DNA of 53,170 nt. It comes from a virus. The notes beneath the pieces were generated by a model. That model had not been told where the DNA came from. It saw only the letters and a program-made list of their open reading frames with translations, and searched no databases. Location of the stretch: the IMG/VR virus record IMGVR_UViG_3300020454_000018, positions 1 through 53,170 of that record; one strand, 5' to 3'. Shown piece by piece: positions 1 through 53,170 of this stretch (position 1 is the first letter of the stretch; each line of letters opens with the position of its first letter). The position numbers and the translations under genes were made by a program.

Positions 1-165
1 CACCACAAAAACGGAGCTCGGTACACATAATACTAATACTACCTATATACACATACAGAATAAGCAAGAATAAAAAGCGCTAAATAACCCTTAGTACACA
101 TAGCACACAACTCCCCCTATGGCTAGACAGGTTTCTTGTAACTAAGGAAAAGCGCTTATGCCACG

Positions 166-204
166 CCGGGCTCGGGTGGATTTTCATGCGGAGCCGGGTT
201 TTTT
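166..204 (+). terminator. intrinsic terminator candidate
   Basis: CCGGGCTC (166-173) pairs with GAGCCGGG (191-198), seven of eight positions with one internal G-G mismatch, and a run of six T follows at once. The GC-rich stem plus T-run is the form of a rho-independent terminator for plus-strand transcription entering from left of the window. Confidence 0.6.
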
Positions 205-221
205 CTCGTATAGAAAAAATA

Positions 222-243
222 GGGTATCCTACCCAAAGGTAGG
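222..243 (+). other. mutually exclusive hairpins (attenuator-like)
   Basis: GGGTA-TCC-TACCC (222-234) and CCTACC-CAAA-GGTAGG (228-243) share the middle segment, so only one can form at a time. This arrangement is seen in attenuators and riboswitch expression platforms, but no ligand-binding domain is recognised and the stems are short. Confidence 0.25.
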
Positions 244-329
244 TGCTGAGTAGCCTCATCTATCATAATAGCTAAAATTCTTTGAGTAAGGGGTTATAAA
301 TTTTTTTAATCCAACTATTTATTTGTATT

Positions 330-494
330 ATGAAGCGATTATGGAGATTATGGGCTCAATCATTAGGTGAGAAGCAAGGGGAATCCGATTCCGAAGCCGA
401 TGCTATAGCAAGGTTTCGTACAATCCTTATTCTACAGGGTGTTATTACTAATGTGTTGATATCCATTAATATACTTATTAGTTGGTTAAAGTGA
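330..494 (+). CDS. small membrane protein, 54 aa
   Basis: The frame starts with ATG and reads MKRLWRLWAQ, then a polar acidic middle (EKQGESDSEADA), then a hydrophobic C-terminal segment (about residues 31-52, LILQGVITNVLISINILISW) that would span a membrane once. No family is recognised. Its stop overlaps the GTG start of the next small membrane ORF, suggesting coupled translation. A single C-terminal membrane anchor beside a second tiny membrane peptide could fit an accessory lysis pair, but nothing proves that. Confidence 0.5.
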   Translation: MKRLWRLWAQSLGEKQGESDSEADAIARFRTILILQGVITNVLISINILISWLK

Positions 495-598
495 AGGGTT
501 TATACTCTTTTGTTTTAGCTTCTTTCTTATCTGTACTATGTATATCCCTTATAGTAGTATTATCAGTTGTACCCAATGCGAATCGATTTCTTCTTTAA
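491..598 (+). CDS. tiny hydrophobic peptide, 35 aa
   Basis: The frame starts at a GTG that overlaps the previous stop (GTGA) and encodes a strongly hydrophobic peptide with one membrane-spanning stretch (SFVLASFLSVLCISLIVVLS) and a short polar tail ending NANRFLL. The length and overlap fit a translationally coupled small membrane protein. The alternative is a chance frame. No known family. Confidence 0.35.
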   Translation: MKGLYSFVLASFLSVLCISLIVVLSVVPNANRFLL

Positions 599-639
599 AC
601 TAAGTCTTATGGAGTAGTTAATATATACTTATACACACA

Positions 640-834
640 ATGGGTATAAAACTAAAACCAAGTACTAAAGAATATAAGAGGGATTCTAATGGAAGAATGA
701 CTAATAAGTGGATATGGAAGCATTACACTGTTAGTGGCGCTAAAACAGAAGAACTCTTAAAATTATATAAAACGACCCCTAAGAAGAAAAATGTAATTAA
801 AAGAGAGTTGGAACGAAGGGGAGTAGAGTTTTAG
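640..834 (+). CDS. small basic protein, 64 aa
   Basis: Lysine- and arginine-rich protein with no membrane segment. The C-terminal part (LLKLYKTTPKKKNVIKRELERRGVEF) resembles a short module found in small proteins of marine T4-like phages, in which a basic patch is followed by a helix ending ELxRRG; this comes from memory of the family, not from a search. The function is unknown. Its 3' end overlaps the convergent minus-strand gene by 38 bases, so the two transcripts would be antisense at their ends. Confidence 0.55.
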   Translation: MGIKLKPSTKEYKRDSNGRMTNKWIWKHYTVSGAKTEELLKLYKTTPKKKNVIKRELERRGVEF

Positions 835-1510
835 TATTATCAATTCTTTCTAAAAATTCATTAGCTATATAACGATAACCTTCTTCATTGGGATGACCAT
901 CTCTTTTAGATATAGTTAAATCCTTATTCTTTAAATGGTTTGCCCAACCTACCTTACCACCTTTAGAAGATTTAGTCCACAAATCACTATATTGTATCTG
1001 AGGAGATGTACTTACATTATCATTCTCATCAGTATTAATATCATCAAACCCCAATTGAGATAAATTCCATAAGATAACATCCTTTGTTCTTTTAGATAAA
1101 TCATTACATAAATCGATTATTGCATTAATATAAGGGTCATCCTTTACTATAGTTGGCAAGTAGTATGTATTATACCACTCACGAACAATATCAATTTTTA
1201 TTTCTCTAAATCTGTTAGTGTCTCTTTCAACACCAACATCTCTATCTCTAAACCAAACCATATCAGAATCCGGCCCCAAATTCATTCTACCCTGTCCACT
1301 TAAATTTAAAATAACAATATCATCTTTTGTTATATCACCAAAATGTCTGATTAACTGATGTAGTATGTTTTCATTAGTACTTCCAACCTTAGCGCCCATT
1401 ACTATCTCACACTCCAATACTAACTTTAATTGATTAGACCAATGTGAGTTCCTAAATTGTGGTGTACCATATGGTTCAGAGAAAGAATCACCAAATACAA
1501 ATATTTTCAT
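797..1510 (-). CDS. SGNH/GDSL hydrolase-like protein (copy 1)
   Basis: SGNH hydrolases are Ser-His esterases or acyl-transfer enzymes, often acting on acylated carbohydrates. Block I is FGDSF (Ser at residue 9). Block II is near VGSTNENI and block III near VILNLSGQGRM. Block V is DGHPNEEGY close to the C-terminus, supplying the Asp-x-His pair. The 237-aa length is normal for the fold. There is no signal peptide, so it would act in the cytoplasm or as part of a virion. It lies directly downstream of a second SGNH-like gene, with a 4-base overlap. The substrate is unknown; deacetylation of a glycan is plausible. Confidence 0.7.
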   Translation of the reverse strand: MKIFVFGDSFSEPYGTPQFRNSHWSNQLKLVLECEIVMGAKVGSTNENILHQLIRHFGDITKDDIVILNLSGQGRMNLGPDSDMVWFRDRDVGVERDTNRFREIKIDIVREWYNTYYLPTIVKDDPYINAIIDLCNDLSKRTKDVILWNLSQLGFDDINTDENDNVSTSPQIQYSDLWTKSSKGGKVGWANHLKNKDLTISKRDGHPNEEGYRYIANEFLERIDNTKTLLPFVPTLF

Positions 1511-2403
1511 ATTAAATCCTTTTCGTATTTAACCTTTAAGTTTTTAGCGTTTTCTAATATTGTTTTTTTGATATCATCCTTATCTAAGATATCGTATTCT
1601 AATAATTTACCGACCTCTCCATATTCATTCAATCTTTCAGCTACATACAATCCAATAGTTTGATTAGCATGCATTCCGAAATGACCATCCGCAAAGTGCC
1701 CAGCCGTTTCATCTGTTATTGTTTCACCAGCTGATTCAAAAATTCCTTTATAATCCTTATCGCCTAAAAACCTATGTATCCATTTTCTTAATTCAGGTCT
1801 AGCTATAAGCATTGTTTCATCGGCTACAATATACCAATTAAGATTAGCAGCATCACAATAACAAAAAAACATTTTTAACTTTCGTATCATAGTTTGAAGA
1901 TGAACATCTGCATCGATAGTTTCCATTATAAGAGTTTCAAACATAGGTAAATGTTTGTCAATCCACTCAGAACCTAAATGTATTTGATTATAATAATTAA
2001 ACCCCATACCAAAACCCTCTCTTGTGGGTGAATGATTGTTCCAATCCATTTTATAATTTAAAACTCCCCACTCACCTATCTCTTTAGAATAGAACTCATC
2101 TCTACCTAAAGCAGATAGTTCGAATAGAAATAGATTTTCTGAAGGTTTAAACTCATCTGATTCCACAACCTTATAAACTTCCCTAAAGATTCTATCATTA
2201 CCATGTCCACTTTTTGCGTGATTAATTACTTTGGGTGTTACTTTTTTTTGTAGAAAGGAAGGCCAACTGAATTCAAACATTGAATTATCAACCATTGGTC
2301 TGAGTTTATTATAAAGAATCTTTATTCTTTTATTAACCCAATAATGAAATCCACCACCTTCGGTGTAAGATGTACCAAATGTACGAATATATTTGTAACT
2401 CAT
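1507..2403 (-). CDS. SGNH-like protein (copy 2)
   Basis: Divergent member of the same fold. The nucleophile motif is GTSYTEG rather than GDS. HAKSGHGNDRIFRE fits block II, LFLFELSALGRDEF block III, and the C-terminal HFADGHFGMHANQ block V with an Asp-Gly-His catalytic pair. At 298 aa it is longer than copy 1, with extra sequence in the middle. It is the first gene of a two-gene minus-strand unit. Its start codon lies immediately after TATAAATA read on the minus strand, so the transcript leader may be very short. Confidence 0.62.
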   Translation of the reverse strand: MSYKYIRTFGTSYTEGGGFHYWVNKRIKILYNKLRPMVDNSMFEFSWPSFLQKKVTPKVINHAKSGHGNDRIFREVYKVVESDEFKPSENLFLFELSALGRDEFYSKEIGEWGVLNYKMDWNNHSPTREGFGMGFNYYNQIHLGSEWIDKHLPMFETLIMETIDADVHLQTMIRKLKMFFCYCDAANLNWYIVADETMLIARPELRKWIHRFLGDKDYKGIFESAGETITDETAGHFADGHFGMHANQTIGLYVAERLNEYGEVGKLLEYDILDKDDIKKTILENAKNLKVKYEKDLI

Positions 2404-2429
2404 ATTTATAGTTAGTTATAACATTTTTA

Positions 2430-2441
2430 TATTTATAAATA
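2430..2441 (+). promoter_or_regulatory. late-promoter-like motif TATTTATA/TATAAATA
   Basis: TATTTATA (2430-2437) overlaps TATAAATA (2434-2441), the classical T4 late promoter box, 17-21 bases before the next gene. A weak AAAGGA Shine-Dalgarno sits between. The divergent intergenic gap carries a further TATTTATA at 2403-2410, next to the minus-strand start. Confidence 0.5.
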
Positions 2442-2458
2442 TCGAAAGGAAATAAATT

Positions 2459-2719
2459 ATGGCACACGAAATATTAAAGCTAGATGGTACAGTTGATTTT
2501 ACTTGGACTGATACAGAATATTCAGCTTCTCAACACTCAGGTTCAGCTGGTGGAATTGATGAAGTAGGTAGAACTACATTACCTAATGGTGATTTAGTTT
2601 GGATGTATGCATTTACATCTTCAGCAAGTAGCGCAAGTTTGATGTCTCAATTAGAAACTGAAAATAGTGGTACAGATGCACCACACATCAGAATAGCGAA
2701 CTGGTCTGGATTAAGTTAA
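2459..2719 (+). CDS. small Ser/Thr-rich protein, possible virion protein
   Basis: An 86-aa soluble protein rich in Ser, Thr, Gly and Asp (for example SASQHSGSAGG and FTSSASSASLMSQ), without a membrane segment or signal peptide. It has one of the few purine-rich ribosome sites in the region and a T4-late-like box upstream, which suggests late expression and perhaps a structural or decoration role. No family is recognised. The next gene starts one base after its stop. Confidence 0.6.
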   Translation: MAHEILKLDGTVDFTWTDTEYSASQHSGSAGGIDEVGRTTLPNGDLVWMYAFTSSASSASLMSQLETENSGTDAPHIRIANWSGLS

Positions 2720-2720
2720 A

Positions 2721-3470
2721 TTGCGAATACTCATATTGGGTACGGCTCGTTCTGGCACCACATCACTATTACTAGCTTTAGGGAAAGATAATATCAGGTG
2801 GAGAATAAACGAACCATTTTTAATTCGTGATGAGCAAGCTACTCATAGGATACAATCAAACAAAGTAAAGGTGAATGAAAGACCAATGGATTATCCGTTG
2901 GAAGAACTTTCCGCAACCGATACTTGTTGTGTCAAATCCATTGTAGGTCAAATACCCCTAATCTTTGAGTACAAAAGAATTTCAAAATTAGAACAACACA
3001 AAAACTTCATAAGTGACTTTTCAACATACTTTGATAAGATTATCCTATTAGATAGAAGAAATACAGAGGAACACTGGTTTAGTATGCTAAACCTACTTAG
3101 ACTAAACCATATAAATCCTAATAACTTTAATCCACACCTCAGCAAATATGGTGATAATTGGAATAACTTTACACCATTTAAAAAGTGGTACAAAGAAGAT
3201 ATACCTGAAGGATTTGATTTAGAAATGAGAAATGCAGGAGAATATGATTTATTTATTGAATCCAAAGAACTTTTAAAACAAACCTCTGAGTTATTAAACC
3301 TACCTATCTTTTATTATGAGGATTTATATTCTACTAATAAGAACACTCAAACAAAAAGCTTAGAAACACTATGTTTATATTTAGATAATATCATAGAGCT
3401 AAACACAATTAAAAAAAAACTATCCCCAACCAAACGATTACTTCAATCAGGTAGTAAACCTTTACTATAA
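2721..3470 (+). CDS. sulfotransferase-like P-loop protein
   Basis: The N-terminus reads ILGTARSGTTSLLLALG. The loop RSGTTSL (about residues 10-16) matches the 5'-phosphosulfate-binding loop of PAPS-dependent sulfotransferases. The 249-aa length fits small phage members. The only usable start in the open stretch is TTG, one base after the previous stop, so it is probably translationally coupled. The 3'-phosphate-binding region is not clear to me. It would transfer sulfate to a carbohydrate or another hydroxyl acceptor; a different P-loop kinase-like function remains possible. Confidence 0.6.
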   Translation: MRILILGTARSGTTSLLLALGKDNIRWRINEPFLIRDEQATHRIQSNKVKVNERPMDYPLEELSATDTCCVKSIVGQIPLIFEYKRISKLEQHKNFISDFSTYFDKIILLDRRNTEEHWFSMLNLLRLNHINPNNFNPHLSKYGDNWNNFTPFKKWYKEDIPEGFDLEMRNAGEYDLFIESKELLKQTSELLNLPIFYYEDLYSTNKNTQTKSLETLCLYLDNIIELNTIKKKLSPTKRLLQSGSKPLL

Positions 3471-3488
3471 AAATAATAAAGAAATACC

Positions 3489-3529
3489 TTGGAATTCTCA
3501 TTTTTTTTTCGTATATTTACTATGTAAAT
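3489..3529 (+). promoter_or_regulatory. Bacteroidota-type promoter with palindromic operator
   Basis: TTGG (3489-3492), 19 bases, then TATATTTAC (3512-3520), matching the -33/-7 layout of Bacteroidota. ATTTAC-TAT-GTAAAT (3515-3529) is a perfect inverted repeat over the -7 box and start region. It drives the small gene that follows and probably tRNA-Cys. Confidence 0.75.
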
Positions 3530-3549
3530 AACTAATAACACTTAAAAGT

Positions 3550-3759
3550 ATGAAAGTAAAAATAAACGATAAAATAACTTGGAAAGATAAATATGGTAGA
3601 ATACTACCAGGAATAGTAACAAGTATTGGTAAATATGATGCTATGCCTGATCTTGATTTAAATGGATGTATTGGTATAAGTGCTCCTACATTCCTACCAA
3701 TCAGTAAAGATTGGAATAACGCAATAATTGACCCTTTCCAAATATTAACAATTGGGTAG
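3550..3759 (+). CDS. small hypothetical protein, 69 aa
   Basis: Soluble protein beginning MKVKINDKITWKDKYGRILPG, a beta-rich pattern similar in look to small SH3-like or Tudor-like folds (VKINDKITWK...GIVTSIGKYD). No family can be named. It follows a clear promoter at about 30 bases. Its TAG stop lies inside the acceptor stem of the downstream tRNA-Cys, so the two overlap by 6 bases and must be separated by RNA processing. Confidence 0.65.
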   Translation: MKVKINDKITWKDKYGRILPGIVTSIGKYDAMPDLDLNGCIGISAPTFLPISKDWNNAIIDPFQILTIG

Positions 3760-3824
3760 TTGACCGAGTGGTGAGGTGGTGGATTGCAAATCCATATACG
3801 GGAGTTCGAATCTCTCACTACCCT
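3754..3824 (+). tRNA. tRNA-Cys (GCA)
   Basis: The acceptor stem GGGTAGT pairs with ACTACCC. The anticodon arm is GTGGA-TTGCAAA-TCCAT with anticodon GCA. The T arm contains GTTCGAATC. The 3' CCA is not encoded, so it must be added after transcription. The first six bases are shared with the end of the upstream gene. Confidence 0.9.
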
Positions 3825-3918
3825 CATATTTATTATTAAAGTTAATATTATATTGTACTTTTAGCTCTTAAATAGAGATATGGTATTTTATATTTAAGTT
3901 AATTATATTATAAAGATT

Positions 3919-4623
3919 ATGTATTCAAATGTTATTTGTATAGGAGATTCATATACAAACGAAGTTGAGCAGCTTTCTCAATTTGATTCTGAATTTAAAA
4001 AGGTTGGATATGAATTTAAATCATACCCACAACTATTAGGTGAGCATTATAAATGTAAGTGGGAAACCTTCGGAGAACCTGGTATGCCAATGGTTTTTAC
4101 ACTACAAACATTAATTGATAAAATTCCTTACATATTATCATTAGAAAATCCTTTGGTAATATATCAATTTGGATTTTTTTCAAATATGATTTTACATATA
4201 GAAGATAACAAATGGATAAATTGGAAATCACTACTATCAGAAAACTTCTTAAAACAACAATTCCAATCATATTCTAAGTATGGAGTCATATCAGGACATG
4301 GAAATGAGTTACCAAATATTGAAGATAAAACACTTTTATTAGATTATACACAAAAATTTGGGGAACAAACAAATTATTTTATTATACAATACTTTTGTAC
4401 CATAACAGATATTCTACATAAATTAGGAAAATCAAATATCTATGGTATGTTTTTAGCAACACCTCAGTTTAAATTACCAAAGCACGATAGATTATTACCA
4501 CATTTTGGGGATTGGTCTGAACCAACCATAAAAGATTTATTTCCTCAGATAGATGATACCCATAAAAGTACAGAAGCAAATCAAAAACTATGCGATTGGA
4601 TTGTTAATAAAATACAAAAATAA
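3919..4623 (+). CDS. SGNH/GDSL hydrolase-like protein (copy 3)
   Basis: 234 aa. Block I is CIGDSYTNE near the N-terminus; a Gly-containing block II lies near FGEPGMPMVF. The C-terminal IDDTHKSTEANQKL fits the Asp-x-x-His block V. There is no signal peptide. It stands alone after an AT-rich 95-base gap and before another palindromic promoter. It belongs to the same dispersed family as five other genes here; the substrate is unknown. Confidence 0.62.
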   Translation: MYSNVICIGDSYTNEVEQLSQFDSEFKKVGYEFKSYPQLLGEHYKCKWETFGEPGMPMVFTLQTLIDKIPYILSLENPLVIYQFGFFSNMILHIEDNKWINWKSLLSENFLKQQFQSYSKYGVISGHGNELPNIEDKTLLLDYTQKFGEQTNYFIIQYFCTITDILHKLGKSNIYGMFLATPQFKLPKHDRLLPHFGDWSEPTIKDLFPQIDDTHKSTEANQKLCDWIVNKIQK

Positions 4624-4635
4624 TTACAATTTTCC

Positions 4636-4676
4636 TTGGATATATCAATTTTTTTTCGTATATTTACTATGTAAAT
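4636..4676 (+). promoter_or_regulatory. Bacteroidota-type promoter with palindromic operator
   Basis: TTGG (4636-4639), 19-base spacer, TATATTTAC (4659-4667), and the inverted repeat ATTTAC-TAT-GTAAAT (4662-4676). From the -7 box onward it is identical to the sites near 3500, 17880 and 18330. Confidence 0.75.
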
Positions 4677-4692
4677 AAATAAAATAAAAATT

Positions 4693-4833
4693 ATGTGTAT
4701 ACCTGGTGCAATATTTGAATACGAACAAACCGAAGAACACGAAGGATTAGTGTATATCGGTGATATCTTAGACTATGGAGATGGTTGGGTAGATATGGAA
4801 ACTGCTGAAATGTTATTAGCAGAAAATGGATAG
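4693..4833 (+). CDS. small acidic protein, 46 aa
   Basis: Short acidic protein (MCIPGAIFEYEQTEEHEGL... ending LLAENG) that directly follows a strong promoter. No family is recognised. Its 3' end overlaps the start of the SWIM-finger gene by 8 bases, so the two are likely co-translated. Confidence 0.5.
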   Translation: MCIPGAIFEYEQTEEHEGLVYIGDILDYGDGWVDMETAEMLLAENG

Positions 4834-5014
4834 TTGGTATTATAGAGAAATGGGTTCTCGAAATAAAAAAACCCAAAAACTATCTTACTACAATGTAAGA
4901 GTAACCGATTACAAAATAGATGATTGTGAGTGTATGGCTAGGCAGTTTAGACCTCATTCACCTTGCAAACATATGAAACGATTAAAAGAAAAACTCTCTC
5001 ACCTTAGTATTTAA
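4826..5014 (+). CDS. small SWIM-type zinc-finger protein, 62 aa
   Basis: Cys34-x-Cys36 followed by Cys47-x-His49 (CEC...CKH) is the CxCx(n)CxH pattern of SWIM zinc fingers, which bind DNA or protein. The protein is little more than this finger with basic flanks (KHMKRLKEKL). It may be a small DNA-binding or adaptor protein made early, given the operator-type promoter upstream. The metal-binding call rests on motif spacing only. Confidence 0.55.
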   Translation: MDSWYYREMGSRNKKTQKLSYYNVRVTDYKIDDCECMARQFRPHSPCKHMKRLKEKLSHLSI

Positions 5015-5818
5015 ATGAAAAACTTATTGGTTTTTTATGGGGAACTTAGATGTTTCGAAACCATTATACAACTATATGAAAAATATGGATGGTTAGATAA
5101 CTATGATGTTTTTGTATCGACTTGGGATAGTTCTAATGGTGAAGAACTAAACGCATCGGATATAATGCAAAAATATGAAAAAATCAATTTTCTTTTCAAA
5201 GTAACTAATCCATACTATGGTAACTTACAAAGACACGAAAATTGTATAATATATCATTGTAAAAGTGTATTCGATGAAATAGATGTAAATCAATATGATA
5301 ATGTAATACTACAAAGAACGGATGTTGAAGCTAGATTGGATATGGTTGATTTTGATTTAGTTACCGATAATGTTGTTTACAGATGGTTTGATAATGTGCA
5401 AGGTGAGACAACTAAAGATGGTCTTTATAATGAAGATGGTAGTTCTAAATTAAAAACTTGGATGAATGATTTACTTATAGTTGGTAAAGCAAAAATACTA
5501 AAAGAGTTTTTTCAATCTGAATCTAAAGGATTGCCAAATTACACAAAAGGTGTAAGTAATCAAAAAGATATAAAAAAGAGTGGAGTACAACTCAGACCTC
5601 CAAATGAATCTTTAGGAGATATCGAATGTTTAGACATAGCTCCTAACATTCTAAAGGATAGAATGAAAAACTTATATTATAAATGGGGGATGAATGCATT
5701 TCTTATATTACATAGAAGTCCCGAAATGTGGCATCAATTTGGTATGTCTGAACAATACCCTTATTATAATGAATACATATTAAACGAAAGAAAAAGATTA
5801 GATATAATAAAAAGATAA
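5015..5818 (+). CDS. putative glycosyltransferase-like protein
   Basis: The 267-aa protein begins NLLVFYGELRCFETIIQLYE and has DVFVSTWDSS near residue 37, an RTD acidic turn near residue 93 (VILQRTDVEAR), and a conserved-looking WMNDLLIVGKAKIL. The pattern of an N-terminal Rossmann-like strand, STWD and an Arg-x-Asp turn recalls phage and giant-virus proteins annotated as putative glycosyltransferases. I cannot assign a CAZy family. The start directly follows the SWIM gene and the end overlaps the next gene by 1 base. Confidence 0.4.
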   Translation: MKNLLVFYGELRCFETIIQLYEKYGWLDNYDVFVSTWDSSNGEELNASDIMQKYEKINFLFKVTNPYYGNLQRHENCIIYHCKSVFDEIDVNQYDNVILQRTDVEARLDMVDFDLVTDNVVYRWFDNVQGETTKDGLYNEDGSSKLKTWMNDLLIVGKAKILKEFFQSESKGLPNYTKGVSNQKDIKKSGVQLRPPNESLGDIECLDIAPNILKDRMKNLYYKWGMNAFLILHRSPEMWHQFGMSEQYPYYNEYILNERKRLDIIKR

Positions 5819-6120
5819 TGAAACAACACTTACAAAGATACATAGGTTGGTACTTTTTAGCAGCATCACTTGGATTGATTATGGGAGGAGAATACTTTAC
5901 AGGATTCCTCATAGCATTAGTAACACTTTTAAAAGTACCACCATTTGATTGGGTAGGTAGAGCTATGGATTGGGCAGCTGGGATTGGAGTTAAGTGGGGA
6001 TTGAAAATGAGAAGTTGGAAAGAAAAACAAAATAAACCAATTAGGGTATTAGTAACAATAGTTGCTATTATTCTCATATTGTTAATATGGTGGTTTATGC
6101 CCGAATGTGAACTATGTTAA
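5818..6120 (+). CDS. small membrane protein, 100 aa
   Basis: Two hydrophobic regions are seen: about residues 9-40 (YIGWYFLAASLGLIMGGEYF and on), and a clear C-terminal helix at 75-95 (VLVTIVAIILILLIWWF), with a basic amphipathic stretch (KWGLKMRSWKEKQNK) between. The family is unknown. The start overlaps the previous stop (ATGA). A role in the host inner membrane is likely. Confidence 0.6.
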   Translation: MKQHLQRYIGWYFLAASLGLIMGGEYFTGFLIALVTLLKVPPFDWVGRAMDWAAGIGVKWGLKMRSWKEKQNKPIRVLVTIVAIILILLIWWFMPECELC

Positions 6121-6218
6121 GAAAATCTTACATATGGTTAAGAGTGTTCTTTATTAGGATACCAAAAGAAATAAAGTACAAATTGCAAGAGATGTACGAT
6201 ATGGAAAACTTTAGATAA
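6114..6218 (+). CDS. tiny basic peptide, 34 aa
   Basis: An ATG overlaps the last codons of the preceding gene and opens a 34-aa frame (MLRKSYIWLRVFFIRIPKEI...). It is basic and aromatic, with no recognised family. Support is the tight overlap and the near-immediate start of the next gene one base after its stop; otherwise it could be chance. Confidence 0.35.
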   Translation: MLRKSYIWLRVFFIRIPKEIKYKLQEMYDMENFR

Positions 6219-6219
6219 A

Positions 6220-6420
6220 ATGGATGGAAAAGAAACAACGGTAGCATATCTACCAAAGGGATGTCGAAAGGTTAGGGTAGAGGTATTTCCCTATCATGTC
6301 GATAGGATTGTTAATAGTAGAGCTAGAAAGCCCGTTATACCTTTAGATGCAGAAATATTAGCTATAGGAGTAGGACCAACCTTCTTAGAATCATATAAGA
6401 AGAAATATAAAGTTAAGTGA
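6220..6420 (+). CDS. small hypothetical protein, 66 aa
   Basis: Soluble, basic protein (KGCRKVRVEVFPYHVDRIVNSRAR...). Nothing diagnostic is seen. It converges on the minus-strand gene that follows and overlaps it by 8 bases. Confidence 0.5.
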   Translation: MDGKETTVAYLPKGCRKVRVEVFPYHVDRIVNSRARKPVIPLDAEILAIGVGPTFLESYKKKYKVK

Positions 6421-6643
6421 GTTCAAGCTCGGTACGAATAGTATCTACCCCTAACTCAGCGTGATATATCTCATTCAATGTAAAACAATCGGTATCTATA
6501 AAAGTATGATTCCCCTCAGTATGAACCAACACACAGTCTTTCAACGATTGGATATAACCAACCTTATGAACAGTGAAATCATCAGTATAGATAATGTGGG
6601 TAGTATTGTTAACTCTATCCCATCGTTGTTGTAAGTTTAACAT
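6413..6643 (-). CDS. small hypothetical protein, 76 aa
   Basis: The only minus-strand gene supported outside the left end. It encodes a beta-rich soluble protein (YTDDFTVHKVGYIQSLKDCVLV...) with regular codon usage and no competing plus-strand frame over most of its length. No family is recognised. Transcription would start in the short gap shared with the next plus-strand gene. Confidence 0.5.
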   Translation of the reverse strand: MLNLQQRWDRVNNTTHIIYTDDFTVHKVGYIQSLKDCVLVHTEGNHTFIDTDCFTLNEIYHAELGVDTIRTELELT

Positions 6644-6661
6644 ATATTAATAATTATAAGT

Positions 6662-6763
6662 ATGGATGTAATAGTAGAGGGAGTAACGATATTAGTGGTG
6701 TTAGCATTCGCAGGTATTGTTATTATGGAAATGTTCCCTATAGATGATGATAAAAATAAATAG
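6662..6763 (+). CDS. tiny membrane peptide, 33 aa
   Basis: One hydrophobic helix (VTILVVLAFAGIVIMEMF) followed by an acidic and basic tail (PIDDDKNK). It fits a single-pass phage membrane peptide. There is no family match and no strong ribosome site. Confidence 0.4.
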   Translation: MDVIVEGVTILVVLAFAGIVIMEMFPIDDDKNK

Positions 6764-6813
6764 TGCTAGAACTATCAATATTAAAGAGATAAAAAAATTT
6801 TAAATTTTCGACT

Positions 6814-6978
6814 ATGAAAGAGATTGTGTATTTTAAGGCAAAAAGGGTAATCGATAGTTGTGATTCGGTTTCCCAAGTTATTCCTTGTAGGAGGTATATC
6901 GAACAATTCTATAAGGTGTTTGATGATGAAAGATTGTATAAAAGACTTTTGAACCGATGGAAAGAGAAATTTCGTTAG
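6814..6978 (+). CDS. small basic protein, 54 aa
   Basis: Basic, arginine-rich C-terminus (DERLYKRLLNRWKEKFR) after a segment with two Cys (SCDSVSQVIPCRR). The family is unknown. Its stop abuts the short-repeat region. Confidence 0.45.
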   Translation: MKEIVYFKAKRVIDSCDSVSQVIPCRRYIEQFYKVFDDERLYKRLLNRWKEKFR

Positions 6979-7045
6979 TTGTCAGTTGTCTGCTTGTCAG
7001 TTGTCAGTGTCTATTTTTGCTGTCAAGTAGTCAAGTAGTCAAGTA
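6979..7045 (+). repeat. short tandem repeats (GTCAGTT-type and GTCAAGTA x3)
   Basis: The first block holds TTGTCAGTTGTC twice (6979-6990 and 6994-7005) and a further GTCAGTGTC. After a short gap, GTCAAGTA is repeated three times in perfect tandem (7022-7045). The array lies in the untranslated gap before an SGNH-like gene. Possible roles are a protein-binding array, a slippage-prone leader or a recombination remnant. Confidence 0.7.
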
Positions 7046-7078
7046 TATATAGAGAGAAATTCTAAAAACATAAATTAA

Positions 7079-7828
7079 ATGAAAAGATTATTTACCTTTG
7101 GTTGTTCACACACTAAACATTTCTGGCCTACTTGGGCACATATTCTATCATTAGGATGTGATGAGTTCTATAATTTCGGTAAACCTGGCACTGGAAACTT
7201 TAGGATTCTTAACCAAATAATGAGAGCTAACCAACACTTTAAATTTACAAAGGATGATTATGTGGCTATCGCTCTTAGTTGTAACCATCGATATGATATC
7301 ATTGAAGATATAGCTGCTCCAGAACCATCTTGGATTTCATTGGGAAGTATGTTAGATGATAAGTACCACACTAAAGATTTTCAACACTACCTTAATGATT
7401 TAGGTGGAAACGAAAACACAATTACTATACTCAATTGTATTAAACAAATTTTAAACAATACCGATAATGTAAACTATAAAATCTTTTCCGCATTTGAAAT
7501 AAAAGATTCCGATGAGATTCAGTACCATTTAGATTCTAAAGTAACATTAGGTGGTATTAGTGAATCATATGGGAACAGAGGAACATACTACATAAAATCA
7601 TCTGAAAATGCTATCGGTATACCTGATGGACACTACACTATACCAATTCACTTACGATTAGTAAAGGATGTATTTAGTGATTGGTATGATGATAAATATG
7701 ATAAAATAGTGTGGAAGTGGGAAGAAACAATGCCTGATATGCATGGTAAAATAGAACAAGTATTTGGTTGGGTTAACGATTCTCAATATGAATTTATTGG
7801 AAACGAATTAATAAAGTTAAATAAATGA
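7079..7828 (+). CDS. SGNH-like protein (copy 4)
   Basis: 249 aa. Block I is FTFGCSHTKHFW, with GCS replacing GDS but Ser retained. NFGKPGTGNFRILNQI fits block II, with its Gly and Asn, and YVAIALSCNHRYD is the block III position. PDGHYTIPIH (about residue 183) offers an Asp-Gly-His. The catalytic triad is therefore possible but less certain than in copies 1 and 3. It overlaps the ASCH-domain gene by 4 bases. Confidence 0.55.
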   Translation: MKRLFTFGCSHTKHFWPTWAHILSLGCDEFYNFGKPGTGNFRILNQIMRANQHFKFTKDDYVAIALSCNHRYDIIEDIAAPEPSWISLGSMLDDKYHTKDFQHYLNDLGGNENTITILNCIKQILNNTDNVNYKIFSAFEIKDSDEIQYHLDSKVTLGGISESYGNRGTYYIKSSENAIGIPDGHYTIPIHLRLVKDVFSDWYDDKYDKIVWKWEETMPDMHGKIEQVFGWVNDSQYEFIGNELIKLNK

Positions 7829-8109
7829 TTTGGGAAGGTAAGGAAGTATTACACTTAGTTCTAATGAAAGACCCGTTTCAACGAATTATGGATGGTTCTA
7901 AAAAAATTGAATATAGAGATAGAACCGATTATTGGAATCGTAGATTGCACGGAAAGGATATTAAGTTGATTTATTTTCAATACGCTTATCACAAAAACCC
8001 AACACATATGGTTGTTGAATGTACAGATGTACAAATTACAGATAGATGGGAACTACACTTGGGTAATATAATACACTTAGATAATAAACATTTAGATGAA
8101 ATACTTTAA
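7825..8109 (+). CDS. ASCH/PUA-like domain protein
   Basis: The protein starts VLHLVLMKDPFQRIMDGSKKIEYRDRTDYW. This pattern, a hydrophobic strand then a helix then GxKxxEYR, is the signature of ASCH domains, PUA-like folds that bind RNA or modified nucleotides. The 94-aa length covers one domain. Marine phages often carry such genes; the ligand is unknown. It overlaps genes on both sides, so it is part of an operon. Confidence 0.65.
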   Translation: MIWEGKEVLHLVLMKDPFQRIMDGSKKIEYRDRTDYWNRRLHGKDIKLIYFQYAYHKNPTHMVVECTDVQITDRWELHLGNIIHLDNKHLDEIL

Positions 8110-8575
8110 AGTAAACTTAGCTCAAGTACCCACAAATGATTCTGATGTAAAGAAACACATATTGGTTAATAACGATGTGGAAGCAATAATTAATAAAGCT
8201 AAAGATGAATTGAATTATGATGGTATGTATGATATCAATGATGCTAAGATACGATTTGAAAACAATATGTGGTGTTATGTATATTATCAAAATGATGAAC
8301 CTATGGGTATCCATTGGTACTATGATATAAGACCTGATGTTTATGGTAAGCAATTATTTATAAGTAAACATAGAGATGGTAAACTATCTCAACAATGGTA
8401 CGAAAAAAATCTTAGTATGTTATATAACGAAGGTTATGAAAATTATGTATTCTATGTTGATGATTGGAACGAAAGAAGTTTAAACAAAGTTCAGAGATTA
8501 CCTGGAATACAATCAATATCTGTACATATGTTTAATGAAATGATTGGAGCCGCAAGAAAAAATATTCAATTATAA
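8096..8575 (+). CDS. hypothetical protein, GNAT-like
   Basis: 159 aa. The order of segments, EPMGIHWYYDIRPDVYGKQL, then ISKHRDGKLSQQWYEKNLSML, then YENYVFYVDDWNERSLNKVQR, resembles GNAT N-acetyltransferases: beta4, a loop-helix where acetyl-CoA binds, then beta5 and an Asn-containing helix. The canonical Q/RxxGxG/A loop is not clear. The 14-base overlap with the ASCH gene indicates co-translation. Confidence 0.4.
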   Translation: MKYFKVNLAQVPTNDSDVKKHILVNNDVEAIINKAKDELNYDGMYDINDAKIRFENNMWCYVYYQNDEPMGIHWYYDIRPDVYGKQLFISKHRDGKLSQQWYEKNLSMLYNEGYENYVFYVDDWNERSLNKVQRLPGIQSISVHMFNEMIGAARKNIQL

Positions 8576-8576
8576 T

Positions 8577-8607
8577 TTGGATAATTCAATAATTTTTTGT
8601 ATATTTG
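8577..8607 (+). promoter_or_regulatory. Bacteroidota-type promoter
   Basis: TTTGG (8576-8580), 19-base spacer, TATATTTG (8600-8607), an exact TAnnTTTG -7 box. There is no palindrome here. The start codon of the next gene begins 5 bases after the -7 box, implying a leaderless or nearly leaderless mRNA. Confidence 0.75.
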
Positions 8608-8611
8608 TAAT

Positions 8612-8980
8612 ATGAATGAATTAGTATATGACCCAAACAACCCTTTATCTGATGAAGAATTAGATAAAATAGCTGAAGAGGATTTCGATAAGTTCTTAGA
8701 ATATTTAGATTCCAAAACAGCATACCTAAAGCAATTCAGTAAACCATTGGATGCATATCATTTAAAACGATTTGCATCACAAGCTAAAATGGAATCTACT
8801 GGAGAATCACTAACTACTGAAGAAATAAAGAAACTTCAAAAGCAAGGTGAGAAGAATGATGCAGAATCATTTGATGAAGAAAAGCATAAAGAGTGGATTG
8901 ATAAAAAACACCATATGTTAAAGAGTGGTAGTATGGGAGTTAAGAACATAAAGACCCACAGGTCACAATGGTTTGATTAA
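8612..8980 (+). CDS. acidic helical hypothetical protein, 122 aa
   Basis: I chose the ATG giving MNELVYDPNNPLSDEELDKI, because longer frames begin inside the promoter -7 box. The protein is charged and helical, with an acidic N-terminal half and a middle LTTEEIKKLQKQG motif. No enzyme motif is seen. Its stop overlaps the Smr gene start by 1 base. Confidence 0.6.
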   Translation: MNELVYDPNNPLSDEELDKIAEEDFDKFLEYLDSKTAYLKQFSKPLDAYHLKRFASQAKMESTGESLTTEEIKKLQKQGEKNDAESFDEEKHKEWIDKKHHMLKSGSMGVKNIKTHRSQWFD

Positions 8981-9216
8981 TGAAAGAGATTGATGTGCAT
9001 GGTATGTTACACTCTGATGCTATAATCTATGTAGAAGATGCGGTATTAGAAGAATCACTTAAAACAAATCTGTTTGAGCTAAAGGTAATTACTGGTAATT
9101 CACCACGATTACAAAGAAGAATAAAAAACGAAATTTGTAAAAAACATAATTTAAAATCAGATATACCTACTTATAACTTAGGTACAATGTTGATATATAA
9201 CGATAGATTAATATGA
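8980..9216 (+). CDS. Smr-domain protein, 78 aa
   Basis: IDVHGM near the N-terminus and LKVITGNSPRLQRRIK in the middle match the DxHG and TGxG-type motifs of Smr (small MutS-related) domains, which bind or nick DNA or RNA. The protein is a single minimal domain. It overlaps neighbours on both sides. Smr nuclease activity in a phage could act on host RNA or recombination intermediates; only the fold is supported here. Confidence 0.65.
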   Translation: MKEIDVHGMLHSDAIIYVEDAVLEESLKTNLFELKVITGNSPRLQRRIKNEICKKHNLKSDIPTYNLGTMLIYNDRLI

Positions 9217-9408
9217 AAAAATTAGTATTTTTAATAAAGGAGCAAAACGAAGCTCCGAAAGTTATAGAGTTTATAACGGATAGAACACCAGAATGGACAA
9301 TTGAACAATATGGTAGAAATAGATTACCATTAGAAATGGAGTTAATTAGAGATGAAGAAACAGAAGAAAACGAACCGATATCAAGAGAAGTTGACTTGGG
9401 ACTCTACG

Positions 9409-9422
<14 letters not shown>
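9213..9422 (+). CDS. small acidic protein, 69 aa
   Basis: Acidic soluble protein (LIRDEETEENEPISREVDLG near the C-terminus). No family is recognised. It overlaps the Smr gene by 4 bases and the next small frame by 14 bases. Confidence 0.5.
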
Positions 9423-9589
<167 letters not shown>

Positions 9590-9596
9590 CAATATT

Positions 9597-9668
9597 GGCC
9601 CGTTCGTCTAGTGGTTAGGACGCAAGGTTTTCATCCTTGTAACAGGAGTTCGATTCTCCTACGGGCTA
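9597..9668 (+). tRNA. tRNA-Glu (TTC)
   Basis: Acceptor GGCCCGT pairs with ACGGGCT (first pair G-T). The anticodon arm is CAAGG-TTTTCAT-CCTTG with anticodon TTC, and the T arm has AGTTCGATTCT. The body is very like Bacteroidota tRNA-Glu. It lies 7 bases after tRNA-Ala, probably on the same transcript. CCA is not encoded. Confidence 0.92.
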
Positions 9669-9675
9669 CAAAACA

Positions 9676-9879
9676 ATGATTTACCCATCATACAAAAGAC
9701 CCATACACTACATTAACAACACACCATATGTTGTTCATGCAATCATACCTATTCATAGAATAAAGGATGTAAGATTAGTAAAAGAGTGGTTAGGATGTGA
9801 TACTGCATTTAAATTAGCAAGAGAGGGAAATTATTGGTTTTGTGTAGAAATCGAAGAAGCAAATTGGGAATATGTTTAA
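9676..9879 (+). CDS. small hypothetical protein, 67 aa
   Basis: Soluble protein with many aromatic and Ile residues (MIYPSYKRPIHYINNTPYVV...). It starts 7 bases after tRNA-Glu and overlaps the oxygenase gene by 8 bases. No family is recognised. Confidence 0.5.
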   Translation: MIYPSYKRPIHYINNTPYVVHAIIPIHRIKDVRLVKEWLGCDTAFKLAREGNYWFCVEIEEANWEYV

Positions 9880-10390
9880 AGAAAAAATTATATTAAATAA
9901 TGATGAATGTGAATACATTATTAGTTTGTGTGATACATTTAACCCATCTATGATATTTGATTATAAAACAAATACAGGACAAATTAACGAACACTCAAGA
10001 GTATCAGAAGAAGCATACTTTACTGATTTAGAAAAAGTAAAATCTATTATTTTACCTAAATTAAAAGAGTATAATATAAAAAACTTACCCGATAAAACAA
10101 AAGTTTTAAAATACACAAAGGGTAGTTATTTTAAAAAACATAGAGATAGAGGTAGGGGGTTGGAACATAGAAAACTAACCCTTATCATACAATTAACAAA
10201 TAGTGTAAAGTACGATGGAGCTGAGTTATATGTTGATAATAAATTAACATCAAAAGCAATTGGAAACCTAATACTATTTGATTCGGGTAAATTACATGAA
10301 GTTACTGAACTCACAAAGGGTGAACGATTTGTTTTAGTTAGTTGGATTACTACAGAAGATATGATGATAAATAAAAAAACTTTAGTTTAA
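9872..10390 (+). CDS. 2OG-Fe(II) oxygenase (prolyl-4-hydroxylase-like)
   Basis: The double-stranded beta-helix iron site is visible: His90-x-Asp92 (KKHRDRG), distal His142 (GKLHEVT) and Arg152 (GERFVLVSW) for 2-oxoglutarate. The 172-aa length is typical of stand-alone phage P4H-like enzymes, which hydroxylate protein side chains, nucleobases or small molecules using O2 and 2-oxoglutarate. Context with tRNAs and dCMP deaminase does not settle the substrate. One of two such oxygenases in the window, of different subfamilies. Confidence 0.8.
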   Translation: MFKEKIILNNDECEYIISLCDTFNPSMIFDYKTNTGQINEHSRVSEEAYFTDLEKVKSIILPKLKEYNIKNLPDKTKVLKYTKGSYFKKHRDRGRGLEHRKLTLIIQLTNSVKYDGAELYVDNKLTSKAIGNLILFDSGKLHEVTELTKGERFVLVSWITTEDMMINKKTLV

Positions 10391-10391
10391 A

Positions 10392-10399
10392 TATTTATA
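10392..10399 (+). promoter_or_regulatory. TATTTATA motif (putative late promoter)
   Basis: TATTTATA directly abuts the dCMP deaminase start and shares its A with the first possible ATG. It recurs upstream of eight other plus-strand genes. As a promoter it would favour the second in-frame ATG at 10405. Confidence 0.35.
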
Positions 10400-10860
10400 T
10401 GTATATGGGTTGGACAGACTATTTTAGAAGTATAGCAGAAACTGTATCACGAAAATCGAAAGATGATAGAACCCAAATTGGTGCCGTTATTGTTGGTAAA
10501 GATAAAGAAATTGTATCAACGGGCTATAACTCTTTTCCAAGAGGTATAAACGATTTTAAAAAAGAAAGACAAGAAAGACCAGAAAAATACTTTTGGTTTG
10601 AACACGCTGAACGAAACGCAATTTATAATGCTGCTCGTATCGGCGTTTCCACTAAGGGATGTACTATGTACCTAACTTGTGGAGTTCCCTGCGCTGATTG
10701 TGCAAGAGGAATTATTAATGCTGGGATTGTAAGAATATTTGTAGCACGAGGAGGTGGAGCAAAATCTCAGAAATGGATAGATTCAGCTGAAAGAAGTATG
10801 GAAATGTTTGATGAAGCTGGAGTCTCTGTTCAATGGTATGATGAATTCTCAATAATATAA
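10399..10860 (+). CDS. deoxycytidylate (dCMP) deaminase
   Basis: Converts dCMP to dUMP, feeding thymidylate synthase (encoded at about 29 kb). The zinc site is clear: His69-Ala-Glu71 (HAERNAI) and Cys98-x-x-Cys101 (PCADC). VSRKSKDDRTQIGAVIV matches the family N-terminus. The 153-aa length is normal. Two starts are possible, MYMGW and MGW two codons later; the latter fits the family better and avoids the upstream TATTTATA box. A 1-base overlap couples it to the next small gene. Confidence 0.9.
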   Translation: MYMGWTDYFRSIAETVSRKSKDDRTQIGAVIVGKDKEIVSTGYNSFPRGINDFKKERQERPEKYFWFEHAERNAIYNAARIGVSTKGCTMYLTCGVPCADCARGIINAGIVRIFVARGGGAKSQKWIDSAERSMEMFDEAGVSVQWYDEFSII

Positions 10861-10997
10861 TGGATATAGAACAATTTATTAAAAACTCAACACAAAAGGA
10901 AATCGTAAGTAAAATACTTGAGCTAAAAACTAAGCCACAAAAAAAAGATGTTACTTTGATTATCCAAAAATTACAACAACAATTGACTGATAAGTAA
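10860..10997 (+). CDS. small helical protein, 45 aa
   Basis: Its ATG overlaps the previous stop. It encodes a short amphipathic helical protein rich in Lys, Gln and Ile (IEQFIKNSTQKEIVSKILEL). No family is recognised. Tight spacing with genes on both sides supports it. Confidence 0.5.
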   Translation: MDIEQFIKNSTQKEIVSKILELKTKPQKKDVTLIIQKLQQQLTDK

Positions 10998-10998
10998 G

Positions 10999-11166
10999 AT
11001 GACTGAAGAAAAACAAATAGAAGAAATTCTATACGAATCTCACTCGGTAAATATGAAGAGGGAAGTTATGGATAAGGCACTTGAAATTATGGGAACAGAC
11101 CCACAAATAAGAAGAATAGATGCTTATCAACAAGCTTATACTGAACTTGTAGAGGATAATCTATAA
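10999..11166 (+). CDS. small helical protein, 55 aa
   Basis: Starts one base after the previous stop and encodes an acidic helical protein (MTEEKQIEEILYESHSV ... ELVEDNL). No family is recognised. It is the last gene before a TATTTATA-preceded structural-type gene. Confidence 0.5.
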   Translation: MTEEKQIEEILYESHSVNMKREVMDKALEIMGTDPQIRRIDAYQQAYTELVEDNL

Positions 11167-11172
11167 TTTTTA

Positions 11173-11180
11173 TATTTATA
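11173..11180 (+). promoter_or_regulatory. TATTTATA motif (putative late promoter)
   Basis: TATTTATA ends 3 bases before the ATG of the Arg/Pro-rich gene. If it is a promoter the mRNA would be leaderless; it could instead be a translation-start signal. Confidence 0.4.
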
Positions 11181-11183
11181 GGT

Positions 11184-12188
11184 ATGGCAAGAAGAAACAA
11201 AAGAAATCGTTCAGCTCTTTCAAAAAGACAAAGACAGCAAAGGGTAAGAAACAGAGGTGCTTCTAACAAATCCTTAAATAATCAAACAACAAATGGTGGG
11301 GAATTTACCTTAGAAGATGGAACTCCATATGTAGGCGATTACCATATTATGCCAGATGGTACACCAATGACTGGGGCTAAACATAAAGGAAGAGGGTTCG
11401 CAGGTTTAAGGCGTAGAAAAAGAAGGAGTAAACTATTAATACCAGTAACTACACCTCCATCTGATACTACAGCTGATACTACACCTCCACCCACAACTAC
11501 ACCAGCTCCAGTAAAACCACCACAGGTTAACAGACCGCCAGTTAGAATACCACCAAGACCACCCAAAGTAGATTTAAGTGGAATTATTACTCAACCATAT
11601 AAACGATTAGAAAACTATGGGAATCAATATCCAGCTACAGATTCATCTGTAAAAGATGCAGCAGGTACAAATATCTCATCCTACTATTTAAGAGGAGGAT
11701 ATGCATCTAGGGTTATGGGTCATATTTCACCAAACAGAGAAGCCATTCAGACACAAAGTTTTCTTAGAAGAGCAGAAGTTAGGAGTGAGCTTAATATAGA
11801 TTTTATTTTACGATTGGATGGAAAATATTACACATCTGCACAACAATCAGCAAAAATCAAAAGCGCAGAAGCTGAAGGAAATACTTACTATATAAACAGT
11901 GTACCTGTTATAAGAATAGATACAGCAAGAATTAAACCATATGTAGCTAAAGGTTTATTTAAAACAGAAGAGGATTATTCATTCAATCCACCATCAAATC
12001 AAATAGATACTTTAAGTGAAATTTTAGATACTATAGATTGGGTTTGTAGAAAAACAGCTGCCTTAGAACAACCAAGACCATATGGATATAGATATGATGA
12101 TAGAACCGCAGTAGCTGCTAGGCTAGATATGGATGCGGTAATAGCATCAGCAAACAAACCACCAAAAATTAGGTGGAGACAATCATAA
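11184..12188 (+). CDS. Arg/Pro-rich putative virion protein, 334 aa
   Basis: Starts MARRNKRNRSALSKRQRQQR, a strongly basic tail. A Gly/Thr segment (LEDGTPYVGDYHIMPDGTPM) and a Thr/Pro linker (about residues 95-135, ending RPPVRIPPRPPKV) come next. The C-terminal domain contains GGYASRVMGHISPN and LRRAEVRSELNIDF. The basic N-terminus and PPRP linker resemble parts of two large tail genes at the right end, so a structural role is likely. No known family. The preceding TATTTATA box also fits late expression. Confidence 0.6.
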   Translation: MARRNKRNRSALSKRQRQQRVRNRGASNKSLNNQTTNGGEFTLEDGTPYVGDYHIMPDGTPMTGAKHKGRGFAGLRRRKRRSKLLIPVTTPPSDTTADTTPPPTTTPAPVKPPQVNRPPVRIPPRPPKVDLSGIITQPYKRLENYGNQYPATDSSVKDAAGTNISSYYLRGGYASRVMGHISPNREAIQTQSFLRRAEVRSELNIDFILRLDGKYYTSAQQSAKIKSAEAEGNTYYINSVPVIRIDTARIKPYVAKGLFKTEEDYSFNPPSNQIDTLSEILDTIDWVCRKTAALEQPRPYGYRYDDRTAVAARLDMDAVIASANKPPKIRWRQS

Positions 12189-12197
12189 AACTAATTA

Positions 12198-13010
12198 GTG
12201 AAAAAATTTAAAAGGTTATATACAAATGGAAGTAGTATTACTCACGGCTGGCCTTTATGTCATAGTAGATACTTTGATATCTACAAAAGATTTTATGATG
12301 TTGAAGCTTGGGAAGTGAAGGGTGATGAAGAATCATTAGATAGTAGAATATCAATCAATTGGCCAAATCGTTTAGCAAATATATTAAATGTAGAGTTGAT
12401 TGATGAGAGTAGAGGTGGGGGTTCTTCATTAAGAGCTATGCGAATGTGTATGGAATATATAAATAAAAATTTAGACACTATAGATGATACTTTATTTATA
12501 ATTGAAACAACCTCTGGATATAGAGATGAATTATATTCAAATAGATTAGATAGATTATTCAATGTTGTAACCTCAAACTGTATAGACCCCAAAGATTGTA
12601 CCGATGATATTAATGATAGGGCAAAAATCAAAGATGAACTGGAAAGCTATTTTAAATATTTTGTAAATGATAAACATCATTATAACAAAGAAGCAAACTA
12701 TTTTATTGGATTCTTTTCATTATTAAAACAATTAGGATGTGAATTCTTTATTGTAAATCAAGCTATCAGAGGATATGCTGAGAACTACTATAATAAAATA
12801 TATGAAAGATTAGATATTGATGATAGAGTTTTAAAGTGGGATGGTGGTGATTGTATAGTACATTGGTATTGGAAAGAAAAGAAATATCACATTGGAGGAG
12901 AGTTAGAAAAACACATAGGTGATACAGATTATCATCCTGGCTACTTTGGACATATAAAAATAGCTGAACACATACACAACGAATTAAAAAAATACTATGG
13001 AAAAGTTTAA
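12198..13010 (+). CDS. SGNH-like protein (copy 5)
   Basis: 270 aa with a GTG start. Block I is LYTNGSSITHGW (GSS, Ser kept). SRGGGSSLRAMRM is a Gly-rich block II, LFIIETTSGYRDE lies at block III, and DYHPGYFGHIKIAEHI is a very good block V with Asp-x-His-Pro. Of the divergent copies it has the clearest C-terminal motif. No signal peptide. It overlaps a four-helix membrane protein by 14 bases, which may place its substrate at the membrane. Confidence 0.65.
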   Translation: MKKFKRLYTNGSSITHGWPLCHSRYFDIYKRFYDVEAWEVKGDEESLDSRISINWPNRLANILNVELIDESRGGGSSLRAMRMCMEYINKNLDTIDDTLFIIETTSGYRDELYSNRLDRLFNVVTSNCIDPKDCTDDINDRAKIKDELESYFKYFVNDKHHYNKEANYFIGFFSLLKQLGCEFFIVNQAIRGYAENYYNKIYERLDIDDRVLKWDGGDCIVHWYWKEKKYHIGGELEKHIGDTDYHPGYFGHIKIAEHIHNELKKYYGKV

Positions 13011-13365
13011 CTGGTTACATTTATTTTATGCAATTATATTAATATCAACTGCACAAATAGCAGTTTGGTTTCAACATAATTGGCAATTTATTAATCCAAA
13101 ATATAAACCCGAATGGTGGGGATGGTATGTTGTAGCAGTACCGATTACTTATTTATTTTTAAAAGGTACATACTTTGGAGTTACTGCTTTTGGTGGTGAT
13201 TTGTGGCCAAATAGATTTATAGGATTTATATTAGGAATCATATCATATGCTTTGTTAACCGCATACTTTTTTAAACAACCAGTAACATCAAAAATATTTG
13301 TTCAATTAATTTTATGTTTTTTGATTGTTTTAGTACAAGTTCTTTGGAAGGAAAAGGTTCAGTAG
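12997..13365 (+). CDS. four-helix membrane protein, 122 aa
   Basis: Four hydrophobic segments: about residues 8-24 (HLFYAIILISTAQIAVW), 43-60 (WYVVAVPITYLFLKGTYF), 76-93 (FIGFILGIISYALLTAYF) and 100-116 (IFVQLILCFLIVLVQVL). Conserved-looking aromatic loops contain KPEWWGWY. No transporter family is assignable. It is translationally linked to the SGNH-like gene. Confidence 0.6.
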   Translation: MEKFNWLHLFYAIILISTAQIAVWFQHNWQFINPKYKPEWWGWYVVAVPITYLFLKGTYFGVTAFGGDLWPNRFIGFILGIISYALLTAYFFKQPVTSKIFVQLILCFLIVLVQVLWKEKVQ

Positions 13366-13367
13366 TA

Positions 13368-13375
13368 TATTTATA
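13368..13375 (+). promoter_or_regulatory. TATTTATA motif
   Basis: Ends 3 bases before the next ATG, the same close spacing as the copy before the Arg/Pro-rich gene. Confidence 0.35.
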
Positions 13376-13378
13376 GAT

Positions 13379-13729
13379 ATGGAACTGATACCTATTCACA
13401 ATCTATATTGGAAAAAGTATTTAATGTATGGCTATCATGGATTGATATCTATGTGGATGGATGATTATGGATTGCCTGTTTATAAAGATGTAGTATCTAT
13501 AATACACCAAGCTATGTTATTAAAAAAAGAAGGTGTTACTATTTTAAGATTAGGTAAAGATAAAGTTTGTTTTGTTGATAAATCTGAATACAAATCTGTA
13601 CTAAGAGAATCTATGAAATTTTTCTTAGAAAAAGAAGAGTACTTAGAATGTGCAAAAGTAAGAGATTTATTAGCTGGTAAAATACGACAGAAAAAAAGAA
13701 AAAAAATAATTCAACAAACACTTATATGA
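13379..13729 (+). CDS. UVR-motif-like protein, 116 aa
   Basis: The C-terminal segment FFLEKEEYLECAKVRDLLAGKI fits the UVR motif (E-x(2)-YE-x-A-x(2)-RD) by which UvrB and UvrC interact. The rest (MELIPIHNLYWKKYLMYGYHGL...) is not recognised. It might interact with host UvrB/C or Clp/McsA-type proteins that also use this motif. A UV endonuclease is encoded elsewhere in the window. It overlaps the next gene by 4 bases. Confidence 0.5.
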   Translation: MELIPIHNLYWKKYLMYGYHGLISMWMDDYGLPVYKDVVSIIHQAMLLKKEGVTILRLGKDKVCFVDKSEYKSVLRESMKFFLEKEEYLECAKVRDLLAGKIRQKKRKKIIQQTLI

Positions 13730-14079
13730 AACAATGGTCTATGTTTATAGGTAGATGGCAACCTTGGCATGAGGGGCATCTATGGTTAATCAATCAACGA
13801 TTAAAAGAAGGTAAATATGTTTGGGTTGCAATTAGAGATGTAAAAAAAACAGATAATCAACCTTGGTCATCATTTGAAGTTTTACAAAATTTACAAAAAG
13901 AATTAAAACCATTAATAGAAGATGGTAAAGTTATGGTTTCAATAATACCCGATATCGAGTCTGTAAACTACGGAAGAGGAGTTGGATATGATATTATAGA
14001 GCACGAACCACCAAAAGATATTAAAGAAATATCAGCAACAAATATCAGAAAACAATTGCGTGAAGAGGGAAAATTATAA
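13726..14079 (+). CDS. NMN adenylyltransferase-like nucleotidyltransferase
   Basis: GRWQPWHEGH (His15-x-x-His18) is the HxGH nucleotide-binding motif and ISATNIRKQL near the C-terminus is the ISxTxxR motif, together typical of NadM/NMNAT-type enzymes that make NAD from NMN and ATP. At 117 aa it is shorter than the usual 170-180 aa, with a reduced middle. It could act in NAD supply or activate another phosphorylated substrate. It is a distinct branch from the heptose-type enzyme at 30.4 kb. Confidence 0.7.
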   Translation: MKQWSMFIGRWQPWHEGHLWLINQRLKEGKYVWVAIRDVKKTDNQPWSSFEVLQNLQKELKPLIEDGKVMVSIIPDIESVNYGRGVGYDIIEHEPPKDIKEISATNIRKQLREEGKL

Positions 14080-14098
14080 CAAAAACAATTTAAATACA

Positions 14099-14106
14099 TA
14101 TTTATA
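14099..14106 (+). promoter_or_regulatory. TATTTATA motif (putative late promoter)
   Basis: Lies 23 bases before the Hint-protein start, inside an otherwise empty 50-base gap. This is the spacing expected if a -10-type box starts transcription about 15 bases before the ATG. Confidence 0.5.
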
Positions 14107-14129
14107 ATAAAATATTATAGGGTAACAAA

Positions 14130-16460
14130 ATGAAGGGCACTTTTTTTTCAGCAGACTTTCTTGTAGATGAAAGTAACAATCTAAGATTGATGGAGATGAA
14201 TACAGATACGGCCTGTATTACAGATACATTAGATACTTACTTTGATTTAACCGAGTTTATAAACTTATTACAATCAAACAATATTACTACGATTCATGCA
14301 ATCTACAAAAACATACACCTCAACTTTATAGATTGGTTAGAAAATAAAATTAGTACAGATGCTACTTTTATAACAAGCTTCGAAAAAACACAAGAAGCGC
14401 AAGATACTATTTATCCAACTGCTATAGCAGATGCTGATGATAAATTTATTTTAAGATTAGCATATGATGAAAACGCATTATTCGATTCTACATATTGTAA
14501 AATCAGAACTAATGTATTAAGTTTGTTTCAAGAAAATAATGATAAAGATTCTGTACCAGAATTCTTTTTAAGTGGAAGTACGGGAGTTATTAATGAAATG
14601 ACAAGCTCGTTAAATGATAATAATAGATTTCCTGATTTAGTAAGAAAAAAAGTAGCTGATGGTAGTGGATTATCTATTGACTTTATTAAGTTCGATAACT
14701 TAGATGTATCATCATCAAACCAAGTTTGGAGTGATTATATTGCTAGTGAGTTAGATACTTCTGTAGATTATGTTGAAAAGTATCACATATCACCTAACTG
14801 GGATTCTCAAAATAGAGTAGATTCCATAAGACAGTTTGGAATAGTATATGGAAGTAATATTGATTATATAAAATTTGGAAGTTATAAAATCCAAAGTGTT
14901 ATAGAAATGCCAAATGCATTAAGTGGTAGTTCAACCAACAATGTAATTGAAATTGGTAAACAACATTACTTTGAATATACAACTAACTTTATGAGACATA
15001 ATAAGTTGGATGGTATTCTTAGTTCTGAAAAAATTCAAAATATAGATAACTCATTCGCAGAACTACCATCTCTTAGTGTAAACGATGATGTAAAATCATT
15101 CTTTATAAGTGGTTCTCCTGATACTGATGATGTAAACATATTTCACAGTTGGTCAAATGATGGGGTTGATTTCCCAATAGGTTCTGAAGTTACATCATCT
15201 ATTATAGAAGCAATGCAATCTTCTTCATTAGATTATTTTAACATAATAGAAAAAACTTTACCAAACGGAGAAACAATTTATTGTGGTATCAATAAGGTTT
15301 TCTTAATATATGAGTCATCTTCAAATCAGATGATGTTTAGAAGAGCAAATCAAATAACAGCATCAGACCATTATTTTGTTGACCACAGTGGTTCACTAAC
15401 ATCCGTATCTCAATCAGCTTATGTTGTATTAGATTCATCAGACTATTCACTCTTTAGAATTGATGTTGAAACAACGGATACATACTTTGTTAGCGCATCA
15501 AAGCCAGTTATCGTTCACAACGCACCATGCTTTGTTGCTGGTACAATGATTCACACCGAAGATGGTAAAAAGAAAATAGAAGATGTGATAGTTGGTGATA
15601 AAGTAGTAACATACAATCACGATAATGACTCTGCAGAATGGAAAGATGTGTTGGAAGTTATGAGAAAAGATAATGAATATGTTGTTACTTATGTATTTGA
15701 AAATGGAACAAAACTTACTGCTACACCTGACCATCCACTATTTGTAGTAGGAAAGGGATACTCTTCTTATCAACCTATCCAAACAAAAGATGATAGTGGT
15801 TTAGATGTAGAGCAAGTATTGTTAGGTGATGAGGTATTACATATAGATGGATATGGTGTAACCATTGAGGATATAATAGAAGAGGAAGAAAAAGAAACAG
15901 TATATAATCTAAAAAAAGTTGCAGATAATCATAACTTCTACGCAAACGACTTTTTAGCACACAACAGATTTGTACCACCATGTTGTTTTGCAGCTGGTAC
16001 ACAAATCCTATTATCAAATGGTGATACTAAAAATATTGAAGATATAGTTGAGGGAGATGAAGTAATGGGATGGAATGGTGAAATATTAGAAGCTTCATTG
16101 GTAACCGCAACTAACAACAAACATACAGTTGATTCACACTGGGAAGCATGTAAAAAATTAGGTGATGAACCATCATTATATACAATCAATGATACGGGAA
16201 TAGAGTTCACACCAGAACACCCATTCCTTACAAAAGAAGGATGGAAATCATTAGTACCTGATTTATCACAAGAACCATATAAATCAGAATCACCAGCAAA
16301 AGAACTTAAAGTTGGAGACTCTATTAATGTTAATGGATTGTGGGAAGAGATAGCAGAAATAAAAATAGTAAGGTCAAATCCTGATGAAGTAGTTTACAAC
16401 ATTAGTGTTGATAAGATACATTCATATATAGCAAACGGAATAATAGTACATAACAAATAA
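14130..16460 (+). CDS. large protein with tandem C-terminal Hint (intein-like) domains
   Basis: 776 aa. The N-terminus (FFSADFLVDESNNLRLMEMN then TDTA) recalls the EINTDTA stretch of ATP-grasp-like or virion proteins of marine T4-like phages. Two Hint domains occupy the C-terminus. Hint 1 runs from Cys467 (CFVAGTMIHTEDG) through TPDHPLF to His611-Asn612. Hint 2 runs from Cys619 (CFAAGTQILLSNG) through TPEHPFL to His774-Asn775, followed by one Lys and the stop. Neither is followed by Cys, Ser or Thr, so self-cleavage is more likely than splicing. A third, degenerate Hint end (PVIVHN, Asn464) precedes Hint 1. No homing endonuclease is inserted. Probably a processed virion protein. Confidence 0.75.
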   Translation: MKGTFFSADFLVDESNNLRLMEMNTDTACITDTLDTYFDLTEFINLLQSNNITTIHAIYKNIHLNFIDWLENKISTDATFITSFEKTQEAQDTIYPTAIADADDKFILRLAYDENALFDSTYCKIRTNVLSLFQENNDKDSVPEFFLSGSTGVINEMTSSLNDNNRFPDLVRKKVADGSGLSIDFIKFDNLDVSSSNQVWSDYIASELDTSVDYVEKYHISPNWDSQNRVDSIRQFGIVYGSNIDYIKFGSYKIQSVIEMPNALSGSSTNNVIEIGKQHYFEYTTNFMRHNKLDGILSSEKIQNIDNSFAELPSLSVNDDVKSFFISGSPDTDDVNIFHSWSNDGVDFPIGSEVTSSIIEAMQSSSLDYFNIIEKTLPNGETIYCGINKVFLIYESSSNQMMFRRANQITASDHYFVDHSGSLTSVSQSAYVVLDSSDYSLFRIDVETTDTYFVSASKPVIVHNAPCFVAGTMIHTEDGKKKIEDVIVGDKVVTYNHDNDSAEWKDVLEVMRKDNEYVVTYVFENGTKLTATPDHPLFVVGKGYSSYQPIQTKDDSGLDVEQVLLGDEVLHIDGYGVTIEDIIEEEEKETVYNLKKVADNHNFYANDFLAHNRFVPPCCFAAGTQILLSNGDTKNIEDIVEGDEVMGWNGEILEASLVTATNNKHTVDSHWEACKKLGDEPSLYTINDTGIEFTPEHPFLTKEGWKSLVPDLSQEPYKSESPAKELKVGDSINVNGLWEEIAEIKIVRSNPDEVVYNISVDKIHSYIANGIIVHNK

Positions 16461-16461
16461 A

Positions 16462-16608
16462 ATGGCAAATACAAATAAACCACCGATATATAAAAAAATA
16501 GCATTTGATATTTCTCAAACAAAACAAGTTTTGAGTTCTGATGAACAAACTAAAGTAACAAACATACTCAATAATTTTATTACCTATTTCAAGGCTAAAC
16601 ATACCTAA
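16462..16608 (+). CDS. small protein, 48 aa
   Basis: Starts one base after the Hint protein stop (MANTNKPPIYKKIAFDISQT...) and ends FITYFKAKHT. Soluble and basic. Adjacent spacing suggests co-translation with the Hint protein; no family is recognised. Confidence 0.5.
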   Translation: MANTNKPPIYKKIAFDISQTKQVLSSDEQTKVTNILNNFITYFKAKHT

Positions 16609-16613
16609 ATTCA

Positions 16614-16621
16614 TATTTATA
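16614..16621 (+). promoter_or_regulatory. TATTTATA motif
   Basis: Located 14 bases upstream of the next start, in the 27-base gap. Confidence 0.4.
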
Positions 16622-16635
16622 TCAAATAGGTTTGT

Positions 16636-17196
16636 ATGGATAAAGAGCAGTTTTATGAAATGCGATTGCATAGAGATAAGTTTGAAGCTCGTAATACCGA
16701 AAGAGATTCATCGTTTTATTTCAAAGTAATAGATAAGAACAACCCACTTCACATTAGGGATAATATATCCCATCTTAAATTCCTTTGTAAATCTATAGAT
16801 AAGAATTTACCCGAATGGAAAGGTAAACCTGTATTAGATATCTGCTTAGAAAGATTAAACACATCATCATTATTTTTATTATTTCATAAAGACTTTAACA
16901 AAGCATTGGGATGGATGTGGGCATCCGAAATGTTTACTTACAATTGGATTGATAGTCTACACAAACTTCCAATAGATAATTCGGTATATGTTGGGGGAGC
17001 TTATATACAAAAAAATCTAAACCCACCACCAAACACTGGATTACAGTTATATTTTCAATTTTTTTCTTATTTTTTACAAAAATATGAAAACTTATTTGGT
17101 TATATGGATAAATGGAACAAACCCTCCATTTACATTTCACATAAATTAGGATGTGAACAATTTAACTTTATAGAGGATTATGGCAGAGAATATTAG
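16636..17196 (+). CDS. hypothetical protein, possibly GNAT-like
   Basis: 186 aa, soluble. KALGWMWASEMFTYN followed by NSVYVGGAYIQKNLN and LQLYFQFFSYFLQKY has the strand-strand-helix rhythm of acyltransferase-like folds, and WNKPSIYISHKLGCEQF resembles the last strands. Without a clear acetyl-CoA loop this is tentative. The gene overlaps PhoH by 17 bases. Confidence 0.4.
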   Translation: MDKEQFYEMRLHRDKFEARNTERDSSFYFKVIDKNNPLHIRDNISHLKFLCKSIDKNLPEWKGKPVLDICLERLNTSSLFLLFHKDFNKALGWMWASEMFTYNWIDSLHKLPIDNSVYVGGAYIQKNLNPPPNTGLQLYFQFFSYFLQKYENLFGYMDKWNKPSIYISHKLGCEQFNFIEDYGREY

Positions 17197-17842
17197 TAAG
17201 AACCCACCAAAGGGTAAGATAAAATTTGATATCACATTATCAGATGAACAAAAGAGTACAAAGACAGCAGTTTTATATCACCCATATAATTTTATTATGG
17301 GTAAAGCTGGTAGTGGTAAAACACTATTAGCAGTACAGATTGCATTAGATATGTTTTTCACTCGTAAGATAAACCAAATAATAATAACAAGACCAACAGT
17401 ATCAAATGAAGATAATGGGTATCTACCTGGTTCGTTAGATGAAAAAATGGAACCTTGGTTAGTTCCTATTCGTTCTAATATGAGAAAGGTTTATAACAAA
17501 CCAGCTATATTAGAAAAAATGGAATCACAACAAAACATAGAATTGGTTTCACTATCTCATTTTAGAGGAAGAACATTTGAAAACGCATGTGTAATTGTAG
17601 ATGAATTTCAAAATTTAACTAAACAACAAGTAGGAATGGTGTTGAGTAGATTGGGAAAGGGTTCAACTATGATTCTCACTGGAGACCCACAACAGATTGA
17701 TTTAAAGTTTCCAAACGATTCAGCTATACACGAAGTACCAAAGGTTAAAGAATCTAAATTTGTATATGCAACTACATTATTAGATAATCATAGACATGAG
17801 GCATTAGATGAACTGCTAAGATTATTACAAAATTATTCGTAA
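17180..17842 (+). CDS. phoH: PhoH-like ATPase
   Basis: Walker A is GKAGSGKT (residues 41-48), Walker B is ACVIVDEFQN, and TGDPQQIDL is the PhoH sensor motif; ITRPTVSNEDNGYLPGSLDEK is the family's signature region. The 220-aa length is typical of phage PhoH. PhoH-family ATPases are widespread auxiliary genes in marine phages, with RNA or phosphate-stress roles proposed but not settled. It is the last gene before a palindromic promoter. Confidence 0.9.
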   Translation: MAENISKNPPKGKIKFDITLSDEQKSTKTAVLYHPYNFIMGKAGSGKTLLAVQIALDMFFTRKINQIIITRPTVSNEDNGYLPGSLDEKMEPWLVPIRSNMRKVYNKPAILEKMESQQNIELVSLSHFRGRTFENACVIVDEFQNLTKQQVGMVLSRLGKGSTMILTGDPQQIDLKFPNDSAIHEVPKVKESKFVYATTLLDNHRHEALDELLRLLQNYS

Positions 17843-17859
17843 AATAATTTACTTTTTCC

Positions 17860-17900
17860 TTGGATATATCATATTTTTTTCGTATATTTACTATGTAAAT
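17860..17900 (+). promoter_or_regulatory. Bacteroidota-type promoter with palindromic operator
   Basis: TTGG (17860-17863), 19-base spacer, TATATTTAC (17883-17891), and ATTTAC-TAT-GTAAAT (17886-17900). Confidence 0.75.
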
Positions 17901-17912
17901 AATTAAGATATT

Positions 17913-18104
17913 ATGACTTGGTTAAAGATAAAAGAAGATAAAATCAAACAACTACAAAAAGATAAGGTAGTTGCTTTAGATAAGATTGATACTTTACGAA
18001 AAATGAAAAAAGATTTCCCAAAATCTGATGATGTAAGGTTTTCACTTCAATCTGCTATGACTGATTTACAAATCATCGATAAAGAATTAATGATGTTAAC
18101 TTAA
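17913..18104 (+). CDS. small coiled-coil protein, 63 aa
   Basis: Starts MTWLKIKEDKIKQLQKDKVV, a helical heptad-like sequence over most of its length. It starts 13 bases after a palindromic promoter. No family is recognised. Confidence 0.6.
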   Translation: MTWLKIKEDKIKQLQKDKVVALDKIDTLRKMKKDFPKSDDVRFSLQSAMTDLQIIDKELMMLT

Positions 18105-18121
18105 ATATAAAAATTAAAATT

Positions 18122-18301
18122 ATGATAAAAGCAATAAAAAAGAAAATGTTAACCTATCTGTTTATGGATTGGGTAAAAAACGAAACTGATTTGGATACCC
18201 TTAAAGTATCTAAACAATTTATTAGAAAAAGAGAAGTAGAAATAACAGGTCACATTCCTGTAATGGGATTTAGGTCTCATTTATCTGAAAATAAATCATA
18301 A
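18122..18301 (+). CDS. small basic protein, 59 aa
   Basis: The frame MIKAIKKKMLTYLFMDWVKN then ETDLDTL ... HLSENKS fills the gap between the coiled-coil gene and the next promoter. Soluble and basic. No family is recognised. Confidence 0.55.
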   Translation: MIKAIKKKMLTYLFMDWVKNETDLDTLKVSKQFIRKREVEITGHIPVMGFRSHLSENKS

Positions 18302-18306
18302 AATCC

Positions 18307-18347
18307 TTGGTTATTTGAAATATTTTTCGTATATTTACTATGTAAAT
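18307..18347 (+). promoter_or_regulatory. Bacteroidota-type promoter with palindromic operator
   Basis: TTGG (18307-18310), 19-base spacer, TATATTTAC (18330-18338), and ATTTAC-TAT-GTAAAT (18333-18347). The next start codon begins inside the palindrome, so the mRNA would be nearly leaderless. Confidence 0.75.
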
Positions 18348-18861
18348 GAGTGATAATATTAATCCAAAAACTAAAAATTTGAATAAAAAAATACTTTATA
18401 TAGATATGGATGGTGTGTTGGTTGATTTCAACAAAGCTATCACTAAATTCTTAGATACACATCCACATCTAAAAGATAAGTTTAAAGATTGTCCTGACCA
18501 CATACCAGGTATCTTTAGAAACCCACCTCCTATAGATGGGGCTATTGATGCTATTAACAAATTACACAATAGTGGTAAGTATGATATGTTCATAGCTACC
18601 TCAGCACCTTGGGGTAACCCACAATCACTTACTGATAAAAGATATTGGATAGAGGATTACTTTCCTCATATATTCCACAAAAAAATTGTTACCACTCACA
18701 CCAAAGGGCACTTAATGGGTGATTACCTAATCGATGATAGATTGAAGAATGGTGCTGGTGATTTCAAAGGTAAACTTTTAAGATTCGGATTGGATTGGGA
18801 AAATGATAACAAACCAAATGAGTTTCCTGATTGGGATAGTATATTAGATTACTTACTATGA
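18346..18861 (+). CDS. 5'(3')-deoxyribonucleotidase-like HAD phosphatase
   Basis: ILYIDMDGVLVDF gives the HAD nucleophile Asp20 and acid Asp22, and the C-terminal DYLIDDRLKNGAGDF is motif IV. HIPGIFRNPPPIDGA and FIATSAPWGNP match the NT5C deoxynucleotidase subfamily, which dephosphorylates dNMPs such as dUMP or dTMP. 171 aa is normal. It overlaps the downstream oxygenase by 4 bases. It may tune the thymidylate pool along with dCMP deaminase and thymidylate synthase. Confidence 0.82.
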   Translation: MSDNINPKTKNLNKKILYIDMDGVLVDFNKAITKFLDTHPHLKDKFKDCPDHIPGIFRNPPPIDGAIDAINKLHNSGKYDMFIATSAPWGNPQSLTDKRYWIEDYFPHIFHKKIVTTHTKGHLMGDYLIDDRLKNGAGDFKGKLLRFGLDWENDNKPNEFPDWDSILDYLL

Positions 18862-19556
18862 TAAACAACTTATTTCCTACACCGATTTATAGTAATACCA
18901 TAGATTCAGATACTCTAAAAAAGTTACAAACTGATATCAATGATTATATTAAAAATAATCGAAATGAATTTAATTTAAAAGCTTGGAATTGTAATACAGA
19001 AACAAATATATTATGCGAAGAAGAGAAATCTTTTTTTCCAAAATATTTAAAAGATTTAATAATACAAAATACTGTATCTTACTTTTCTCAAGCTGGGTTT
19101 AAACTTTCACCTTTTTTTATAAGTGGTTGTTGGTTAACGCTTGGTGGAAAAGGAGCGTTTCAAGACTTGCATGACCATTTAGATTCTACTACCCAAAGAG
19201 ATGTATTTTCGGGTGTGATGTATATATCAATTGATGAAAATAGCGGTGGTGAGTTTATCATACAATCACCAATAGATACCTTAGTAAATCTATTACCACA
19301 TTCAGGAATCGAAAGTAAATCTGAAAGACCCGAATATAATAAATCAAATACAGCAAAGTATAAACCACGAATTTTAATGAACGCAAAAGAAGGAATGTTT
19401 ATATCTTTTCCATCTTGGTTAAAACATGGTAGTTTAGATTATAGGTCAGATAAGAAAAAAAGAATATCAATAAGTTGGAACATAACACTTTTAGATAACA
19501 TAACCTTTGATTCAACAAACGCATTACTAACAAACCCAACCAATCAAATGATATGA
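18858..19556 (+). CDS. 2OG-Fe(II) oxygenase (TIGR02466-like)
   Basis: The N-terminus LFPTPIYS and the core FQDLHDHLDS (iron ligands His105 and His107 region), SGVMYISIDENSGGEF and ISFPSWLKHGSLDY (His190), followed by RISISWN (Arg202), match the phage 2OG-Fe(II) oxygenase family described by TIGR02466, common in cyanophages. 232 aa fits. The substrate is unknown. It is of a different subfamily from the P4H-like gene at 9.9 kb. Confidence 0.85.
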   Translation: MINNLFPTPIYSNTIDSDTLKKLQTDINDYIKNNRNEFNLKAWNCNTETNILCEEEKSFFPKYLKDLIIQNTVSYFSQAGFKLSPFFISGCWLTLGGKGAFQDLHDHLDSTTQRDVFSGVMYISIDENSGGEFIIQSPIDTLVNLLPHSGIESKSERPEYNKSNTAKYKPRILMNAKEGMFISFPSWLKHGSLDYRSDKKKRISISWNITLLDNITFDSTNALLTNPTNQMI

Positions 19557-20008
19557 AAGAATTCGATAGTTTAAATGTACTTTTAAAAATAGCATTAGTA
19601 TATTACACTCTAATGCTTTTCTTAACAACATCTTGTACTCCAACCGATGATGAACCACTAATCATACAACCTACATTAGAATTAGATGGTAGATTACCTA
19701 TGGATAATAATGGGTATTATTTATTAGAACTTAACGATAGTTCTTTTCAAACAATACACACTATTACAGGTACAGTTGGTAGCACACTTTCAGATGAACC
19801 AATAAAGGTGGAGTGGGATAGTAATTTAACTTGGTATCTTCAAAACGAATGGGAAGTAATGACAGCTAATCCTGCATCATATGCAGTTGATGGTGTTGTA
19901 CATAATGTTATAGGGCCGGTTCAAACAATGGTTGGAGATACACTAATACTAACTGGAACTATAAGAGAATACTTAGTTTCTGATACTATAAAATTTATTT
20001 TAGAATGA
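19553..20008 (+). CDS. predicted lipoprotein, 151 aa
   Basis: A hydrophobic N-terminal segment (LLKIALVYYTLMLFLTTSC) ends in a lipobox-like LTTSC with Cys28, followed by a Thr/Pro/Asp-rich linker and a beta-rich domain. It would be exported and lipidated, reaching the periplasm or outer membrane. A phage lipoprotein can block superinfection or affect lysis; no family is recognised. It overlaps genes on both sides by 4 bases. Confidence 0.6.
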   Translation: MKEFDSLNVLLKIALVYYTLMLFLTTSCTPTDDEPLIIQPTLELDGRLPMDNNGYYLLELNDSSFQTIHTITGTVGSTLSDEPIKVEWDSNLTWYLQNEWEVMTANPASYAVDGVVHNVIGPVQTMVGDTLILTGTIREYLVSDTIKFILE

Positions 20009-20322
20009 GAGGACCTGTACAATTTCCACAAACACCAATAACAGAAGAAACATTTAAAAAGCAAGGTTGGAAAAAAGAGTTTGATACTGATAATGAAATG
20101 GAAGAAATATATCAGTACACTCTTAATTTACCAAAAGAAAATAAAGACCCATATGGATTACAACTTATATCTACAACAAATATAGATAAAATAAGAGGAA
20201 TCGAAAAGGGTTGCTTCGTTGTACAACTATTAGATTGTAATGGATTAGGACAGTGTACAACAGAAGAAGAAATAGAAGTATTATATAAAACACTTACACG
20301 CAAATCAATTTATAAACAATGA
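20005..20322 (+). CDS. hypothetical protein, 105 aa
   Basis: Soluble acidic protein (GPVQFPQTPITEETFKKQGW ... QLLDCNGLGQCTTEEE). Two Cys residues flank NGLGQ. It overlaps both neighbours. No family is recognised. Confidence 0.55.
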   Translation: MRGPVQFPQTPITEETFKKQGWKKEFDTDNEMEEIYQYTLNLPKENKDPYGLQLISTTNIDKIRGIEKGCFVVQLLDCNGLGQCTTEEEIEVLYKTLTRKSIYKQ

Positions 20323-21002
20323 AAAACTATACAGCAGAACAAATACAACAAAACTATGATAAGTTCATAGATGCTCTTAAAAAAGTATTTAAGGGTGAAC
20401 GACTAGAAAAACTCTTACATATGTATTCTGATTCAGAATTAGGACAAGAATTAGCAGTTGCTCCTGCTAGTGGTAAGTTAAACTTTCACAATGCTTATGT
20501 TGGTGGTTATATAGACCACGTTATGAATGTAGCTAGAAATGCACATAAAATTAAAAAACTATTTGTAGAAGGTGGAGGATATGTAAACTTTACCGATGAA
20601 GAACTATTCTTTGCAGCATTTCATCACGACTTAGGTAAGTTGGGAGATGGAACAGAACCATATTATATACCACAAACTTCAGAGTGGCATCAGAAGAATA
20701 AAAAAGAATTCTTTACACACAATCCAAAGTTACAATACTTTGATGTAACTGATAGAGCATTATGGTTACTTAACAAATATGGAATCACATATACTCAAAA
20801 AGAACAATTGGGTATAATGATGGCTGATGGATTATATAATGAGGCAAGTAAAAAATATTGGATATCTTATAATGAAGATTTCCAACTAAAAACAGATTTA
20901 CCATACATTATGCATTGGGCTGATTGTATGAGTACTAGACAAGAAAACTCAGAATATAGAGTTCAGAATGGAATATATGACAAAATGTCAGGTGGTTTTT
21001 AA
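20319..21002 (+). CDS. HD-domain phosphohydrolase
   Basis: GGYIDHVMNVARNAH, AFHHDLGKLGD (His-Asp metal pair) and PYIMHWADCMSTRQE (distal Asp) make up the HD metal site. 227 aa. The family hydrolyses nucleotides, including dNTPs, 5'-dNMPs and cyclic nucleotides. The context with a deoxynucleotidase suggests nucleotide metabolism. The last codons (DKMSGGF) lie within the first of two identical palindromes. Confidence 0.8.
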   Translation: MKNYTAEQIQQNYDKFIDALKKVFKGERLEKLLHMYSDSELGQELAVAPASGKLNFHNAYVGGYIDHVMNVARNAHKIKKLFVEGGGYVNFTDEELFFAAFHHDLGKLGDGTEPYYIPQTSEWHQKNKKEFFTHNPKLQYFDVTDRALWLLNKYGITYTQKEQLGIMMADGLYNEASKKYWISYNEDFQLKTDLPYIMHWADCMSTRQENSEYRVQNGIYDKMSGGF

Positions 21003-21022
21003 TAAAACCTGACAAAATGTCA
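20978..21022 (+). repeat. duplicated 13-bp palindrome TGACAAAATGTCA
   Basis: TGACAAAATGTCA occurs at 20978-20990, inside the end of the HD gene, and again at 21010-21022, just after its stop. The copies are 32 bases apart start to start, about three helical turns. The intervening GG...TTTT/AAAACC can also pair, so the whole stretch can form a long hairpin. It could be a paired operator for Hsp20 or an RNA processing or terminator stem. Confidence 0.7.
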
Positions 21023-21091
21023 TACAATTAGGAATGGTACGCATTTGGTACTAATAAAAGTAAATGTTTAAAATAAAAAAAAGAAAAAATT

Positions 21092-21475
21092 ATGATGACA
21101 ATTACAACTTTTAATGATTTATTTGATGATATGTTCAATGAACCTATCTTCAGAAGAGGTAGGAAATCCTACACAAATGCATATGGTAATTTTGATGCAA
21201 CAGTTTTAGAAAACGGAAAACAACAAGTTACAATTAATACTACAGGACACAATCCCAAAGATATTAAAATTGATGTTACCGATACAGAACTAAGAATTGT
21301 ATCAAAAAAAGATGAAAACTCTTCAAGATTTGTTTCAGATATTGACTTAACCCTTACAGTAGGTAAAGATTATGATGGAACAAAAACAGAAGCTAAGTTT
21401 GAAAACGGACTACTTACTCTCCTAATTGATAAGAAAGCTGATAAGAAACGAAAATCTCTCAAAATCTCTTATTAG
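21092..21475 (+). CDS. small heat-shock protein Hsp20 (alpha-crystallin family)
   Basis: The FDATVLENGKQQVTINTTGH segment (a YxV..... and P-type strand pattern), then NPKDIKIDVTDTELRIVSKK and the C-terminal ENGLLTLLIDKKAD strand match the alpha-crystallin domain; the GLL motif is present. 127 aa is slightly short, with a brief N-terminal arm (FNDLFDDMFNEPIF). It is a holdase chaperone, common in marine T4-like phages and perhaps aiding capsid assembly. A terminator follows directly. Confidence 0.88.
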   Translation: MMTITTFNDLFDDMFNEPIFRRGRKSYTNAYGNFDATVLENGKQQVTINTTGHNPKDIKIDVTDTELRIVSKKDENSSRFVSDIDLTLTVGKDYDGTKTEAKFENGLLTLLIDKKADKKRKSLKISY

Positions 21476-21495
21476 TACTAATCACATTAGATAGA

Positions 21496-21521
21496 AAGGG
21501 GAGTTTATCTCCCCTTTTTTT
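21496..21521 (+). terminator. intrinsic terminator after hsp20
   Basis: AAGGGGAG-TTTAT-CTCCCCTT, an 8-bp perfect stem, runs into a T tract. It is the clearest terminator in the window and isolates hsp20 from the next unit. Confidence 0.92.
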
Positions 21522-21531
21522 ATATATTTAA

Positions 21532-21539
21532 TATTTATA
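21532..21539 (+). promoter_or_regulatory. TATTTATA motif (putative late promoter)
   Basis: Follows the hsp20 terminator directly and lies 25 bases before the next start, so it is well placed to begin a new transcript. Confidence 0.5.
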
Positions 21540-21564
21540 TAAGTAAAATAAAACATAATAAGTT

Positions 21565-21744
21565 ATGAACGAAGCAAGAAAGCTAAAAGCATATTCCCAC
21601 ATCGAAGGGATTGAAAGTAGAGCTAAGTTATTAGAAAAGGGAATTACTGGAAGTCAACAAGTAGACCCTAAAACGGCACTTAGACTTACTAAAGAAATTC
21701 TCAATTTAAATACAAAAGTAAAAGAATTGGTAGATATTTCGTAA
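21565..21744 (+). CDS. small helical protein, 59 aa
   Basis: MNEARKLKAYSHIEGIESRA..., soluble and helical. Its stop overlaps the start of the membrane protein gene by one base, so it is probably coupled and may be a partner of that protein. Confidence 0.55.
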   Translation: MNEARKLKAYSHIEGIESRAKLLEKGITGSQQVDPKTALRLTKEILNLNTKVKELVDIS

Positions 21745-22838
21745 TGAAATTCAGAACATTCTTATTAGGATTATCGGCATTGTTCGTTGCTTTCAACGCT
21801 GCCTTTTTTTCTGTAAGTGGTTTATCTAAACTATTTGCTGGAGCATCGTTATCTGTTATACTAATGGCTAGTTCTTTAGAGTTAGCAAAACTAATTACTG
21901 CTGGTTATCTTTACAATTATTGGGAAAAGATAAATAAAGTATTTAGATGGTATTTAACTTTTGGTGTTGTTATATTAGTATTAATTACATCACTTGGTAT
22001 CTACGGATTCCTAACATCAGCATTTCAAGACACCTTTAATCAATTCTCAGCAAATGAAAAACAAAAAGCATTCTTACAACAAAAAGAAAAGTTCTACGCT
22101 GATGATGTTGCAAGATACGATGAGGAACTTAAAAGAATATCTAATAACATCTCTACTCTTTCCAATGCTAAATCTCAACAAATCGAAGTACGAGACACCT
22201 CGGTGGTTGGGGGCGTTAGACGAACCATCTCTACTTCCGAACTTAGGATTTCACAAAAGCGTATTGAAGTTGAAGAAGAGAATCGTAAAAGTGTTCAGTC
22301 AAAAAGAGAAGTAGCAGCAGACTCACTACAATCTATTCAGCTAAAAGTTTTAGATTTAGATACAAACTTGGAGGGGGCATCAGAACTTGGCCCACTACAA
22401 TATCTAAGTGGATTGACTGGATATGGTATGGATAGGATAATCAACTGGTTAATCTTAATCATTATATTTGTTTTTGACCCATTAGCAGTAGCGCTTGTAG
22501 TTGCTTTTAACAATGCTTTACAAGTTGATAGGGGTATTGTAGATAAACAGAAAGTAATTCGTAGGAGAGAGTTATATGATGAAGTACCTGAAGAAGAAGA
22601 TATTGATGAAATCGATGTAAAAGATGAAGAAGAAGTTTTACCACCCGAGGCAAGAGGATTCGAACCACCTAAAAAAGAACTTGAACTAACAAAAGCAGAT
22701 ATTCGACTATATACACATCCTAATTTTAATTGGGAAGATAGAAGGACGTGGCAGAACGACCCCAAAGCAGTTCACTATTGGATAAAAAATATAAAAGATA
22801 AAAGATATCCTGATGATTTCGAAACAAAAACCTATTGA
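21744..22838 (+). CDS. coiled-coil membrane protein, 364 aa
   Basis: N-terminal helices span about residues 4-28 (FLLGLSALFVAFNAAFF), 32-55 and 72-95 (LTFGVVILVLITSLGIYGFL). A long charged coiled coil follows (about 105-215), then another membrane segment (about 226-250, IINWLILIIIFVFDPLAVAL) and an acidic tail (DEVPEEEDIDEIDVKDEEEV). Such topology occurs in phage inner-membrane proteins of unknown role. It overlaps the radical SAM gene by 26 bases. Confidence 0.6.
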   Translation: MKFRTFLLGLSALFVAFNAAFFSVSGLSKLFAGASLSVILMASSLELAKLITAGYLYNYWEKINKVFRWYLTFGVVILVLITSLGIYGFLTSAFQDTFNQFSANEKQKAFLQQKEKFYADDVARYDEELKRISNNISTLSNAKSQQIEVRDTSVVGGVRRTISTSELRISQKRIEVEEENRKSVQSKREVAADSLQSIQLKVLDLDTNLEGASELGPLQYLSGLTGYGMDRIINWLILIIIFVFDPLAVALVVAFNNALQVDRGIVDKQKVIRRRELYDEVPEEEDIDEIDVKDEEEVLPPEARGFEPPKKELELTKADIRLYTHPNFNWEDRRTWQNDPKAVHYWIKNIKDKRYPDDFETKTY

Positions 22839-23649
22839 TGATTTTGTTTTTATTGAAATAGAAATATTTTCATACTGTAATCGAAAATGTTGGTTTTGTC
22901 CAAACTCTTTTGTAGATAGGCGGGGTGAGAACCTAATTATGCCTGAAAAAAAATATCTTAGTATTCTTCAACAACTAAAAGATATGAACTTTAAAGGTGA
23001 GATAGCTTATAGTAGATATAATGAACCATTATCTCATAAAGATATTTTTATAAAAAGGTTAGAACAAGCAAGAGAATATCTACCCAACGCAAAGTTAAGA
23101 ACCAACTCAAATGGTGATTATGTTACAAAAGAATACATAATAGATTTACATAAAGCAGGATTGAATGAATTATTCATACAACAATATTTAAAAAATAATG
23201 AAATCTATAATCACACCAGAGTAAAAAAAGAAATTAAAAGAAAATTAGATAAAGTAGGATTACCATATAAGTTATTATATGATTACAAAGATAGAAAAAT
23301 TGAATATGATTTATCTTACAAAGATATGGTTGTACATATCCGAGGTAGAAACTTTACCTTTGATGGGAGTAGTAGAGGAGAGACTGTACCACTTGCAGTT
23401 GATTATGTAAGAACAGAACGATGCTTAAAACCATTTACTTCGATGTATATCGATTATAATGGTAGCGTTATGATTTGTTGTAATCTTCGTTCAGATATTA
23501 AACAGCATGATATTGGATATATGGGTAATGCATTCGAAACACCAATTAAAGAAATTTGGAATGGTGATAGGTATCTAAGCTGGAGAAATCATCATCAGTT
23601 TAATGGGCCAAAAGAAGGTGCATGTAGAAGTTGTAAAATAGGTTTATGA
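22813..23649 (+). CDS. radical SAM / SPASM enzyme
   Basis: Cys22-x3-Cys26-x2-Cys29 (YCNRKCWFC) is the 4Fe-4S radical SAM site, and FKGEIAYSRYNEPL fits the following GGEP-like strand. The C-terminus carries auxiliary-cluster cysteines: CLKPFTSMYIDYNGSVMICC and CRSCKIGL, the SPASM/twitch pattern. 278 aa. SPASM enzymes modify peptides or sugars (for example aminoglycoside epimerases or dehydratases). It overlaps a glycosyltransferase-like gene by 4 bases, which favours a sugar-linked role, but a peptide substrate cannot be excluded. Confidence 0.82.
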   Translation: MISKQKPIDDFVFIEIEIFSYCNRKCWFCPNSFVDRRGENLIMPEKKYLSILQQLKDMNFKGEIAYSRYNEPLSHKDIFIKRLEQAREYLPNAKLRTNSNGDYVTKEYIIDLHKAGLNELFIQQYLKNNEIYNHTRVKKEIKRKLDKVGLPYKLLYDYKDRKIEYDLSYKDMVVHIRGRNFTFDGSSRGETVPLAVDYVRTERCLKPFTSMYIDYNGSVMICCNLRSDIKQHDIGYMGNAFETPIKEIWNGDRYLSWRNHHQFNGPKEGACRSCKIGL

Positions 23650-24803
23650 TAGAATACAAAGTTTTAAAAAATAATATTACAATAGTTCTCAATGAAGAGT
23701 GGGATAGTTCAAATGATAAAGAAGGGATACCGCTTTTAGCAACCGAAAAAAGAAATAATAGATATGGGCCTGTTCGTGTTAGTGGTAAAAATATTAAGTT
23801 TTACAATATAAAAGAAACAGATGTAAATACTACCTATGATTATTTATTTTTAGAAGGATATGATAGCTCTTTAAATAATCTTACTGAACATACTTTATAC
23901 AAAAACTTAAAAGTAAACGAAGTTATAATAGCTCATTCAGGAGAATATGCTACAGCAGATGAACTAAAAGAATGGAATAACTTTTTAAATAAAAATAATA
24001 TTTCATACAAAGAAAAAAAAGTTGTTATTCCAATTGATGAATATAAAGAAGATACATATGGGTGGAAACTATTTAAATATCCATTTTCGGCACTAAGATT
24101 TTTTTGTTCTACTGATAACAAAACTTTTGTAGGAGATGAATATACTATTGATGATTGTATAGGTGTAGGATTTAGTGAAGAACAAAAGCCAAAAGTATTT
24201 AATTGTTTAATAAATTCAGTTAGGCGTGGTAGATTTCACTTAGCAGAACAACTCTTACAATCATCTTGCTTAGAATATGGAACTTGCTATTGGAAAGAGA
24301 TGGTTTATGATAATAAAAAAATACCATCATATGGTAAACATTGGATTGATTCTAAGTATAAAGTAAAAGCTGATAGATTCAAATTTCAACCTCAACATTC
24401 AAAGAACGCTTATATAGAATTACAATGCGAATCTCACATAGAACAAAACTCAACATTCGTTACAGAAAAAGCATCAAAGGCATTTATGGGATTACAATTT
24501 CCGTTTTTCTTAGCACAACCAAACTATTATCAGTATTTTAGAGATTGGGGATTTGATATGTTTGATGATATATTTGACCACTCATATGATACACTACCTA
24601 TTAGAACAGAAAAGGAATTATATCATAAAGTAGATATGATAATATCTCAATTAGAAAAAGCATGTGAATGGGATTTACATGAAATTTATATCCATAATAA
24701 AGTTAGATTATTACACAATCAGCAACGATTATATGAATTAGTACATTCTAATAATAACAGAGAATCTGCCTTATTCGATTTTATTTTTCAAAAAAACTTA
24801 TGA
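23646..24803 (+). CDS. glycosyltransferase-like protein (GT10/fucosyltransferase-type C-terminus)
   Basis: 385 aa. The C-terminal domain has FVTEKASKAFMGLQFPFFLA followed by a Tyr-rich segment and GFDMFDDIFDHSYD, matching the donor-site FxTEKxxxA pattern of alpha-1,3-fucosyltransferases and related phage proteins. The N-terminal half has no recognised motif. It likely transfers a nucleotide-activated sugar onto a phage or host glycan. Translation is linked to the radical SAM gene. Confidence 0.5.
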   Translation: MIEYKVLKNNITIVLNEEWDSSNDKEGIPLLATEKRNNRYGPVRVSGKNIKFYNIKETDVNTTYDYLFLEGYDSSLNNLTEHTLYKNLKVNEVIIAHSGEYATADELKEWNNFLNKNNISYKEKKVVIPIDEYKEDTYGWKLFKYPFSALRFFCSTDNKTFVGDEYTIDDCIGVGFSEEQKPKVFNCLINSVRRGRFHLAEQLLQSSCLEYGTCYWKEMVYDNKKIPSYGKHWIDSKYKVKADRFKFQPQHSKNAYIELQCESHIEQNSTFVTEKASKAFMGLQFPFFLAQPNYYQYFRDWGFDMFDDIFDHSYDTLPIRTEKELYHKVDMIISQLEKACEWDLHEIYIHNKVRLLHNQQRLYELVHSNNNRESALFDFIFQKNL

Positions 24804-24809
24804 AATTAT

Positions 24810-24851
24810 TTGGATATGTAAAATATTTTTCGTATATTTGATATATCAAAT
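24810..24851 (+). promoter_or_regulatory. Bacteroidota-type promoter with 16-bp palindrome
   Basis: TTGG (24810-24813), 19-base spacer, TATATTTG (24833-24840), and ATTTGATATATCAAAT (24836-24851), a perfect 16-bp palindrome over the -7 box. The palindrome differs from the GTAAAT class, so it may bind a different regulator. Confidence 0.78.
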
Positions 24852-24859
24852 AAAGTTAT

Positions 24860-25810
24860 ATGAATTTAGGATACGCATGTATTAATATGACCTTATCAGG
24901 TCAAAAGCCAAAAGTAACTACAAATCGTAGTATGATTAAGAAAACCTTTAAAGAAAAAGGTTTATCATATGCTGGTGAGTTAGGAATGTTAAACGCAGCC
25001 GATTTAAGTAAGATACTTAGATGGAATGTAGAAAACAATATTAAATGTTTTAGATTATCTTCAGAGTTCTTTCCGTGGGCATCAGAATATAAGTTTAAAG
25101 ATTTACCACAATACTTACGAATCAAAACATTATTAGCTGGTGCAGGTAACTACGCTAAACAAAATGGATTACGATTAACTTCACATCCAGGTCCGTTCAA
25201 TGTATTGGTATCACCACACAAGCATGTGGTTGATAATACAATTACTGATTTAAGAATACATGGAGAAGTATTCGATATGTTAGGATTAGAGCGTTCACCA
25301 TACAACAAAATAAATATACATTGTAATGGTGTATATGGAGATAAACAATCTGCTATGGATAGATTCTGTAAAAACTTTGAGTTACTACCAGAATCAGTTA
25401 AGACTCGTTTGACTGTAGAGAATGATGATAAGGCATCAATGTACTCAGTAAAAGATTTAATGTATATACATAAAAGAATTGGTATTCCTATTGTATTTGA
25501 TTATCACCACCACAAATTTTGTACAGGTGATTTATCAGAGCAAGAAGCTTTGGAGTTGGCTTTATCAACTTGGCCTAAAGGTATTACACCAATAGTACAT
25601 TACTCAGAATCTAAAATGTTACACGAAGGTAACGAAAAACTAAAACCACAAGCTCACTCAGATTATATCAATGATTTACCAGATACATATGGTAATGATG
25701 TTGATATTATGGTAGAAGCAAAAGCAAAAGAATTATCTATATTACCATTTGTTAATTCAAATAAATGTGAGTATAGTGGTTTATTAAGTACATCAAGTTA
25801 TGCAAGCTAA
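24860..25810 (+). CDS. uvsE: UV-damage endonuclease (UvdE/UvsE)
   Basis: The TIM-barrel signature is clear: LGYACINM at the start, FRLSSEFFPW, LTSHPGPFNVL, KINIHCNGVYGDK, RLTVENDD, IPIVFDYHHHKFC and ITPIVHYSES supply the metal-binding His, Asp and Glu residues. 316 aa is full length. It nicks DNA 5' of UV photoproducts, a repair activity useful in sunlit water. It is the first gene after its own palindromic promoter. Confidence 0.92.
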   Translation: MNLGYACINMTLSGQKPKVTTNRSMIKKTFKEKGLSYAGELGMLNAADLSKILRWNVENNIKCFRLSSEFFPWASEYKFKDLPQYLRIKTLLAGAGNYAKQNGLRLTSHPGPFNVLVSPHKHVVDNTITDLRIHGEVFDMLGLERSPYNKINIHCNGVYGDKQSAMDRFCKNFELLPESVKTRLTVENDDKASMYSVKDLMYIHKRIGIPIVFDYHHHKFCTGDLSEQEALELALSTWPKGITPIVHYSESKMLHEGNEKLKPQAHSDYINDLPDTYGNDVDIMVEAKAKELSILPFVNSNKCEYSGLLSTSSYAS

Positions 25811-25973
25811 AGAGTGGTTAGAAAAAGAAGAATGGGATAATTTACCAGTAGATTCTCAGAAGTGGTCACACTATACAATGATGGATACTATTATGGAAGA
25901 ATATGCTAAGGTATATTTAAAAAACAAATTAAAAGAAATAAGTAATAATACAAAATTAAATAAATTTTTATGA
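25800..25973 (+). CDS. small acidic protein, 57 aa
   Basis: Its ATG lies 11 bases before the end of uvsE. The soluble product (MQAKEWLEKEEWDNLPVDSQ ... NKFL) has several Trp. Its stop overlaps the next ATG (ATGA), so it is embedded in an operon. No family is recognised. Confidence 0.55.
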   Translation: MQAKEWLEKEEWDNLPVDSQKWSHYTMMDTIMEEYAKVYLKNKLKEISNNTKLNKFL

Positions 25974-26152
25974 AACACTTTATGAATAACGGAAAAGAAT
26001 ATTTAAAAATGACTAAAGAAGATATGGAGTTTAGACAAGGTAGGAGTAAAAAACAATATGAAAATAATGCAAAGGCTGGACTCACTGCATCATTTTTATT
26101 ACTTTTAACTTTAGCTGGCATAATCATATATGGATTATTAACTACAAGCTAA
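25970..26152 (+). CDS. single-pass membrane protein, 60 aa
   Basis: A charged N-terminal two-thirds (KMTKEDMEFRQGRSKKQYEN) is followed by a C-terminal membrane helix (LTASFLLLLTLAGIIIYGLL). A tail-anchored topology is likely. No family is recognised. Confidence 0.55.
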   Translation: MKHFMNNGKEYLKMTKEDMEFRQGRSKKQYENNAKAGLTASFLLLLTLAGIIIYGLLTTS

Positions 26153-27025
26153 ATGTATAGGTATCAAAAACTTCTATATAATAGTGATTGTATTTTAGAT
26201 ACAAAATCAAATACTGTCTTTTTTGAAGGTGATGACGGTTGGGATACATATCAACAATGGATAAAAGATTACCCTATTTTAGAAGAAGATATTAAAGCAC
26301 AAAAAGTACAACTACTAAGATGGAATCAAGGTAGACCCATATATTTAGATGATACAAAATATCATTATCATAGAAATGGTATATTATTTAAAACAGAAAC
26401 AGATAACATTTATTGTGAATATGATAACGATGGGTTTTTGATAAAAAAAGAAACCACAACAGATAATGGAAAAGAAATAGAAGAGTATGTTGTTGTAAAT
26501 AAAAAATCACTTCTCAGTAAACGGATAACACCATCAGAAATAATTCATTATCAAGCAACTCCACATCAAGCTATATATAAAAAGTATAAGCAAAATGGAT
26601 TTAATATAGAAGAGTATTTAAGTAATAACAAAATTTACAAAAGTAGTTTTACAAAAAACTCAATCAGAGTAGAAAAGCAATTTGCTAATGGATATACTAC
26701 TGAAGCAAAAACATATGTTGATGATATACTTGTTAAAGAAAAGTTTTATTTTTCTGGTACAAGTACAATATCAAAGAAAAATCACAAACTAAGAACAGAA
26801 GATGCTGCAGGTTATTATTATACAGAATATTACCCTACTACGAATTGTAGAGCTGAAGGACTTTTAACCGAAAATGATAAACCAACTGGAGTATGGAAAT
26901 TTTATCATGTCAATGGTGAAGTAGAATCTGAGCATTTTTTTAATGATGGTAGATTTGAACAATATAGTAGGTCATCCGTATATTATGAGGATGGTACTTT
27001 AAACTTTAACATTAAGCATGATTAG
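26153..27025 (+). CDS. MORN-variant repeat protein, 290 aa
   Basis: Repeating short beta units of the type YHRNGILFKTET, YDNDGFLIKKET and KPTGVWKFYHVNGEVESEHF, then YEDGTLNFNIK, match the MORN-variant (YwqK-like) repeat. No signal peptide. Such repeats bind partners or act as scaffolds. It overlaps the GT2-like gene by 8 bases, so it may serve the glycosyltransferases. Confidence 0.6.
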   Translation: MYRYQKLLYNSDCILDTKSNTVFFEGDDGWDTYQQWIKDYPILEEDIKAQKVQLLRWNQGRPIYLDDTKYHYHRNGILFKTETDNIYCEYDNDGFLIKKETTTDNGKEIEEYVVVNKKSLLSKRITPSEIIHYQATPHQAIYKKYKQNGFNIEEYLSNNKIYKSSFTKNSIRVEKQFANGYTTEAKTYVDDILVKEKFYFSGTSTISKKNHKLRTEDAAGYYYTEYYPTTNCRAEGLLTENDKPTGVWKFYHVNGEVESEHFFNDGRFEQYSRSSVYYEDGTLNFNIKHD

Positions 27026-27914
27026 TATTATTATTCCATTTGCCGTAAAAAACGAAGAAGATATAAATCTACACAATTGGCCAAATCAAGATTTAGGATT
27101 TAATATATACAATACAATACAATGTATAAAAAATATTAATAAACTTTTAGATTTTGATAAAGAAATAATATTGGTTGATAATACTAATAATTTTCCAAAA
27201 CTTAAATTACCAAATCTAAAAGTAATAAAAGGTTGGCAATATCTTACTGAAGATGAAATAAAATCAAAATCTGATTTTTCAAAATATAAAATAGATAATT
27301 TTAAAAACCAATCAATGTGGGCATCTATGGCTTACAATATAGGTTTGAAAGAAGCAAGGGGTGAGTATGTTATTTTACAGCATAATGATATACATTATCA
27401 TAACAACTTAATACCAAATATGATAAACCTTATGAAAAATGAAAGTTTAGAATATATTTCAGCTGATTTTAAAAAACTAACTATCTCTGGTTATTTGGGT
27501 AATAAAGAAGTAATGGATAACATCGAAAATGATATTGAAGTTAGTTATATAGATGGTGGTTATATTAAAACCAAAAAAATAGGATTTGCAGATTGTTACT
27601 TTTTTATTTCGAAAAAAGAATTCTTTAATGATTATTATGTTGATTGGGCATATGGAGATTCAAATCATGGGGCTACTATAAAGTGTTTAAAAAACAAAAA
27701 AGATTTTTTACACTTAAGTCCATTTTATGATAATCCAAACTTTGAAACCAAAAATAAACTAAGAACTTATTATTTTGATTCAAAAAAATTTATAACACAT
27801 TTAAAGGGTGGGTTTTCTCAAAACAAACTATCGTTTAAAAAAATACATAAAAATATTATGAGTGTTGTATATCAAGACGAAATTTACAAATATTTAAATT
27901 TAATAAATGATTGA
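27018..27914 (+). CDS. family 2-like (GT-A) glycosyltransferase
   Basis: MISIIIPFAVKNEED at the start, KEIILVDNTNN at strand 2, ASMAYNIGLKEARGEYVILQ and HNDIHYH at the metal-binding turn (an HND variant of DxD) match the GT2/GT-A nucleotide-sugar fold. The 298-aa size suits a single domain. It overlaps genes on both sides, forming a block with the MORN and GT25-like genes. Donor and acceptor are unknown. Confidence 0.68.
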   Translation: MISIIIPFAVKNEEDINLHNWPNQDLGFNIYNTIQCIKNINKLLDFDKEIILVDNTNNFPKLKLPNLKVIKGWQYLTEDEIKSKSDFSKYKIDNFKNQSMWASMAYNIGLKEARGEYVILQHNDIHYHNNLIPNMINLMKNESLEYISADFKKLTISGYLGNKEVMDNIENDIEVSYIDGGYIKTKKIGFADCYFFISKKEFFNDYYVDWAYGDSNHGATIKCLKNKKDFLHLSPFYDNPNFETKNKLRTYYFDSKKFITHLKGGFSQNKLSFKKIHKNIMSVVYQDEIYKYLNLIND

Positions 27915-28656
27915 AGCACACATCATAACTTTACCTAAATCAAAACACAGTATGAGTTTGGCTGATAGATGTATTACTAATCTCAAAGAAACTTTTGGTT
28001 TTGATAATCCAAACTGGAATGTTTCTTATTCATATGGCGTTGATAAGTATTCAGTTTGGCAAACATACATAGATTCTAATCTTAATTTAAATATTGATAC
28101 TTTTGGTGTAGGAAATTTAGAATCAGAAATAGCAACTTTTTTTTCTCACTTAAATTTATGGCAAAAATGCTTGGATAATTCAAAAAAATTTCTTATATTA
28201 GAGACTGATTCTGTATTTACAAAAGATGTAGATATAAATCAATTATTAAATTTTGATGGGGATTTATTAAATTTAGGATATCCTAATTGGGGTAGTTCTA
28301 TAAATGGAAAGCAAAATAATATAGATATAAAAATGGAATGGTTGGATAAACCAAATGGTATTTTAAAAAGAGAGTTTTGTGAAAATGAGCACGATAGACA
28401 CTCACCACACTTAGGAAGTTGTCATTGTGATACCGAATGGTTATTTGGAGCACATTGTTATTTACTAAACCCATCAGGAGCAAAAAAATTATTGGATAGT
28501 TTAAAAAAAGGAATAGAACCAGCTGATACATACATAAGTCAAAAAGTATTAAATATTTATGATTTACTACCACACCCAGCCAAACAACTAAATGATAATA
28601 GTTTTATCCAAAGACATTATAAACATAACGGAATTGATGACCAATGGGATTACTAA
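27907..28656 (+). CDS. family 25-like glycosyltransferase
   Basis: LESEIATFFSHLNLWQKCLD and KFLILETDSVF correspond to the SH..W..... and LEDD blocks of LPS-type family 25 glycosyltransferases; LFGAHCYLLNPSGAKKLL and ADTYISQKV are the later family blocks. 249 aa is normal. In the family these add galactose or other hexoses to LPS or collagen-like acceptors. The ETD variant keeps the acidic metal ligands. Confidence 0.7.
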   Translation: MIEAHIITLPKSKHSMSLADRCITNLKETFGFDNPNWNVSYSYGVDKYSVWQTYIDSNLNLNIDTFGVGNLESEIATFFSHLNLWQKCLDNSKKFLILETDSVFTKDVDINQLLNFDGDLLNLGYPNWGSSINGKQNNIDIKMEWLDKPNGILKREFCENEHDRHSPHLGSCHCDTEWLFGAHCYLLNPSGAKKLLDSLKKGIEPADTYISQKVLNIYDLLPHPAKQLNDNSFIQRHYKHNGIDDQWDY

Positions 28657-29120
28657 ATAACTTATATATTTTTGTCTATGCTGATGTTAAAAATAAATTA
28701 GCAACATATAGAATTAACGATTATGATGAATTTAATGATTATAGTAAAAACATTAGTCAATCTAGTATTAAACAATTAGTAAATGTAATTGATAATTCTA
28801 CATATGAAAAAATAGTTTTGGTATGTAGAAGTAAAGATGAACCATATACACAAGAGTTTCCAGCTCAATTATATTTGGATTATATCAAAAAAAATTCAAA
28901 GAAAAATATAAAAGTATTTTATCAAAACCCACTACCAGCTAATGTACCAAACTTTGAAGATGATTATATGATAATTAGATTTGGGTGGGATTCTGGATGT
29001 GAGTTTGATAACGCAGTTGGTGAGGATAAGTTATTTGATACTGAATTATCAGATGGTTCTTACACTTTACTTTATAATAAAAATAAATCCATAAACTTAA
29101 ATAAAAAATCAATTTTATGA
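28644..29120 (+). CDS. hypothetical protein, 158 aa
   Basis: Soluble protein with alternating strands and helices (LYIFVYADVKNKLATYRIND, YEKIVLVCRSKDEPY, KNIKVFYQNPLPAN), perhaps a Rossmann-like fold. It sits between the GT25-like gene and thymidylate synthase and overlaps both. No family is recognised. Confidence 0.5.
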   Translation: MGLLNNLYIFVYADVKNKLATYRINDYDEFNDYSKNISQSSIKQLVNVIDNSTYEKIVLVCRSKDEPYTQEFPAQLYLDYIKKNSKKNIKVFYQNPLPANVPNFEDDYMIIRFGWDSGCEFDNAVGEDKLFDTELSDGSYTLLYNKNKSINLNKKSIL

Positions 29121-30001
29121 ATGTAGTAGATAAACAATATCAAGGGTTTCTTAGAAAACTAATAATGTATGGAACTGAAAAAGATGATAGAACTGGTACA
29201 GGTACATTATCTTATTTTGGTGATACCTTTAGGCATGATATGAGTAAAGGGTTTCCACTTCTTACAACAAAGAAGATGGCAGTAAAATCAATGGTTACAG
29301 AACTTAAATGGTTTCTCAGAGGTGATTCTCACATTGGTTACTTATTAGAAAATGGATGTAACATATGGAATGGTGATGCATATAAGAAATATCAAAGAGT
29401 AGTTGATTGGGATTTAGATGAAGCACTATCAGAAGAAGAGTTCATTGATAAAGTTAAAAACGACAAAGATTATTGGCACTATGGATTGTTAGGTCCAATC
29501 TATGGAACACAATGGAGAAAATGGGGTAGTAAAACATATATTGACCAAATCAAAGAACTTATACAAAATCTAAAACATAATCCAAATAGTAGGAGACACA
29601 TAGTATCAGCTTGGAATGTTGAGGATTTAGAAAAAATGACTTTACCGCCTTGCCACTACTCATTCCAATGCTATGTAGTAGATAATAAATTATCACTAAT
29701 GTGGAATCAAAGAAGTGTAGATGTATTCTTAGGATTGCCATTTAACATAGCATCATATGGATTACTCTTATTACTATTATGTGAAGAGACCGGATATGAA
29801 CCGGGTGAACTGATTGGTTCGTTGGGTGATGTACATTTGTATAAAAACCACTTAGAGCAAGCACATGAACAAATAAGAAGAGAACCTAAAAAATTACCAA
29901 AAATTAAATTATCTAATATTCATATATTAGAGGGTGAGTTTGATTATGAGATTTTAGATTACGAATCACACCCTACAATTAAAGCACCATTAAGTAATTA
30001 A
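29117..30001 (+). CDS. thyA: thymidylate synthase
   Basis: Methylates dUMP to dTMP with methylenetetrahydrofolate. The catalytic Cys179 lies in LPPCHYSFQCYV. Asn210 in GLPFNIASYGLL specifies uracil (dCMP hydroxymethylases carry Asp there). DDRTGTGTLSYFG, LLGPIYGTQWR and RSVDVFLGLPF are present, and the end HPTIKAPLSN is family-like. 294 aa. With dCMP deaminase at 10.4 kb it completes a phage dCMP to dTMP route. A dUMP hydroxymethylase is possible but not favoured. Confidence 0.9.
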   Translation: MNVVDKQYQGFLRKLIMYGTEKDDRTGTGTLSYFGDTFRHDMSKGFPLLTTKKMAVKSMVTELKWFLRGDSHIGYLLENGCNIWNGDAYKKYQRVVDWDLDEALSEEEFIDKVKNDKDYWHYGLLGPIYGTQWRKWGSKTYIDQIKELIQNLKHNPNSRRHIVSAWNVEDLEKMTLPPCHYSFQCYVVDNKLSLMWNQRSVDVFLGLPFNIASYGLLLLLLCEETGYEPGELIGSLGDVHLYKNHLEQAHEQIRREPKKLPKIKLSNIHILEGEFDYEILDYESHPTIKAPLSN

Positions 30002-30003
30002 TT

Positions 30004-30387
30004 ATGAATTATCACGAAGATGACAGAGCACAAAGATTATTAGATATATTTCCTTTAGATAAAGGACAAGTAAATATATCTTATATAAATTCAACTGAAC
30101 ATATAGTTGCGTGGCACAAACACGAAAAACAAACTGACTACTGGATTTGCTTGAAAGGTAGTTTAAAAGTAGGATGGGCAACCGAAGATGATGGTTGTGA
30201 ATTCAAATACCTTTCAGATAAAAATCCACAAGTCTTAAAGATACCACCTGGTGTGTATCATGGTTATAAGGCATTAGAGCCGGGAACAATTTTAGCATAT
30301 TATGTAACACATAAATACGACCCATCAGATGAACACAGAAAATCTGTAGGAGCATTTGGTGAGGAGTGGAAAACAGAAAACAAATGA
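30004..30387 (+). CDS. RmlC-like cupin protein
   Basis: 127 aa. HIVAWHKHEKQTDYW, LKIPPGVYHGYKAL and the GTILAYYVTHKYD strand make a single cupin barrel, like the dTDP-4-dehydrorhamnose 3,5-epimerase/FdtA superfamily that isomerises nucleotide sugars. Position between thyA and a sugar-type nucleotidyltransferase supports a sugar role. A simple dioxygenase-like cupin is the alternative. Confidence 0.68.
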   Translation: MNYHEDDRAQRLLDIFPLDKGQVNISYINSTEHIVAWHKHEKQTDYWICLKGSLKVGWATEDDGCEFKYLSDKNPQVLKIPPGVYHGYKALEPGTILAYYVTHKYDPSDEHRKSVGAFGEEWKTENK

Positions 30388-30866
30388 GTAAAAAATATAA
30401 AGTAATTTTAATAAGCGGTGGATTTGACCCCGTACACAAAGGTCATATACAATGTATCCAAAACGCAAAAGAACTTGCAGATGAAGTTTGGATAGGTTTA
30501 AACAACGATAGTTGGTTAAGAAGAAAGAAAGGTAAATCATTTATGAAAGAGCAAGAGAGGGCATTTATAATGGATAATATCAAAGGTGTTAGTTGGGTTT
30601 ATATTATGAATCCAAAAATACACAATGATGAATCAGCTTGTGATTTTATCGATGCATCAAGACATAAATGGATGAGAGAGAAAGGTGGAGTTTGGGAAGA
30701 AGGAATTATGGCGTTTGGTAATGGTGGTGATAGAGTTGCTGGTGCAGTACCATCCGTAGAAGAAGATGTTTGTAAAGGATGGGGTATCGATTTAGTTTGG
30801 GGACTTGGTGATAAGGTTCAATCATCTTCTTGGTTATTAGAAAAATATAACAATTTAGCAGTATAG
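30384..30866 (+). CDS. RfaE/TagD-type nucleotidyltransferase
   Basis: I chose the ATG overlapping the previous stop (ATGA) over an upstream GTG. SGGFDPVHKGH gives His18 and His21 of the HxGH motif; GLNNDSWLRRKKGKSFM and QERAFIMDNIKGVSWVY match the heptose-1-phosphate adenylyltransferase and glycerol-3-phosphate cytidylyltransferase group. 160 aa is normal. It would activate a phosphorylated sugar or polyol for the glycosyltransferases nearby. Confidence 0.8.
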   Translation: MSKKYKVILISGGFDPVHKGHIQCIQNAKELADEVWIGLNNDSWLRRKKGKSFMKEQERAFIMDNIKGVSWVYIMNPKIHNDESACDFIDASRHKWMREKGGVWEEGIMAFGNGGDRVAGAVPSVEEDVCKGWGIDLVWGLGDKVQSSSWLLEKYNNLAV

Positions 30867-31636
30867 TGAAATTTTGGGCAATAGGTGATAGTTATGTAGA
30901 CCCACATGAATATCCAATTAGAGGTAAAAAGTGGGCATCTGTTATGATAAGAAGCTTAAAATCAGATAAATATTTTATATTTGGTAATGGTGGATTCGAT
31001 GCAGAAACTGTTTTAGATAATTTACTTTTAAATTTACATCTGTTAGAGGATGGTGATTTAGTTGTACTTTTTCTACCAACTTTATGGAGACATAGATTAC
31101 CATTGGCAGATAATATGATAGATAAATATTCTCAACTTATTGACCCACCAAAAACCAAAAACATTGAAAATGTACAAATACTAAATGGGTTTATGGTTAA
31201 TAATCATTTACATAATACACATCAATATCTTGCACCACCACTAAATAAAATGGATTTAGATAATTTAATGGATAAAGAAGAAAAGTTTATTGAGCGTTCA
31301 AAAAATTGGAATAAAAAGTTAGATTTTCATAAATTAGTAACATCTTTAAAACCAAACGCTCTTAGAATAGAATCTATTTTAAAATCAATAGTAAAATTAA
31401 AACCAAAAGTAAACTTTGAATTTTTTACTTGGTGTGAAAATGAATTTACAGATTTAGTAAAAGACTTACAATTTATAAAAAAAGAGCTTGGGTTTTATGA
31501 AACACAACATATGGCTTGGTTAAGTGGAAAAGATGGGATGGAGGGTGACCACCACTTCTCATCCGATATGAATGAAAGATTCGCTAGCTATCTAATAAAA
31601 AAATACCCAAACCAATTTGATAATAATCTTATATGA
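30866..31636 (+). CDS. SGNH/GDSL hydrolase-like protein (copy 6)
   Basis: 256 aa with a GTG start. Block I is WAIGDSYVDPHEYP. FGNGGFDAETVLDNL is block II (Gly, Asn) and LVVLFLPTLWRHRLP block III. GDHHFSSDMNERFASYL fits block V (Asp-His-His) close to the C-terminus. It overlaps the methyltransferase-like gene by 4 bases and sits in the sugar-gene operon, the strongest context evidence that this family acts on glycans. Confidence 0.66.
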   Translation: MKFWAIGDSYVDPHEYPIRGKKWASVMIRSLKSDKYFIFGNGGFDAETVLDNLLLNLHLLEDGDLVVLFLPTLWRHRLPLADNMIDKYSQLIDPPKTKNIENVQILNGFMVNNHLHNTHQYLAPPLNKMDLDNLMDKEEKFIERSKNWNKKLDFHKLVTSLKPNALRIESILKSIVKLKPKVNFEFFTWCENEFTDLVKDLQFIKKELGFYETQHMAWLSGKDGMEGDHHFSSDMNERFASYLIKKYPNQFDNNLI

Positions 31637-32187
31637 AATATAAAAAACAATGGAAAGAGTGGTTTGATGGTGGTAACACCATATGGAGTGAATATGGATA
31701 TAACTACCATTCATACAAAATAGCATCAAACCTACTACCAACATTAGATATACCAAAAGGTGGTGATATACTTCAGTTTGGATGTGGTGTTGGTGTTACC
31801 ATTGAAAAGTTATGTGAACTATATGGTGATAAGAGAGTGTATGGATATGATATATTTAATCCACTAAATCATTCAAGAATATTTTCCTTTGATGTGTATA
31901 AGGAAAAACTACCTAAAAGAAACATATCATATTGTGATATTGATATAGGTTCAGTATCAACTGATAAAAACATAAGATATGATTTATTTGATTACGCTTG
32001 GGATTACTTAATAGAAGGTGGATATATTTTAATTAATAATTCTATCGTAGAAGAGTTTAAAAAACTTCATCCTATAGCAATACAAAATGCTGAAATCAAA
32101 CAATTAAATGAATTTGATAATAAAGAATTGTGGAAGAACCCACATCAAAATAGATTAAACACAAAAACCTTAGTAAAGAAATTATGA
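31633..32187 (+). CDS. SAM-dependent methyltransferase-like protein
   Basis: GGDILQFGCGVGVTIEKLCE is motif I (binds S-adenosylmethionine) and RVYGYDIFNP motif II; YDLFDYAWDYLIEGGYILIN fits the later strands. 184 aa covers one Rossmann domain with no target-recognition region. The substrate is unknown; operon neighbours suggest a sugar or glycan. Confidence 0.62.
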   Translation: MKYKKQWKEWFDGGNTIWSEYGYNYHSYKIASNLLPTLDIPKGGDILQFGCGVGVTIEKLCELYGDKRVYGYDIFNPLNHSRIFSFDVYKEKLPKRNISYCDIDIGSVSTDKNIRYDLFDYAWDYLIEGGYILINNSIVEEFKKLHPIAIQNAEIKQLNEFDNKELWKNPHQNRLNTKTLVKKL

Positions 32188-32420
32188 ACATAGATATTAA
32201 ACCCTTAGTAGAAAAGTATCCTAACGATGCAGAGTTAGGTTCAAAAGTTAGAGAAATATATTGGGATAGAATAGATAAGATTAACCAACTCGGTAAATTC
32301 GGTGGTACAATCTATGAATCACCAGATGGTGGTGAAACAATCTATGAAAGACCATTCGGTTCTGACTTATCAGAAAGAAAATTAGTAAAAGACAAATCAC
32401 AATTAAATTTATTCGAATGA
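32184..32420 (+). CDS. hypothetical protein with short internal repeat, 78 aa
   Basis: The unit GGTIYESPDG / GETIYERPFG is repeated in tandem near residues 41-58. The rest is helical. It overlaps the methyltransferase and deformylase genes by 4 bases each. No family is named. Confidence 0.55.
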   Translation: MNIDIKPLVEKYPNDAELGSKVREIYWDRIDKINQLGKFGGTIYESPDGGETIYERPFGSDLSERKLVKDKSQLNLFE

Positions 32421-33037
32421 GCAAAATAGTAACAGATAGAATTAAATTAAAAAAACCAATCACAGATTTACCTAAAAATAAATCTGAAGAAGAAGTTATA
32501 TCAGCGGCATTATTCACCGCATTACAAAAAGAAAAAGGATTTGGATTATCAGCAAATCAAATTGGTGTAGATAAAAGAATGTGTGTTATTAACATTAAAG
32601 AACCAATGGTATTGATAAATCCTAAAATTGTTAAAAGAAGTGAAGAAGCAGTACAATACATTGAGAGTTGTTTATCGCTTCCTAAAACAATGAGAAAACC
32701 AAAGAACACAGTAAGAAGTATTTCAATCACTGTTGAAACTGATAACTTAGGAACAGTAGAGTTTGGACCTGATGAAAAGGATAAGATTGGTACGGAAGGG
32801 CATAATTACTTTGGTGATGAGGGATTATTGGAGTGTGTTGTAGCTCAACATGAGATAGACCATTTAGATGGTATTCTAATCACAGATTCAATTAGAACAT
32901 ACAACATTCAAAGGGTATCCGAAAAAAAATATGGAAGAAATGATAAGGTAATGGTTAAATCACCAGATGGTGAAACGGATTTTATAAAATATAAAAAAGC
33001 CATACCATTATTGGAGAAAGGATATGAAATTGTATAA
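32417..33037 (+). CDS. def: peptide deformylase
   Basis: Removes the N-formyl group from new proteins. All three motifs are present: GFGLSANQIG (41-50), ESCLSLP with metal ligand Cys85, and QHEIDHLDG (His145 and His149, catalytic Glu146). There is a longer than usual insertion of about 20 residues before motif III (FGPDEKDKIGTEGHNYFGDE). 206 aa. Marine phages carry it to speed maturation of phage or organellar-type proteins. Confidence 0.92.
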   Translation: MSKIVTDRIKLKKPITDLPKNKSEEEVISAALFTALQKEKGFGLSANQIGVDKRMCVINIKEPMVLINPKIVKRSEEAVQYIESCLSLPKTMRKPKNTVRSISITVETDNLGTVEFGPDEKDKIGTEGHNYFGDEGLLECVVAQHEIDHLDGILITDSIRTYNIQRVSEKKYGRNDKVMVKSPDGETDFIKYKKAIPLLEKGYEIV

Positions 33038-33051
33038 AAAAGAACGGAACA

Positions 33052-33285
33052 ATGGCAAAATTAATATTTAAGTATAGTAACGGCTGGAAGCAAAATGTTA
33101 GGGAGGCAAACGAAATTAAGTTTGATGTACCCGATGATATGAATATGAATGAATACAAAGCCGTAATGATAAGATTGGCTCATTCATTAGGTTATTCACC
33201 AAAATCTATAAAAACAGCTTTTGGTGATTTAGAGGATAACAAAGAAGATATAAAGACTTTGTTAAAGGACATAAAAGATGTTTAA
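33052..33285 (+). CDS. small hypothetical protein, 77 aa
   Basis: LIFKYSNGWKQNVREANEIK and EYKAVMIRLAHSLGYSPKSI, a mixed alpha/beta small protein. Overlaps the next gene by 8 bases. No family is recognised. Confidence 0.55.
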   Translation: MAKLIFKYSNGWKQNVREANEIKFDVPDDMNMNEYKAVMIRLAHSLGYSPKSIKTAFGDLEDNKEDIKTLLKDIKDV

Positions 33286-33532
33286 AGAAATTAAGGATAA
33301 TTTATTACAAGTTAACTTACTTAATCAATCAGTCATTGAACTGTTGATTGAAAAGAAAATTCTTACACAAGAAGAAGTGGAGGATAGATTGTTACACAAT
33401 CAAAAGTTGTTTGTACAAACAGCTAAAGAATTCGCAAAACTCATCAATGAAGCAGATAAATTAAAAAGAAAGGTCAAAACTACCGATGATGAGCTAATGG
33501 ACTTATACTTTGGTCCAATAGGTGAAGCATAA
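33278..33532 (+). CDS. small helical protein, 84 aa
   Basis: Charged helices (EIKDNLLQVNLLNQSVIELL, EVEDRLLHNQKLFVQTAKEF) with coiled-coil character, ending YFGPIGEA. No family is recognised. Confidence 0.55.
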   Translation: MFKEIKDNLLQVNLLNQSVIELLIEKKILTQEEVEDRLLHNQKLFVQTAKEFAKLINEADKLKRKVKTTDDELMDLYFGPIGEA

Positions 33533-33549
33533 AATAAATGAGATTTTAT

Positions 33550-33580
33550 TTGGATATGTGAAATATTTTTCGTATATTTG
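33550..33580 (+). promoter_or_regulatory. Bacteroidota-type promoter
   Basis: TTTGG, 19-base spacer, TATATTTG (33573-33580). No palindrome is seen. It drives the endolysin-like gene and probably the late sigma gene. Confidence 0.78.
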
Positions 33581-33610
33581 TTATAGTTTAATCAAAAGGG
33601 AATATACCGT

Positions 33611-34198
33611 ATGAGAAAGACAACAATAATTATTACGATAGTAATTTCAATACTATCATTCGGAATGATTGATTCCGCAACTTCTGAATCTCCTAGATGG
33701 GATAGGTTAGAAGCTATAAAACAATCAGAAATACTCAGAAAAGAAGCTGAGGAGTTAAAAATTAAACAATATCATCAAGATGAATTAGATAGATTCTTAA
33801 ATGATATTGGATTCAGAGAAAGTGGTAATCGATATGATATCACTAATACTTGGGGATATATGGGAAAGTATCAATTCGGAAAATCCACACTAAAAGGATT
33901 GGGATATGATGTTTCTCGTAAAGAATTCCTTAACAACCCAGAATTACAAGAGGAGGCAATGTTATCTTTATTATCACACAACAAAGAAAAACTACAAACC
34001 TATATTGATTTATTTGATGGTGAAACAATTAATGGTATGTATATTTCAGAAAGTGGTATATTGGCAGCTGCACATCTTGGAGGACAGGGTTCAGTAAAGA
34101 GGTATTTTAAAAATGGTAAAGTTTTTAAAGATGCTTATGGAACAAAAATTACATCGTATATGAAAACATTTAGTGGATACGATATTAAATTAAATTAA
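33611..34198 (+). CDS. endolysin-like protein (transglycosylase/lysozyme fold)
   Basis: The N-terminus (TTIIITIVISILSFGMIDSA) is a signal or signal-anchor segment. The catalytic-type region is IGFRESGNRYDITN, with Glu70 the probable catalytic acid, then WGYMGKYQFGKSTLKGLGY, the glycine- and aromatic-rich substrate-binding stretch of lytic transglycosylases. SESGILAAAHLGGQGSVKRY follows. 195 aa. It would cut peptidoglycan after export. A virion-associated role is possible, but the signal segment and its own promoter suggest lysis. Confidence 0.72.
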   Translation: MRKTTIIITIVISILSFGMIDSATSESPRWDRLEAIKQSEILRKEAEELKIKQYHQDELDRFLNDIGFRESGNRYDITNTWGYMGKYQFGKSTLKGLGYDVSRKEFLNNPELQEEAMLSLLSHNKEKLQTYIDLFDGETINGMYISESGILAAAHLGGQGSVKRYFKNGKVFKDAYGTKITSYMKTFSGYDIKLN

Positions 34199-34205
34199 AT
34201 TAAAA

Positions 34206-34469
34206 ATGGTTATAGAAATAATTTTAGGAGTATCGGCAGTATTTAATATTTTATTATTAATTGGTGTTAGAAATCTACTCAAACAAAACGAAAGATTAGA
34301 AGATGATTTGATTGGCACTATTAATGGTGTAGTACAAACAGTCAATGATGCTAATGAAAAAATGAAGCAAGCAGATATCAGAGGTTCTTTTGAATCAGAT
34401 GATGAAGTTGGTTCTGTATTTAAAGAACTAAAAAGAATAGTAGTTGAACTAAACGAACAATTTAAATAG
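34206..34469 (+). CDS. single-pass membrane protein, 87 aa
   Basis: An N-terminal membrane helix (VIEIILGVSAVFNILLLIGV) is followed by a coiled coil, and by FESDDEVGSVFKELKRIVVE, a stretch I recall from small proteins of marine T4-like phages. It lies 8 bases after the endolysin and just before the sigma gene. Function unknown; a spanin-like or signalling role is speculative. Confidence 0.6.
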   Translation: MVIEIILGVSAVFNILLLIGVRNLLKQNERLEDDLIGTINGVVQTVNDANEKMKQADIRGSFESDDEVGSVFKELKRIVVELNEQFK

Positions 34470-34472
34470 AAT

Positions 34473-35207
34473 ATGCCCAGACCAAGAAGAAAAAAATCGA
34501 AAATGTACTTTGGTACACCTGCACAAGATGCTATAATTGCTTATAACAAATGTAAAAACCCAAAAGAACGAAATAAAATTTATAATGATGGGATTAAATA
34601 TCCATTTGATAAATTAGCAGAAAATGTTTTAAATACATTTAAATTTACTTACTTTGATGTACCAAAATCTGATGTTAAAAAAGAAGTAGTATCAGCTATG
34701 GTAGAAAAAATACATATGTACAAAGAGGGTAAAGGAAAGGCATTTTCATATTTTACGATTATAGCAAAAAATTATCTGATTCTAAATAATAATGGTAATT
34801 ACAAAAGGTGGCAAAAAAACGCATTAATATCTGAAATGCCACAAACTTGGAATCCTGAAAATGATTTTAATGAAACACAACAAAATGAAGAATATTCTGA
34901 ATTTAGAAAAATTATGCTAAGTTATTGGGATAAAAATCTAACTGTTGTTTTTACAAAGAAAAGAGATATCCAAATAGCAGATGCAGTATTGGAGTTATTT
35001 AGAAGAGCAGATTATATAGAAAACTTTAATAAAAAACATTTGTATTTACTGATAAGAGAAATGACCGATTGTAAAACACATTACATTACAAAGGTGGTAA
35101 ATGTTATGAAACAACATCAGAAAAAAATGTTAAATGCATTCTTAGAGGGAGATGTAATAGAAGATAATGTAAATCAGTTTTGGAATGAAGAAGAGCATTT
35201 ACGATAA
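34473..35207 (+). CDS. 55: late-transcription sigma factor (T4 gp55-like)
   Basis: GKGKAFSYFTIIAKNYLI (about residues 88-105) matches sigma-70 region 2 as reduced in T4-type gp55 late sigma factors (xxAFxYFTxIxxNxxL). VKKEVVSAMVEKIHMYKEG precedes it, as in gp55. 244 aa is longer than T4 gp55 (185 aa), with a C-terminal helical extension. It would direct RNA polymerase to late promoters, probably the TATTTATA boxes here. It overlaps the carbamoyltransferase gene by 23 bases. Confidence 0.72.
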   Translation: MPRPRRKKSKMYFGTPAQDAIIAYNKCKNPKERNKIYNDGIKYPFDKLAENVLNTFKFTYFDVPKSDVKKEVVSAMVEKIHMYKEGKGKAFSYFTIIAKNYLILNNNGNYKRWQKNALISEMPQTWNPENDFNETQQNEEYSEFRKIMLSYWDKNLTVVFTKKRDIQIADAVLELFRRADYIENFNKKHLYLLIREMTDCKTHYITKVVNVMKQHQKKMLNAFLEGDVIEDNVNQFWNEEEHLR

Positions 35208-36888
35208 ATACATTATTGGTATTTCATATGGATTTCACGATTCTGCCGTAGCTCTAATTAAAAATGGAAAGGTTTTAAATGCGGTTGAAGAAGAAAGATT
35301 CACTGGTATAAAACACGATTACTCATTTCCAATAAATTCAATTAATTGGATTCTAAAAGAAAACAATATAAATGGAGATGATATCTCAGTAGTTTGTTAT
35401 TATGAAAATCCAAAATTAAAATACGATAGAGATAAAAAATCGTATTGGAAATATTTTTGGAAGAATCCATTTAACTTTCCAAAAAAATCTAATCCATTTG
35501 ACCCAATTGAAAACATATTTAGAAAAGCTAAAATTACAGTTGGTAATCACCACTTATCTCATTTAGCATATTCATATCTTACATCAGACTTTGATGAATC
35601 AGCCATACTATCTGTTGATGGTGTTGGTGAATGGGATACTACAGTGATGGCATATGGAAAGCAAAATCAAATAAAAAGATATGGGGAGGTTGTATATCCA
35701 CACTCATTAGGATTACTTTATTCTACAATCACTGCATTCTTAGGATTTAAACCAAATGAAGGTGAGTATAAGGTAATGGGATTGGCACCATATGGTACAC
35801 ATTTATTTCACCATAAAATGTTTGATGAACTAATAAAGGAAACAGATGATGGATTTGAACTAAATATGGATTATTTTTCATATCATTATTCTGATAAAAT
35901 AATGTTTAACAAAAAACTTTCTAAGTTATTTAACATACCAAATAGATTACCAAATGAAAAAGTAAATGATATTCATAAAAACATAGCTGCAGCTTTACAA
36001 TACACATATGAAAAGCATTTCTTTAAATTATTAAATAAGTTATATAAAAAAAGTAAATCTAAAAACTTATGTTTGAGTGGTGGGTGTGCATATAATGGAA
36101 CTGCTAATGGTAAGATACAAAGTAAAACCCCATTCAAAAACATTTGGATTCCACCAGCCCCATCAGATGCTGGTTCAGCTATTGGAGCTGCTCTTTACTA
36201 TTGGAATCATATTACAAATCAAAGAGAAGAAAATAAATCACCTTTCTTAGGTCCATCAGAAAAAATATTAAATGTAGTAAATGTAATAAAAGAAAATGAT
36301 ACTAAGATATTTTATGAAGCACTATCTGATGAAGAATTATTTCCTAAAATAGCTAAACTAATATCCGAAGGTAATATTATTGGATGGGTTAGAGGTCAGT
36401 TAGAATTTGGTGCAAGAGCATTAGGTAATCGTTCTATCTTAGCAGACCCGAGAGACCCACAAATGAAAAAGAGGGTAAATATGGTAGTAAAGAAAAGAGA
36501 AGGATTTAGACCATTTGCTCCTATGGTTACTTATGAGGATATGAAAAACTTTTTTACACCAACGATTGAAATACCTTATATGAACCAAATTGTTTCAGTT
36601 AAACCTAAGCATAGAAAAAAATTACCAGCTATCACACATATAGATGGTTCAGCAAGAGTACAAACACTTAGAGAAGATTTTAATCCTAAGATGTATAAAC
36701 TCTTAAAAGAATATCAGAAGATTACAAAGTATCCAATACTACTTAATACATCATTCAATCTCAAAGACCAAACTATGGTTAGAGATTCACAAGAAGCAAT
36801 TGATACATTTATGAATTGTGATATGGATTATTTAGTAATTGATAATATTTTTATATCCAAAAAAATACTTTCTGAAACTTTAACATAA
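35185..36888 (+). CDS. NodU/TobZ-type carbamoyltransferase
   Basis: Transfers a carbamoyl group from carbamoyl phosphate via carbamoyl-AMP onto a hydroxyl. GISYGFHDSAVALIKNGKVL and AVEEERFTGIKHD open the N-terminal ASKHA domain; HHLSHLAYSYL, ILSVDGVGEWDT, LSGGCAYNG and PAPSDAGSAIGAAL follow. The C-terminal domain has GQLEFGARALGNRSILADPR and KREGFRPFAPMV, then PILLNTSFN. 567 aa is full length. All key motifs are intact. The acceptor could be a sugar, or a hydroxymethylated base as proposed for some phage carbamoyltransferases. Confidence 0.93.
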   Translation: MKKSIYDKYIIGISYGFHDSAVALIKNGKVLNAVEEERFTGIKHDYSFPINSINWILKENNINGDDISVVCYYENPKLKYDRDKKSYWKYFWKNPFNFPKKSNPFDPIENIFRKAKITVGNHHLSHLAYSYLTSDFDESAILSVDGVGEWDTTVMAYGKQNQIKRYGEVVYPHSLGLLYSTITAFLGFKPNEGEYKVMGLAPYGTHLFHHKMFDELIKETDDGFELNMDYFSYHYSDKIMFNKKLSKLFNIPNRLPNEKVNDIHKNIAAALQYTYEKHFFKLLNKLYKKSKSKNLCLSGGCAYNGTANGKIQSKTPFKNIWIPPAPSDAGSAIGAALYYWNHITNQREENKSPFLGPSEKILNVVNVIKENDTKIFYEALSDEELFPKIAKLISEGNIIGWVRGQLEFGARALGNRSILADPRDPQMKKRVNMVVKKREGFRPFAPMVTYEDMKNFFTPTIEIPYMNQIVSVKPKHRKKLPAITHIDGSARVQTLREDFNPKMYKLLKEYQKITKYPILLNTSFNLKDQTMVRDSQEAIDTFMNCDMDYLVIDNIFISKKILSETLT

Positions 36889-36942
36889 CATTAAGTTAAC
36901 AATTTCTTAACATTGATATACTTATAATAAAGGAGGTATATT

Positions 36943-37293
36943 ATGAAAAGAATAATTACTACAATCCTCCTACTCTTATTATTTGTTCCACTATTTGGCC
37001 AAAATAGAACATTAGAGAAGGTGGATGAAAATGTGTACAGATATAAAGTTACAAACAACGAAGGCTCTGTTTCACAAAAAGGAACTTACATCAAAAACGA
37101 AGAAGGTAACCTGTTGATGCATGGTTATTGGAGTAATGATTTAGGTACAAGAGCATTGTATAGAAGAGGAATTTTAGTATGGATAAAACCGAAAGGACAT
37201 CCTCGATATACTTATAAACAGATAGAGCTCGAACAATTGAAGGCGGAAGTTAGAAGATTGAAGAACTTAATAGCTCTAAATGACCAATCGTAA
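36943..37293 (+). CDS. secreted protein, 116 aa
   Basis: Signal peptide: MKRIITTILLLLLFVPLFGQ with a likely cut after FGQ. The mature part (RYKVTNNEGSVSQKGTYIKN, GNLLMHGYWSNDLGTRALYR) has a MORN-variant-like beta pattern and ends in a short helix (LEQLKAEVRRLKNLI). It has a strong Shine-Dalgarno, AAGGAGGT, 5 bases before the ATG, rare in this genome. Followed by a terminator. Role unknown; periplasmic. Confidence 0.7.
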   Translation: MKRIITTILLLLLFVPLFGQNRTLEKVDENVYRYKVTNNEGSVSQKGTYIKNEEGNLLMHGYWSNDLGTRALYRRGILVWIKPKGHPRYTYKQIELEQLKAEVRRLKNLIALNDQS

Positions 37294-37316
37294 TTCAAAG
37301 TGATTGGATAACAAAG

Positions 37317-37342
37317 CCCAACCCCGTAAGGTTGGGTTTTTT
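37317..37342 (+). terminator. intrinsic terminator
   Basis: CCCAACC-CCGTAA-GGTTGGG with six T following. It ends transcripts of the endolysin-sigma-carbamoyltransferase-secreted protein unit. Confidence 0.92.
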
Positions 37343-37422
37343 GTTTGACACCCAATATTGTTCACACAAGTGGTGTTAAAATCCAAAATGTACTTTTAGA
37401 TTCGTATATATCATAGTTATTA

Positions 37423-37437
37423 ATTGGACAGTCCGAT
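37423..37437 (+). promoter_or_regulatory. inverted repeat ATTGGAC-A-GTCCGAT
   Basis: Seven-base arms around one base with a single non-Watson-Crick pair (T-G). It lies in the 197-base gene-free gap before the holin candidate and looks like a repressor site or processing stem. The gap also holds CGTATATATCAT, a partial -7-like sequence without a TTGG partner. Confidence 0.35.
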
Positions 37438-37490
37438 GTTTTGTAATATGAAAAAGTTATTTTCATTAATTTAAAGCAAAGGAGAACTAT

Positions 37491-37727
37491 ATGGAATTTC
37501 TTAAAAAGATTGGCAATTGGGCTAATCATCTAACAGAAATCGGTATAAGTGTTATCGCTTTAGGAGTAGTATTAGAAGTACTATTCAAAGGCGCTAATAT
37601 TCCTTTCTGGCCAGAGGTATCGGTAATAGATAATATTATGGGTATTTTGGGTGGATTGAGTAATGAAGGTCTATTAGGATTAGTAGGAGCTTTCGTTTTA
37701 TACCACATTCTTAAAAAGAAAGATTAA
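37491..37727 (+). CDS. two-helix membrane protein, holin candidate
   Basis: 78 aa. Hydrophobic helix 1 lies at about residues 14-32 (LTEIGISVIALGVVLEVLF) and helix 2 at 56-73 (SNEGLLGLVGAFVLYHIL), with a charged C-terminus (KKKD). This topology and size fit class II holins, and it sits 3.3 kb from the endolysin between two terminators. It has an AAGGAG ribosome site. Without a homologue the holin call is an inference. Confidence 0.5.
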   Translation: MEFLKKIGNWANHLTEIGISVIALGVVLEVLFKGANIPFWPEVSVIDNIMGILGGLSNEGLLGLVGAFVLYHILKKKD

Positions 37728-37756
37728 GGATAACACCATAACCGGTTAAGACAATA

Positions 37757-37784
37757 AAACCTCTCAGAAATGGGAGGTTTTTTT
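37757..37784 (+). terminator. intrinsic terminator
   Basis: AAACCTCTC-AGAAAT-GGGAGGTTT with one T-G pair and a run of T. It separates the holin candidate from the structural genes. Confidence 0.9.
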
Positions 37785-37792
37785 ATTTCAGA

Positions 37793-37800
37793 TATTTATA
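37793..37800 (+). promoter_or_regulatory. TATTTATA motif (putative late promoter)
   Basis: Lies 21 bases before the first tail gene and immediately after a terminator, the best context for a true late promoter. Confidence 0.6.
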
Positions 37801-37821
37801 GTTAGATAATATACAAAAATT

Positions 37822-38247
37822 ATGAGTACAGATTTTGAATTATTTCCTGGTAAAAATTTAAGTGGATTATTTAAAGATATCTATGATAACCAGCAAAATA
37901 AAAAAAGTAGAATATCAGAACTAATTGCTGAAATGAAAAAGGTAATTAGACATTCTGGTGATATGGCAGTAATTGGTCCAATCATAAAAGATTTAGTAGA
38001 TACATCTGTTAGAAACGATGAATCATTAATTAAAATGGCAGCTATTGCACAGAGAATGATTGCATCAAAAGATAAGACGGTAGGTGAAGATGGATTCTTA
38101 ACTGATAAAGAAAAAGAACAATTACTACAACAATTAGAAGATGTAGTAGGTGAAGTTGCTGATGAAAAAATACAAGTTGATGAATTAACAAACGAAGTTG
38201 AAGAACTAAAACAAAAAGTAGAAAATGTCAAGGAAAAGAAGCTTTAG
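37822..38247 (+). CDS. coiled-coil protein at head of baseplate operon, 141 aa
   Basis: DFELFPGKNLSGLFKDIYDN at the start, a middle helix pair, and a C-terminal acidic coiled coil (VDELTNEVEELKQKVENVKE). It is the first gene after the strongest late-promoter context and overlaps the gp5-like gene by 23 bases. Likely a baseplate or assembly protein; no family is recognised. Confidence 0.6.
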   Translation: MSTDFELFPGKNLSGLFKDIYDNQQNKKSRISELIAEMKKVIRHSGDMAVIGPIIKDLVDTSVRNDESLIKMAAIAQRMIASKDKTVGEDGFLTDKEKEQLLQQLEDVVGEVADEKIQVDELTNEVEELKQKVENVKEKKL

Positions 38248-39466
38248 GCAAAAGTTAAAAGCATTTGGTAGTAATATAGGGAGCACCGAAAATGAATTTG
38301 TAAAAGGTGTGGTAAGTGATGTTATTACTGATAATGAACACCCATTAGTTGAAGATGGAACAATACCTTTTGGTAGAATAGGATATATACGATTTGTACC
38401 AATGGGTGCATTATTTATGTCTGCTGATAATGGATTCTTTGCGGCTCCGTTTGATAAAAATCAAATAACCTTACCATTAAAAAATGAAAGAGTAGATATT
38501 TTAAAAACTACAAGTGGATATACCTATAGAAGAGGTAACGGAAACCTATCACCAAATACAGATGGTGTGGGTGATACTTTAGCTAAGTTATTTAGAACCT
38601 TTAGTGATGATGATTCAGCAAACTCATCAGAATATCAATCAACTTCAAACACTGGTATATCAAATAAAAAAGATTCGGGTAATGATGAATCATCAGGTTT
38701 TGGTGATAACTTTGAACCACAAAACGAAAATATTCATCCATTAAAATTATTTGAGGGTGATACAATTATGCAAAGTAGATTCGGTCAATCTATACGATTA
38801 AGCGGATACAATAATTCTGAACAAAAACTACATCCATCGATTATTATCAGAAATAGAGAAAATGATTTATCTCAAACTAACTTAGAATTGGCAGAGCAAG
38901 CAGAAGAAGATGTAAACAGAGATGGTTCTATAATATCAATGACATCTGGTGAATTTAAATTAGATTATCAGCCAGGTATTATTGATGATGGTGGTTCATC
39001 TAATTTTGAACAAACTGCGGCTTCTTTTGAAGATTATCCATCTGAACTAAAAGGTGACCAAATTTTAATTAATAGTGGAAGAGTAATTATATCATCCAAA
39101 GAATCTGAAATGATTTTTTATTCTAAGGGAAATTACGGATTTATTTCAGATGGCGCACTTTCTATCGATAACAAAGGTGGGATGATTGTTAATGTTGATG
39201 ATGATGTGGATTACATAACAAATGGTAGTGATTACAATATTACAACCGAAACTGGTGAAATACATTTAGGTAATGGTTCAGATGAAGAACCATTGGTACT
39301 GGGTGATACCTTAGTAGAATTATTAAATCAACTCTGTACGGAATTACAGAAAATGAATCATCCAACACCAGCAGGTCCATCAGGTCCACCAGTAAATGCA
39401 CCAGCATTCGCAAGTATCGCTGCAAAATTAAAAACAATACTCAGTAAGAAAAACTTTGTAGACTAA
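38225..39466 (+). CDS. 5: baseplate hub / central spike protein (gp5-like)
   Basis: 413 aa. VVSDVITDNEHPLVEDGTIP and FGRIGYIRFVPMG form an OB-fold-type start; GDTIMQSRFGQSIRLSGYNN is the conserved spike strand. The C-terminal HPTPAGPSGPPVNAPAFAS, then KLKTILSK, matches the end of gp5-like hub proteins of marine T4-like phages. A lysozyme domain like that in T4 gp5 is not seen. Beta-helical repeats near residues 285-345 suggest the needle. Confidence 0.7.
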   Translation: MSRKRSFRQKLKAFGSNIGSTENEFVKGVVSDVITDNEHPLVEDGTIPFGRIGYIRFVPMGALFMSADNGFFAAPFDKNQITLPLKNERVDILKTTSGYTYRRGNGNLSPNTDGVGDTLAKLFRTFSDDDSANSSEYQSTSNTGISNKKDSGNDESSGFGDNFEPQNENIHPLKLFEGDTIMQSRFGQSIRLSGYNNSEQKLHPSIIIRNRENDLSQTNLELAEQAEEDVNRDGSIISMTSGEFKLDYQPGIIDDGGSSNFEQTAASFEDYPSELKGDQILINSGRVIISSKESEMIFYSKGNYGFISDGALSIDNKGGMIVNVDDDVDYITNGSDYNITTETGEIHLGNGSDEEPLVLGDTLVELLNQLCTELQKMNHPTPAGPSGPPVNAPAFASIAAKLKTILSKKNFVD

Positions 39467-39467
39467 T

Positions 39468-40265
39468 ATGAGCTGGGGTATATTCAAGTCCAATATGAAA
39501 AGGTATATGGCTAATCCTATAGGTGTAGCTACACAACAAGCCTTTGCCAAAAAACTTACTACTGAATACGATATGTGTATGAGACGAGGTATTCAAGGAA
39601 TTAACCTATGTTCAATACAAAAAGGAAATCCTCAACTTATGGAACAATTAGTTAATGTTGCACTTGCTCAATGTTTCGCTATCCAATCACCACCTAAACC
39701 TGTTCCACTATCACCTATAATTAAAAATTTAGGTCCAGCAATCAAAGCTTATTGGGCTGGAGCGACTATGAACCCATTCCCAATCCCACCGATACCTGCG
39801 CCAGGAGCAATACAAAATATTATAGTATCCCAAAACATTTGTATAAATCCGGGCATGTGGGTAGTACAATTTCCACTACCACCTGTTTTATCACAAAACT
39901 TCTTTATTGATATTTTTGTATTAGCAGCACAAATACATTTACTTACCTTAAAAGGAATGATTTATACTACATCACTTTATCCATCAGCACCATCCCCAAT
40001 ACCAGGACCTGGTGTGATAGCTTGGAGTATGTATGTAATACCTGGTGGAAGAATAGGTAGTGGTGATGATGACGATGATGAAAATACATCAATAGTATCT
40101 GACTGGCAACCATTAGGTAACGAACTACCATCTACTGTAATACCAAAAAGATTTAGTCCAAATTCAGTATATAATACTGGAGATGTTATAGAATCAGGTG
40201 GTAACTTTTATTTAGCACAAAATCCTGAAAAAAATGGGGAAAGGTGTTGGAATATCCCATTCTAA
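39468..40265 (+). CDS. baseplate-associated protein with C-terminal carbohydrate-binding-like module
   Basis: 265 aa. The body is Pro-rich (PPKPVPLSPIIKNLGPAIKA, NPFPIPPIPAPGAIQN) and has several Cys. An acidic linker (SGDDDDDENTSIVSDWQPLG) leads to a C-terminal FSPNSVYNTGDVIESGGNFY (then LAQ), the W/Y..GD.V...G..Y.A pattern of chitin-binding-type (CBM5/12-like) modules. It may bind cell-surface glycan during adsorption. It lies between gp5-like and gp25 genes. Confidence 0.5.
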   Translation: MSWGIFKSNMKRYMANPIGVATQQAFAKKLTTEYDMCMRRGIQGINLCSIQKGNPQLMEQLVNVALAQCFAIQSPPKPVPLSPIIKNLGPAIKAYWAGATMNPFPIPPIPAPGAIQNIIVSQNICINPGMWVVQFPLPPVLSQNFFIDIFVLAAQIHLLTLKGMIYTTSLYPSAPSPIPGPGVIAWSMYVIPGGRIGSGDDDDDENTSIVSDWQPLGNELPSTVIPKRFSPNSVYNTGDVIESGGNFYLAQNPEKNGERCWNIPF

Positions 40266-40287
40266 CGACTAAAATATTATTAATGTA

Positions 40288-40295
40288 TATTTATA
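40288..40295 (+). promoter_or_regulatory. TATTTATA motif (putative late promoter)
   Basis: Lies 19 bases before the next structural gene in a 49-base gap. Confidence 0.55.
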
Positions 40296-40314
40296 TTAAA
40301 CAAACAATAAAATT

Positions 40315-40869
40315 ATGAATTCAAAAAAATTAGTAAAAGTAATTAAGACGTTAGTAGAAGCAGAAGTTGCTAAAAAGCACGAAGTTTTTATGAAAAAAAC
40401 TTTTCCTAAAATTTTAGAGGAAGCTGTAAATGCTAAAATGAAAAATATTGTTTCAAATACAGAAGAAGAAACTGATGCATTTTCATTAGCAAACGCAGTG
40501 TTAGAAGAAGATAGAAAAACTTCTAAACCAGCTATTGAAAAACAAACATATACTAAGAACCCTATGTTAAATCAGGCACTTAATGAAACTCTTCAAAGTG
40601 GAATGACTGATACGATGGATAAAACAGTTACATTTGGTACACACAATGTAGCGGCTGCTGGTGGTGGAACACCTGTAGGACAAAGTAGTATCCAAACATT
40701 CAGACAAGAAATGGCATCTAAGATGGGATTACAACCAGCTGGCCAACAATCATCTCCACAACCAAATGGATTAGGAGTAACAACTGGAGTACCTGGTTTA
40801 GATAAGATTCTTAACAGAGATAATTCAGAGCTTGTAAAAGCGATGACTAGAAAAGGAATAGGAGCATAG
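40315..40869 (+). CDS. hypothetical structural or assembly protein, 184 aa
   Basis: A helical, Lys-rich N-terminus (SKKLVKVIKTLVEAEVAKKH), a Gln/Pro/Gly-rich middle (GLQPAGQQSSPQPNGLGVTT) and a short C-terminal segment (LDKILNRDNSELVKAMTRK). It starts a transcription unit that continues into gp25. No known family. Confidence 0.55.
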   Translation: MNSKKLVKVIKTLVEAEVAKKHEVFMKKTFPKILEEAVNAKMKNIVSNTEEETDAFSLANAVLEEDRKTSKPAIEKQTYTKNPMLNQALNETLQSGMTDTMDKTVTFGTHNVAAAGGGTPVGQSSIQTFRQEMASKMGLQPAGQQSSPQPNGLGVTTGVPGLDKILNRDNSELVKAMTRKGIGA

Positions 40870-40870
40870 A

Positions 40871-41302
40871 ATGGCTTATGAGTTGAATAAAAAGATTGTA
40901 ATTGATACTGAAGAGTTTAATAACTATGCAGTAGGTATCACCTTACCAATACAAAGAGGTGAGGATGGATACTTTAGACAATCTTTTAAAACATTCGACC
41001 AAGTTCGTTCTAACCTAAAGAATTTATTACTTACAAAAAAAGGTGAAAGAATATTTCAGCCAGATTTTGGAAGTGGGTTACATGATTTGTTATTTAATCC
41101 AGCAACAGAGAAATTTGAAGAGGATTTGGAAAATACAATAAATGATGCAGTAGCAAAATGGTTACCCTATGTTATTGTAGAAGATATTAATATTGATATA
41201 ACTAAAGAAATGACTGATAATAATCAAGCAAAAGTATCTTTAAAATTTAAACAAGAGGGAGACCAAACATTGGATACTTTAACATTTTTGGTAGAGGAAT
41301 AA
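40871..41302 (+). CDS. 25: baseplate wedge protein gp25
   Basis: 143 aa. LPIQRGEDGYFRQSFKTFDQ, VRSNLKNLLLTKKGERIFQP and DFGSGLHDLLFNP are the GPW/gp25 family signature (lysozyme-like wedge fold). AVAKWLPYVIVEDI and the C-terminal strand complete it. It forms the baseplate wedge together with gp6, whose gene starts one base after its stop. Confidence 0.9.
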   Translation: MAYELNKKIVIDTEEFNNYAVGITLPIQRGEDGYFRQSFKTFDQVRSNLKNLLLTKKGERIFQPDFGSGLHDLLFNPATEKFEEDLENTINDAVAKWLPYVIVEDINIDITKEMTDNNQAKVSLKFKQEGDQTLDTLTFLVEE

Positions 41303-41303
41303 T

Positions 41304-43355
41304 ATGGCACTTAATAATCAAATAAAAAGTTTTAAGGATAAAGGTAGAGATATAAAATACCTTAATAAAGATTTTGTTGATTTTAGAACAAATCTAATTG
41401 AATTTGCTAAAACTTATTTTCCAACAACATATAATGATTTTAACGAATCATCGCCAGGTATGATGTTTATTGAAATGGCATCTTATATTGGTGATGTATT
41501 AGGATACTATATTGATGATACTTTTAAAGAATCCTTAATTACTACTGCTGAAGATAAAGAAAATATATTTGAATTAGCAAGAATGATGGGATATAAACCA
41601 AAGGTAACATCTCCATCTACAACTAAGTTAAGTGTGTTCCAATTAATACCATCAAGAAGATTAACAAATCCTATATCATCAGGAGATTTAGCATTTGAAC
41701 CTGATACTGATTATTACCTAAGAGTAAAAGAAGGAATGGAAGTGGATGCAGATGGAATACAATTTAGAACAACTGAGTTGTTAGATTTTGCTGATGCAGA
41801 TGGTAGAGAAATAACTGTATATGAAAGAGATTCAGATACAAATAATCCTAAATTTTATTTAGTAAAAAAATATGTTGATGTTATCTCTGCTGAAGAAAAA
41901 CAAATTGAAATCACATTTGGTACAACTCAAGATGAATACGCTAGAATAGATATACCTGATAATAATGTTATAGGAATCTATGATGTAAGAGATGGTAATA
42001 ACAACAAATATTATCAAGTACCATATTTAGGACAAGAAATGGTTTATGTTGAGTACTCTAATAGTGAAGCACAAGACAAAGATTTATTTCAATTTAGAGA
42101 TTCAGTAGCATCTATTCTTAAATTAATTAAAACACCAAGAAGATTTAAAGTTATTACAAACTCAAATGGTTCTACTACAATACAATTTGGTAGTGGTGAT
42201 GGTGGAAAAAATGATGAACTATTAATTCCTACATTTAAAAATGTTGGTTTGGGGCTTACCAATTCAATTGATAAATTAGGTCAATCATTTGACCCATCTA
42301 ACTTTTTACTTACTAAATCATATGGACAATCTCCAAAAAATACTACGATGGTTGTAAAATATTTAGTAGGTGGTGGTGTTAAAGCAAATGTACAACAAAA
42401 TAAAATTCAAAGAATTACCAAAGTATCATTTGACGAAGATTTATCAGCATTTGATGATGGAGCTAGAAATCTATATTCTACTGTAAAAAATTCATTAGCA
42501 GTTGATAATGAACAACCAGCTACAGGTGGTAGAGGAGCAGAAACATTAGAAGAGATAAGAGAAAATGCTATAGCAAACTTCGGTTCACAAAACAGAGCAG
42601 TAACATCTAGAGATTATCAAGTTAGAGCATTATCTATGCCACCTAAGTTTGGTAATATTACAAAAGCATTTTGTGCAGCTGATGGTCAATTGGATGATAA
42701 TTCACCAGGTTCAATATTAGCTTCACCATCTGCACTAAATGAATTTTCAAAATTAGTACAGGACTTACAAGCTGATGGTAAAAATACTGATAAACAAATT
42801 AAAGAACAAGTATCTAAATTTTTATCGAATAAAAAATCTAATGTAAAAGAAAAAAATAATCCGTTTGCAGTAAACTTATATGTGTTAGGATATGATTCAA
42901 ATAAAAAATTAACTTCTCTTAACAGAGCTATAAAAGAAAATCTAAAAACATATCTTAATGAATTTAGAATGTTAACTGATGGAGTAAATCTCTTAGATGG
43001 ATTTATTATCAACATTGGTTTAGATTTCGAAATAAGAGTATATAGAGATTATAATAAAAGAGAAGTGTTAACAAACTGTATAACAGCAATAAAAGATTAT
43101 TTTGAAATTGATAAATGGACATTTAACATGCCAATAAACATAAGTGAGGTTGAGATGTTAATTGGAAATATAGAAGGAGTACAATCCGTAGTAAAAACTG
43201 AGTTTAAAAACTTATGTGGAGGTACTTCAGGTTATTCACCAAATTCATATGATATTACTGGGGCAACGAAAAATAAACAAATTTATCCTTCATTAGACCC
43301 ATCGATATTTGAATTTAAATACCCAGATAGGGACATAAGAGGAAGAGTAGTATAA
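41304..43355 (+). CDS. 6: baseplate wedge protein gp6 (baseplate J-like)
   Basis: 683 aa, close to T4 gp6 (660 aa). The N-terminus DFVDFRTNLIEFAKTYFP and SSPGMMFIEMASYIGDVLGY is typical of marine T4-like gp6; RGAETLEEIRENAIANFGSQ and NRAVTSRDYQVRALSMP mark the J-like domain that joins wedges into the baseplate ring. The C-terminal VEMLIGNIEGVQSVVKTEF is the dimerisation region. Overlaps the next gene by 1 base. Confidence 0.9.
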   Translation: MALNNQIKSFKDKGRDIKYLNKDFVDFRTNLIEFAKTYFPTTYNDFNESSPGMMFIEMASYIGDVLGYYIDDTFKESLITTAEDKENIFELARMMGYKPKVTSPSTTKLSVFQLIPSRRLTNPISSGDLAFEPDTDYYLRVKEGMEVDADGIQFRTTELLDFADADGREITVYERDSDTNNPKFYLVKKYVDVISAEEKQIEITFGTTQDEYARIDIPDNNVIGIYDVRDGNNNKYYQVPYLGQEMVYVEYSNSEAQDKDLFQFRDSVASILKLIKTPRRFKVITNSNGSTTIQFGSGDGGKNDELLIPTFKNVGLGLTNSIDKLGQSFDPSNFLLTKSYGQSPKNTTMVVKYLVGGGVKANVQQNKIQRITKVSFDEDLSAFDDGARNLYSTVKNSLAVDNEQPATGGRGAETLEEIRENAIANFGSQNRAVTSRDYQVRALSMPPKFGNITKAFCAADGQLDDNSPGSILASPSALNEFSKLVQDLQADGKNTDKQIKEQVSKFLSNKKSNVKEKNNPFAVNLYVLGYDSNKKLTSLNRAIKENLKTYLNEFRMLTDGVNLLDGFIINIGLDFEIRVYRDYNKREVLTNCITAIKDYFEIDKWTFNMPINISEVEMLIGNIEGVQSVVKTEFKNLCGGTSGYSPNSYDITGATKNKQIYPSLDPSIFEFKYPDRDIRGRVV

Positions 43356-44413
43356 TGTATTATTTTTTAACCGCATCAAAAGACGCTACGATATTCCAAC
43401 AACAACCAACACAAAATACTGGGTTGGATGAGATTTTGGAAGTATCTAAAGTTTACTATGGCTCACTAAAAGACATAGCAAGAACTTTGGTGAAATTTGA
43501 TACTAACACTTTATCAGCAAGCTTATCAAATGGTGATGTTACTATGAGTATAGCTGAATTAGTTTTAAGAGAAACAGAACCTACAGAAGTTCCATTATCA
43601 TATTCATTGGAAATAAATCCTATTTCACAAAGCTGGGAAATGGGAATCGGAACTAGATTTGATGATATATCATCAGAGGGATGTACTTGGAATTATAGAG
43701 CATCTGGTTCTAATTGGTTACCAACAAATGTACCTAATAGTGGTAGTGCTACTGGTTCATTTAATGGTAAAGGTGGAATGTGGTACACTGCTTCACAATC
43801 TACTCGTACTTATGATTACGAATCAAGTGATTTAATTACAGATGTATCTTCATCATTATCTTTTTGGTTAGATGGTGGATATCCGAATGAAGGATTTATT
43901 ATAAAACATAGTTCACAAAAAGAAAATAACGATATTGATTATGGTCAATTAAAATTCTTTAGTAAAGAAACTCATACAATATATCAACCAAAAATTAGAA
44001 TTGGTTGGGATGATAGTAGATATGAAACTGGTTCACTACAAACATTACCAGAAGAATACAAAATATCATTAAAAAGATTAAAAAAATCATATAAAGCCGG
44101 TGGGAGATATGATATAGAAGTATTCGCAAGAGAGTTGTATCCACAAAAAACTTTTCAAAACACATTTGGATACTCCACAGGCAGCTTACTTCCAACATCA
44201 TCTTTCTACCAAATAAGAGATTATGAAAGTAACGATATTATAATTCCTTTTGGGGATTATTCTAAACTAAGTACATATTCAAATAAAAGTAGAATAAGTT
44301 TAGATTTATCGAACTTTGAAGTTAATAGAAGTTATAAGGTAGAGTTAAAGATAGAACGAAGTGGTTCTTCTGAATACTTTGATGATGATTATATATTTGA
44401 AGTAGTTGAATAA
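43355..44413 (+). CDS. tail/baseplate protein with DNRLRE-like domain
   Basis: 352 aa. The N-terminal part (SKDATIFQQQPTQNTGLDEI, ARTLVKFDTNTLS, AELVLRETE) follows the DNRLRE pattern of a carbohydrate-associated beta-sandwich. The rest is Ser/Gly-rich beta structure. It probably sits in the baseplate wedge or tail-fibre attachment site. The assignment to a T4 protein number is not possible. Confidence 0.55.
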   Translation: MYYFLTASKDATIFQQQPTQNTGLDEILEVSKVYYGSLKDIARTLVKFDTNTLSASLSNGDVTMSIAELVLRETEPTEVPLSYSLEINPISQSWEMGIGTRFDDISSEGCTWNYRASGSNWLPTNVPNSGSATGSFNGKGGMWYTASQSTRTYDYESSDLITDVSSSLSFWLDGGYPNEGFIIKHSSQKENNDIDYGQLKFFSKETHTIYQPKIRIGWDDSRYETGSLQTLPEEYKISLKRLKKSYKAGGRYDIEVFARELYPQKTFQNTFGYSTGSLLPTSSFYQIRDYESNDIIIPFGDYSKLSTYSNKSRISLDLSNFEVNRSYKVELKIERSGSSEYFDDDYIFEVVE

Positions 44414-45423
44414 TGGCATTAGAAAAAGAAGTAAGGATTGATGAACTAACCTCAAGTGGTTCAAAAGCTATAAAATCCATTGACCCATATGGAAGGCATA
44501 ACTATTTTGCCGAACAAATGAAGGAAGTAAATGGTTCTATGGATGGTGAAGTTAGTGGTAAACTGCGTAGACCAAAATACGATGAGGAACAACTACTTTT
44601 AGCAGTTGATACTGAGGTAGATGAACTCATACCTGATAAACCAAAAGATTTACCAGCCGTTGTTAGACAAGAAGATTACGATGCATTACAAAGACAGGTT
44701 GATAGATTAAACGCTGTTGTAGCTGATTTGAGGAGACAATTAGCTGATGGGCAAGCTAAAATTTCTGAACTGGAATCAACTATTGAGGGTTTAAAATCTG
44801 AATTAGATGCATCGTTACTAAGAGTTGCAGTAGCTGAAAACTCAGCAGAAGCTGCAGCTGATAAGTTTGCGCAAACTTCTATTGATTTACAACAAGCTAT
44901 TCAAAAATCTGTAGCTGAAGCTATTGAAAGAGTTTCATTAGAAGCTCAAGTAGAAGGTTTATCAGCACAGAAAGAAGCATTAGTAGCTCAAGTATCTGCA
45001 TTAGAATCGCAGGTAGCTGGTGTACAAGCTCAACTCCAAGCAGGTGCAGAATCAGCTGCTGGTAAGTGGACTGCTAATATTGTTCCTAAAGCTGAAGAAG
45101 GTAAACCTGATTTATATTATTATAGTACGAGAAAAGGAACAAGAAGTACTGGGTGGAAGAACGGACCAAATATTGATTTAACAAATGCTACTGAAGACCC
45201 AGTTACATTTACATTTCAAAGAGATGGAAGTTCTTGGTTAACACTACCACCATCAACTACAGTACAATCGGGTGAAACTAAAAAAGTAAGCTTTGGGCCG
45301 TCTGGAGATAAAGCTCTAAATGGAAAAAGAAGAAGGAAAAAAGATTACAATGGTAATGTAAAGGTTTCAGCTGCTGGTGAAACAATAACATTTAACTATC
45401 AGAATAAACACCATAAAGGATAA
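44413..45423 (+). CDS. coiled-coil tail protein, 336 aa
   Basis: A long coiled coil spans about residues 85-215 (LQRQVDRLNAVVADLRRQLA, QVEGLSAQKEALVAQVSALE). A beta-rich C-terminal domain (TFQRDGSSWLTLPPSTTVQS) ends in a basic patch (GKRRRKKDYNG). A fibrous trimer or whisker-like element is likely. There is a 1-base overlap with the previous gene; the next starts 2 bases later. Confidence 0.6.
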   Translation: MALEKEVRIDELTSSGSKAIKSIDPYGRHNYFAEQMKEVNGSMDGEVSGKLRRPKYDEEQLLLAVDTEVDELIPDKPKDLPAVVRQEDYDALQRQVDRLNAVVADLRRQLADGQAKISELESTIEGLKSELDASLLRVAVAENSAEAAADKFAQTSIDLQQAIQKSVAEAIERVSLEAQVEGLSAQKEALVAQVSALESQVAGVQAQLQAGAESAAGKWTANIVPKAEEGKPDLYYYSTRKGTRSTGWKNGPNIDLTNATEDPVTFTFQRDGSSWLTLPPSTTVQSGETKKVSFGPSGDKALNGKRRRKKDYNGNVKVSAAGETITFNYQNKHHKG

Positions 45424-45425
45424 CA

Positions 45426-47312
45426 ATGGCTATAAAAAACTTTAAAGAAATATTAAATAAGGAAGCCAAGCGGGTTGATATTAAAGATAGAAAAATCTTT
45501 GAAAGAGGAAGAATGCCTGCCTTCTTTGGTAGAGGTATGACTGATACTATTGAGTTTATTCTTTATGATAATGGTAGTAATCAATTACCACAAGGAGAAA
45601 AAGGTAAATTAGTAAGGTATATTAATATTTCAGAAATAGATAATATTAGAAATTATTTATTAATTGCAAGAGGAGCAGCTTCAAATCAAGCACCAGAATA
45701 TTTTGTAGATGTAGAAAAACTAATAAATGAAGCCGGATATAAAAATGGTTTGTTTAGAACACAAATTACTTTATTAAATAAAAGAGTTGGAAGTGAGCAT
45801 TTTCAAAATAAAGTTTGGATACATGAAATATCACCATCACGAACAGAAGTTAGAGTTTTACCAGTTAAAACAGAAGATGTTTTTTTAGAAAAAGATTTAA
45901 GAGATAGATACAAAATACTTTTACAAAATGGTGAGTTTAAAGATGATATACTAAATAGATTAGATGGGTTTGTAGATTCAATTGATGCAAACGCTGTATT
46001 AAAAAAAGTACAAGCATTATATGGACAAGATTGGATTAATAATGTTAAAAGAGAATTTAAGATTCAAGATTTTAATGGGTTTATTAATGATGTAACTATA
46101 AAAGCAAAACAAGCTATAGGGTATTATATTAGTAATAGAGGATATACATTTGGTAAATCTGATTATGGTAAACCATTAATAGATGATTTACAAGCACCAA
46201 AAGGTGATAGAAAAAGAAGAAGGAGAAGAGGTAGACGAAGAAAATCAAACTCACAAAGATTAGATATTAGAACTTTACAAAAAAAATCTATGGAGATTAT
46301 TTGTGATGCTATTAGATTTCTTTTACCAAAAAGAAATTTACAAGTACCTGAAAGTCCAACACTTACAAAATTAGCAAGTAGAGATAAGATATCTACTATA
46401 CTACAAACATTTGGTACATCTAAAAAAATAGATACACAAGTAACTAAACCTGTAAGGATTACAAAACCCCTAAAAGTTGTAGCTGCTAAAATAACAACAA
46501 AACCAGTTGAAAGACCTGCTCCAACTAAACCAATTAAAATAGCACCACCAGCTAAAAAATATTATTTTTATGATGTGTATTTTAGACGAAGAGGAATCAG
46601 TAGAAAATCAGCTGTAGTAGAATACATAGATATGAGTGGTGATAAAAATTCCTTTTCAATGCCACCTGGCAAACGAGTTAAAATATGTGCATTAGAAGGA
46701 AGTGTAAACACAAAATTCCAAAAAAAGAAAGTAAGAGTAACTAAAAAAGAACTATGTGTGGTTGATACCCCAGTTCCAAAATTTGTAAGACCAAAAAGAC
46801 CACCTGTAAGAAAGGATTTGAGTAAAGAACAAATAAAAGTAGTTAAGGATTTAAATCTACCAACTCCAATTAAAACAAAAACTCAAATAAAATATGATAT
46901 TGGTATAGATGAGATAAAGGCAAATATTAAAAAATCATTTTTGGGATTACCAAAAATAAAATTTGGAGGACTTCATGCAGGAGGAAGAAGAAGAGCACCA
47001 TCTCCACCAGCACCACCAACTCGTAGAGAGACTAGGAGGAATAAAAGAAGAAGAAGGGGAAGAAAACCAGTTGTAACGATACCATCAAATAGGAGAAGAA
47101 GAAGAACAAGAAGTACTCCAAAAGTAGTATCACCACCAAGAATGTCGTTTGTACAAAGAAAAAGAAAATTAAGAGGTATATCAACTCCACCAAGACAAAA
47201 CTTTAGAAGTAGAGGAGGAGGAGGTTCTATACAGAACTTTGGTTCGGGTAGAGTTCAAAATCAGTTTACACCAGGTAACACATTTACAGGTTATAGTAGA
47301 GGAGGATATTAA
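45426..47312 (+). CDS. large basic tail protein with Arg/Pro-rich C-terminus, 628 aa
   Basis: The N-terminal domain (ERGRMPAFFGRGMTDTIEFI...LVRYINISE) is not recognised. RKRRRRRGRRRKS near residue 262 interrupts helical segments. From about residue 480 the sequence becomes Arg/Pro/Gly-rich (RRAPSPPAPPTRRETRRNKR; QNFRSRGGGGSIQNFGSGRV). Such polybasic tails are uncommon in T4-like tails and recur at the start of the next protein and in the gene at 11.2 kb. A structural role follows from location. Confidence 0.6.
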   Translation: MAIKNFKEILNKEAKRVDIKDRKIFERGRMPAFFGRGMTDTIEFILYDNGSNQLPQGEKGKLVRYINISEIDNIRNYLLIARGAASNQAPEYFVDVEKLINEAGYKNGLFRTQITLLNKRVGSEHFQNKVWIHEISPSRTEVRVLPVKTEDVFLEKDLRDRYKILLQNGEFKDDILNRLDGFVDSIDANAVLKKVQALYGQDWINNVKREFKIQDFNGFINDVTIKAKQAIGYYISNRGYTFGKSDYGKPLIDDLQAPKGDRKRRRRRGRRRKSNSQRLDIRTLQKKSMEIICDAIRFLLPKRNLQVPESPTLTKLASRDKISTILQTFGTSKKIDTQVTKPVRITKPLKVVAAKITTKPVERPAPTKPIKIAPPAKKYYFYDVYFRRRGISRKSAVVEYIDMSGDKNSFSMPPGKRVKICALEGSVNTKFQKKKVRVTKKELCVVDTPVPKFVRPKRPPVRKDLSKEQIKVVKDLNLPTPIKTKTQIKYDIGIDEIKANIKKSFLGLPKIKFGGLHAGGRRRAPSPPAPPTRRETRRNKRRRRGRKPVVTIPSNRRRRRTRSTPKVVSPPRMSFVQRKRKLRGISTPPRQNFRSRGGGGSIQNFGSGRVQNQFTPGNTFTGYSRGGY

Positions 47313-47314
47313 TT

Positions 47315-50300
47315 ATGGCACGAAGAAGAAGAAGAGGTAAGTTCGGTGGACCAAAGAATACTAGGCCACCTTCTAGGAGAAAAAAAACTCCTAGTAGAAC
47401 TAGAAGAGTGCTTAGAAGTGTAAAACGAAGAAGTCGTGTAATACCACCAAAACCAAAGCCAGTTGTTCTTAAAAAAAGAAATGTAAAAGTAGTAAGAACT
47501 GTACCAACTCCACAACCACCAAGAAGTAGGAGACCAAGAGTTAGTACTCCAAGACCTGCAATAAGAATAACACCACCAACACCACCTGTAATAAAAAGTA
47601 GACCGGCTGCTATTGCTAAACCGAGAAGAGCACCAGCACCACCACCTCCACCTCCAAGAACAAAAAGAAGTAGAGGATTTACTGATGTAGTGAAAGTTCC
47701 ACCACCACCACGTCCAACACCAATAATGCCAAGACCTCGTACAAGTCCAAGTAGGATTGACCCAAATACTATTTCTGATGTAGATAATTACCTACAGAGT
47801 ATGAGAGATAGAGGATTTGCTATGGGTAGTAGTATTAATCTTTCACCTATCGGATTAAGTAGTACTCAAGCTGGTTCTCGTTTACAAGGAGAAGGCGGTG
47901 GCTTTAGAGGAATACCAACAGATAGAAGATTTGATGATGAACTATTAGTACCATTTGATACATCATCACTTGTACTACCAACTCCAGGTCCACCTCCACC
48001 ACCAAGACCTACACCACCAAGACCAACACCAATTTTAGATGGGCCAGAACCTCGTCCAACTGTACAAGATTTACCTATCAAATCAGTTACAGTTAATGTT
48101 ACATCAACACCGAGTGGAGCTGAGGTATTAGTAAATGGTGTAAAACAGAATATTAAAAATACACCATCTGTTTTAACTCTTACTACTAAGCAACTTATTG
48201 GAACTACAAAAACACTTACAGTAAGAAGAAACGGATATAGAAGTAATGAATCTTACAGTGTTACTGGAAGAATAGAAACTGTAGTAACTACTAAAAGTAG
48301 ACAAGTACCAATTCTTGATGATTATGTAGCACCATCATTTATTCAAGGTGGTTTAGCTAACATCAATTATTTGGAATCTCAAGGAAGGTCAATGTCATTT
48401 GCATCAAATCAAATGATGCAATCGATTGGTGGGCCAAGAGGACAGTTTGAGCAAATGATGATTCAAAACGAAAGAGCTCGAGCTAATCGTGAACCAAGAT
48501 TCAGAACTGAAAAATACGAAGAAACAAAAAAAGAATTTAGGTTTGATGTAAACAAAAAAGTAGATGGTAAAATAGTAGGTTCAGCATCTGACCAATCGGT
48601 ACAAGACTTATTTCAAACTTGTCACTTTGATTTAGTAAAAAATTCGACAGGAGGAGGACCTGTAATTCCTGATTTACCAGATGATACAGATACTACAAGA
48701 GATGATGGACCAGCAACAATATCAGTACCTGAATTATTAGTTTTAACAGGCGATAGAGATAATCCTGATGGTTCAGAATTAACTCAGCATTATTCTGCGG
48801 TGGTAAATGGAAATGATGTAAAGAGAATAAATTCAAACACATTTAAAGGTAGAGCAGGTTCACCATTTAGTGTAACACTACAAGCTACAGATAGAAGTAA
48901 TATGAAGATTAAATATTTTCACGTTGCTAAAGGAAGTATTGTAGATGAAGATTTTAAAGGATTCGAAAGCGTTCCAGCTGAAGAACTAACAATAGATGTA
49001 GAAAAACCTATTACAGTTGTAATTTATTTTGAAAAGGTAACACCTATATCAGTACCATCAGTAATAATAACCCCAACACAATTCAGATACAATATAGCTG
49101 AACCAATTGGATTATCACTGGGATATGATTCGACTAATTGTGATTATGTTGAAATGAAACTTAACAAAACCACATTAAAAGAAGAAGATGAGGATGGGGC
49201 ATTTTTAATTAGTAATAAAATGTTCAACTCAGGCGTAGGACAGTATATTGGTTATGTTTGCCCTTACAATAAAGGATATGGACAAGGTACACCACAAAAA
49301 TTTGTAATTAATGTTGTAAATCAAGTAGCAGTTAAAACACCTGATATTGTAGATATAGCATATCCTGAAATATTAAAAGGTGCTGACTTTAAAGGATATG
49401 ATGTTGATTTTTCCATCTCATATCAATCAGTAAATACAAACTTTGTAAAGATTTATTTAGGTGATAAGAGTAAACCATATGGAAAATTTGCACCTAACCA
49501 AGCAGTTGATTTTAATGTTTTAAATGTTATAAAAAAATTAAGTGATAAGGTAAATGAAGATGAAGATGAAATAAAATTTGATATACTATTACAACCTCAT
49601 AATACATCAACATCAAAAGAAGTTATTGGTAAATTAGAAACTATTTCAATTACATTTATGAAATCTAATCTTGATTTACCGAGAGAAGATATTGTAAATC
49701 AGCTATGTGATGCATTTGAATTGGATTTAAATCTATTTGATGATGAAACATCAAAATATCTAACACACTTAGCACATTTTGGTGATGGAGAAAATAAACT
49801 TATTGCTAACTGGGAAAAGGATGATGTAACATTTAGAAACTTTAAATATGATTCATTAAGAGAAAAATTTATACCTGAATATGTTAAAGGTGGATTTAAT
49901 GCATTGGTTCTAAAAATGTACGAACCACTTGGTAAAGAAATACAACCAAACCAAGAATTATTCATTTCAAAAATTATTACACAACCAATCATAGATGAAA
50001 TATCAATAGTTGATGATTCAGAAGAATATTGTGTAGCACTAAAAGGACCGAACTTCGGTTTAAATGATTGTGGTTCACCAGCTGATACTGGGTTTGAACT
50101 TATAGATGAATTAGTAGGTAGTGGTTCTCAATCATCAGCTAAACTAATAGATACATTTGTTTCATCAAGTGGTATTGATACAAAAAAATTAGATATAGAA
50201 TATGTTTCATCTTCCTTTGATTTCATAGAAACGGAATATGGATACTCAGTAGATGGTACTATAAACGAACAATATAGATTTGATAACTTTGCCCACTTTG

Positions 50301-53170
50301 GTTCTGCTGAAGAAAGAGCTAGAAATTACTTTTATAAAGTATCCTTATTAGAAACTTATAAAAATGGTATAGCTACAATAGAAAGTGGTAGTGGTTCATC
50401 TACTGGTTCGTTATCTTTACTTAGAGAAAAAGAATCTCTTCAAAAGAAAATAAACGATGTAAAAGCTAACTTTGATGGGTTTGAACATTTCTTAACAGAT
50501 TCAACATCATCTTTAGCATTCCCTAAAGAATCAGATGGGTATTCACTTCAATCAACTGGTAGTACTGATTCGGTAGCTTGGTATAACACTTTATTAGTAT
50601 CATCATCAGATTATGATAGAAACAATACTGATTATCTTGCCAATAATATACCTGCTTATGTAAAAAATGATGAAGAGCAAACTGACTTCATAATGTTCTT
50701 AGATATGTTGGGTCATCACTTTGATATTCTTTGGTCTTATATCAGAGCATTGAAGAAGAATATAAAGGTTGAAGAAAAACAAAGAGTTGGTATAAGTGAT
50801 GATATGTTAAAGCATATTCTTAAAAACTATAGTTGGATTCCACACTCTTCCCAATCAACAAAAAAATTATGGGAGTATGTTTTAGGATACAGAGATTCTA
50901 AACAAACATCAAAACTTATAAAAAGTGGTAAAGAGTATGAAAATACAATATGGAGAAGAATATTAAATAATCTACCATATCTACTAAAACACAAAGGTAC
51001 TCGTAGAGGTTTAAGTGCAGTTTTATCAACCTATGGTATTCCATCATCACTACTAACTATTATGGAGTTTGGAGGACCAAGACAAACAGATTCACAAACT
51101 TCTACATTTACATTTGATGATAGAACATCTGCAGTTGTAATGCCAAATGATGAACAAAATTCTAAAATCTTAGTAGACTGGAAATTAGAAAATGGTGTAT
51201 CATCATCACATGCAGTTGAGGTTAGATTTAAAACAGATGAAACACATACTCAACCTATTATAAAAAATGAACCATATTGGAATGTATCGTTAGAATACCT
51301 ACATGGTAATATGGGTAGATTAAACTTTTCTTCATCGTTTGGAGATATTACGACAGAATCTGGTTCATTATTCAACAATGAATTTACACAATTAGTTGTA
51401 AATGTTAATCATCACAATGCTGGTGAAGCTGGCGCATCGGAATCTATTGAATTAGTTGCTATGCAAGATTTTCAAAGTAGAATTAGAATGCAACTAAGTT
51501 CTTCAACAGAATTTACATCATCAATAAACGAATTCTTTAGTGGTTCACAATTATCTGTTGGTGAAGGGTTTACTGGTTCATTGGATGAATTTAGAATTTG
51601 GAGTTCCTCACTTTCATCATCAGTAATATCAGACCATACTTTATTTCCTGAAAAAGTAAGTGGTAATCATATATCATCATCTACAGAAGATTTGATGTTA
51701 AGATTAGATTTTGAAAAACCAAAAAATCTTAATGTATCTCAATCAATACCAAATGTTGCACCAGATACAGGTTCAAATGGGTTAATTAAATATGCTAGTG
51801 CAGCTAGTGCTAGTGGATTTAGTACTAATACATCATACCCATACCACTATGAAGTATATGATAGAACAGTAACTGCTAAAGTTCCAGCTATGGGATTCGG
51901 ACCAGCTGATAAGTTTAGATTTGAATCAGCATCGTTAGTACAGAATCTATCATATAGACAAAGAGCTACAAAGAAAGCATTTGATACTGCGCCATTGGAT
52001 TCAAATCAATTAGGTATATTCTTATCACCTACAAAAGAATTAAATATGGATATCATCAAATCATTACCTGATTTTATAATTGATGATTATATAGGAGAAG
52101 CTGGTCACCAATATAAGGATGATTATCCTGATTTACTTGGTTTGAGAAAGTATGTATTTGGTAGATATAATCTTAACATATATGAGTATATTAATATTAT
52201 CAAATATATAGATAAATCATTGTTCGAAACAGTTAAACAAATGATACCTGCTAGGGTTAAGGTACTTGATGGTTTATTAATAGAACCACATTTCTTAGAA
52301 AGAAACAAAGAAGTAAGAAGAGAACCACAAGCAGAATTGATGGAATCTAAAGAAGGTGTAGAAGATATATCTAAAAACTCTGTTATAGATATTACATCTT
52401 CAGTTGAACATAAAGAAGGAAATTTAGATTTATCTAATCTGATAAGTATAGAAGAAACTCTTCCATCATTTGAAGGAGCAATAAGTGAAAGTAAATTAGA
52501 AGAAGTAAATGCTGATTTTAATAATTATAATACAACTATTGATGATACTAATATTACTGAAATATCAAGTAGTAGATTAGATTATGAAGTATTAATTGAT
52601 GATGCAGCACCATCTCAATCTTTAATTTCTGAAATTGATTTTAATAATAGTGAAATTGTAGGATTAGACCCAGATGGATTATCAAAAGCTGGATTTGGTA
52701 TTGGACCAGCAACAAATGGTTTCATTCTTAGAACTACAAGAGATAATTTTAATAATTACAAAAAAGAAAAACTTAGAGTTTGGGTTGTTAAAAAAGAAAA
52801 GAAATTTAAACAAAAAGTACAATTAAATCCATTGGATAGTTCATTGGGTACAATTGTATCAGAATCAGCGGTAAGAACAAAAACAATAATATCATTTACT
52901 TCACCATCTGGTTCATTAGCAAATTCAATTGGTCAAGTTGATAATGATGGAACTATAGTACAAGTAACCCCATTAGAAGGTTATTTACCAACACACAATA
53001 GAAATACATCTGATTTGACAACAGGTATGGAAAATTTATACTTTAGAGGTTGTAAACAAACACAAGCTACAACCTTAGATGGAACACCTCCAATAGAGGT
53101 ATTTACTACTAATCCTAACACTCTAAAAGTATCAGATAGTGGTAGAGGAAGTGGTGAACCGATATTAGAG
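47315..53170 (+). CDS. giant tail/baseplate protein with gpI/gp7-like, PEGA and LamG-like modules (partial)
   Basis: Open for 1952 codons from ATG to the window edge with no stop; the 3' end is missing. Residues 1-250 are Arg/Pro-rich (MARRRRRGKFGG; PPPPPPRTKRSR). About 255-310 is a PEGA-like domain (VTSTPSGAEVLVNG). About 1100-1255 (NNIPAYVKND...WRRILNNLPYLLKHKGTRRG) resembles P2 gpI and the related part of T4 gp7, which complete the baseplate wedge. About 1265-1450 is a LamG-like beta-sandwich ending GSLDEFRIWSSSLSS. Probably a wedge-fibre fusion; assignment to gp7 is an inference. Confidence 0.7.
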   Translation, partial: MARRRRRGKFGGPKNTRPPSRRKKTPSRTRRVLRSVKRRSRVIPPKPKPVVLKKRNVKVVRTVPTPQPPRSRRPRVSTPRPAIRITPPTPPVIKSRPAAIAKPRRAPAPPPPPPRTKRSRGFTDVVKVPPPPRPTPIMPRPRTSPSRIDPNTISDVDNYLQSMRDRGFAMGSSINLSPIGLSSTQAGSRLQGEGGGFRGIPTDRRFDDELLVPFDTSSLVLPTPGPPPPPRPTPPRPTPILDGPEPRPTVQDLPIKSVTVNVTSTPSGAEVLVNGVKQNIKNTPSVLTLTTKQLIGTTKTLTVRRNGYRSNESYSVTGRIETVVTTKSRQVPILDDYVAPSFIQGGLANINYLESQGRSMSFASNQMMQSIGGPRGQFEQMMIQNERARANREPRFRTEKYEETKKEFRFDVNKKVDGKIVGSASDQSVQDLFQTCHFDLVKNSTGGGPVIPDLPDDTDTTRDDGPATISVPELLVLTGDRDNPDGSELTQHYSAVVNGNDVKRINSNTFKGRAGSPFSVTLQATDRSNMKIKYFHVAKGSIVDEDFKGFESVPAEELTIDVEKPITVVIYFEKVTPISVPSVIITPTQFRYNIAEPIGLSLGYDSTNCDYVEMKLNKTTLKEEDEDGAFLISNKMFNSGVGQYIGYVCPYNKGYGQGTPQKFVINVVNQVAVKTPDIVDIAYPEILKGADFKGYDVDFSISYQSVNTNFVKIYLGDKSKPYGKFAPNQAVDFNVLNVIKKLSDKVNEDEDEIKFDILLQPHNTSTSKEVIGKLETISITFMKSNLDLPREDIVNQLCDAFELDLNLFDDETSKYLTHLAHFGDGENKLIANWEKDDVTFRNFKYDSLREKFIPEYVKGGFNALVLKMYEPLGKEIQPNQELFISKIITQPIIDEISIVDDSEEYCVALKGPNFGLNDCGSPADTGFELIDELVGSGSQSSAKLIDTFVSSSGIDTKKLDIEYVSSSFDFIETEYGYSVDGTINEQYRFDNFAHFGSAEERARNYFYKVSLLETYKNGIATIESGSGSSTGSLSLLREKESLQKKINDVKANFDGFEHFLTDSTSSLAFPKESDGYSLQSTGSTDSVAWYNTLLVSSSDYDRNNTDYLANNIPAYVKNDEEQTDFIMFLDMLGHHFDILWSYIRALKKNIKVEEKQRVGISDDMLKHILKNYSWIPHSSQSTKKLWEYVLGYRDSKQTSKLIKSGKEYENTIWRRILNNLPYLLKHKGTRRGLSAVLSTYGIPSSLLTIMEFGGPRQTDSQTSTFTFDDRTSAVVMPNDEQNSKILVDWKLENGVSSSHAVEVRFKTDETHTQPIIKNEPYWNVSLEYLHGNMGRLNFSSSFGDITTESGSLFNNEFTQLVVNVNHHNAGEAGASESIELVAMQDFQSRIRMQLSSSTEFTSSINEFFSGSQLSVGEGFTGSLDEFRIWSSSLSSSVISDHTLFPEKVSGNHISSSTEDLMLRLDFEKPKNLNVSQSIPNVAPDTGSNGLIKYASAASASGFSTNTSYPYHYEVYDRTVTAKVPAMGFGPADKFRFESASLVQNLSYRQRATKKAFDTAPLDSNQLGIFLSPTKELNMDIIKSLPDFIIDDYIGEAGHQYKDDYPDLLGLRKYVFGRYNLNIYEYINIIKYIDKSLFETVKQMIPARVKVLDGLLIEPHFLERNKEVRREPQAELMESKEGVEDISKNSVIDITSSVEHKEGNLDLSNLISIEETLPSFEGAISESKLEEVNADFNNYNTTIDDTNITEISSSRLDYEVLIDDAAPSQSLISEIDFNNSEIVGLDPDGLSKAGFGIGPATNGFILRTTRDNFNNYKKEKLRVWVVKKEKKFKQKVQLNPLDSSLGTIVSESAVRTKTIISFTSPSGSLANSIGQVDNDGTIVQVTPLEGYLPTHNRNTSDLTTGMENLYFRGCKQTQATTLDGTPPIEVFTTNPNTLKVSDSGRGSGEPILE

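What the first reader, a model, noticed from the sequence alone, without database searches (positions are those of the whole stretch)
797..31636. Six dispersed, divergent SGNH-hydrolase-like genes in one phage segment
Genes at 797-1510(-), 1507-2403(-), 3919-4623, 7079-7828, 12198-13010 and 30866-31636 all place a Gly-x-Ser (GDS, GTS, GDS, GCS, GSS, GDS) within the first 15 or so residues, and most show a later Gly/Asn block and a C-terminal Asp-x-His. They lie in several separate transcription units, not in tandem, and differ strongly in sequence, which suggests long retention and separate substrates. Such enzymes usually add or remove acyl groups on glycans. A single phage keeping six is unusual and may mark a glycan-editing or anti-receptor system.
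Basis: partly seen in the sequence, partly recalled or inferred. Interest (0 to 1): 0.78.

Follow-up and report, generated by a model that had tools for sequence, protein, structure and literature searches.

The report
Six related SGNH-like enzymes in phage
This fragment of an uncultured T4-like phage carries six very different copies of one esterase-like enzyme family; related phages carry up to about ten, often next to sugar-building genes, which suggests a phage toolkit for adding or removing small acyl groups on sugars, although no substrate has been shown.

Summary
All six genes exist as stated and carry block I (G-x-S), a block II Gly and a late D-x-H; shuffled proteins give 0.03 such genes, six are seen. 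A profile built only from other phages' proteins finds all six and nothing else in the window. A confident AlphaFold2 model of one (pLDDT 85) and a partial model of another match SGNH esterases in the PDB. Two refinements. The family is not canonical SGNH: the block III Asn (GxND) is replaced by Arg in 32 of 33 relatives, five of the six here. And six is not exceptional: a 288-kb relative has nine or ten, a 40-kb fragment seven, a 129-kb contig six, while other T4-like phages have none. The six are separate old lineages, not recent duplicates. They have no room for signal peptides, so they act in the cytoplasm or in virions. One lies in an operon with sugar-isomerase, cytidylyltransferase and methyltransferase genes near glycosyltransferases and a carbamoyltransferase; relatives cluster with epimerases, aminotransferases, sulfotransferases and radical-SAM enzymes. 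Glycan acyl editing is the best reading; substrate and direction are unproven, and 'anti-receptor' is untested.

The parts
797..1510 (-). SGNH-like P0001 (GDS S9, G43, R75, D204-x-H206)
   Evidence: Pfam Lipase_GDSL at its cut-off 23.6 bits; orthologue L161 in G047, 43% identical; found by window-free profile, 82 bits
1507..2403 (-). SGNH-like P0002 (GTS; D-G-H), overlapping P0001 head to tail in one unit
   Evidence: relatives L104, L150, L155; window-free profile 102 bits
3919..4623 (+). SGNH-like P0003 (GDS; block III position Asn instead of Arg; D-T-H); most divergent
   Evidence: window-free profile 22.7 bits, best unrelated ORF 10.8; hhalign 70.6%
7079..7828 (+). SGNH-like P0004 (GCS; R; P-D-G-H), overlaps next ORF by 4 bases
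   Evidence: hhalign 95.5%; relative L151, 33% identical; window-free profile 49.5 bits
12198..13010 (+). SGNH-like P0005 (GSS S13, G74, R109, D244-x-H246), GTG start
   Evidence: AlphaFold2 pLDDT 84.9, pTM 0.87; Foldseek: the 23 PDB matches at E<=0.001 are SGNH/GDSL-type enzymes
30866..31636 (+). SGNH-like P0006 (GDS S9, G43, R75, D228-x-H230), GTG start, overlaps genes on both sides
   Evidence: window-free profile 20.8 bits; partial model pLDDT 64.2, best PDB hits GDSL-type
27018..27914 (+). glycosyltransferase family 2
   Evidence: Pfam PF00535 2.7e-6
27907..28656 (+). glycosyltransferase family 25 (LPS type)
   Evidence: Pfam PF01755 9e-12
30004..30387 (+). dTDP-sugar isomerase / FdtA-like cupin
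   Evidence: Pfam PF00908, PF05523
30366..30866 (+). cytidylyltransferase, overlaps P0006 start
   Evidence: Pfam PF01467 4.1e-11
31633..32187 (+). methyltransferase-like, overlaps P0006 end
   Evidence: Pfam PF13489 3.5e-4, below cut-off
35185..36888 (+). NodU-type carbamoyltransferase
   Evidence: Pfam PF02543 4.8e-70, PF16861 8.6e-65

Best explanation
The six genes encode members of one phage family of SGNH-hydrolase-like serine enzymes whose block III Asn is replaced by Arg ('S-G-R-H'). Shown: fold (two modelled), conservation of Ser, block II Gly, Arg and Asp-x-His, common ancestry, old separate lineages, recurrence as sets of six to ten in related large T4-like phages. Inferred: a Ser-His-Asp triad takes an acyl group onto Ser, with the block II Gly and perhaps the Arg helping to hold the oxyanion or a charged substrate, and passes it to water (esterase) or to a sugar hydroxyl (acyltransferase). 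The proteins are not exported by a signal peptide and most likely trim or add acyl groups on sugars made by the phage-encoded glycan genes (nucleotide sugars, lipid-linked units or glycosylated phage parts) during infection, each paralogue with its own substrate. Likelihoods: SGNH-like fold in all six about 0.95; catalytically active in most about 0.8; sugar or glycan substrate about 0.6.
For: Motif test: 6 seen against 0.03 expected. A profile built without any window protein scores the six 20.8-102 bits; the best unrelated ORF of 2,877 scores 10.8 and the next window ORF 6.5. P0005 model pLDDT 84.9; PDB matches are TesA, carbohydrate esterase CE2 (2w9x), GDSL lipases and, lower, PatB; the P0006 model also matches GDSL esterases, rhamnogalacturonan acetylesterase and sialate O-acetylesterase. 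Family profile against PDB sequences: AlgX 1.9e-4, SGNH esterase 2.8e-4, GDSL-esterase 6.4e-4. Ser and His 33/33, Arg 32/33, block II Gly 29/33. Context: P0006 operon; relatives beside epimerases, a transketolase-like gene, a carbamoyltransferase and radical-SAM genes in L133, APS kinase, PfkB and DegT aminotransferase in G047, glycosyltransferases and epimerases, sulfotransferase. Serine at residues 9-13 leaves no room for a signal peptide.
Against: Not all members sit by glycan genes: the P0001 orthologue lies among tail genes and the P0004 relative after the capsid gene (those gene identities are by eye). The closest PDB fold is TesA, a thioesterase/lysophospholipase, so lipid or acyl-CoA substrates are open. 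Active-site geometry could not be measured. Support for P0003 and P0006 is weaker than for the other four. The link with glycan genes was not tested statistically.
Confidence: 0.55

Rival explanations
1. The enzymes are thioesterases or phospholipases acting on acyl-CoA, acyl carrier protein or membrane lipids, supplying or remodelling lipids during infection.
For: Nearly all of the first 14 Foldseek matches of P0005 are E. coli-type TesA structures.
Against: TesA is a small, standard SGNH template, so its high rank says little on substrate (inference); gene neighbourhoods are sugar genes, not lipid genes; six to ten divergent copies fit diverse sugar acceptors better.
Confidence: 0.2
2. They are virion or tail-associated deacetylases that open the host surface (anti-receptor or capsule-removing), like tailspike esterases.
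For: Some orthologues lie among late structural genes; SGNH domains occur in phage tail proteins (a weak phrog_300 tail-fibre match for one relative; gp59 tail-associated lysin at 0.022).
Against: All six are short stand-alone proteins without fibre domains; P0006 lies in a biosynthetic operon.
Confidence: 0.12
3. They modify non-glycan targets such as hypermodified phage DNA, tRNA or peptides, together with the radical-SAM, 2-oxoglutarate oxygenase and carbamoyltransferase genes.
For: Radical-SAM/SPASM, 2OG-Fe(II) oxygenases and a carbamoyltransferase are in the window; relatives sit beside several radical-SAM genes; one BFVD match is a radical-SAM protein.
Against: No base-modification enzyme was recognised in the window; sugar-nucleotide enzymes dominate the clusters.
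Confidence: 0.1

Closest known systems
SGNH/GDSL hydrolase superfamily (Pfam PF00657, PF13472)
   Same: Fold, nucleophile Ser after strand 1, block II Gly, block V Asp-x-His before the last helix
   Different: Block III GxND absent; Arg in 32 of 33 sequences
AlgX/AlgJ alginate O-acetyltransferases (PMC4148444)
   Same: No block III Asn; DxH with one spacer; top sequence match of the family profile, through a stretch ending in the same aromatic-Arg (EFSPLYR)
   Different: AlgX/AlgJ are circularly permuted, periplasmic and have Tyr in the oxyanion place (PMC4148444); the phage proteins are not permuted and have no signal peptide
OafA/OafB and PatB polysaccharide O-acetyltransferase SGNH domains (PMC7448272)
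   Same: Catalytic triad with atypical oxyanion hole; PatB among the fold matches
   Different: OafA/OafB domains are fused to membrane acyltransferases; no such partner seen here
DUF6071 (PF19547)
   Same: 7 of 29 family members match at E<=0.05; two sister-phage genes pass its cut-off
   Different: None of the six window proteins matches it at E<=1; no paper on it is in the library
SGNH_hydrolase proteins of 'uncultured Caudovirales phage' (UniProt/BFVD)
   Same: Best structural matches among viral proteins, several so named, similar size
   Different: No published analysis of the group, its Arg or its multiplicity was found

Membership tests
SGNH hydrolase superfamily (canonical) | Block I G-x-S nucleophile after strand 1 | tested here: met
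   33/33 including all six; strand 6-10 then S13 in the P0005 model
SGNH hydrolase superfamily (canonical) | Block II Gly | tested here: met
   all six; 29/33 overall
SGNH hydrolase superfamily (canonical) | Block III GxND with oxyanion Asn | tested here: not met
   Arg in five of six, Asn in P0003 but without GxND; therefore filed as SGNH-like, as the literature does for AlgJ/AlgX
SGNH hydrolase superfamily (canonical) | Block V Asp-x(-x)-His | tested here: met
   D-x-H in all six; His 33/33
SGNH hydrolase superfamily (canonical) | alpha/beta/alpha SGNH fold | tested here: met
   P0005 and, at lower confidence, P0006; the other four were not modelled
SGNH hydrolase superfamily (canonical) | Ser-His-Asp distances | not testable with these tools
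AlgX/AlgJ | Circularly permuted order His-Ser-Gly-Tyr | tested here: not met
   order is Ser-Gly-Arg-His
DUF6071 | Match to PF19547 over its cut-off | tested here: not met
   no window protein matches at E<=1
Glycan O-acyl esterase or transferase | Activity on an acylated sugar | not testable with these tools
   needs biochemistry

The most novel reading that the evidence does not exclude
A phage branch of SGNH-like enzymes in which a nearly invariant Arg takes the place of the oxyanion Asn has diversified into sets of six to ten specialised acyl-editing enzymes, so that large T4-like phages carry a combinatorial toolkit for re-decorating host or virion glycans during infection.
Probability: 0.35. 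Interest if true: 0.65.

Novelty: new variant of a known kind. Interest (0 to 1): 0.45.

Why it matters
Phage glycosyltransferase clusters are usually explained as surface remodelling or exclusion of competing phages, but acyl decoration by phages is little studied outside tailspikes and seroconverting prophages (own knowledge). A recurrent, fast-diverging SGNH-like family with a changed oxyanion residue gives a concrete, testable set of enzymes, and turns many 'uncharacterized' viral proteins into candidates with named catalytic residues.

Tried and rejected
tblastn of all six, and of three relatives, against 50,697 phage records found nothing. Single-sequence pattern scans of viral contigs found nothing; one alignment scan found six loci. 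Recent duplication inside this genome was rejected by the tree. Chance motif matches were rejected by shuffles. NCBIfam gave no family and PHROGs only weak scattered ones. Scores of P0003 and P0006 are circular (both are in that alignment) and were replaced by the leave-out test. The P0006 model used family rows, so it is not fully independent of the family assignment.

Full report
What the window is. The window is a whole IMG/VR record, a linear 53,170-base fragment of about 30% G+C. Its baseplate protein is up to 93% identical to that of short environmental contigs, 64% to that of two larger records, G018 and G047, and about 37-41% to that of cultured Flavobacterium and Microcystis phages. 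It is a T4-like phage; the host is unknown.

The observation. The six ORFs are intact. A motif test that asks for a hydrophobic stretch before G-x-S at the start and a D-x-H near the end finds these six and no other of 42 ORFs; shuffles give 0.028 on average. The simple G-x-S rule alone would be weak evidence (8 seen, 2.2 expected).

Common ancestry. P0002 and P0005 were linked through a relative in G018. Iteration and one alignment-based scan gave a family with an invariant G-x-S, a near-invariant Gly, an invariant Arg and an invariant His. To avoid circularity I built a profile from other phages' proteins only: it finds the six at 102, 93.8, 82, 49.5, 22.7 and 20.8 bits, against 10.8 for the best unrelated ORF among 2,877 and 6.5 for the next window ORF. 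So there are exactly six recognisable members in the window.

Fold. P0001 reaches the Pfam Lipase_GDSL cut-off, and the family profile's best PDB sequence matches are SGNH proteins. AlphaFold2 gives P0005 pLDDT 84.9 and pTM 0.87, and its 23 PDB matches at E<=0.001 are SGNH/GDSL-type enzymes. P0006 is modelled at pLDDT 64.2 with a good core and a poor middle; its best matches are again GDSL-type.

Active site. On 33 sequences Ser and His are invariant, the block II Gly is present in 29, and the place of the block III Asn holds Arg in 32; the exception is P0003, with Asn. All six window proteins have D-x-H, though some relatives lack the Asp. Loss of the canonical block III is known in the sugar O-acetyltransferases AlgJ/AlgX (PMC4148444) and OafA/OafB (PMC7448272). 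I therefore file the family as SGNH-like, not canonical SGNH.

Number of copies and history. With the family profile, 14 of 43 related records have members: nine matches in G047 (288 kb), seven in G049 (40 kb), six in G048 (129 kb), none in the Flavobacterium and Microcystis phages. One G047 gene is reported in two pieces, and one further G047 gene (L167:9174-10103) was recognised only by motif, so 'nine or ten' is the fair figure for G047. Six is therefore ordinary among the multi-copy members of this group. The tree puts P0001 and P0002 each with a G047 gene and P0004 with a G045 gene, and P0005 in a clade with G047, G048 and G049 genes, all with strong support; P0006 joins a G048/G047 clade; P0003 is unplaced; the six never form one clade in 200 bootstrap trees. 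P0001 and P0002, adjacent here, have their closest relatives 80 kb apart in G047, so the genes also move.

Context. P0006 overlaps a cytidylyltransferase and a methyltransferase-like gene, close to a dTDP-sugar-isomerase-like cupin, GT2, GT25 and a carbamoyltransferase. In L133 six members lie with sugar epimerase-like genes, a transketolase-like gene, a carbamoyltransferase and radical-SAM genes. In G047 neighbours are APS kinase, PfkB kinase, a DegT aminotransferase and glycosyltransferases. In G012 a sulfotransferase lies within 2 kb. Pelagimyophages carry LPS-related gene sets thought to change the host surface (PMC7029224). I did not run a statistical test of this association.

Mechanism and limits. 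The serine lies at residues 9-13, so no signal peptide is possible; the enzymes act in the cytoplasm or inside particles. The most likely reaction is transfer or removal of an acyl group on sugars. Substrate, direction and biological purpose are inferred. No homologue was found in cultured phages by tblastn, but that search is insensitive at this divergence, and structural matches show many uncharacterised viral relatives, several already named SGNH hydrolases. Hence 'new variant of a known kind'.

Noticed in passing
window 14130-16460 (+): 776-aa protein ending in two tandem Hint/intein-like domains (Hint_2, Intein_splicing, PT-HINT matches), with VHNK right before the stop.
   Followed up: partly
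window 47315-53170 (+): Open reading frame of at least 1,952 aa running off the end, with a proline/arginine-rich start; probably a very long tail protein.
   Followed up: no
L132:10001-11788: A 595-aa protein of contig G048 made of two different SGNH-like domains in tandem, the first of the P0005 type and the second nearer P0006.
   Followed up: partly
window 2721-3470 (+): P-loop protein (GTARSGTTSL) that looks like a sulfotransferase by eye, next to P0002; no Pfam or PDB match.
   Followed up: partly
window 22813-23649 and 24860-25810: Radical-SAM/SPASM protein and a UvdE UV-endonuclease in one phage segment.
   Followed up: no
L164:8514-9248 and L171:17177-17938: Relatives of P0001 and P0004 sit alone among what look like tail and capsid genes, so some members may be expressed late.
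   Followed up: partly
BFVD A0A6J5LTW5: A viral radical-SAM protein of 602 aa matches the SGNH-like model (E 2.5e-3), a possible radical-SAM/SGNH fusion.
   Followed up: no

Follow-up and report, generated by a model that had tools for sequence, protein, structure and literature searches.

Touching Hint domains at the C-terminal end of an ATP-grasp-like protein family from uncultured phages

Why would a phage protein end in a row of intein-like (Hint) domains with no splicing nucleophile behind any of them? The window analyzed here, the whole 53,170-nucleotide stretch of IMG/VR virus record IMGVR_UViG_3300020454_000018, comes from a large phage with a contractile tail and baseplate genes; its baseplate wedge protein is nearest to those of Microcystis phage Mel-JY01 and the Flavobacterium phages ‘immuto’ (37-41%). 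The open reading frame at 14130-16460 on the plus strand encodes a protein of 776 amino acids, which is followed by a very small gene. The features of the two genes are as follows:

14130..14999 (+): predicted ATP-grasp domain of the glutathione/glutathionylspermidine synthetase (GS/GspS) type, residues 1-290, with D9, E22 and N24 invariant
15012..15521 (+): Cys-less Hint (‘pseudo-Hint’), residues 295-464, with Gly295 at the Cys1 position, no block-B His, and His463-Asn464 kept
15522..15527 (+): Ala-Pro linker from the Cys-less Hint to Hint1, missing in 12 of 62 relatives, where HN is followed directly by CF
15528..15965 (+): Hint1, active-type, residues 467-612, with Cys467, block B T-P-D-H, His611-Asn612, and Arg613 at +1
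15966..15983 (+): linker RFVPPC, residues 613-618, read from the sequence
15984..16454 (+): Hint2, active-type, residues 619-775, with Cys619, block B T-P-E-H, and His774-Asn775
16455..16457 (+): Lys776, the sole residue beyond Asn775, followed by the stop codon
16462..16608 (+): gene for a candidate partner microprotein of 48 amino acids, starting 1 nt past the stop of the Hint gene

The tandem Hint domains are real, with matches far past chance. Over the two stretches, Pfam matches were obtained for Intein_splicing (1.9e-20), Hint_2 (1.8e-12) and PT-HINT (6.9e-12), all above the curated cut-offs, with Intein_splicing covering residues 627-775 in Hint2. By phmmer, Hint1 matched the bacterial intein-like (BIL) domain 2lwy (residues 467-605, E 4e-7) and Hint2 matched Tetrahymena BIL2 6tmm (residues 619-774, E 0.0027), and the family HMM, which includes both of these Hints, matched them at 8e-51 and 6e-42. 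An earlier note on this DNA had placed two complete Hint domains at Cys467-Asn612 and Cys619-Asn775, six residues apart, and these residue positions were confirmed exactly. Blocks A, B, F and G of the Hint superfamily are found in both domains (Pfam, alignment), which are 30% identical to each other.

Structure prediction, which the same note had suggested as a check, gave the Hint fold for Hint1 and for the Cys-less Hint (AlphaFold2 model, fold search). The closest solved structure to the Hint1 model was Tetrahymena BIL2 6y75 (Z 23.4, rmsd 1.5 Å over 142 residues), at only 25% identity; the comparison with 2lwy gave Z 19.6 at 33% identity. The AlphaFold2 model of the whole 776-residue protein had a mean pLDDT of 75, and the fold search with it was dominated by Hint1, so that the lack of a separate row for Hint2 among the best 50 matches does not count against Hint2. 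A search of BFVD with this model returned other viral Hint proteins and no full-length match.

A third motif, ending at Asn464, had been taken for the remnant of a decayed Hint that had lost its first Cys block. Its homology to the Hints was borne out, but it is the end of a whole Hint (residues 295-464) from which no such block is lost. Profile-profile alignment (hhalign) of the Cys-less Hints with the active Hints ran end to end (columns 3-171 versus 2-149; probability 97.3, E 1.8e-11), and the model of residues 295..464 resembled the Prp8 intein (Z 16.0, rmsd 2.2, 134 aligned). An HMM of the active Hints scored above 10 bits on the Cys-less Hints of 24 of the 62 relatives, with a best single match at iE 2e-9, versus 0 of 62 in reversed, shuffled and N-domain controls. 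The stretch QITASDHYFVDHSG, which had been likened to the TPDHPLF and TPEHPFL blocks, is set by profile alignment opposite the later ‘VEQVLLGDEVLHIDG’ block; the QITASDHYF motif was accordingly rejected as block B, being part of a later block, and the true block-B position is GINKVFLIY, which has no His. The Cys1 position is occupied by Gly295 (Gly in 90% of the family). The final Asn is present in 62 of 62 members and the preceding His in 59 of 62; in L124 and L028 a simple script rule took a GN further on, with HN visible upstream in both. That Asn and Ser357 are the only invariant residues of the domain. All segments of the protein are under purifying selection (median omega 0.13-0.19), and the Cys-less Hint, with a median of about 0.15, is similar to the rest; with many synonymous distances close to saturation, omega is read as a sign of purifying selection and not as an exact value. 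Given this selection and the invariant Asn, the Cys-less Hint is conserved and not decaying.

The front end, residues 1-290, had no match by sequence in Pfam or the PDB. Modeled alone with 59 sequences, it reached a pLDDT of 89.8, and in a Foldseek search against the PDB all ten matches at E<0.001 were ATP-grasp proteins of the GS/GspS type, the best being YgiC (4e-6). A second structural comparison gave human GS at Z 10.2 (rmsd 5.4) and YgiC at Z 9.7 (rmsd 4.1, 215 aligned). An hhalign comparison of the front-end profile with one of YgiC, YjfC and Gss from E. coli (E 1.2e-4, probability 55) aligned the segment FSADFVkDsnGNLRLLEiNTDT, in which D9, E22 and N24, invariant in the 59 sequences, coincide with D318, E330 and N332, the Mg ligands of Gss. 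The similarity is remote (probability 55, rmsd above 4 Å) but consistent, and from model and sequence together we consider it highly probable that the front end is an ATP-grasp domain. Enzymes of this kind couple a peptide to an amine, and amide ligase activity of the phage domain is putative.

Relatives of the protein, about 100 in all, came exclusively from uncultured viral contigs; the phages that make it live in water. Searches of IMG/VR with the whole protein returned 43 loci, 30 covering most of it, and those with an N-domain profile returned 99 loci, of which 80 were kept; the family analysis used 62 distinct proteins. None was found in 50,697 phage records from cultured phages, and none of 69 pattern matches in 84,980 prokaryotic genomes (one per species) was confirmed, a search that divergent relatives may escape. 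In all 62 proteins an ATP-grasp-like domain is followed by a Cys-less Hint and by one (23 proteins), two (33) or three (6) active Hints, with linkers of 1-11 residues, most commonly 2, between active Hints. The set includes L069, whose last Hint ends early, probably through a frameshift or an error of assembly, since the missing end is apparently readable just downstream. Outside the family, our survey gave few proteins with more than one Hint, and their Hints are far apart. Close downstream of the family gene in L102 (6457-6939), a stand-alone Hint-like protein of 160 amino acids is encoded that has neither Cys1 nor HN (HMM E 7e-9).

A quick tree of the 107 active Hints (149 columns) grouped them by position in the array and not by protein; because many of its branches are weak, only strong or near-identical cases were relied upon. 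Hint1 of the window clusters with first Hints. Hint2 clusters with last Hints, in a group that also takes in the one active Hint (77% identical) of L046, a protein that has no Hint1. The last Hints of L090 and L102 are nearly identical and their first Hints are unlike, and in L099, L123 and L116 the first and last Hints are drawn from different groups. Judged from these sequences, Hint modules have been gained, lost and exchanged. A recent tandem duplication was considered as the origin of the window pair and rejected, because the clades are position-specific, with module gains, losses and swaps.

Across the 107 active Hints, Cys1 and the block-B His are present in every one and the terminal His-Asn in 99, and Cys, Ser or Thr never occupies the +1 position of the 99 that end in HN. 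The site comparison in related phages therefore upholds the earlier note’s statement that a splicing nucleophile is missing after Asn, where the window has Arg613 and Lys776. In viral proteins with a similar Hint end, Cys, Ser or Thr was found at this position in 68 of 76 complete ORFs, as in true inteins, in a survey that contains a few family members. What follows instead is basic: Lys (51) or Arg (3) after the last HN in all 54 members that end in HN, and Arg or Lys within two residues of an internal HN in 44 of 45 cases. Two patterns that permit a stop one codon past HN were searched in IMG/VR and retrieved only HN-Lys proteins, all in the family except L262; the other matches of the first pattern read TGG and no stop, and a few of the hits were fragments, recognized by their Cys-less or C-terminal Hints. 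The second pattern requires Lys, and the choice of residue was tested by the first only. L262 is a proline-rich virion-like protein with an unrelated front and a single terminal Hint ending in NILVHNK and a stop. The last Hints of L064, L065, L071, L073, L078, L107 and L116 lack HN and end in VSG (VSGLGDN) with a short tail; an eighth HN-less case is the truncated or frameshifted L069 and not a genuine variant. All seven retain Cys1 and the block-B His, the thioester half of the chemistry, which makes thioester chemistry the common denominator of the family.

Among the known Hint classes, these residues agree with A-type BIL domains: Cys1, a C-terminal His-Asn and no nucleophile at +1. Class 1 inteins have a +1 Cys, Ser or Thr and a continuing extein, of which the window protein has only a single residue past its last Asn. 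A Pfam search of the whole protein found no ubiquitin-like domain as in BUBL loci, and the short linkers separate only the Hints. No toxin domain as in PT-HINT polymorphic toxins follows the Hint, only Lys, and there is no sterol-recognition region as in Hedgehog Hog, the protein stopping after the Hint.

Directly 3' of the Hint gene, a microprotein ORF of 43-53 amino acids is present in 61 of 62 members, the exception being the truncated L069. Its start lies between 1 nt before the stop and 31 nt after it, or 86 nt after it in one member. Each locus has a single copy, no other was found in the fetched sequence, and omega is about 0.19. The window microprotein (16462-16608) reads MANTNKPPIYKKIAFDISQTKQVLSSDEQTKVTNILNNFITYFKAKHT, and the consensus is M..(x)YK...R...K...I..FI.YFKAKH. 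No homologues were found in Pfam, PHROGs or phages. Readthrough of the Hint-gene stop codon into the microprotein was rejected because the start offsets differ in frame among members. When the locus was compared with RiPP graspetide systems, whose ATP-grasp enzyme modifies a precursor peptide, it showed a small conserved gene behind the Hint gene, in which no leader/variable-core pattern could be asserted. The microprotein is the best candidate for a partner of the array or for its acceptor or substrate.

Other neighbors are less constant. At 42 of 63 loci, the first downstream ORF of at least 80 amino acids codes for a 2OG-Fe(II) oxygenase, compared with 3 for the first upstream ORF; given how common these oxygenases are in such phages, the link is no more than suggestive. 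The next downstream ORF of that size in the window is of another kind, and the oxygenase gene lies at 18858. Carbamoyltransferase, radical SAM, glycosyltransferase-like, APS-kinase and nucleotidyltransferase genes also recur, and the upstream genes vary among loci. The window itself carries a rich set of modification genes for one phage: a radical SAM/SPASM gene, two glycosyltransferase genes, a NodU-like carbamoyltransferase gene and two 2OG-Fe(II) oxygenase genes (22813-23649, 27018-28656, 35185-36888, 18858-19556 and 9872-10390).

We hold with moderate confidence, by analogy with known BIL domains, that the C-terminus is a self-processing BIL-type array that, by way of a thioester, releases the ATP-grasp part or hands it on to an amine; the alternatives below overlap with this reading, as sub-cases of it or as true alternatives. 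The ATP-grasp enzyme would be made as a precursor, ending here in the Cys-less Hint and two back-to-back BIL-type Hints. Each active Hint would form a thioester at its own Cys1, with everything upstream as the activated acyl group, a step proposed because it is the only chemistry whose residues all 107 Hints keep. Since no Cys, Ser or Thr follows Asn, the thioester would be resolved by water or an amine, and conventional splicing is, on these residues, excluded. Asn cyclization at HN would trim the Lys or Arg side, and the Cys-less Hint, in which Cys1 is absent and Asn invariant, would carry out only Asn cleavage, at 464. As a net result the Hints would come off step by step, and the ATP-grasp part would be released or transferred to an amine. 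Of the two outcomes that the earlier note had favored, staged self-cleavage is plausible, and the array cannot serve to release the C-terminus, because in most members a single residue lies past the last Asn; with only Lys there, the useful product would be the N-terminal part, an ATP-grasp enzyme released, capped or conjugated. Proline at the -1 position of an intein disfavors N-terminal cleavage, and Ala-Pro or Ser-Pro precedes Hint1 in 30 of the 62 proteins, which weighs against cleavage at Hint1; the array could also be inactive in the cell. BIL domains without a +1 nucleophile mostly undergo cleavage (PMC7664689). Ligation by 2lwy without a nucleophilic side chain, as cited in that paper, and formation of an isopeptide bond by Tetrahymena BIL2 between its N-terminal flank and a lysine (PMC8616854) are precedents by which ligation and isopeptide transfer to Lys would also be permitted.

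Conjugation in the manner of BIL2, in which the Hint thioester would pass the ATP-grasp polypeptide to a Lys of the microprotein, to Lys776 or to another protein by an isopeptide or amide bond, is a possibility that we rate as unlikely. It would fit the nearness of Hint1 to an isopeptide-bond maker (PMC8616854), the conserved basic residue after Asn, and the conserved microprotein encoded right behind, with lysines in its YK motif and FKAKH end; however, BIL2 is only 25% identical to Hint1, Pfam found no ubiquitin-like domain, and the acceptor is not identifiable from sequence. Arg, a poor nucleophile, is found after several Hints, so the basic +1 residue may be a recognition feature and not the acceptor. 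Somewhat more speculative still is a phage protein-joining cassette of ATP-grasp ligase, Hint array and a 43-53 amino acid acceptor or carrier, often with an oxygenase, that would yield a modified small protein or conjugate while the array meters activated acyl groups Hint by Hint.

A purely structural role, with the Hints as folded tail domains or binding modules whose processing has been lost, would account for the protein stopping within about a residue of its last Hint and for a Cys-less Hint in every member, yet it is hard to square with Cys1 and the block-B His kept in 107 of 107 Hints despite wide divergence, and HN in 99, and we think it improbable. Splicing without a nucleophile receives slightly less weight from us: Asn cyclization would free the +1 amine to attack the thioester, so that the Hints are excised and the Arg-containing linker or Lys is joined upstream. 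The resemblance of Hint1 to 2lwy and the residues conserved at both Hint ends are in its favor, but BIL domains mostly cleave (PMC7664689), HN is absent from the seven variants, and no benefit is apparent in excising a 150-residue domain to attach one Lys. The least probable reading is the earlier one of a virion protein with a self-cleaving tail, which is suggested by the contractile-tail phage and by the virion-like character of other phage Hint proteins (L131, L134, L262) and sits poorly with the ATP-grasp fold of the front, the variable upstream genes, and neighbors that encode oxygenases, transferases and other modification enzymes. L131 and L134 are tape-measure-like proteins (1059 and 1082 amino acids) with a mid-protein BIL-like Hint, His-Asn-Lys and a long C-terminal part.

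Under the preferred reading of a self-processing array, the phage protein could represent a new viral way to cut or join its own proteins. Touching autoprocessing domains with swappable modules amount to a natural experiment in Hint chemistry, spanning an Asn-only Cys-less Hint, Hints with the thioester half only, and a conserved basic residue where the splicing nucleophile would stand. Such Hints, if active, would be new tools for cleaving or ligating proteins, and the ATP-grasp ligase fusion with its near-obligate microprotein is a small, concrete and testable system in uncultured phages.

Hint and BIL domains, BUBL polyproteins and GspS-type ATP-grasp enzymes are already known. The open-licence literature yielded no account of serial, touching Hints in a phage protein, in line with the earlier note’s impression that serial Hints are little described, nor of an ATP-grasp-Hint fusion or the microprotein found here; touching rows of Hints and the two-gene partnership appear undescribed. 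Multi-intein proteins such as haloarchaeal MCM (PMC10643990) likewise carry several Hint-fold elements per polypeptide, whereas theirs lie inside conserved exteins at separate sites. YgiC, YjfC and Gss, GspS-type ATP-grasp amide ligases of which the first two are cited as peptide-spermidine ligases (Pederick 2023, cited in PMC12568646), share the fold of residues 1-290 and the D..E.N triad, but the phage domain is shorter (about 290 versus about 390 amino acids), about 10% identical, and attached to a Hint array. Ciliate BUBL loci hold autoprocessing BIL elements within a polyprotein (Dassa 2004, as cited in PMC8616854), and BIL2 from Tetrahymena (6y75/6tmm) is of this autoprocessing type and the best structural match; it is flanked by ubiquitin-like domains, whereas the phage Hints touch one another and none was found beside them. 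A-type BIL domains (C. thermocellum BIL, 2lwy) share Cys1, the block-B T..H, the C-terminal His-Asn, a +1 position free of Cys, Ser and Thr, and the intein/Hint fold; the phage family differs in having back-to-back arrays of two or three together with a Cys-less Hint, in placing the array at the extreme C-terminus, with Lys or Arg after the last HN, and in the fusion to an ATP-grasp domain.
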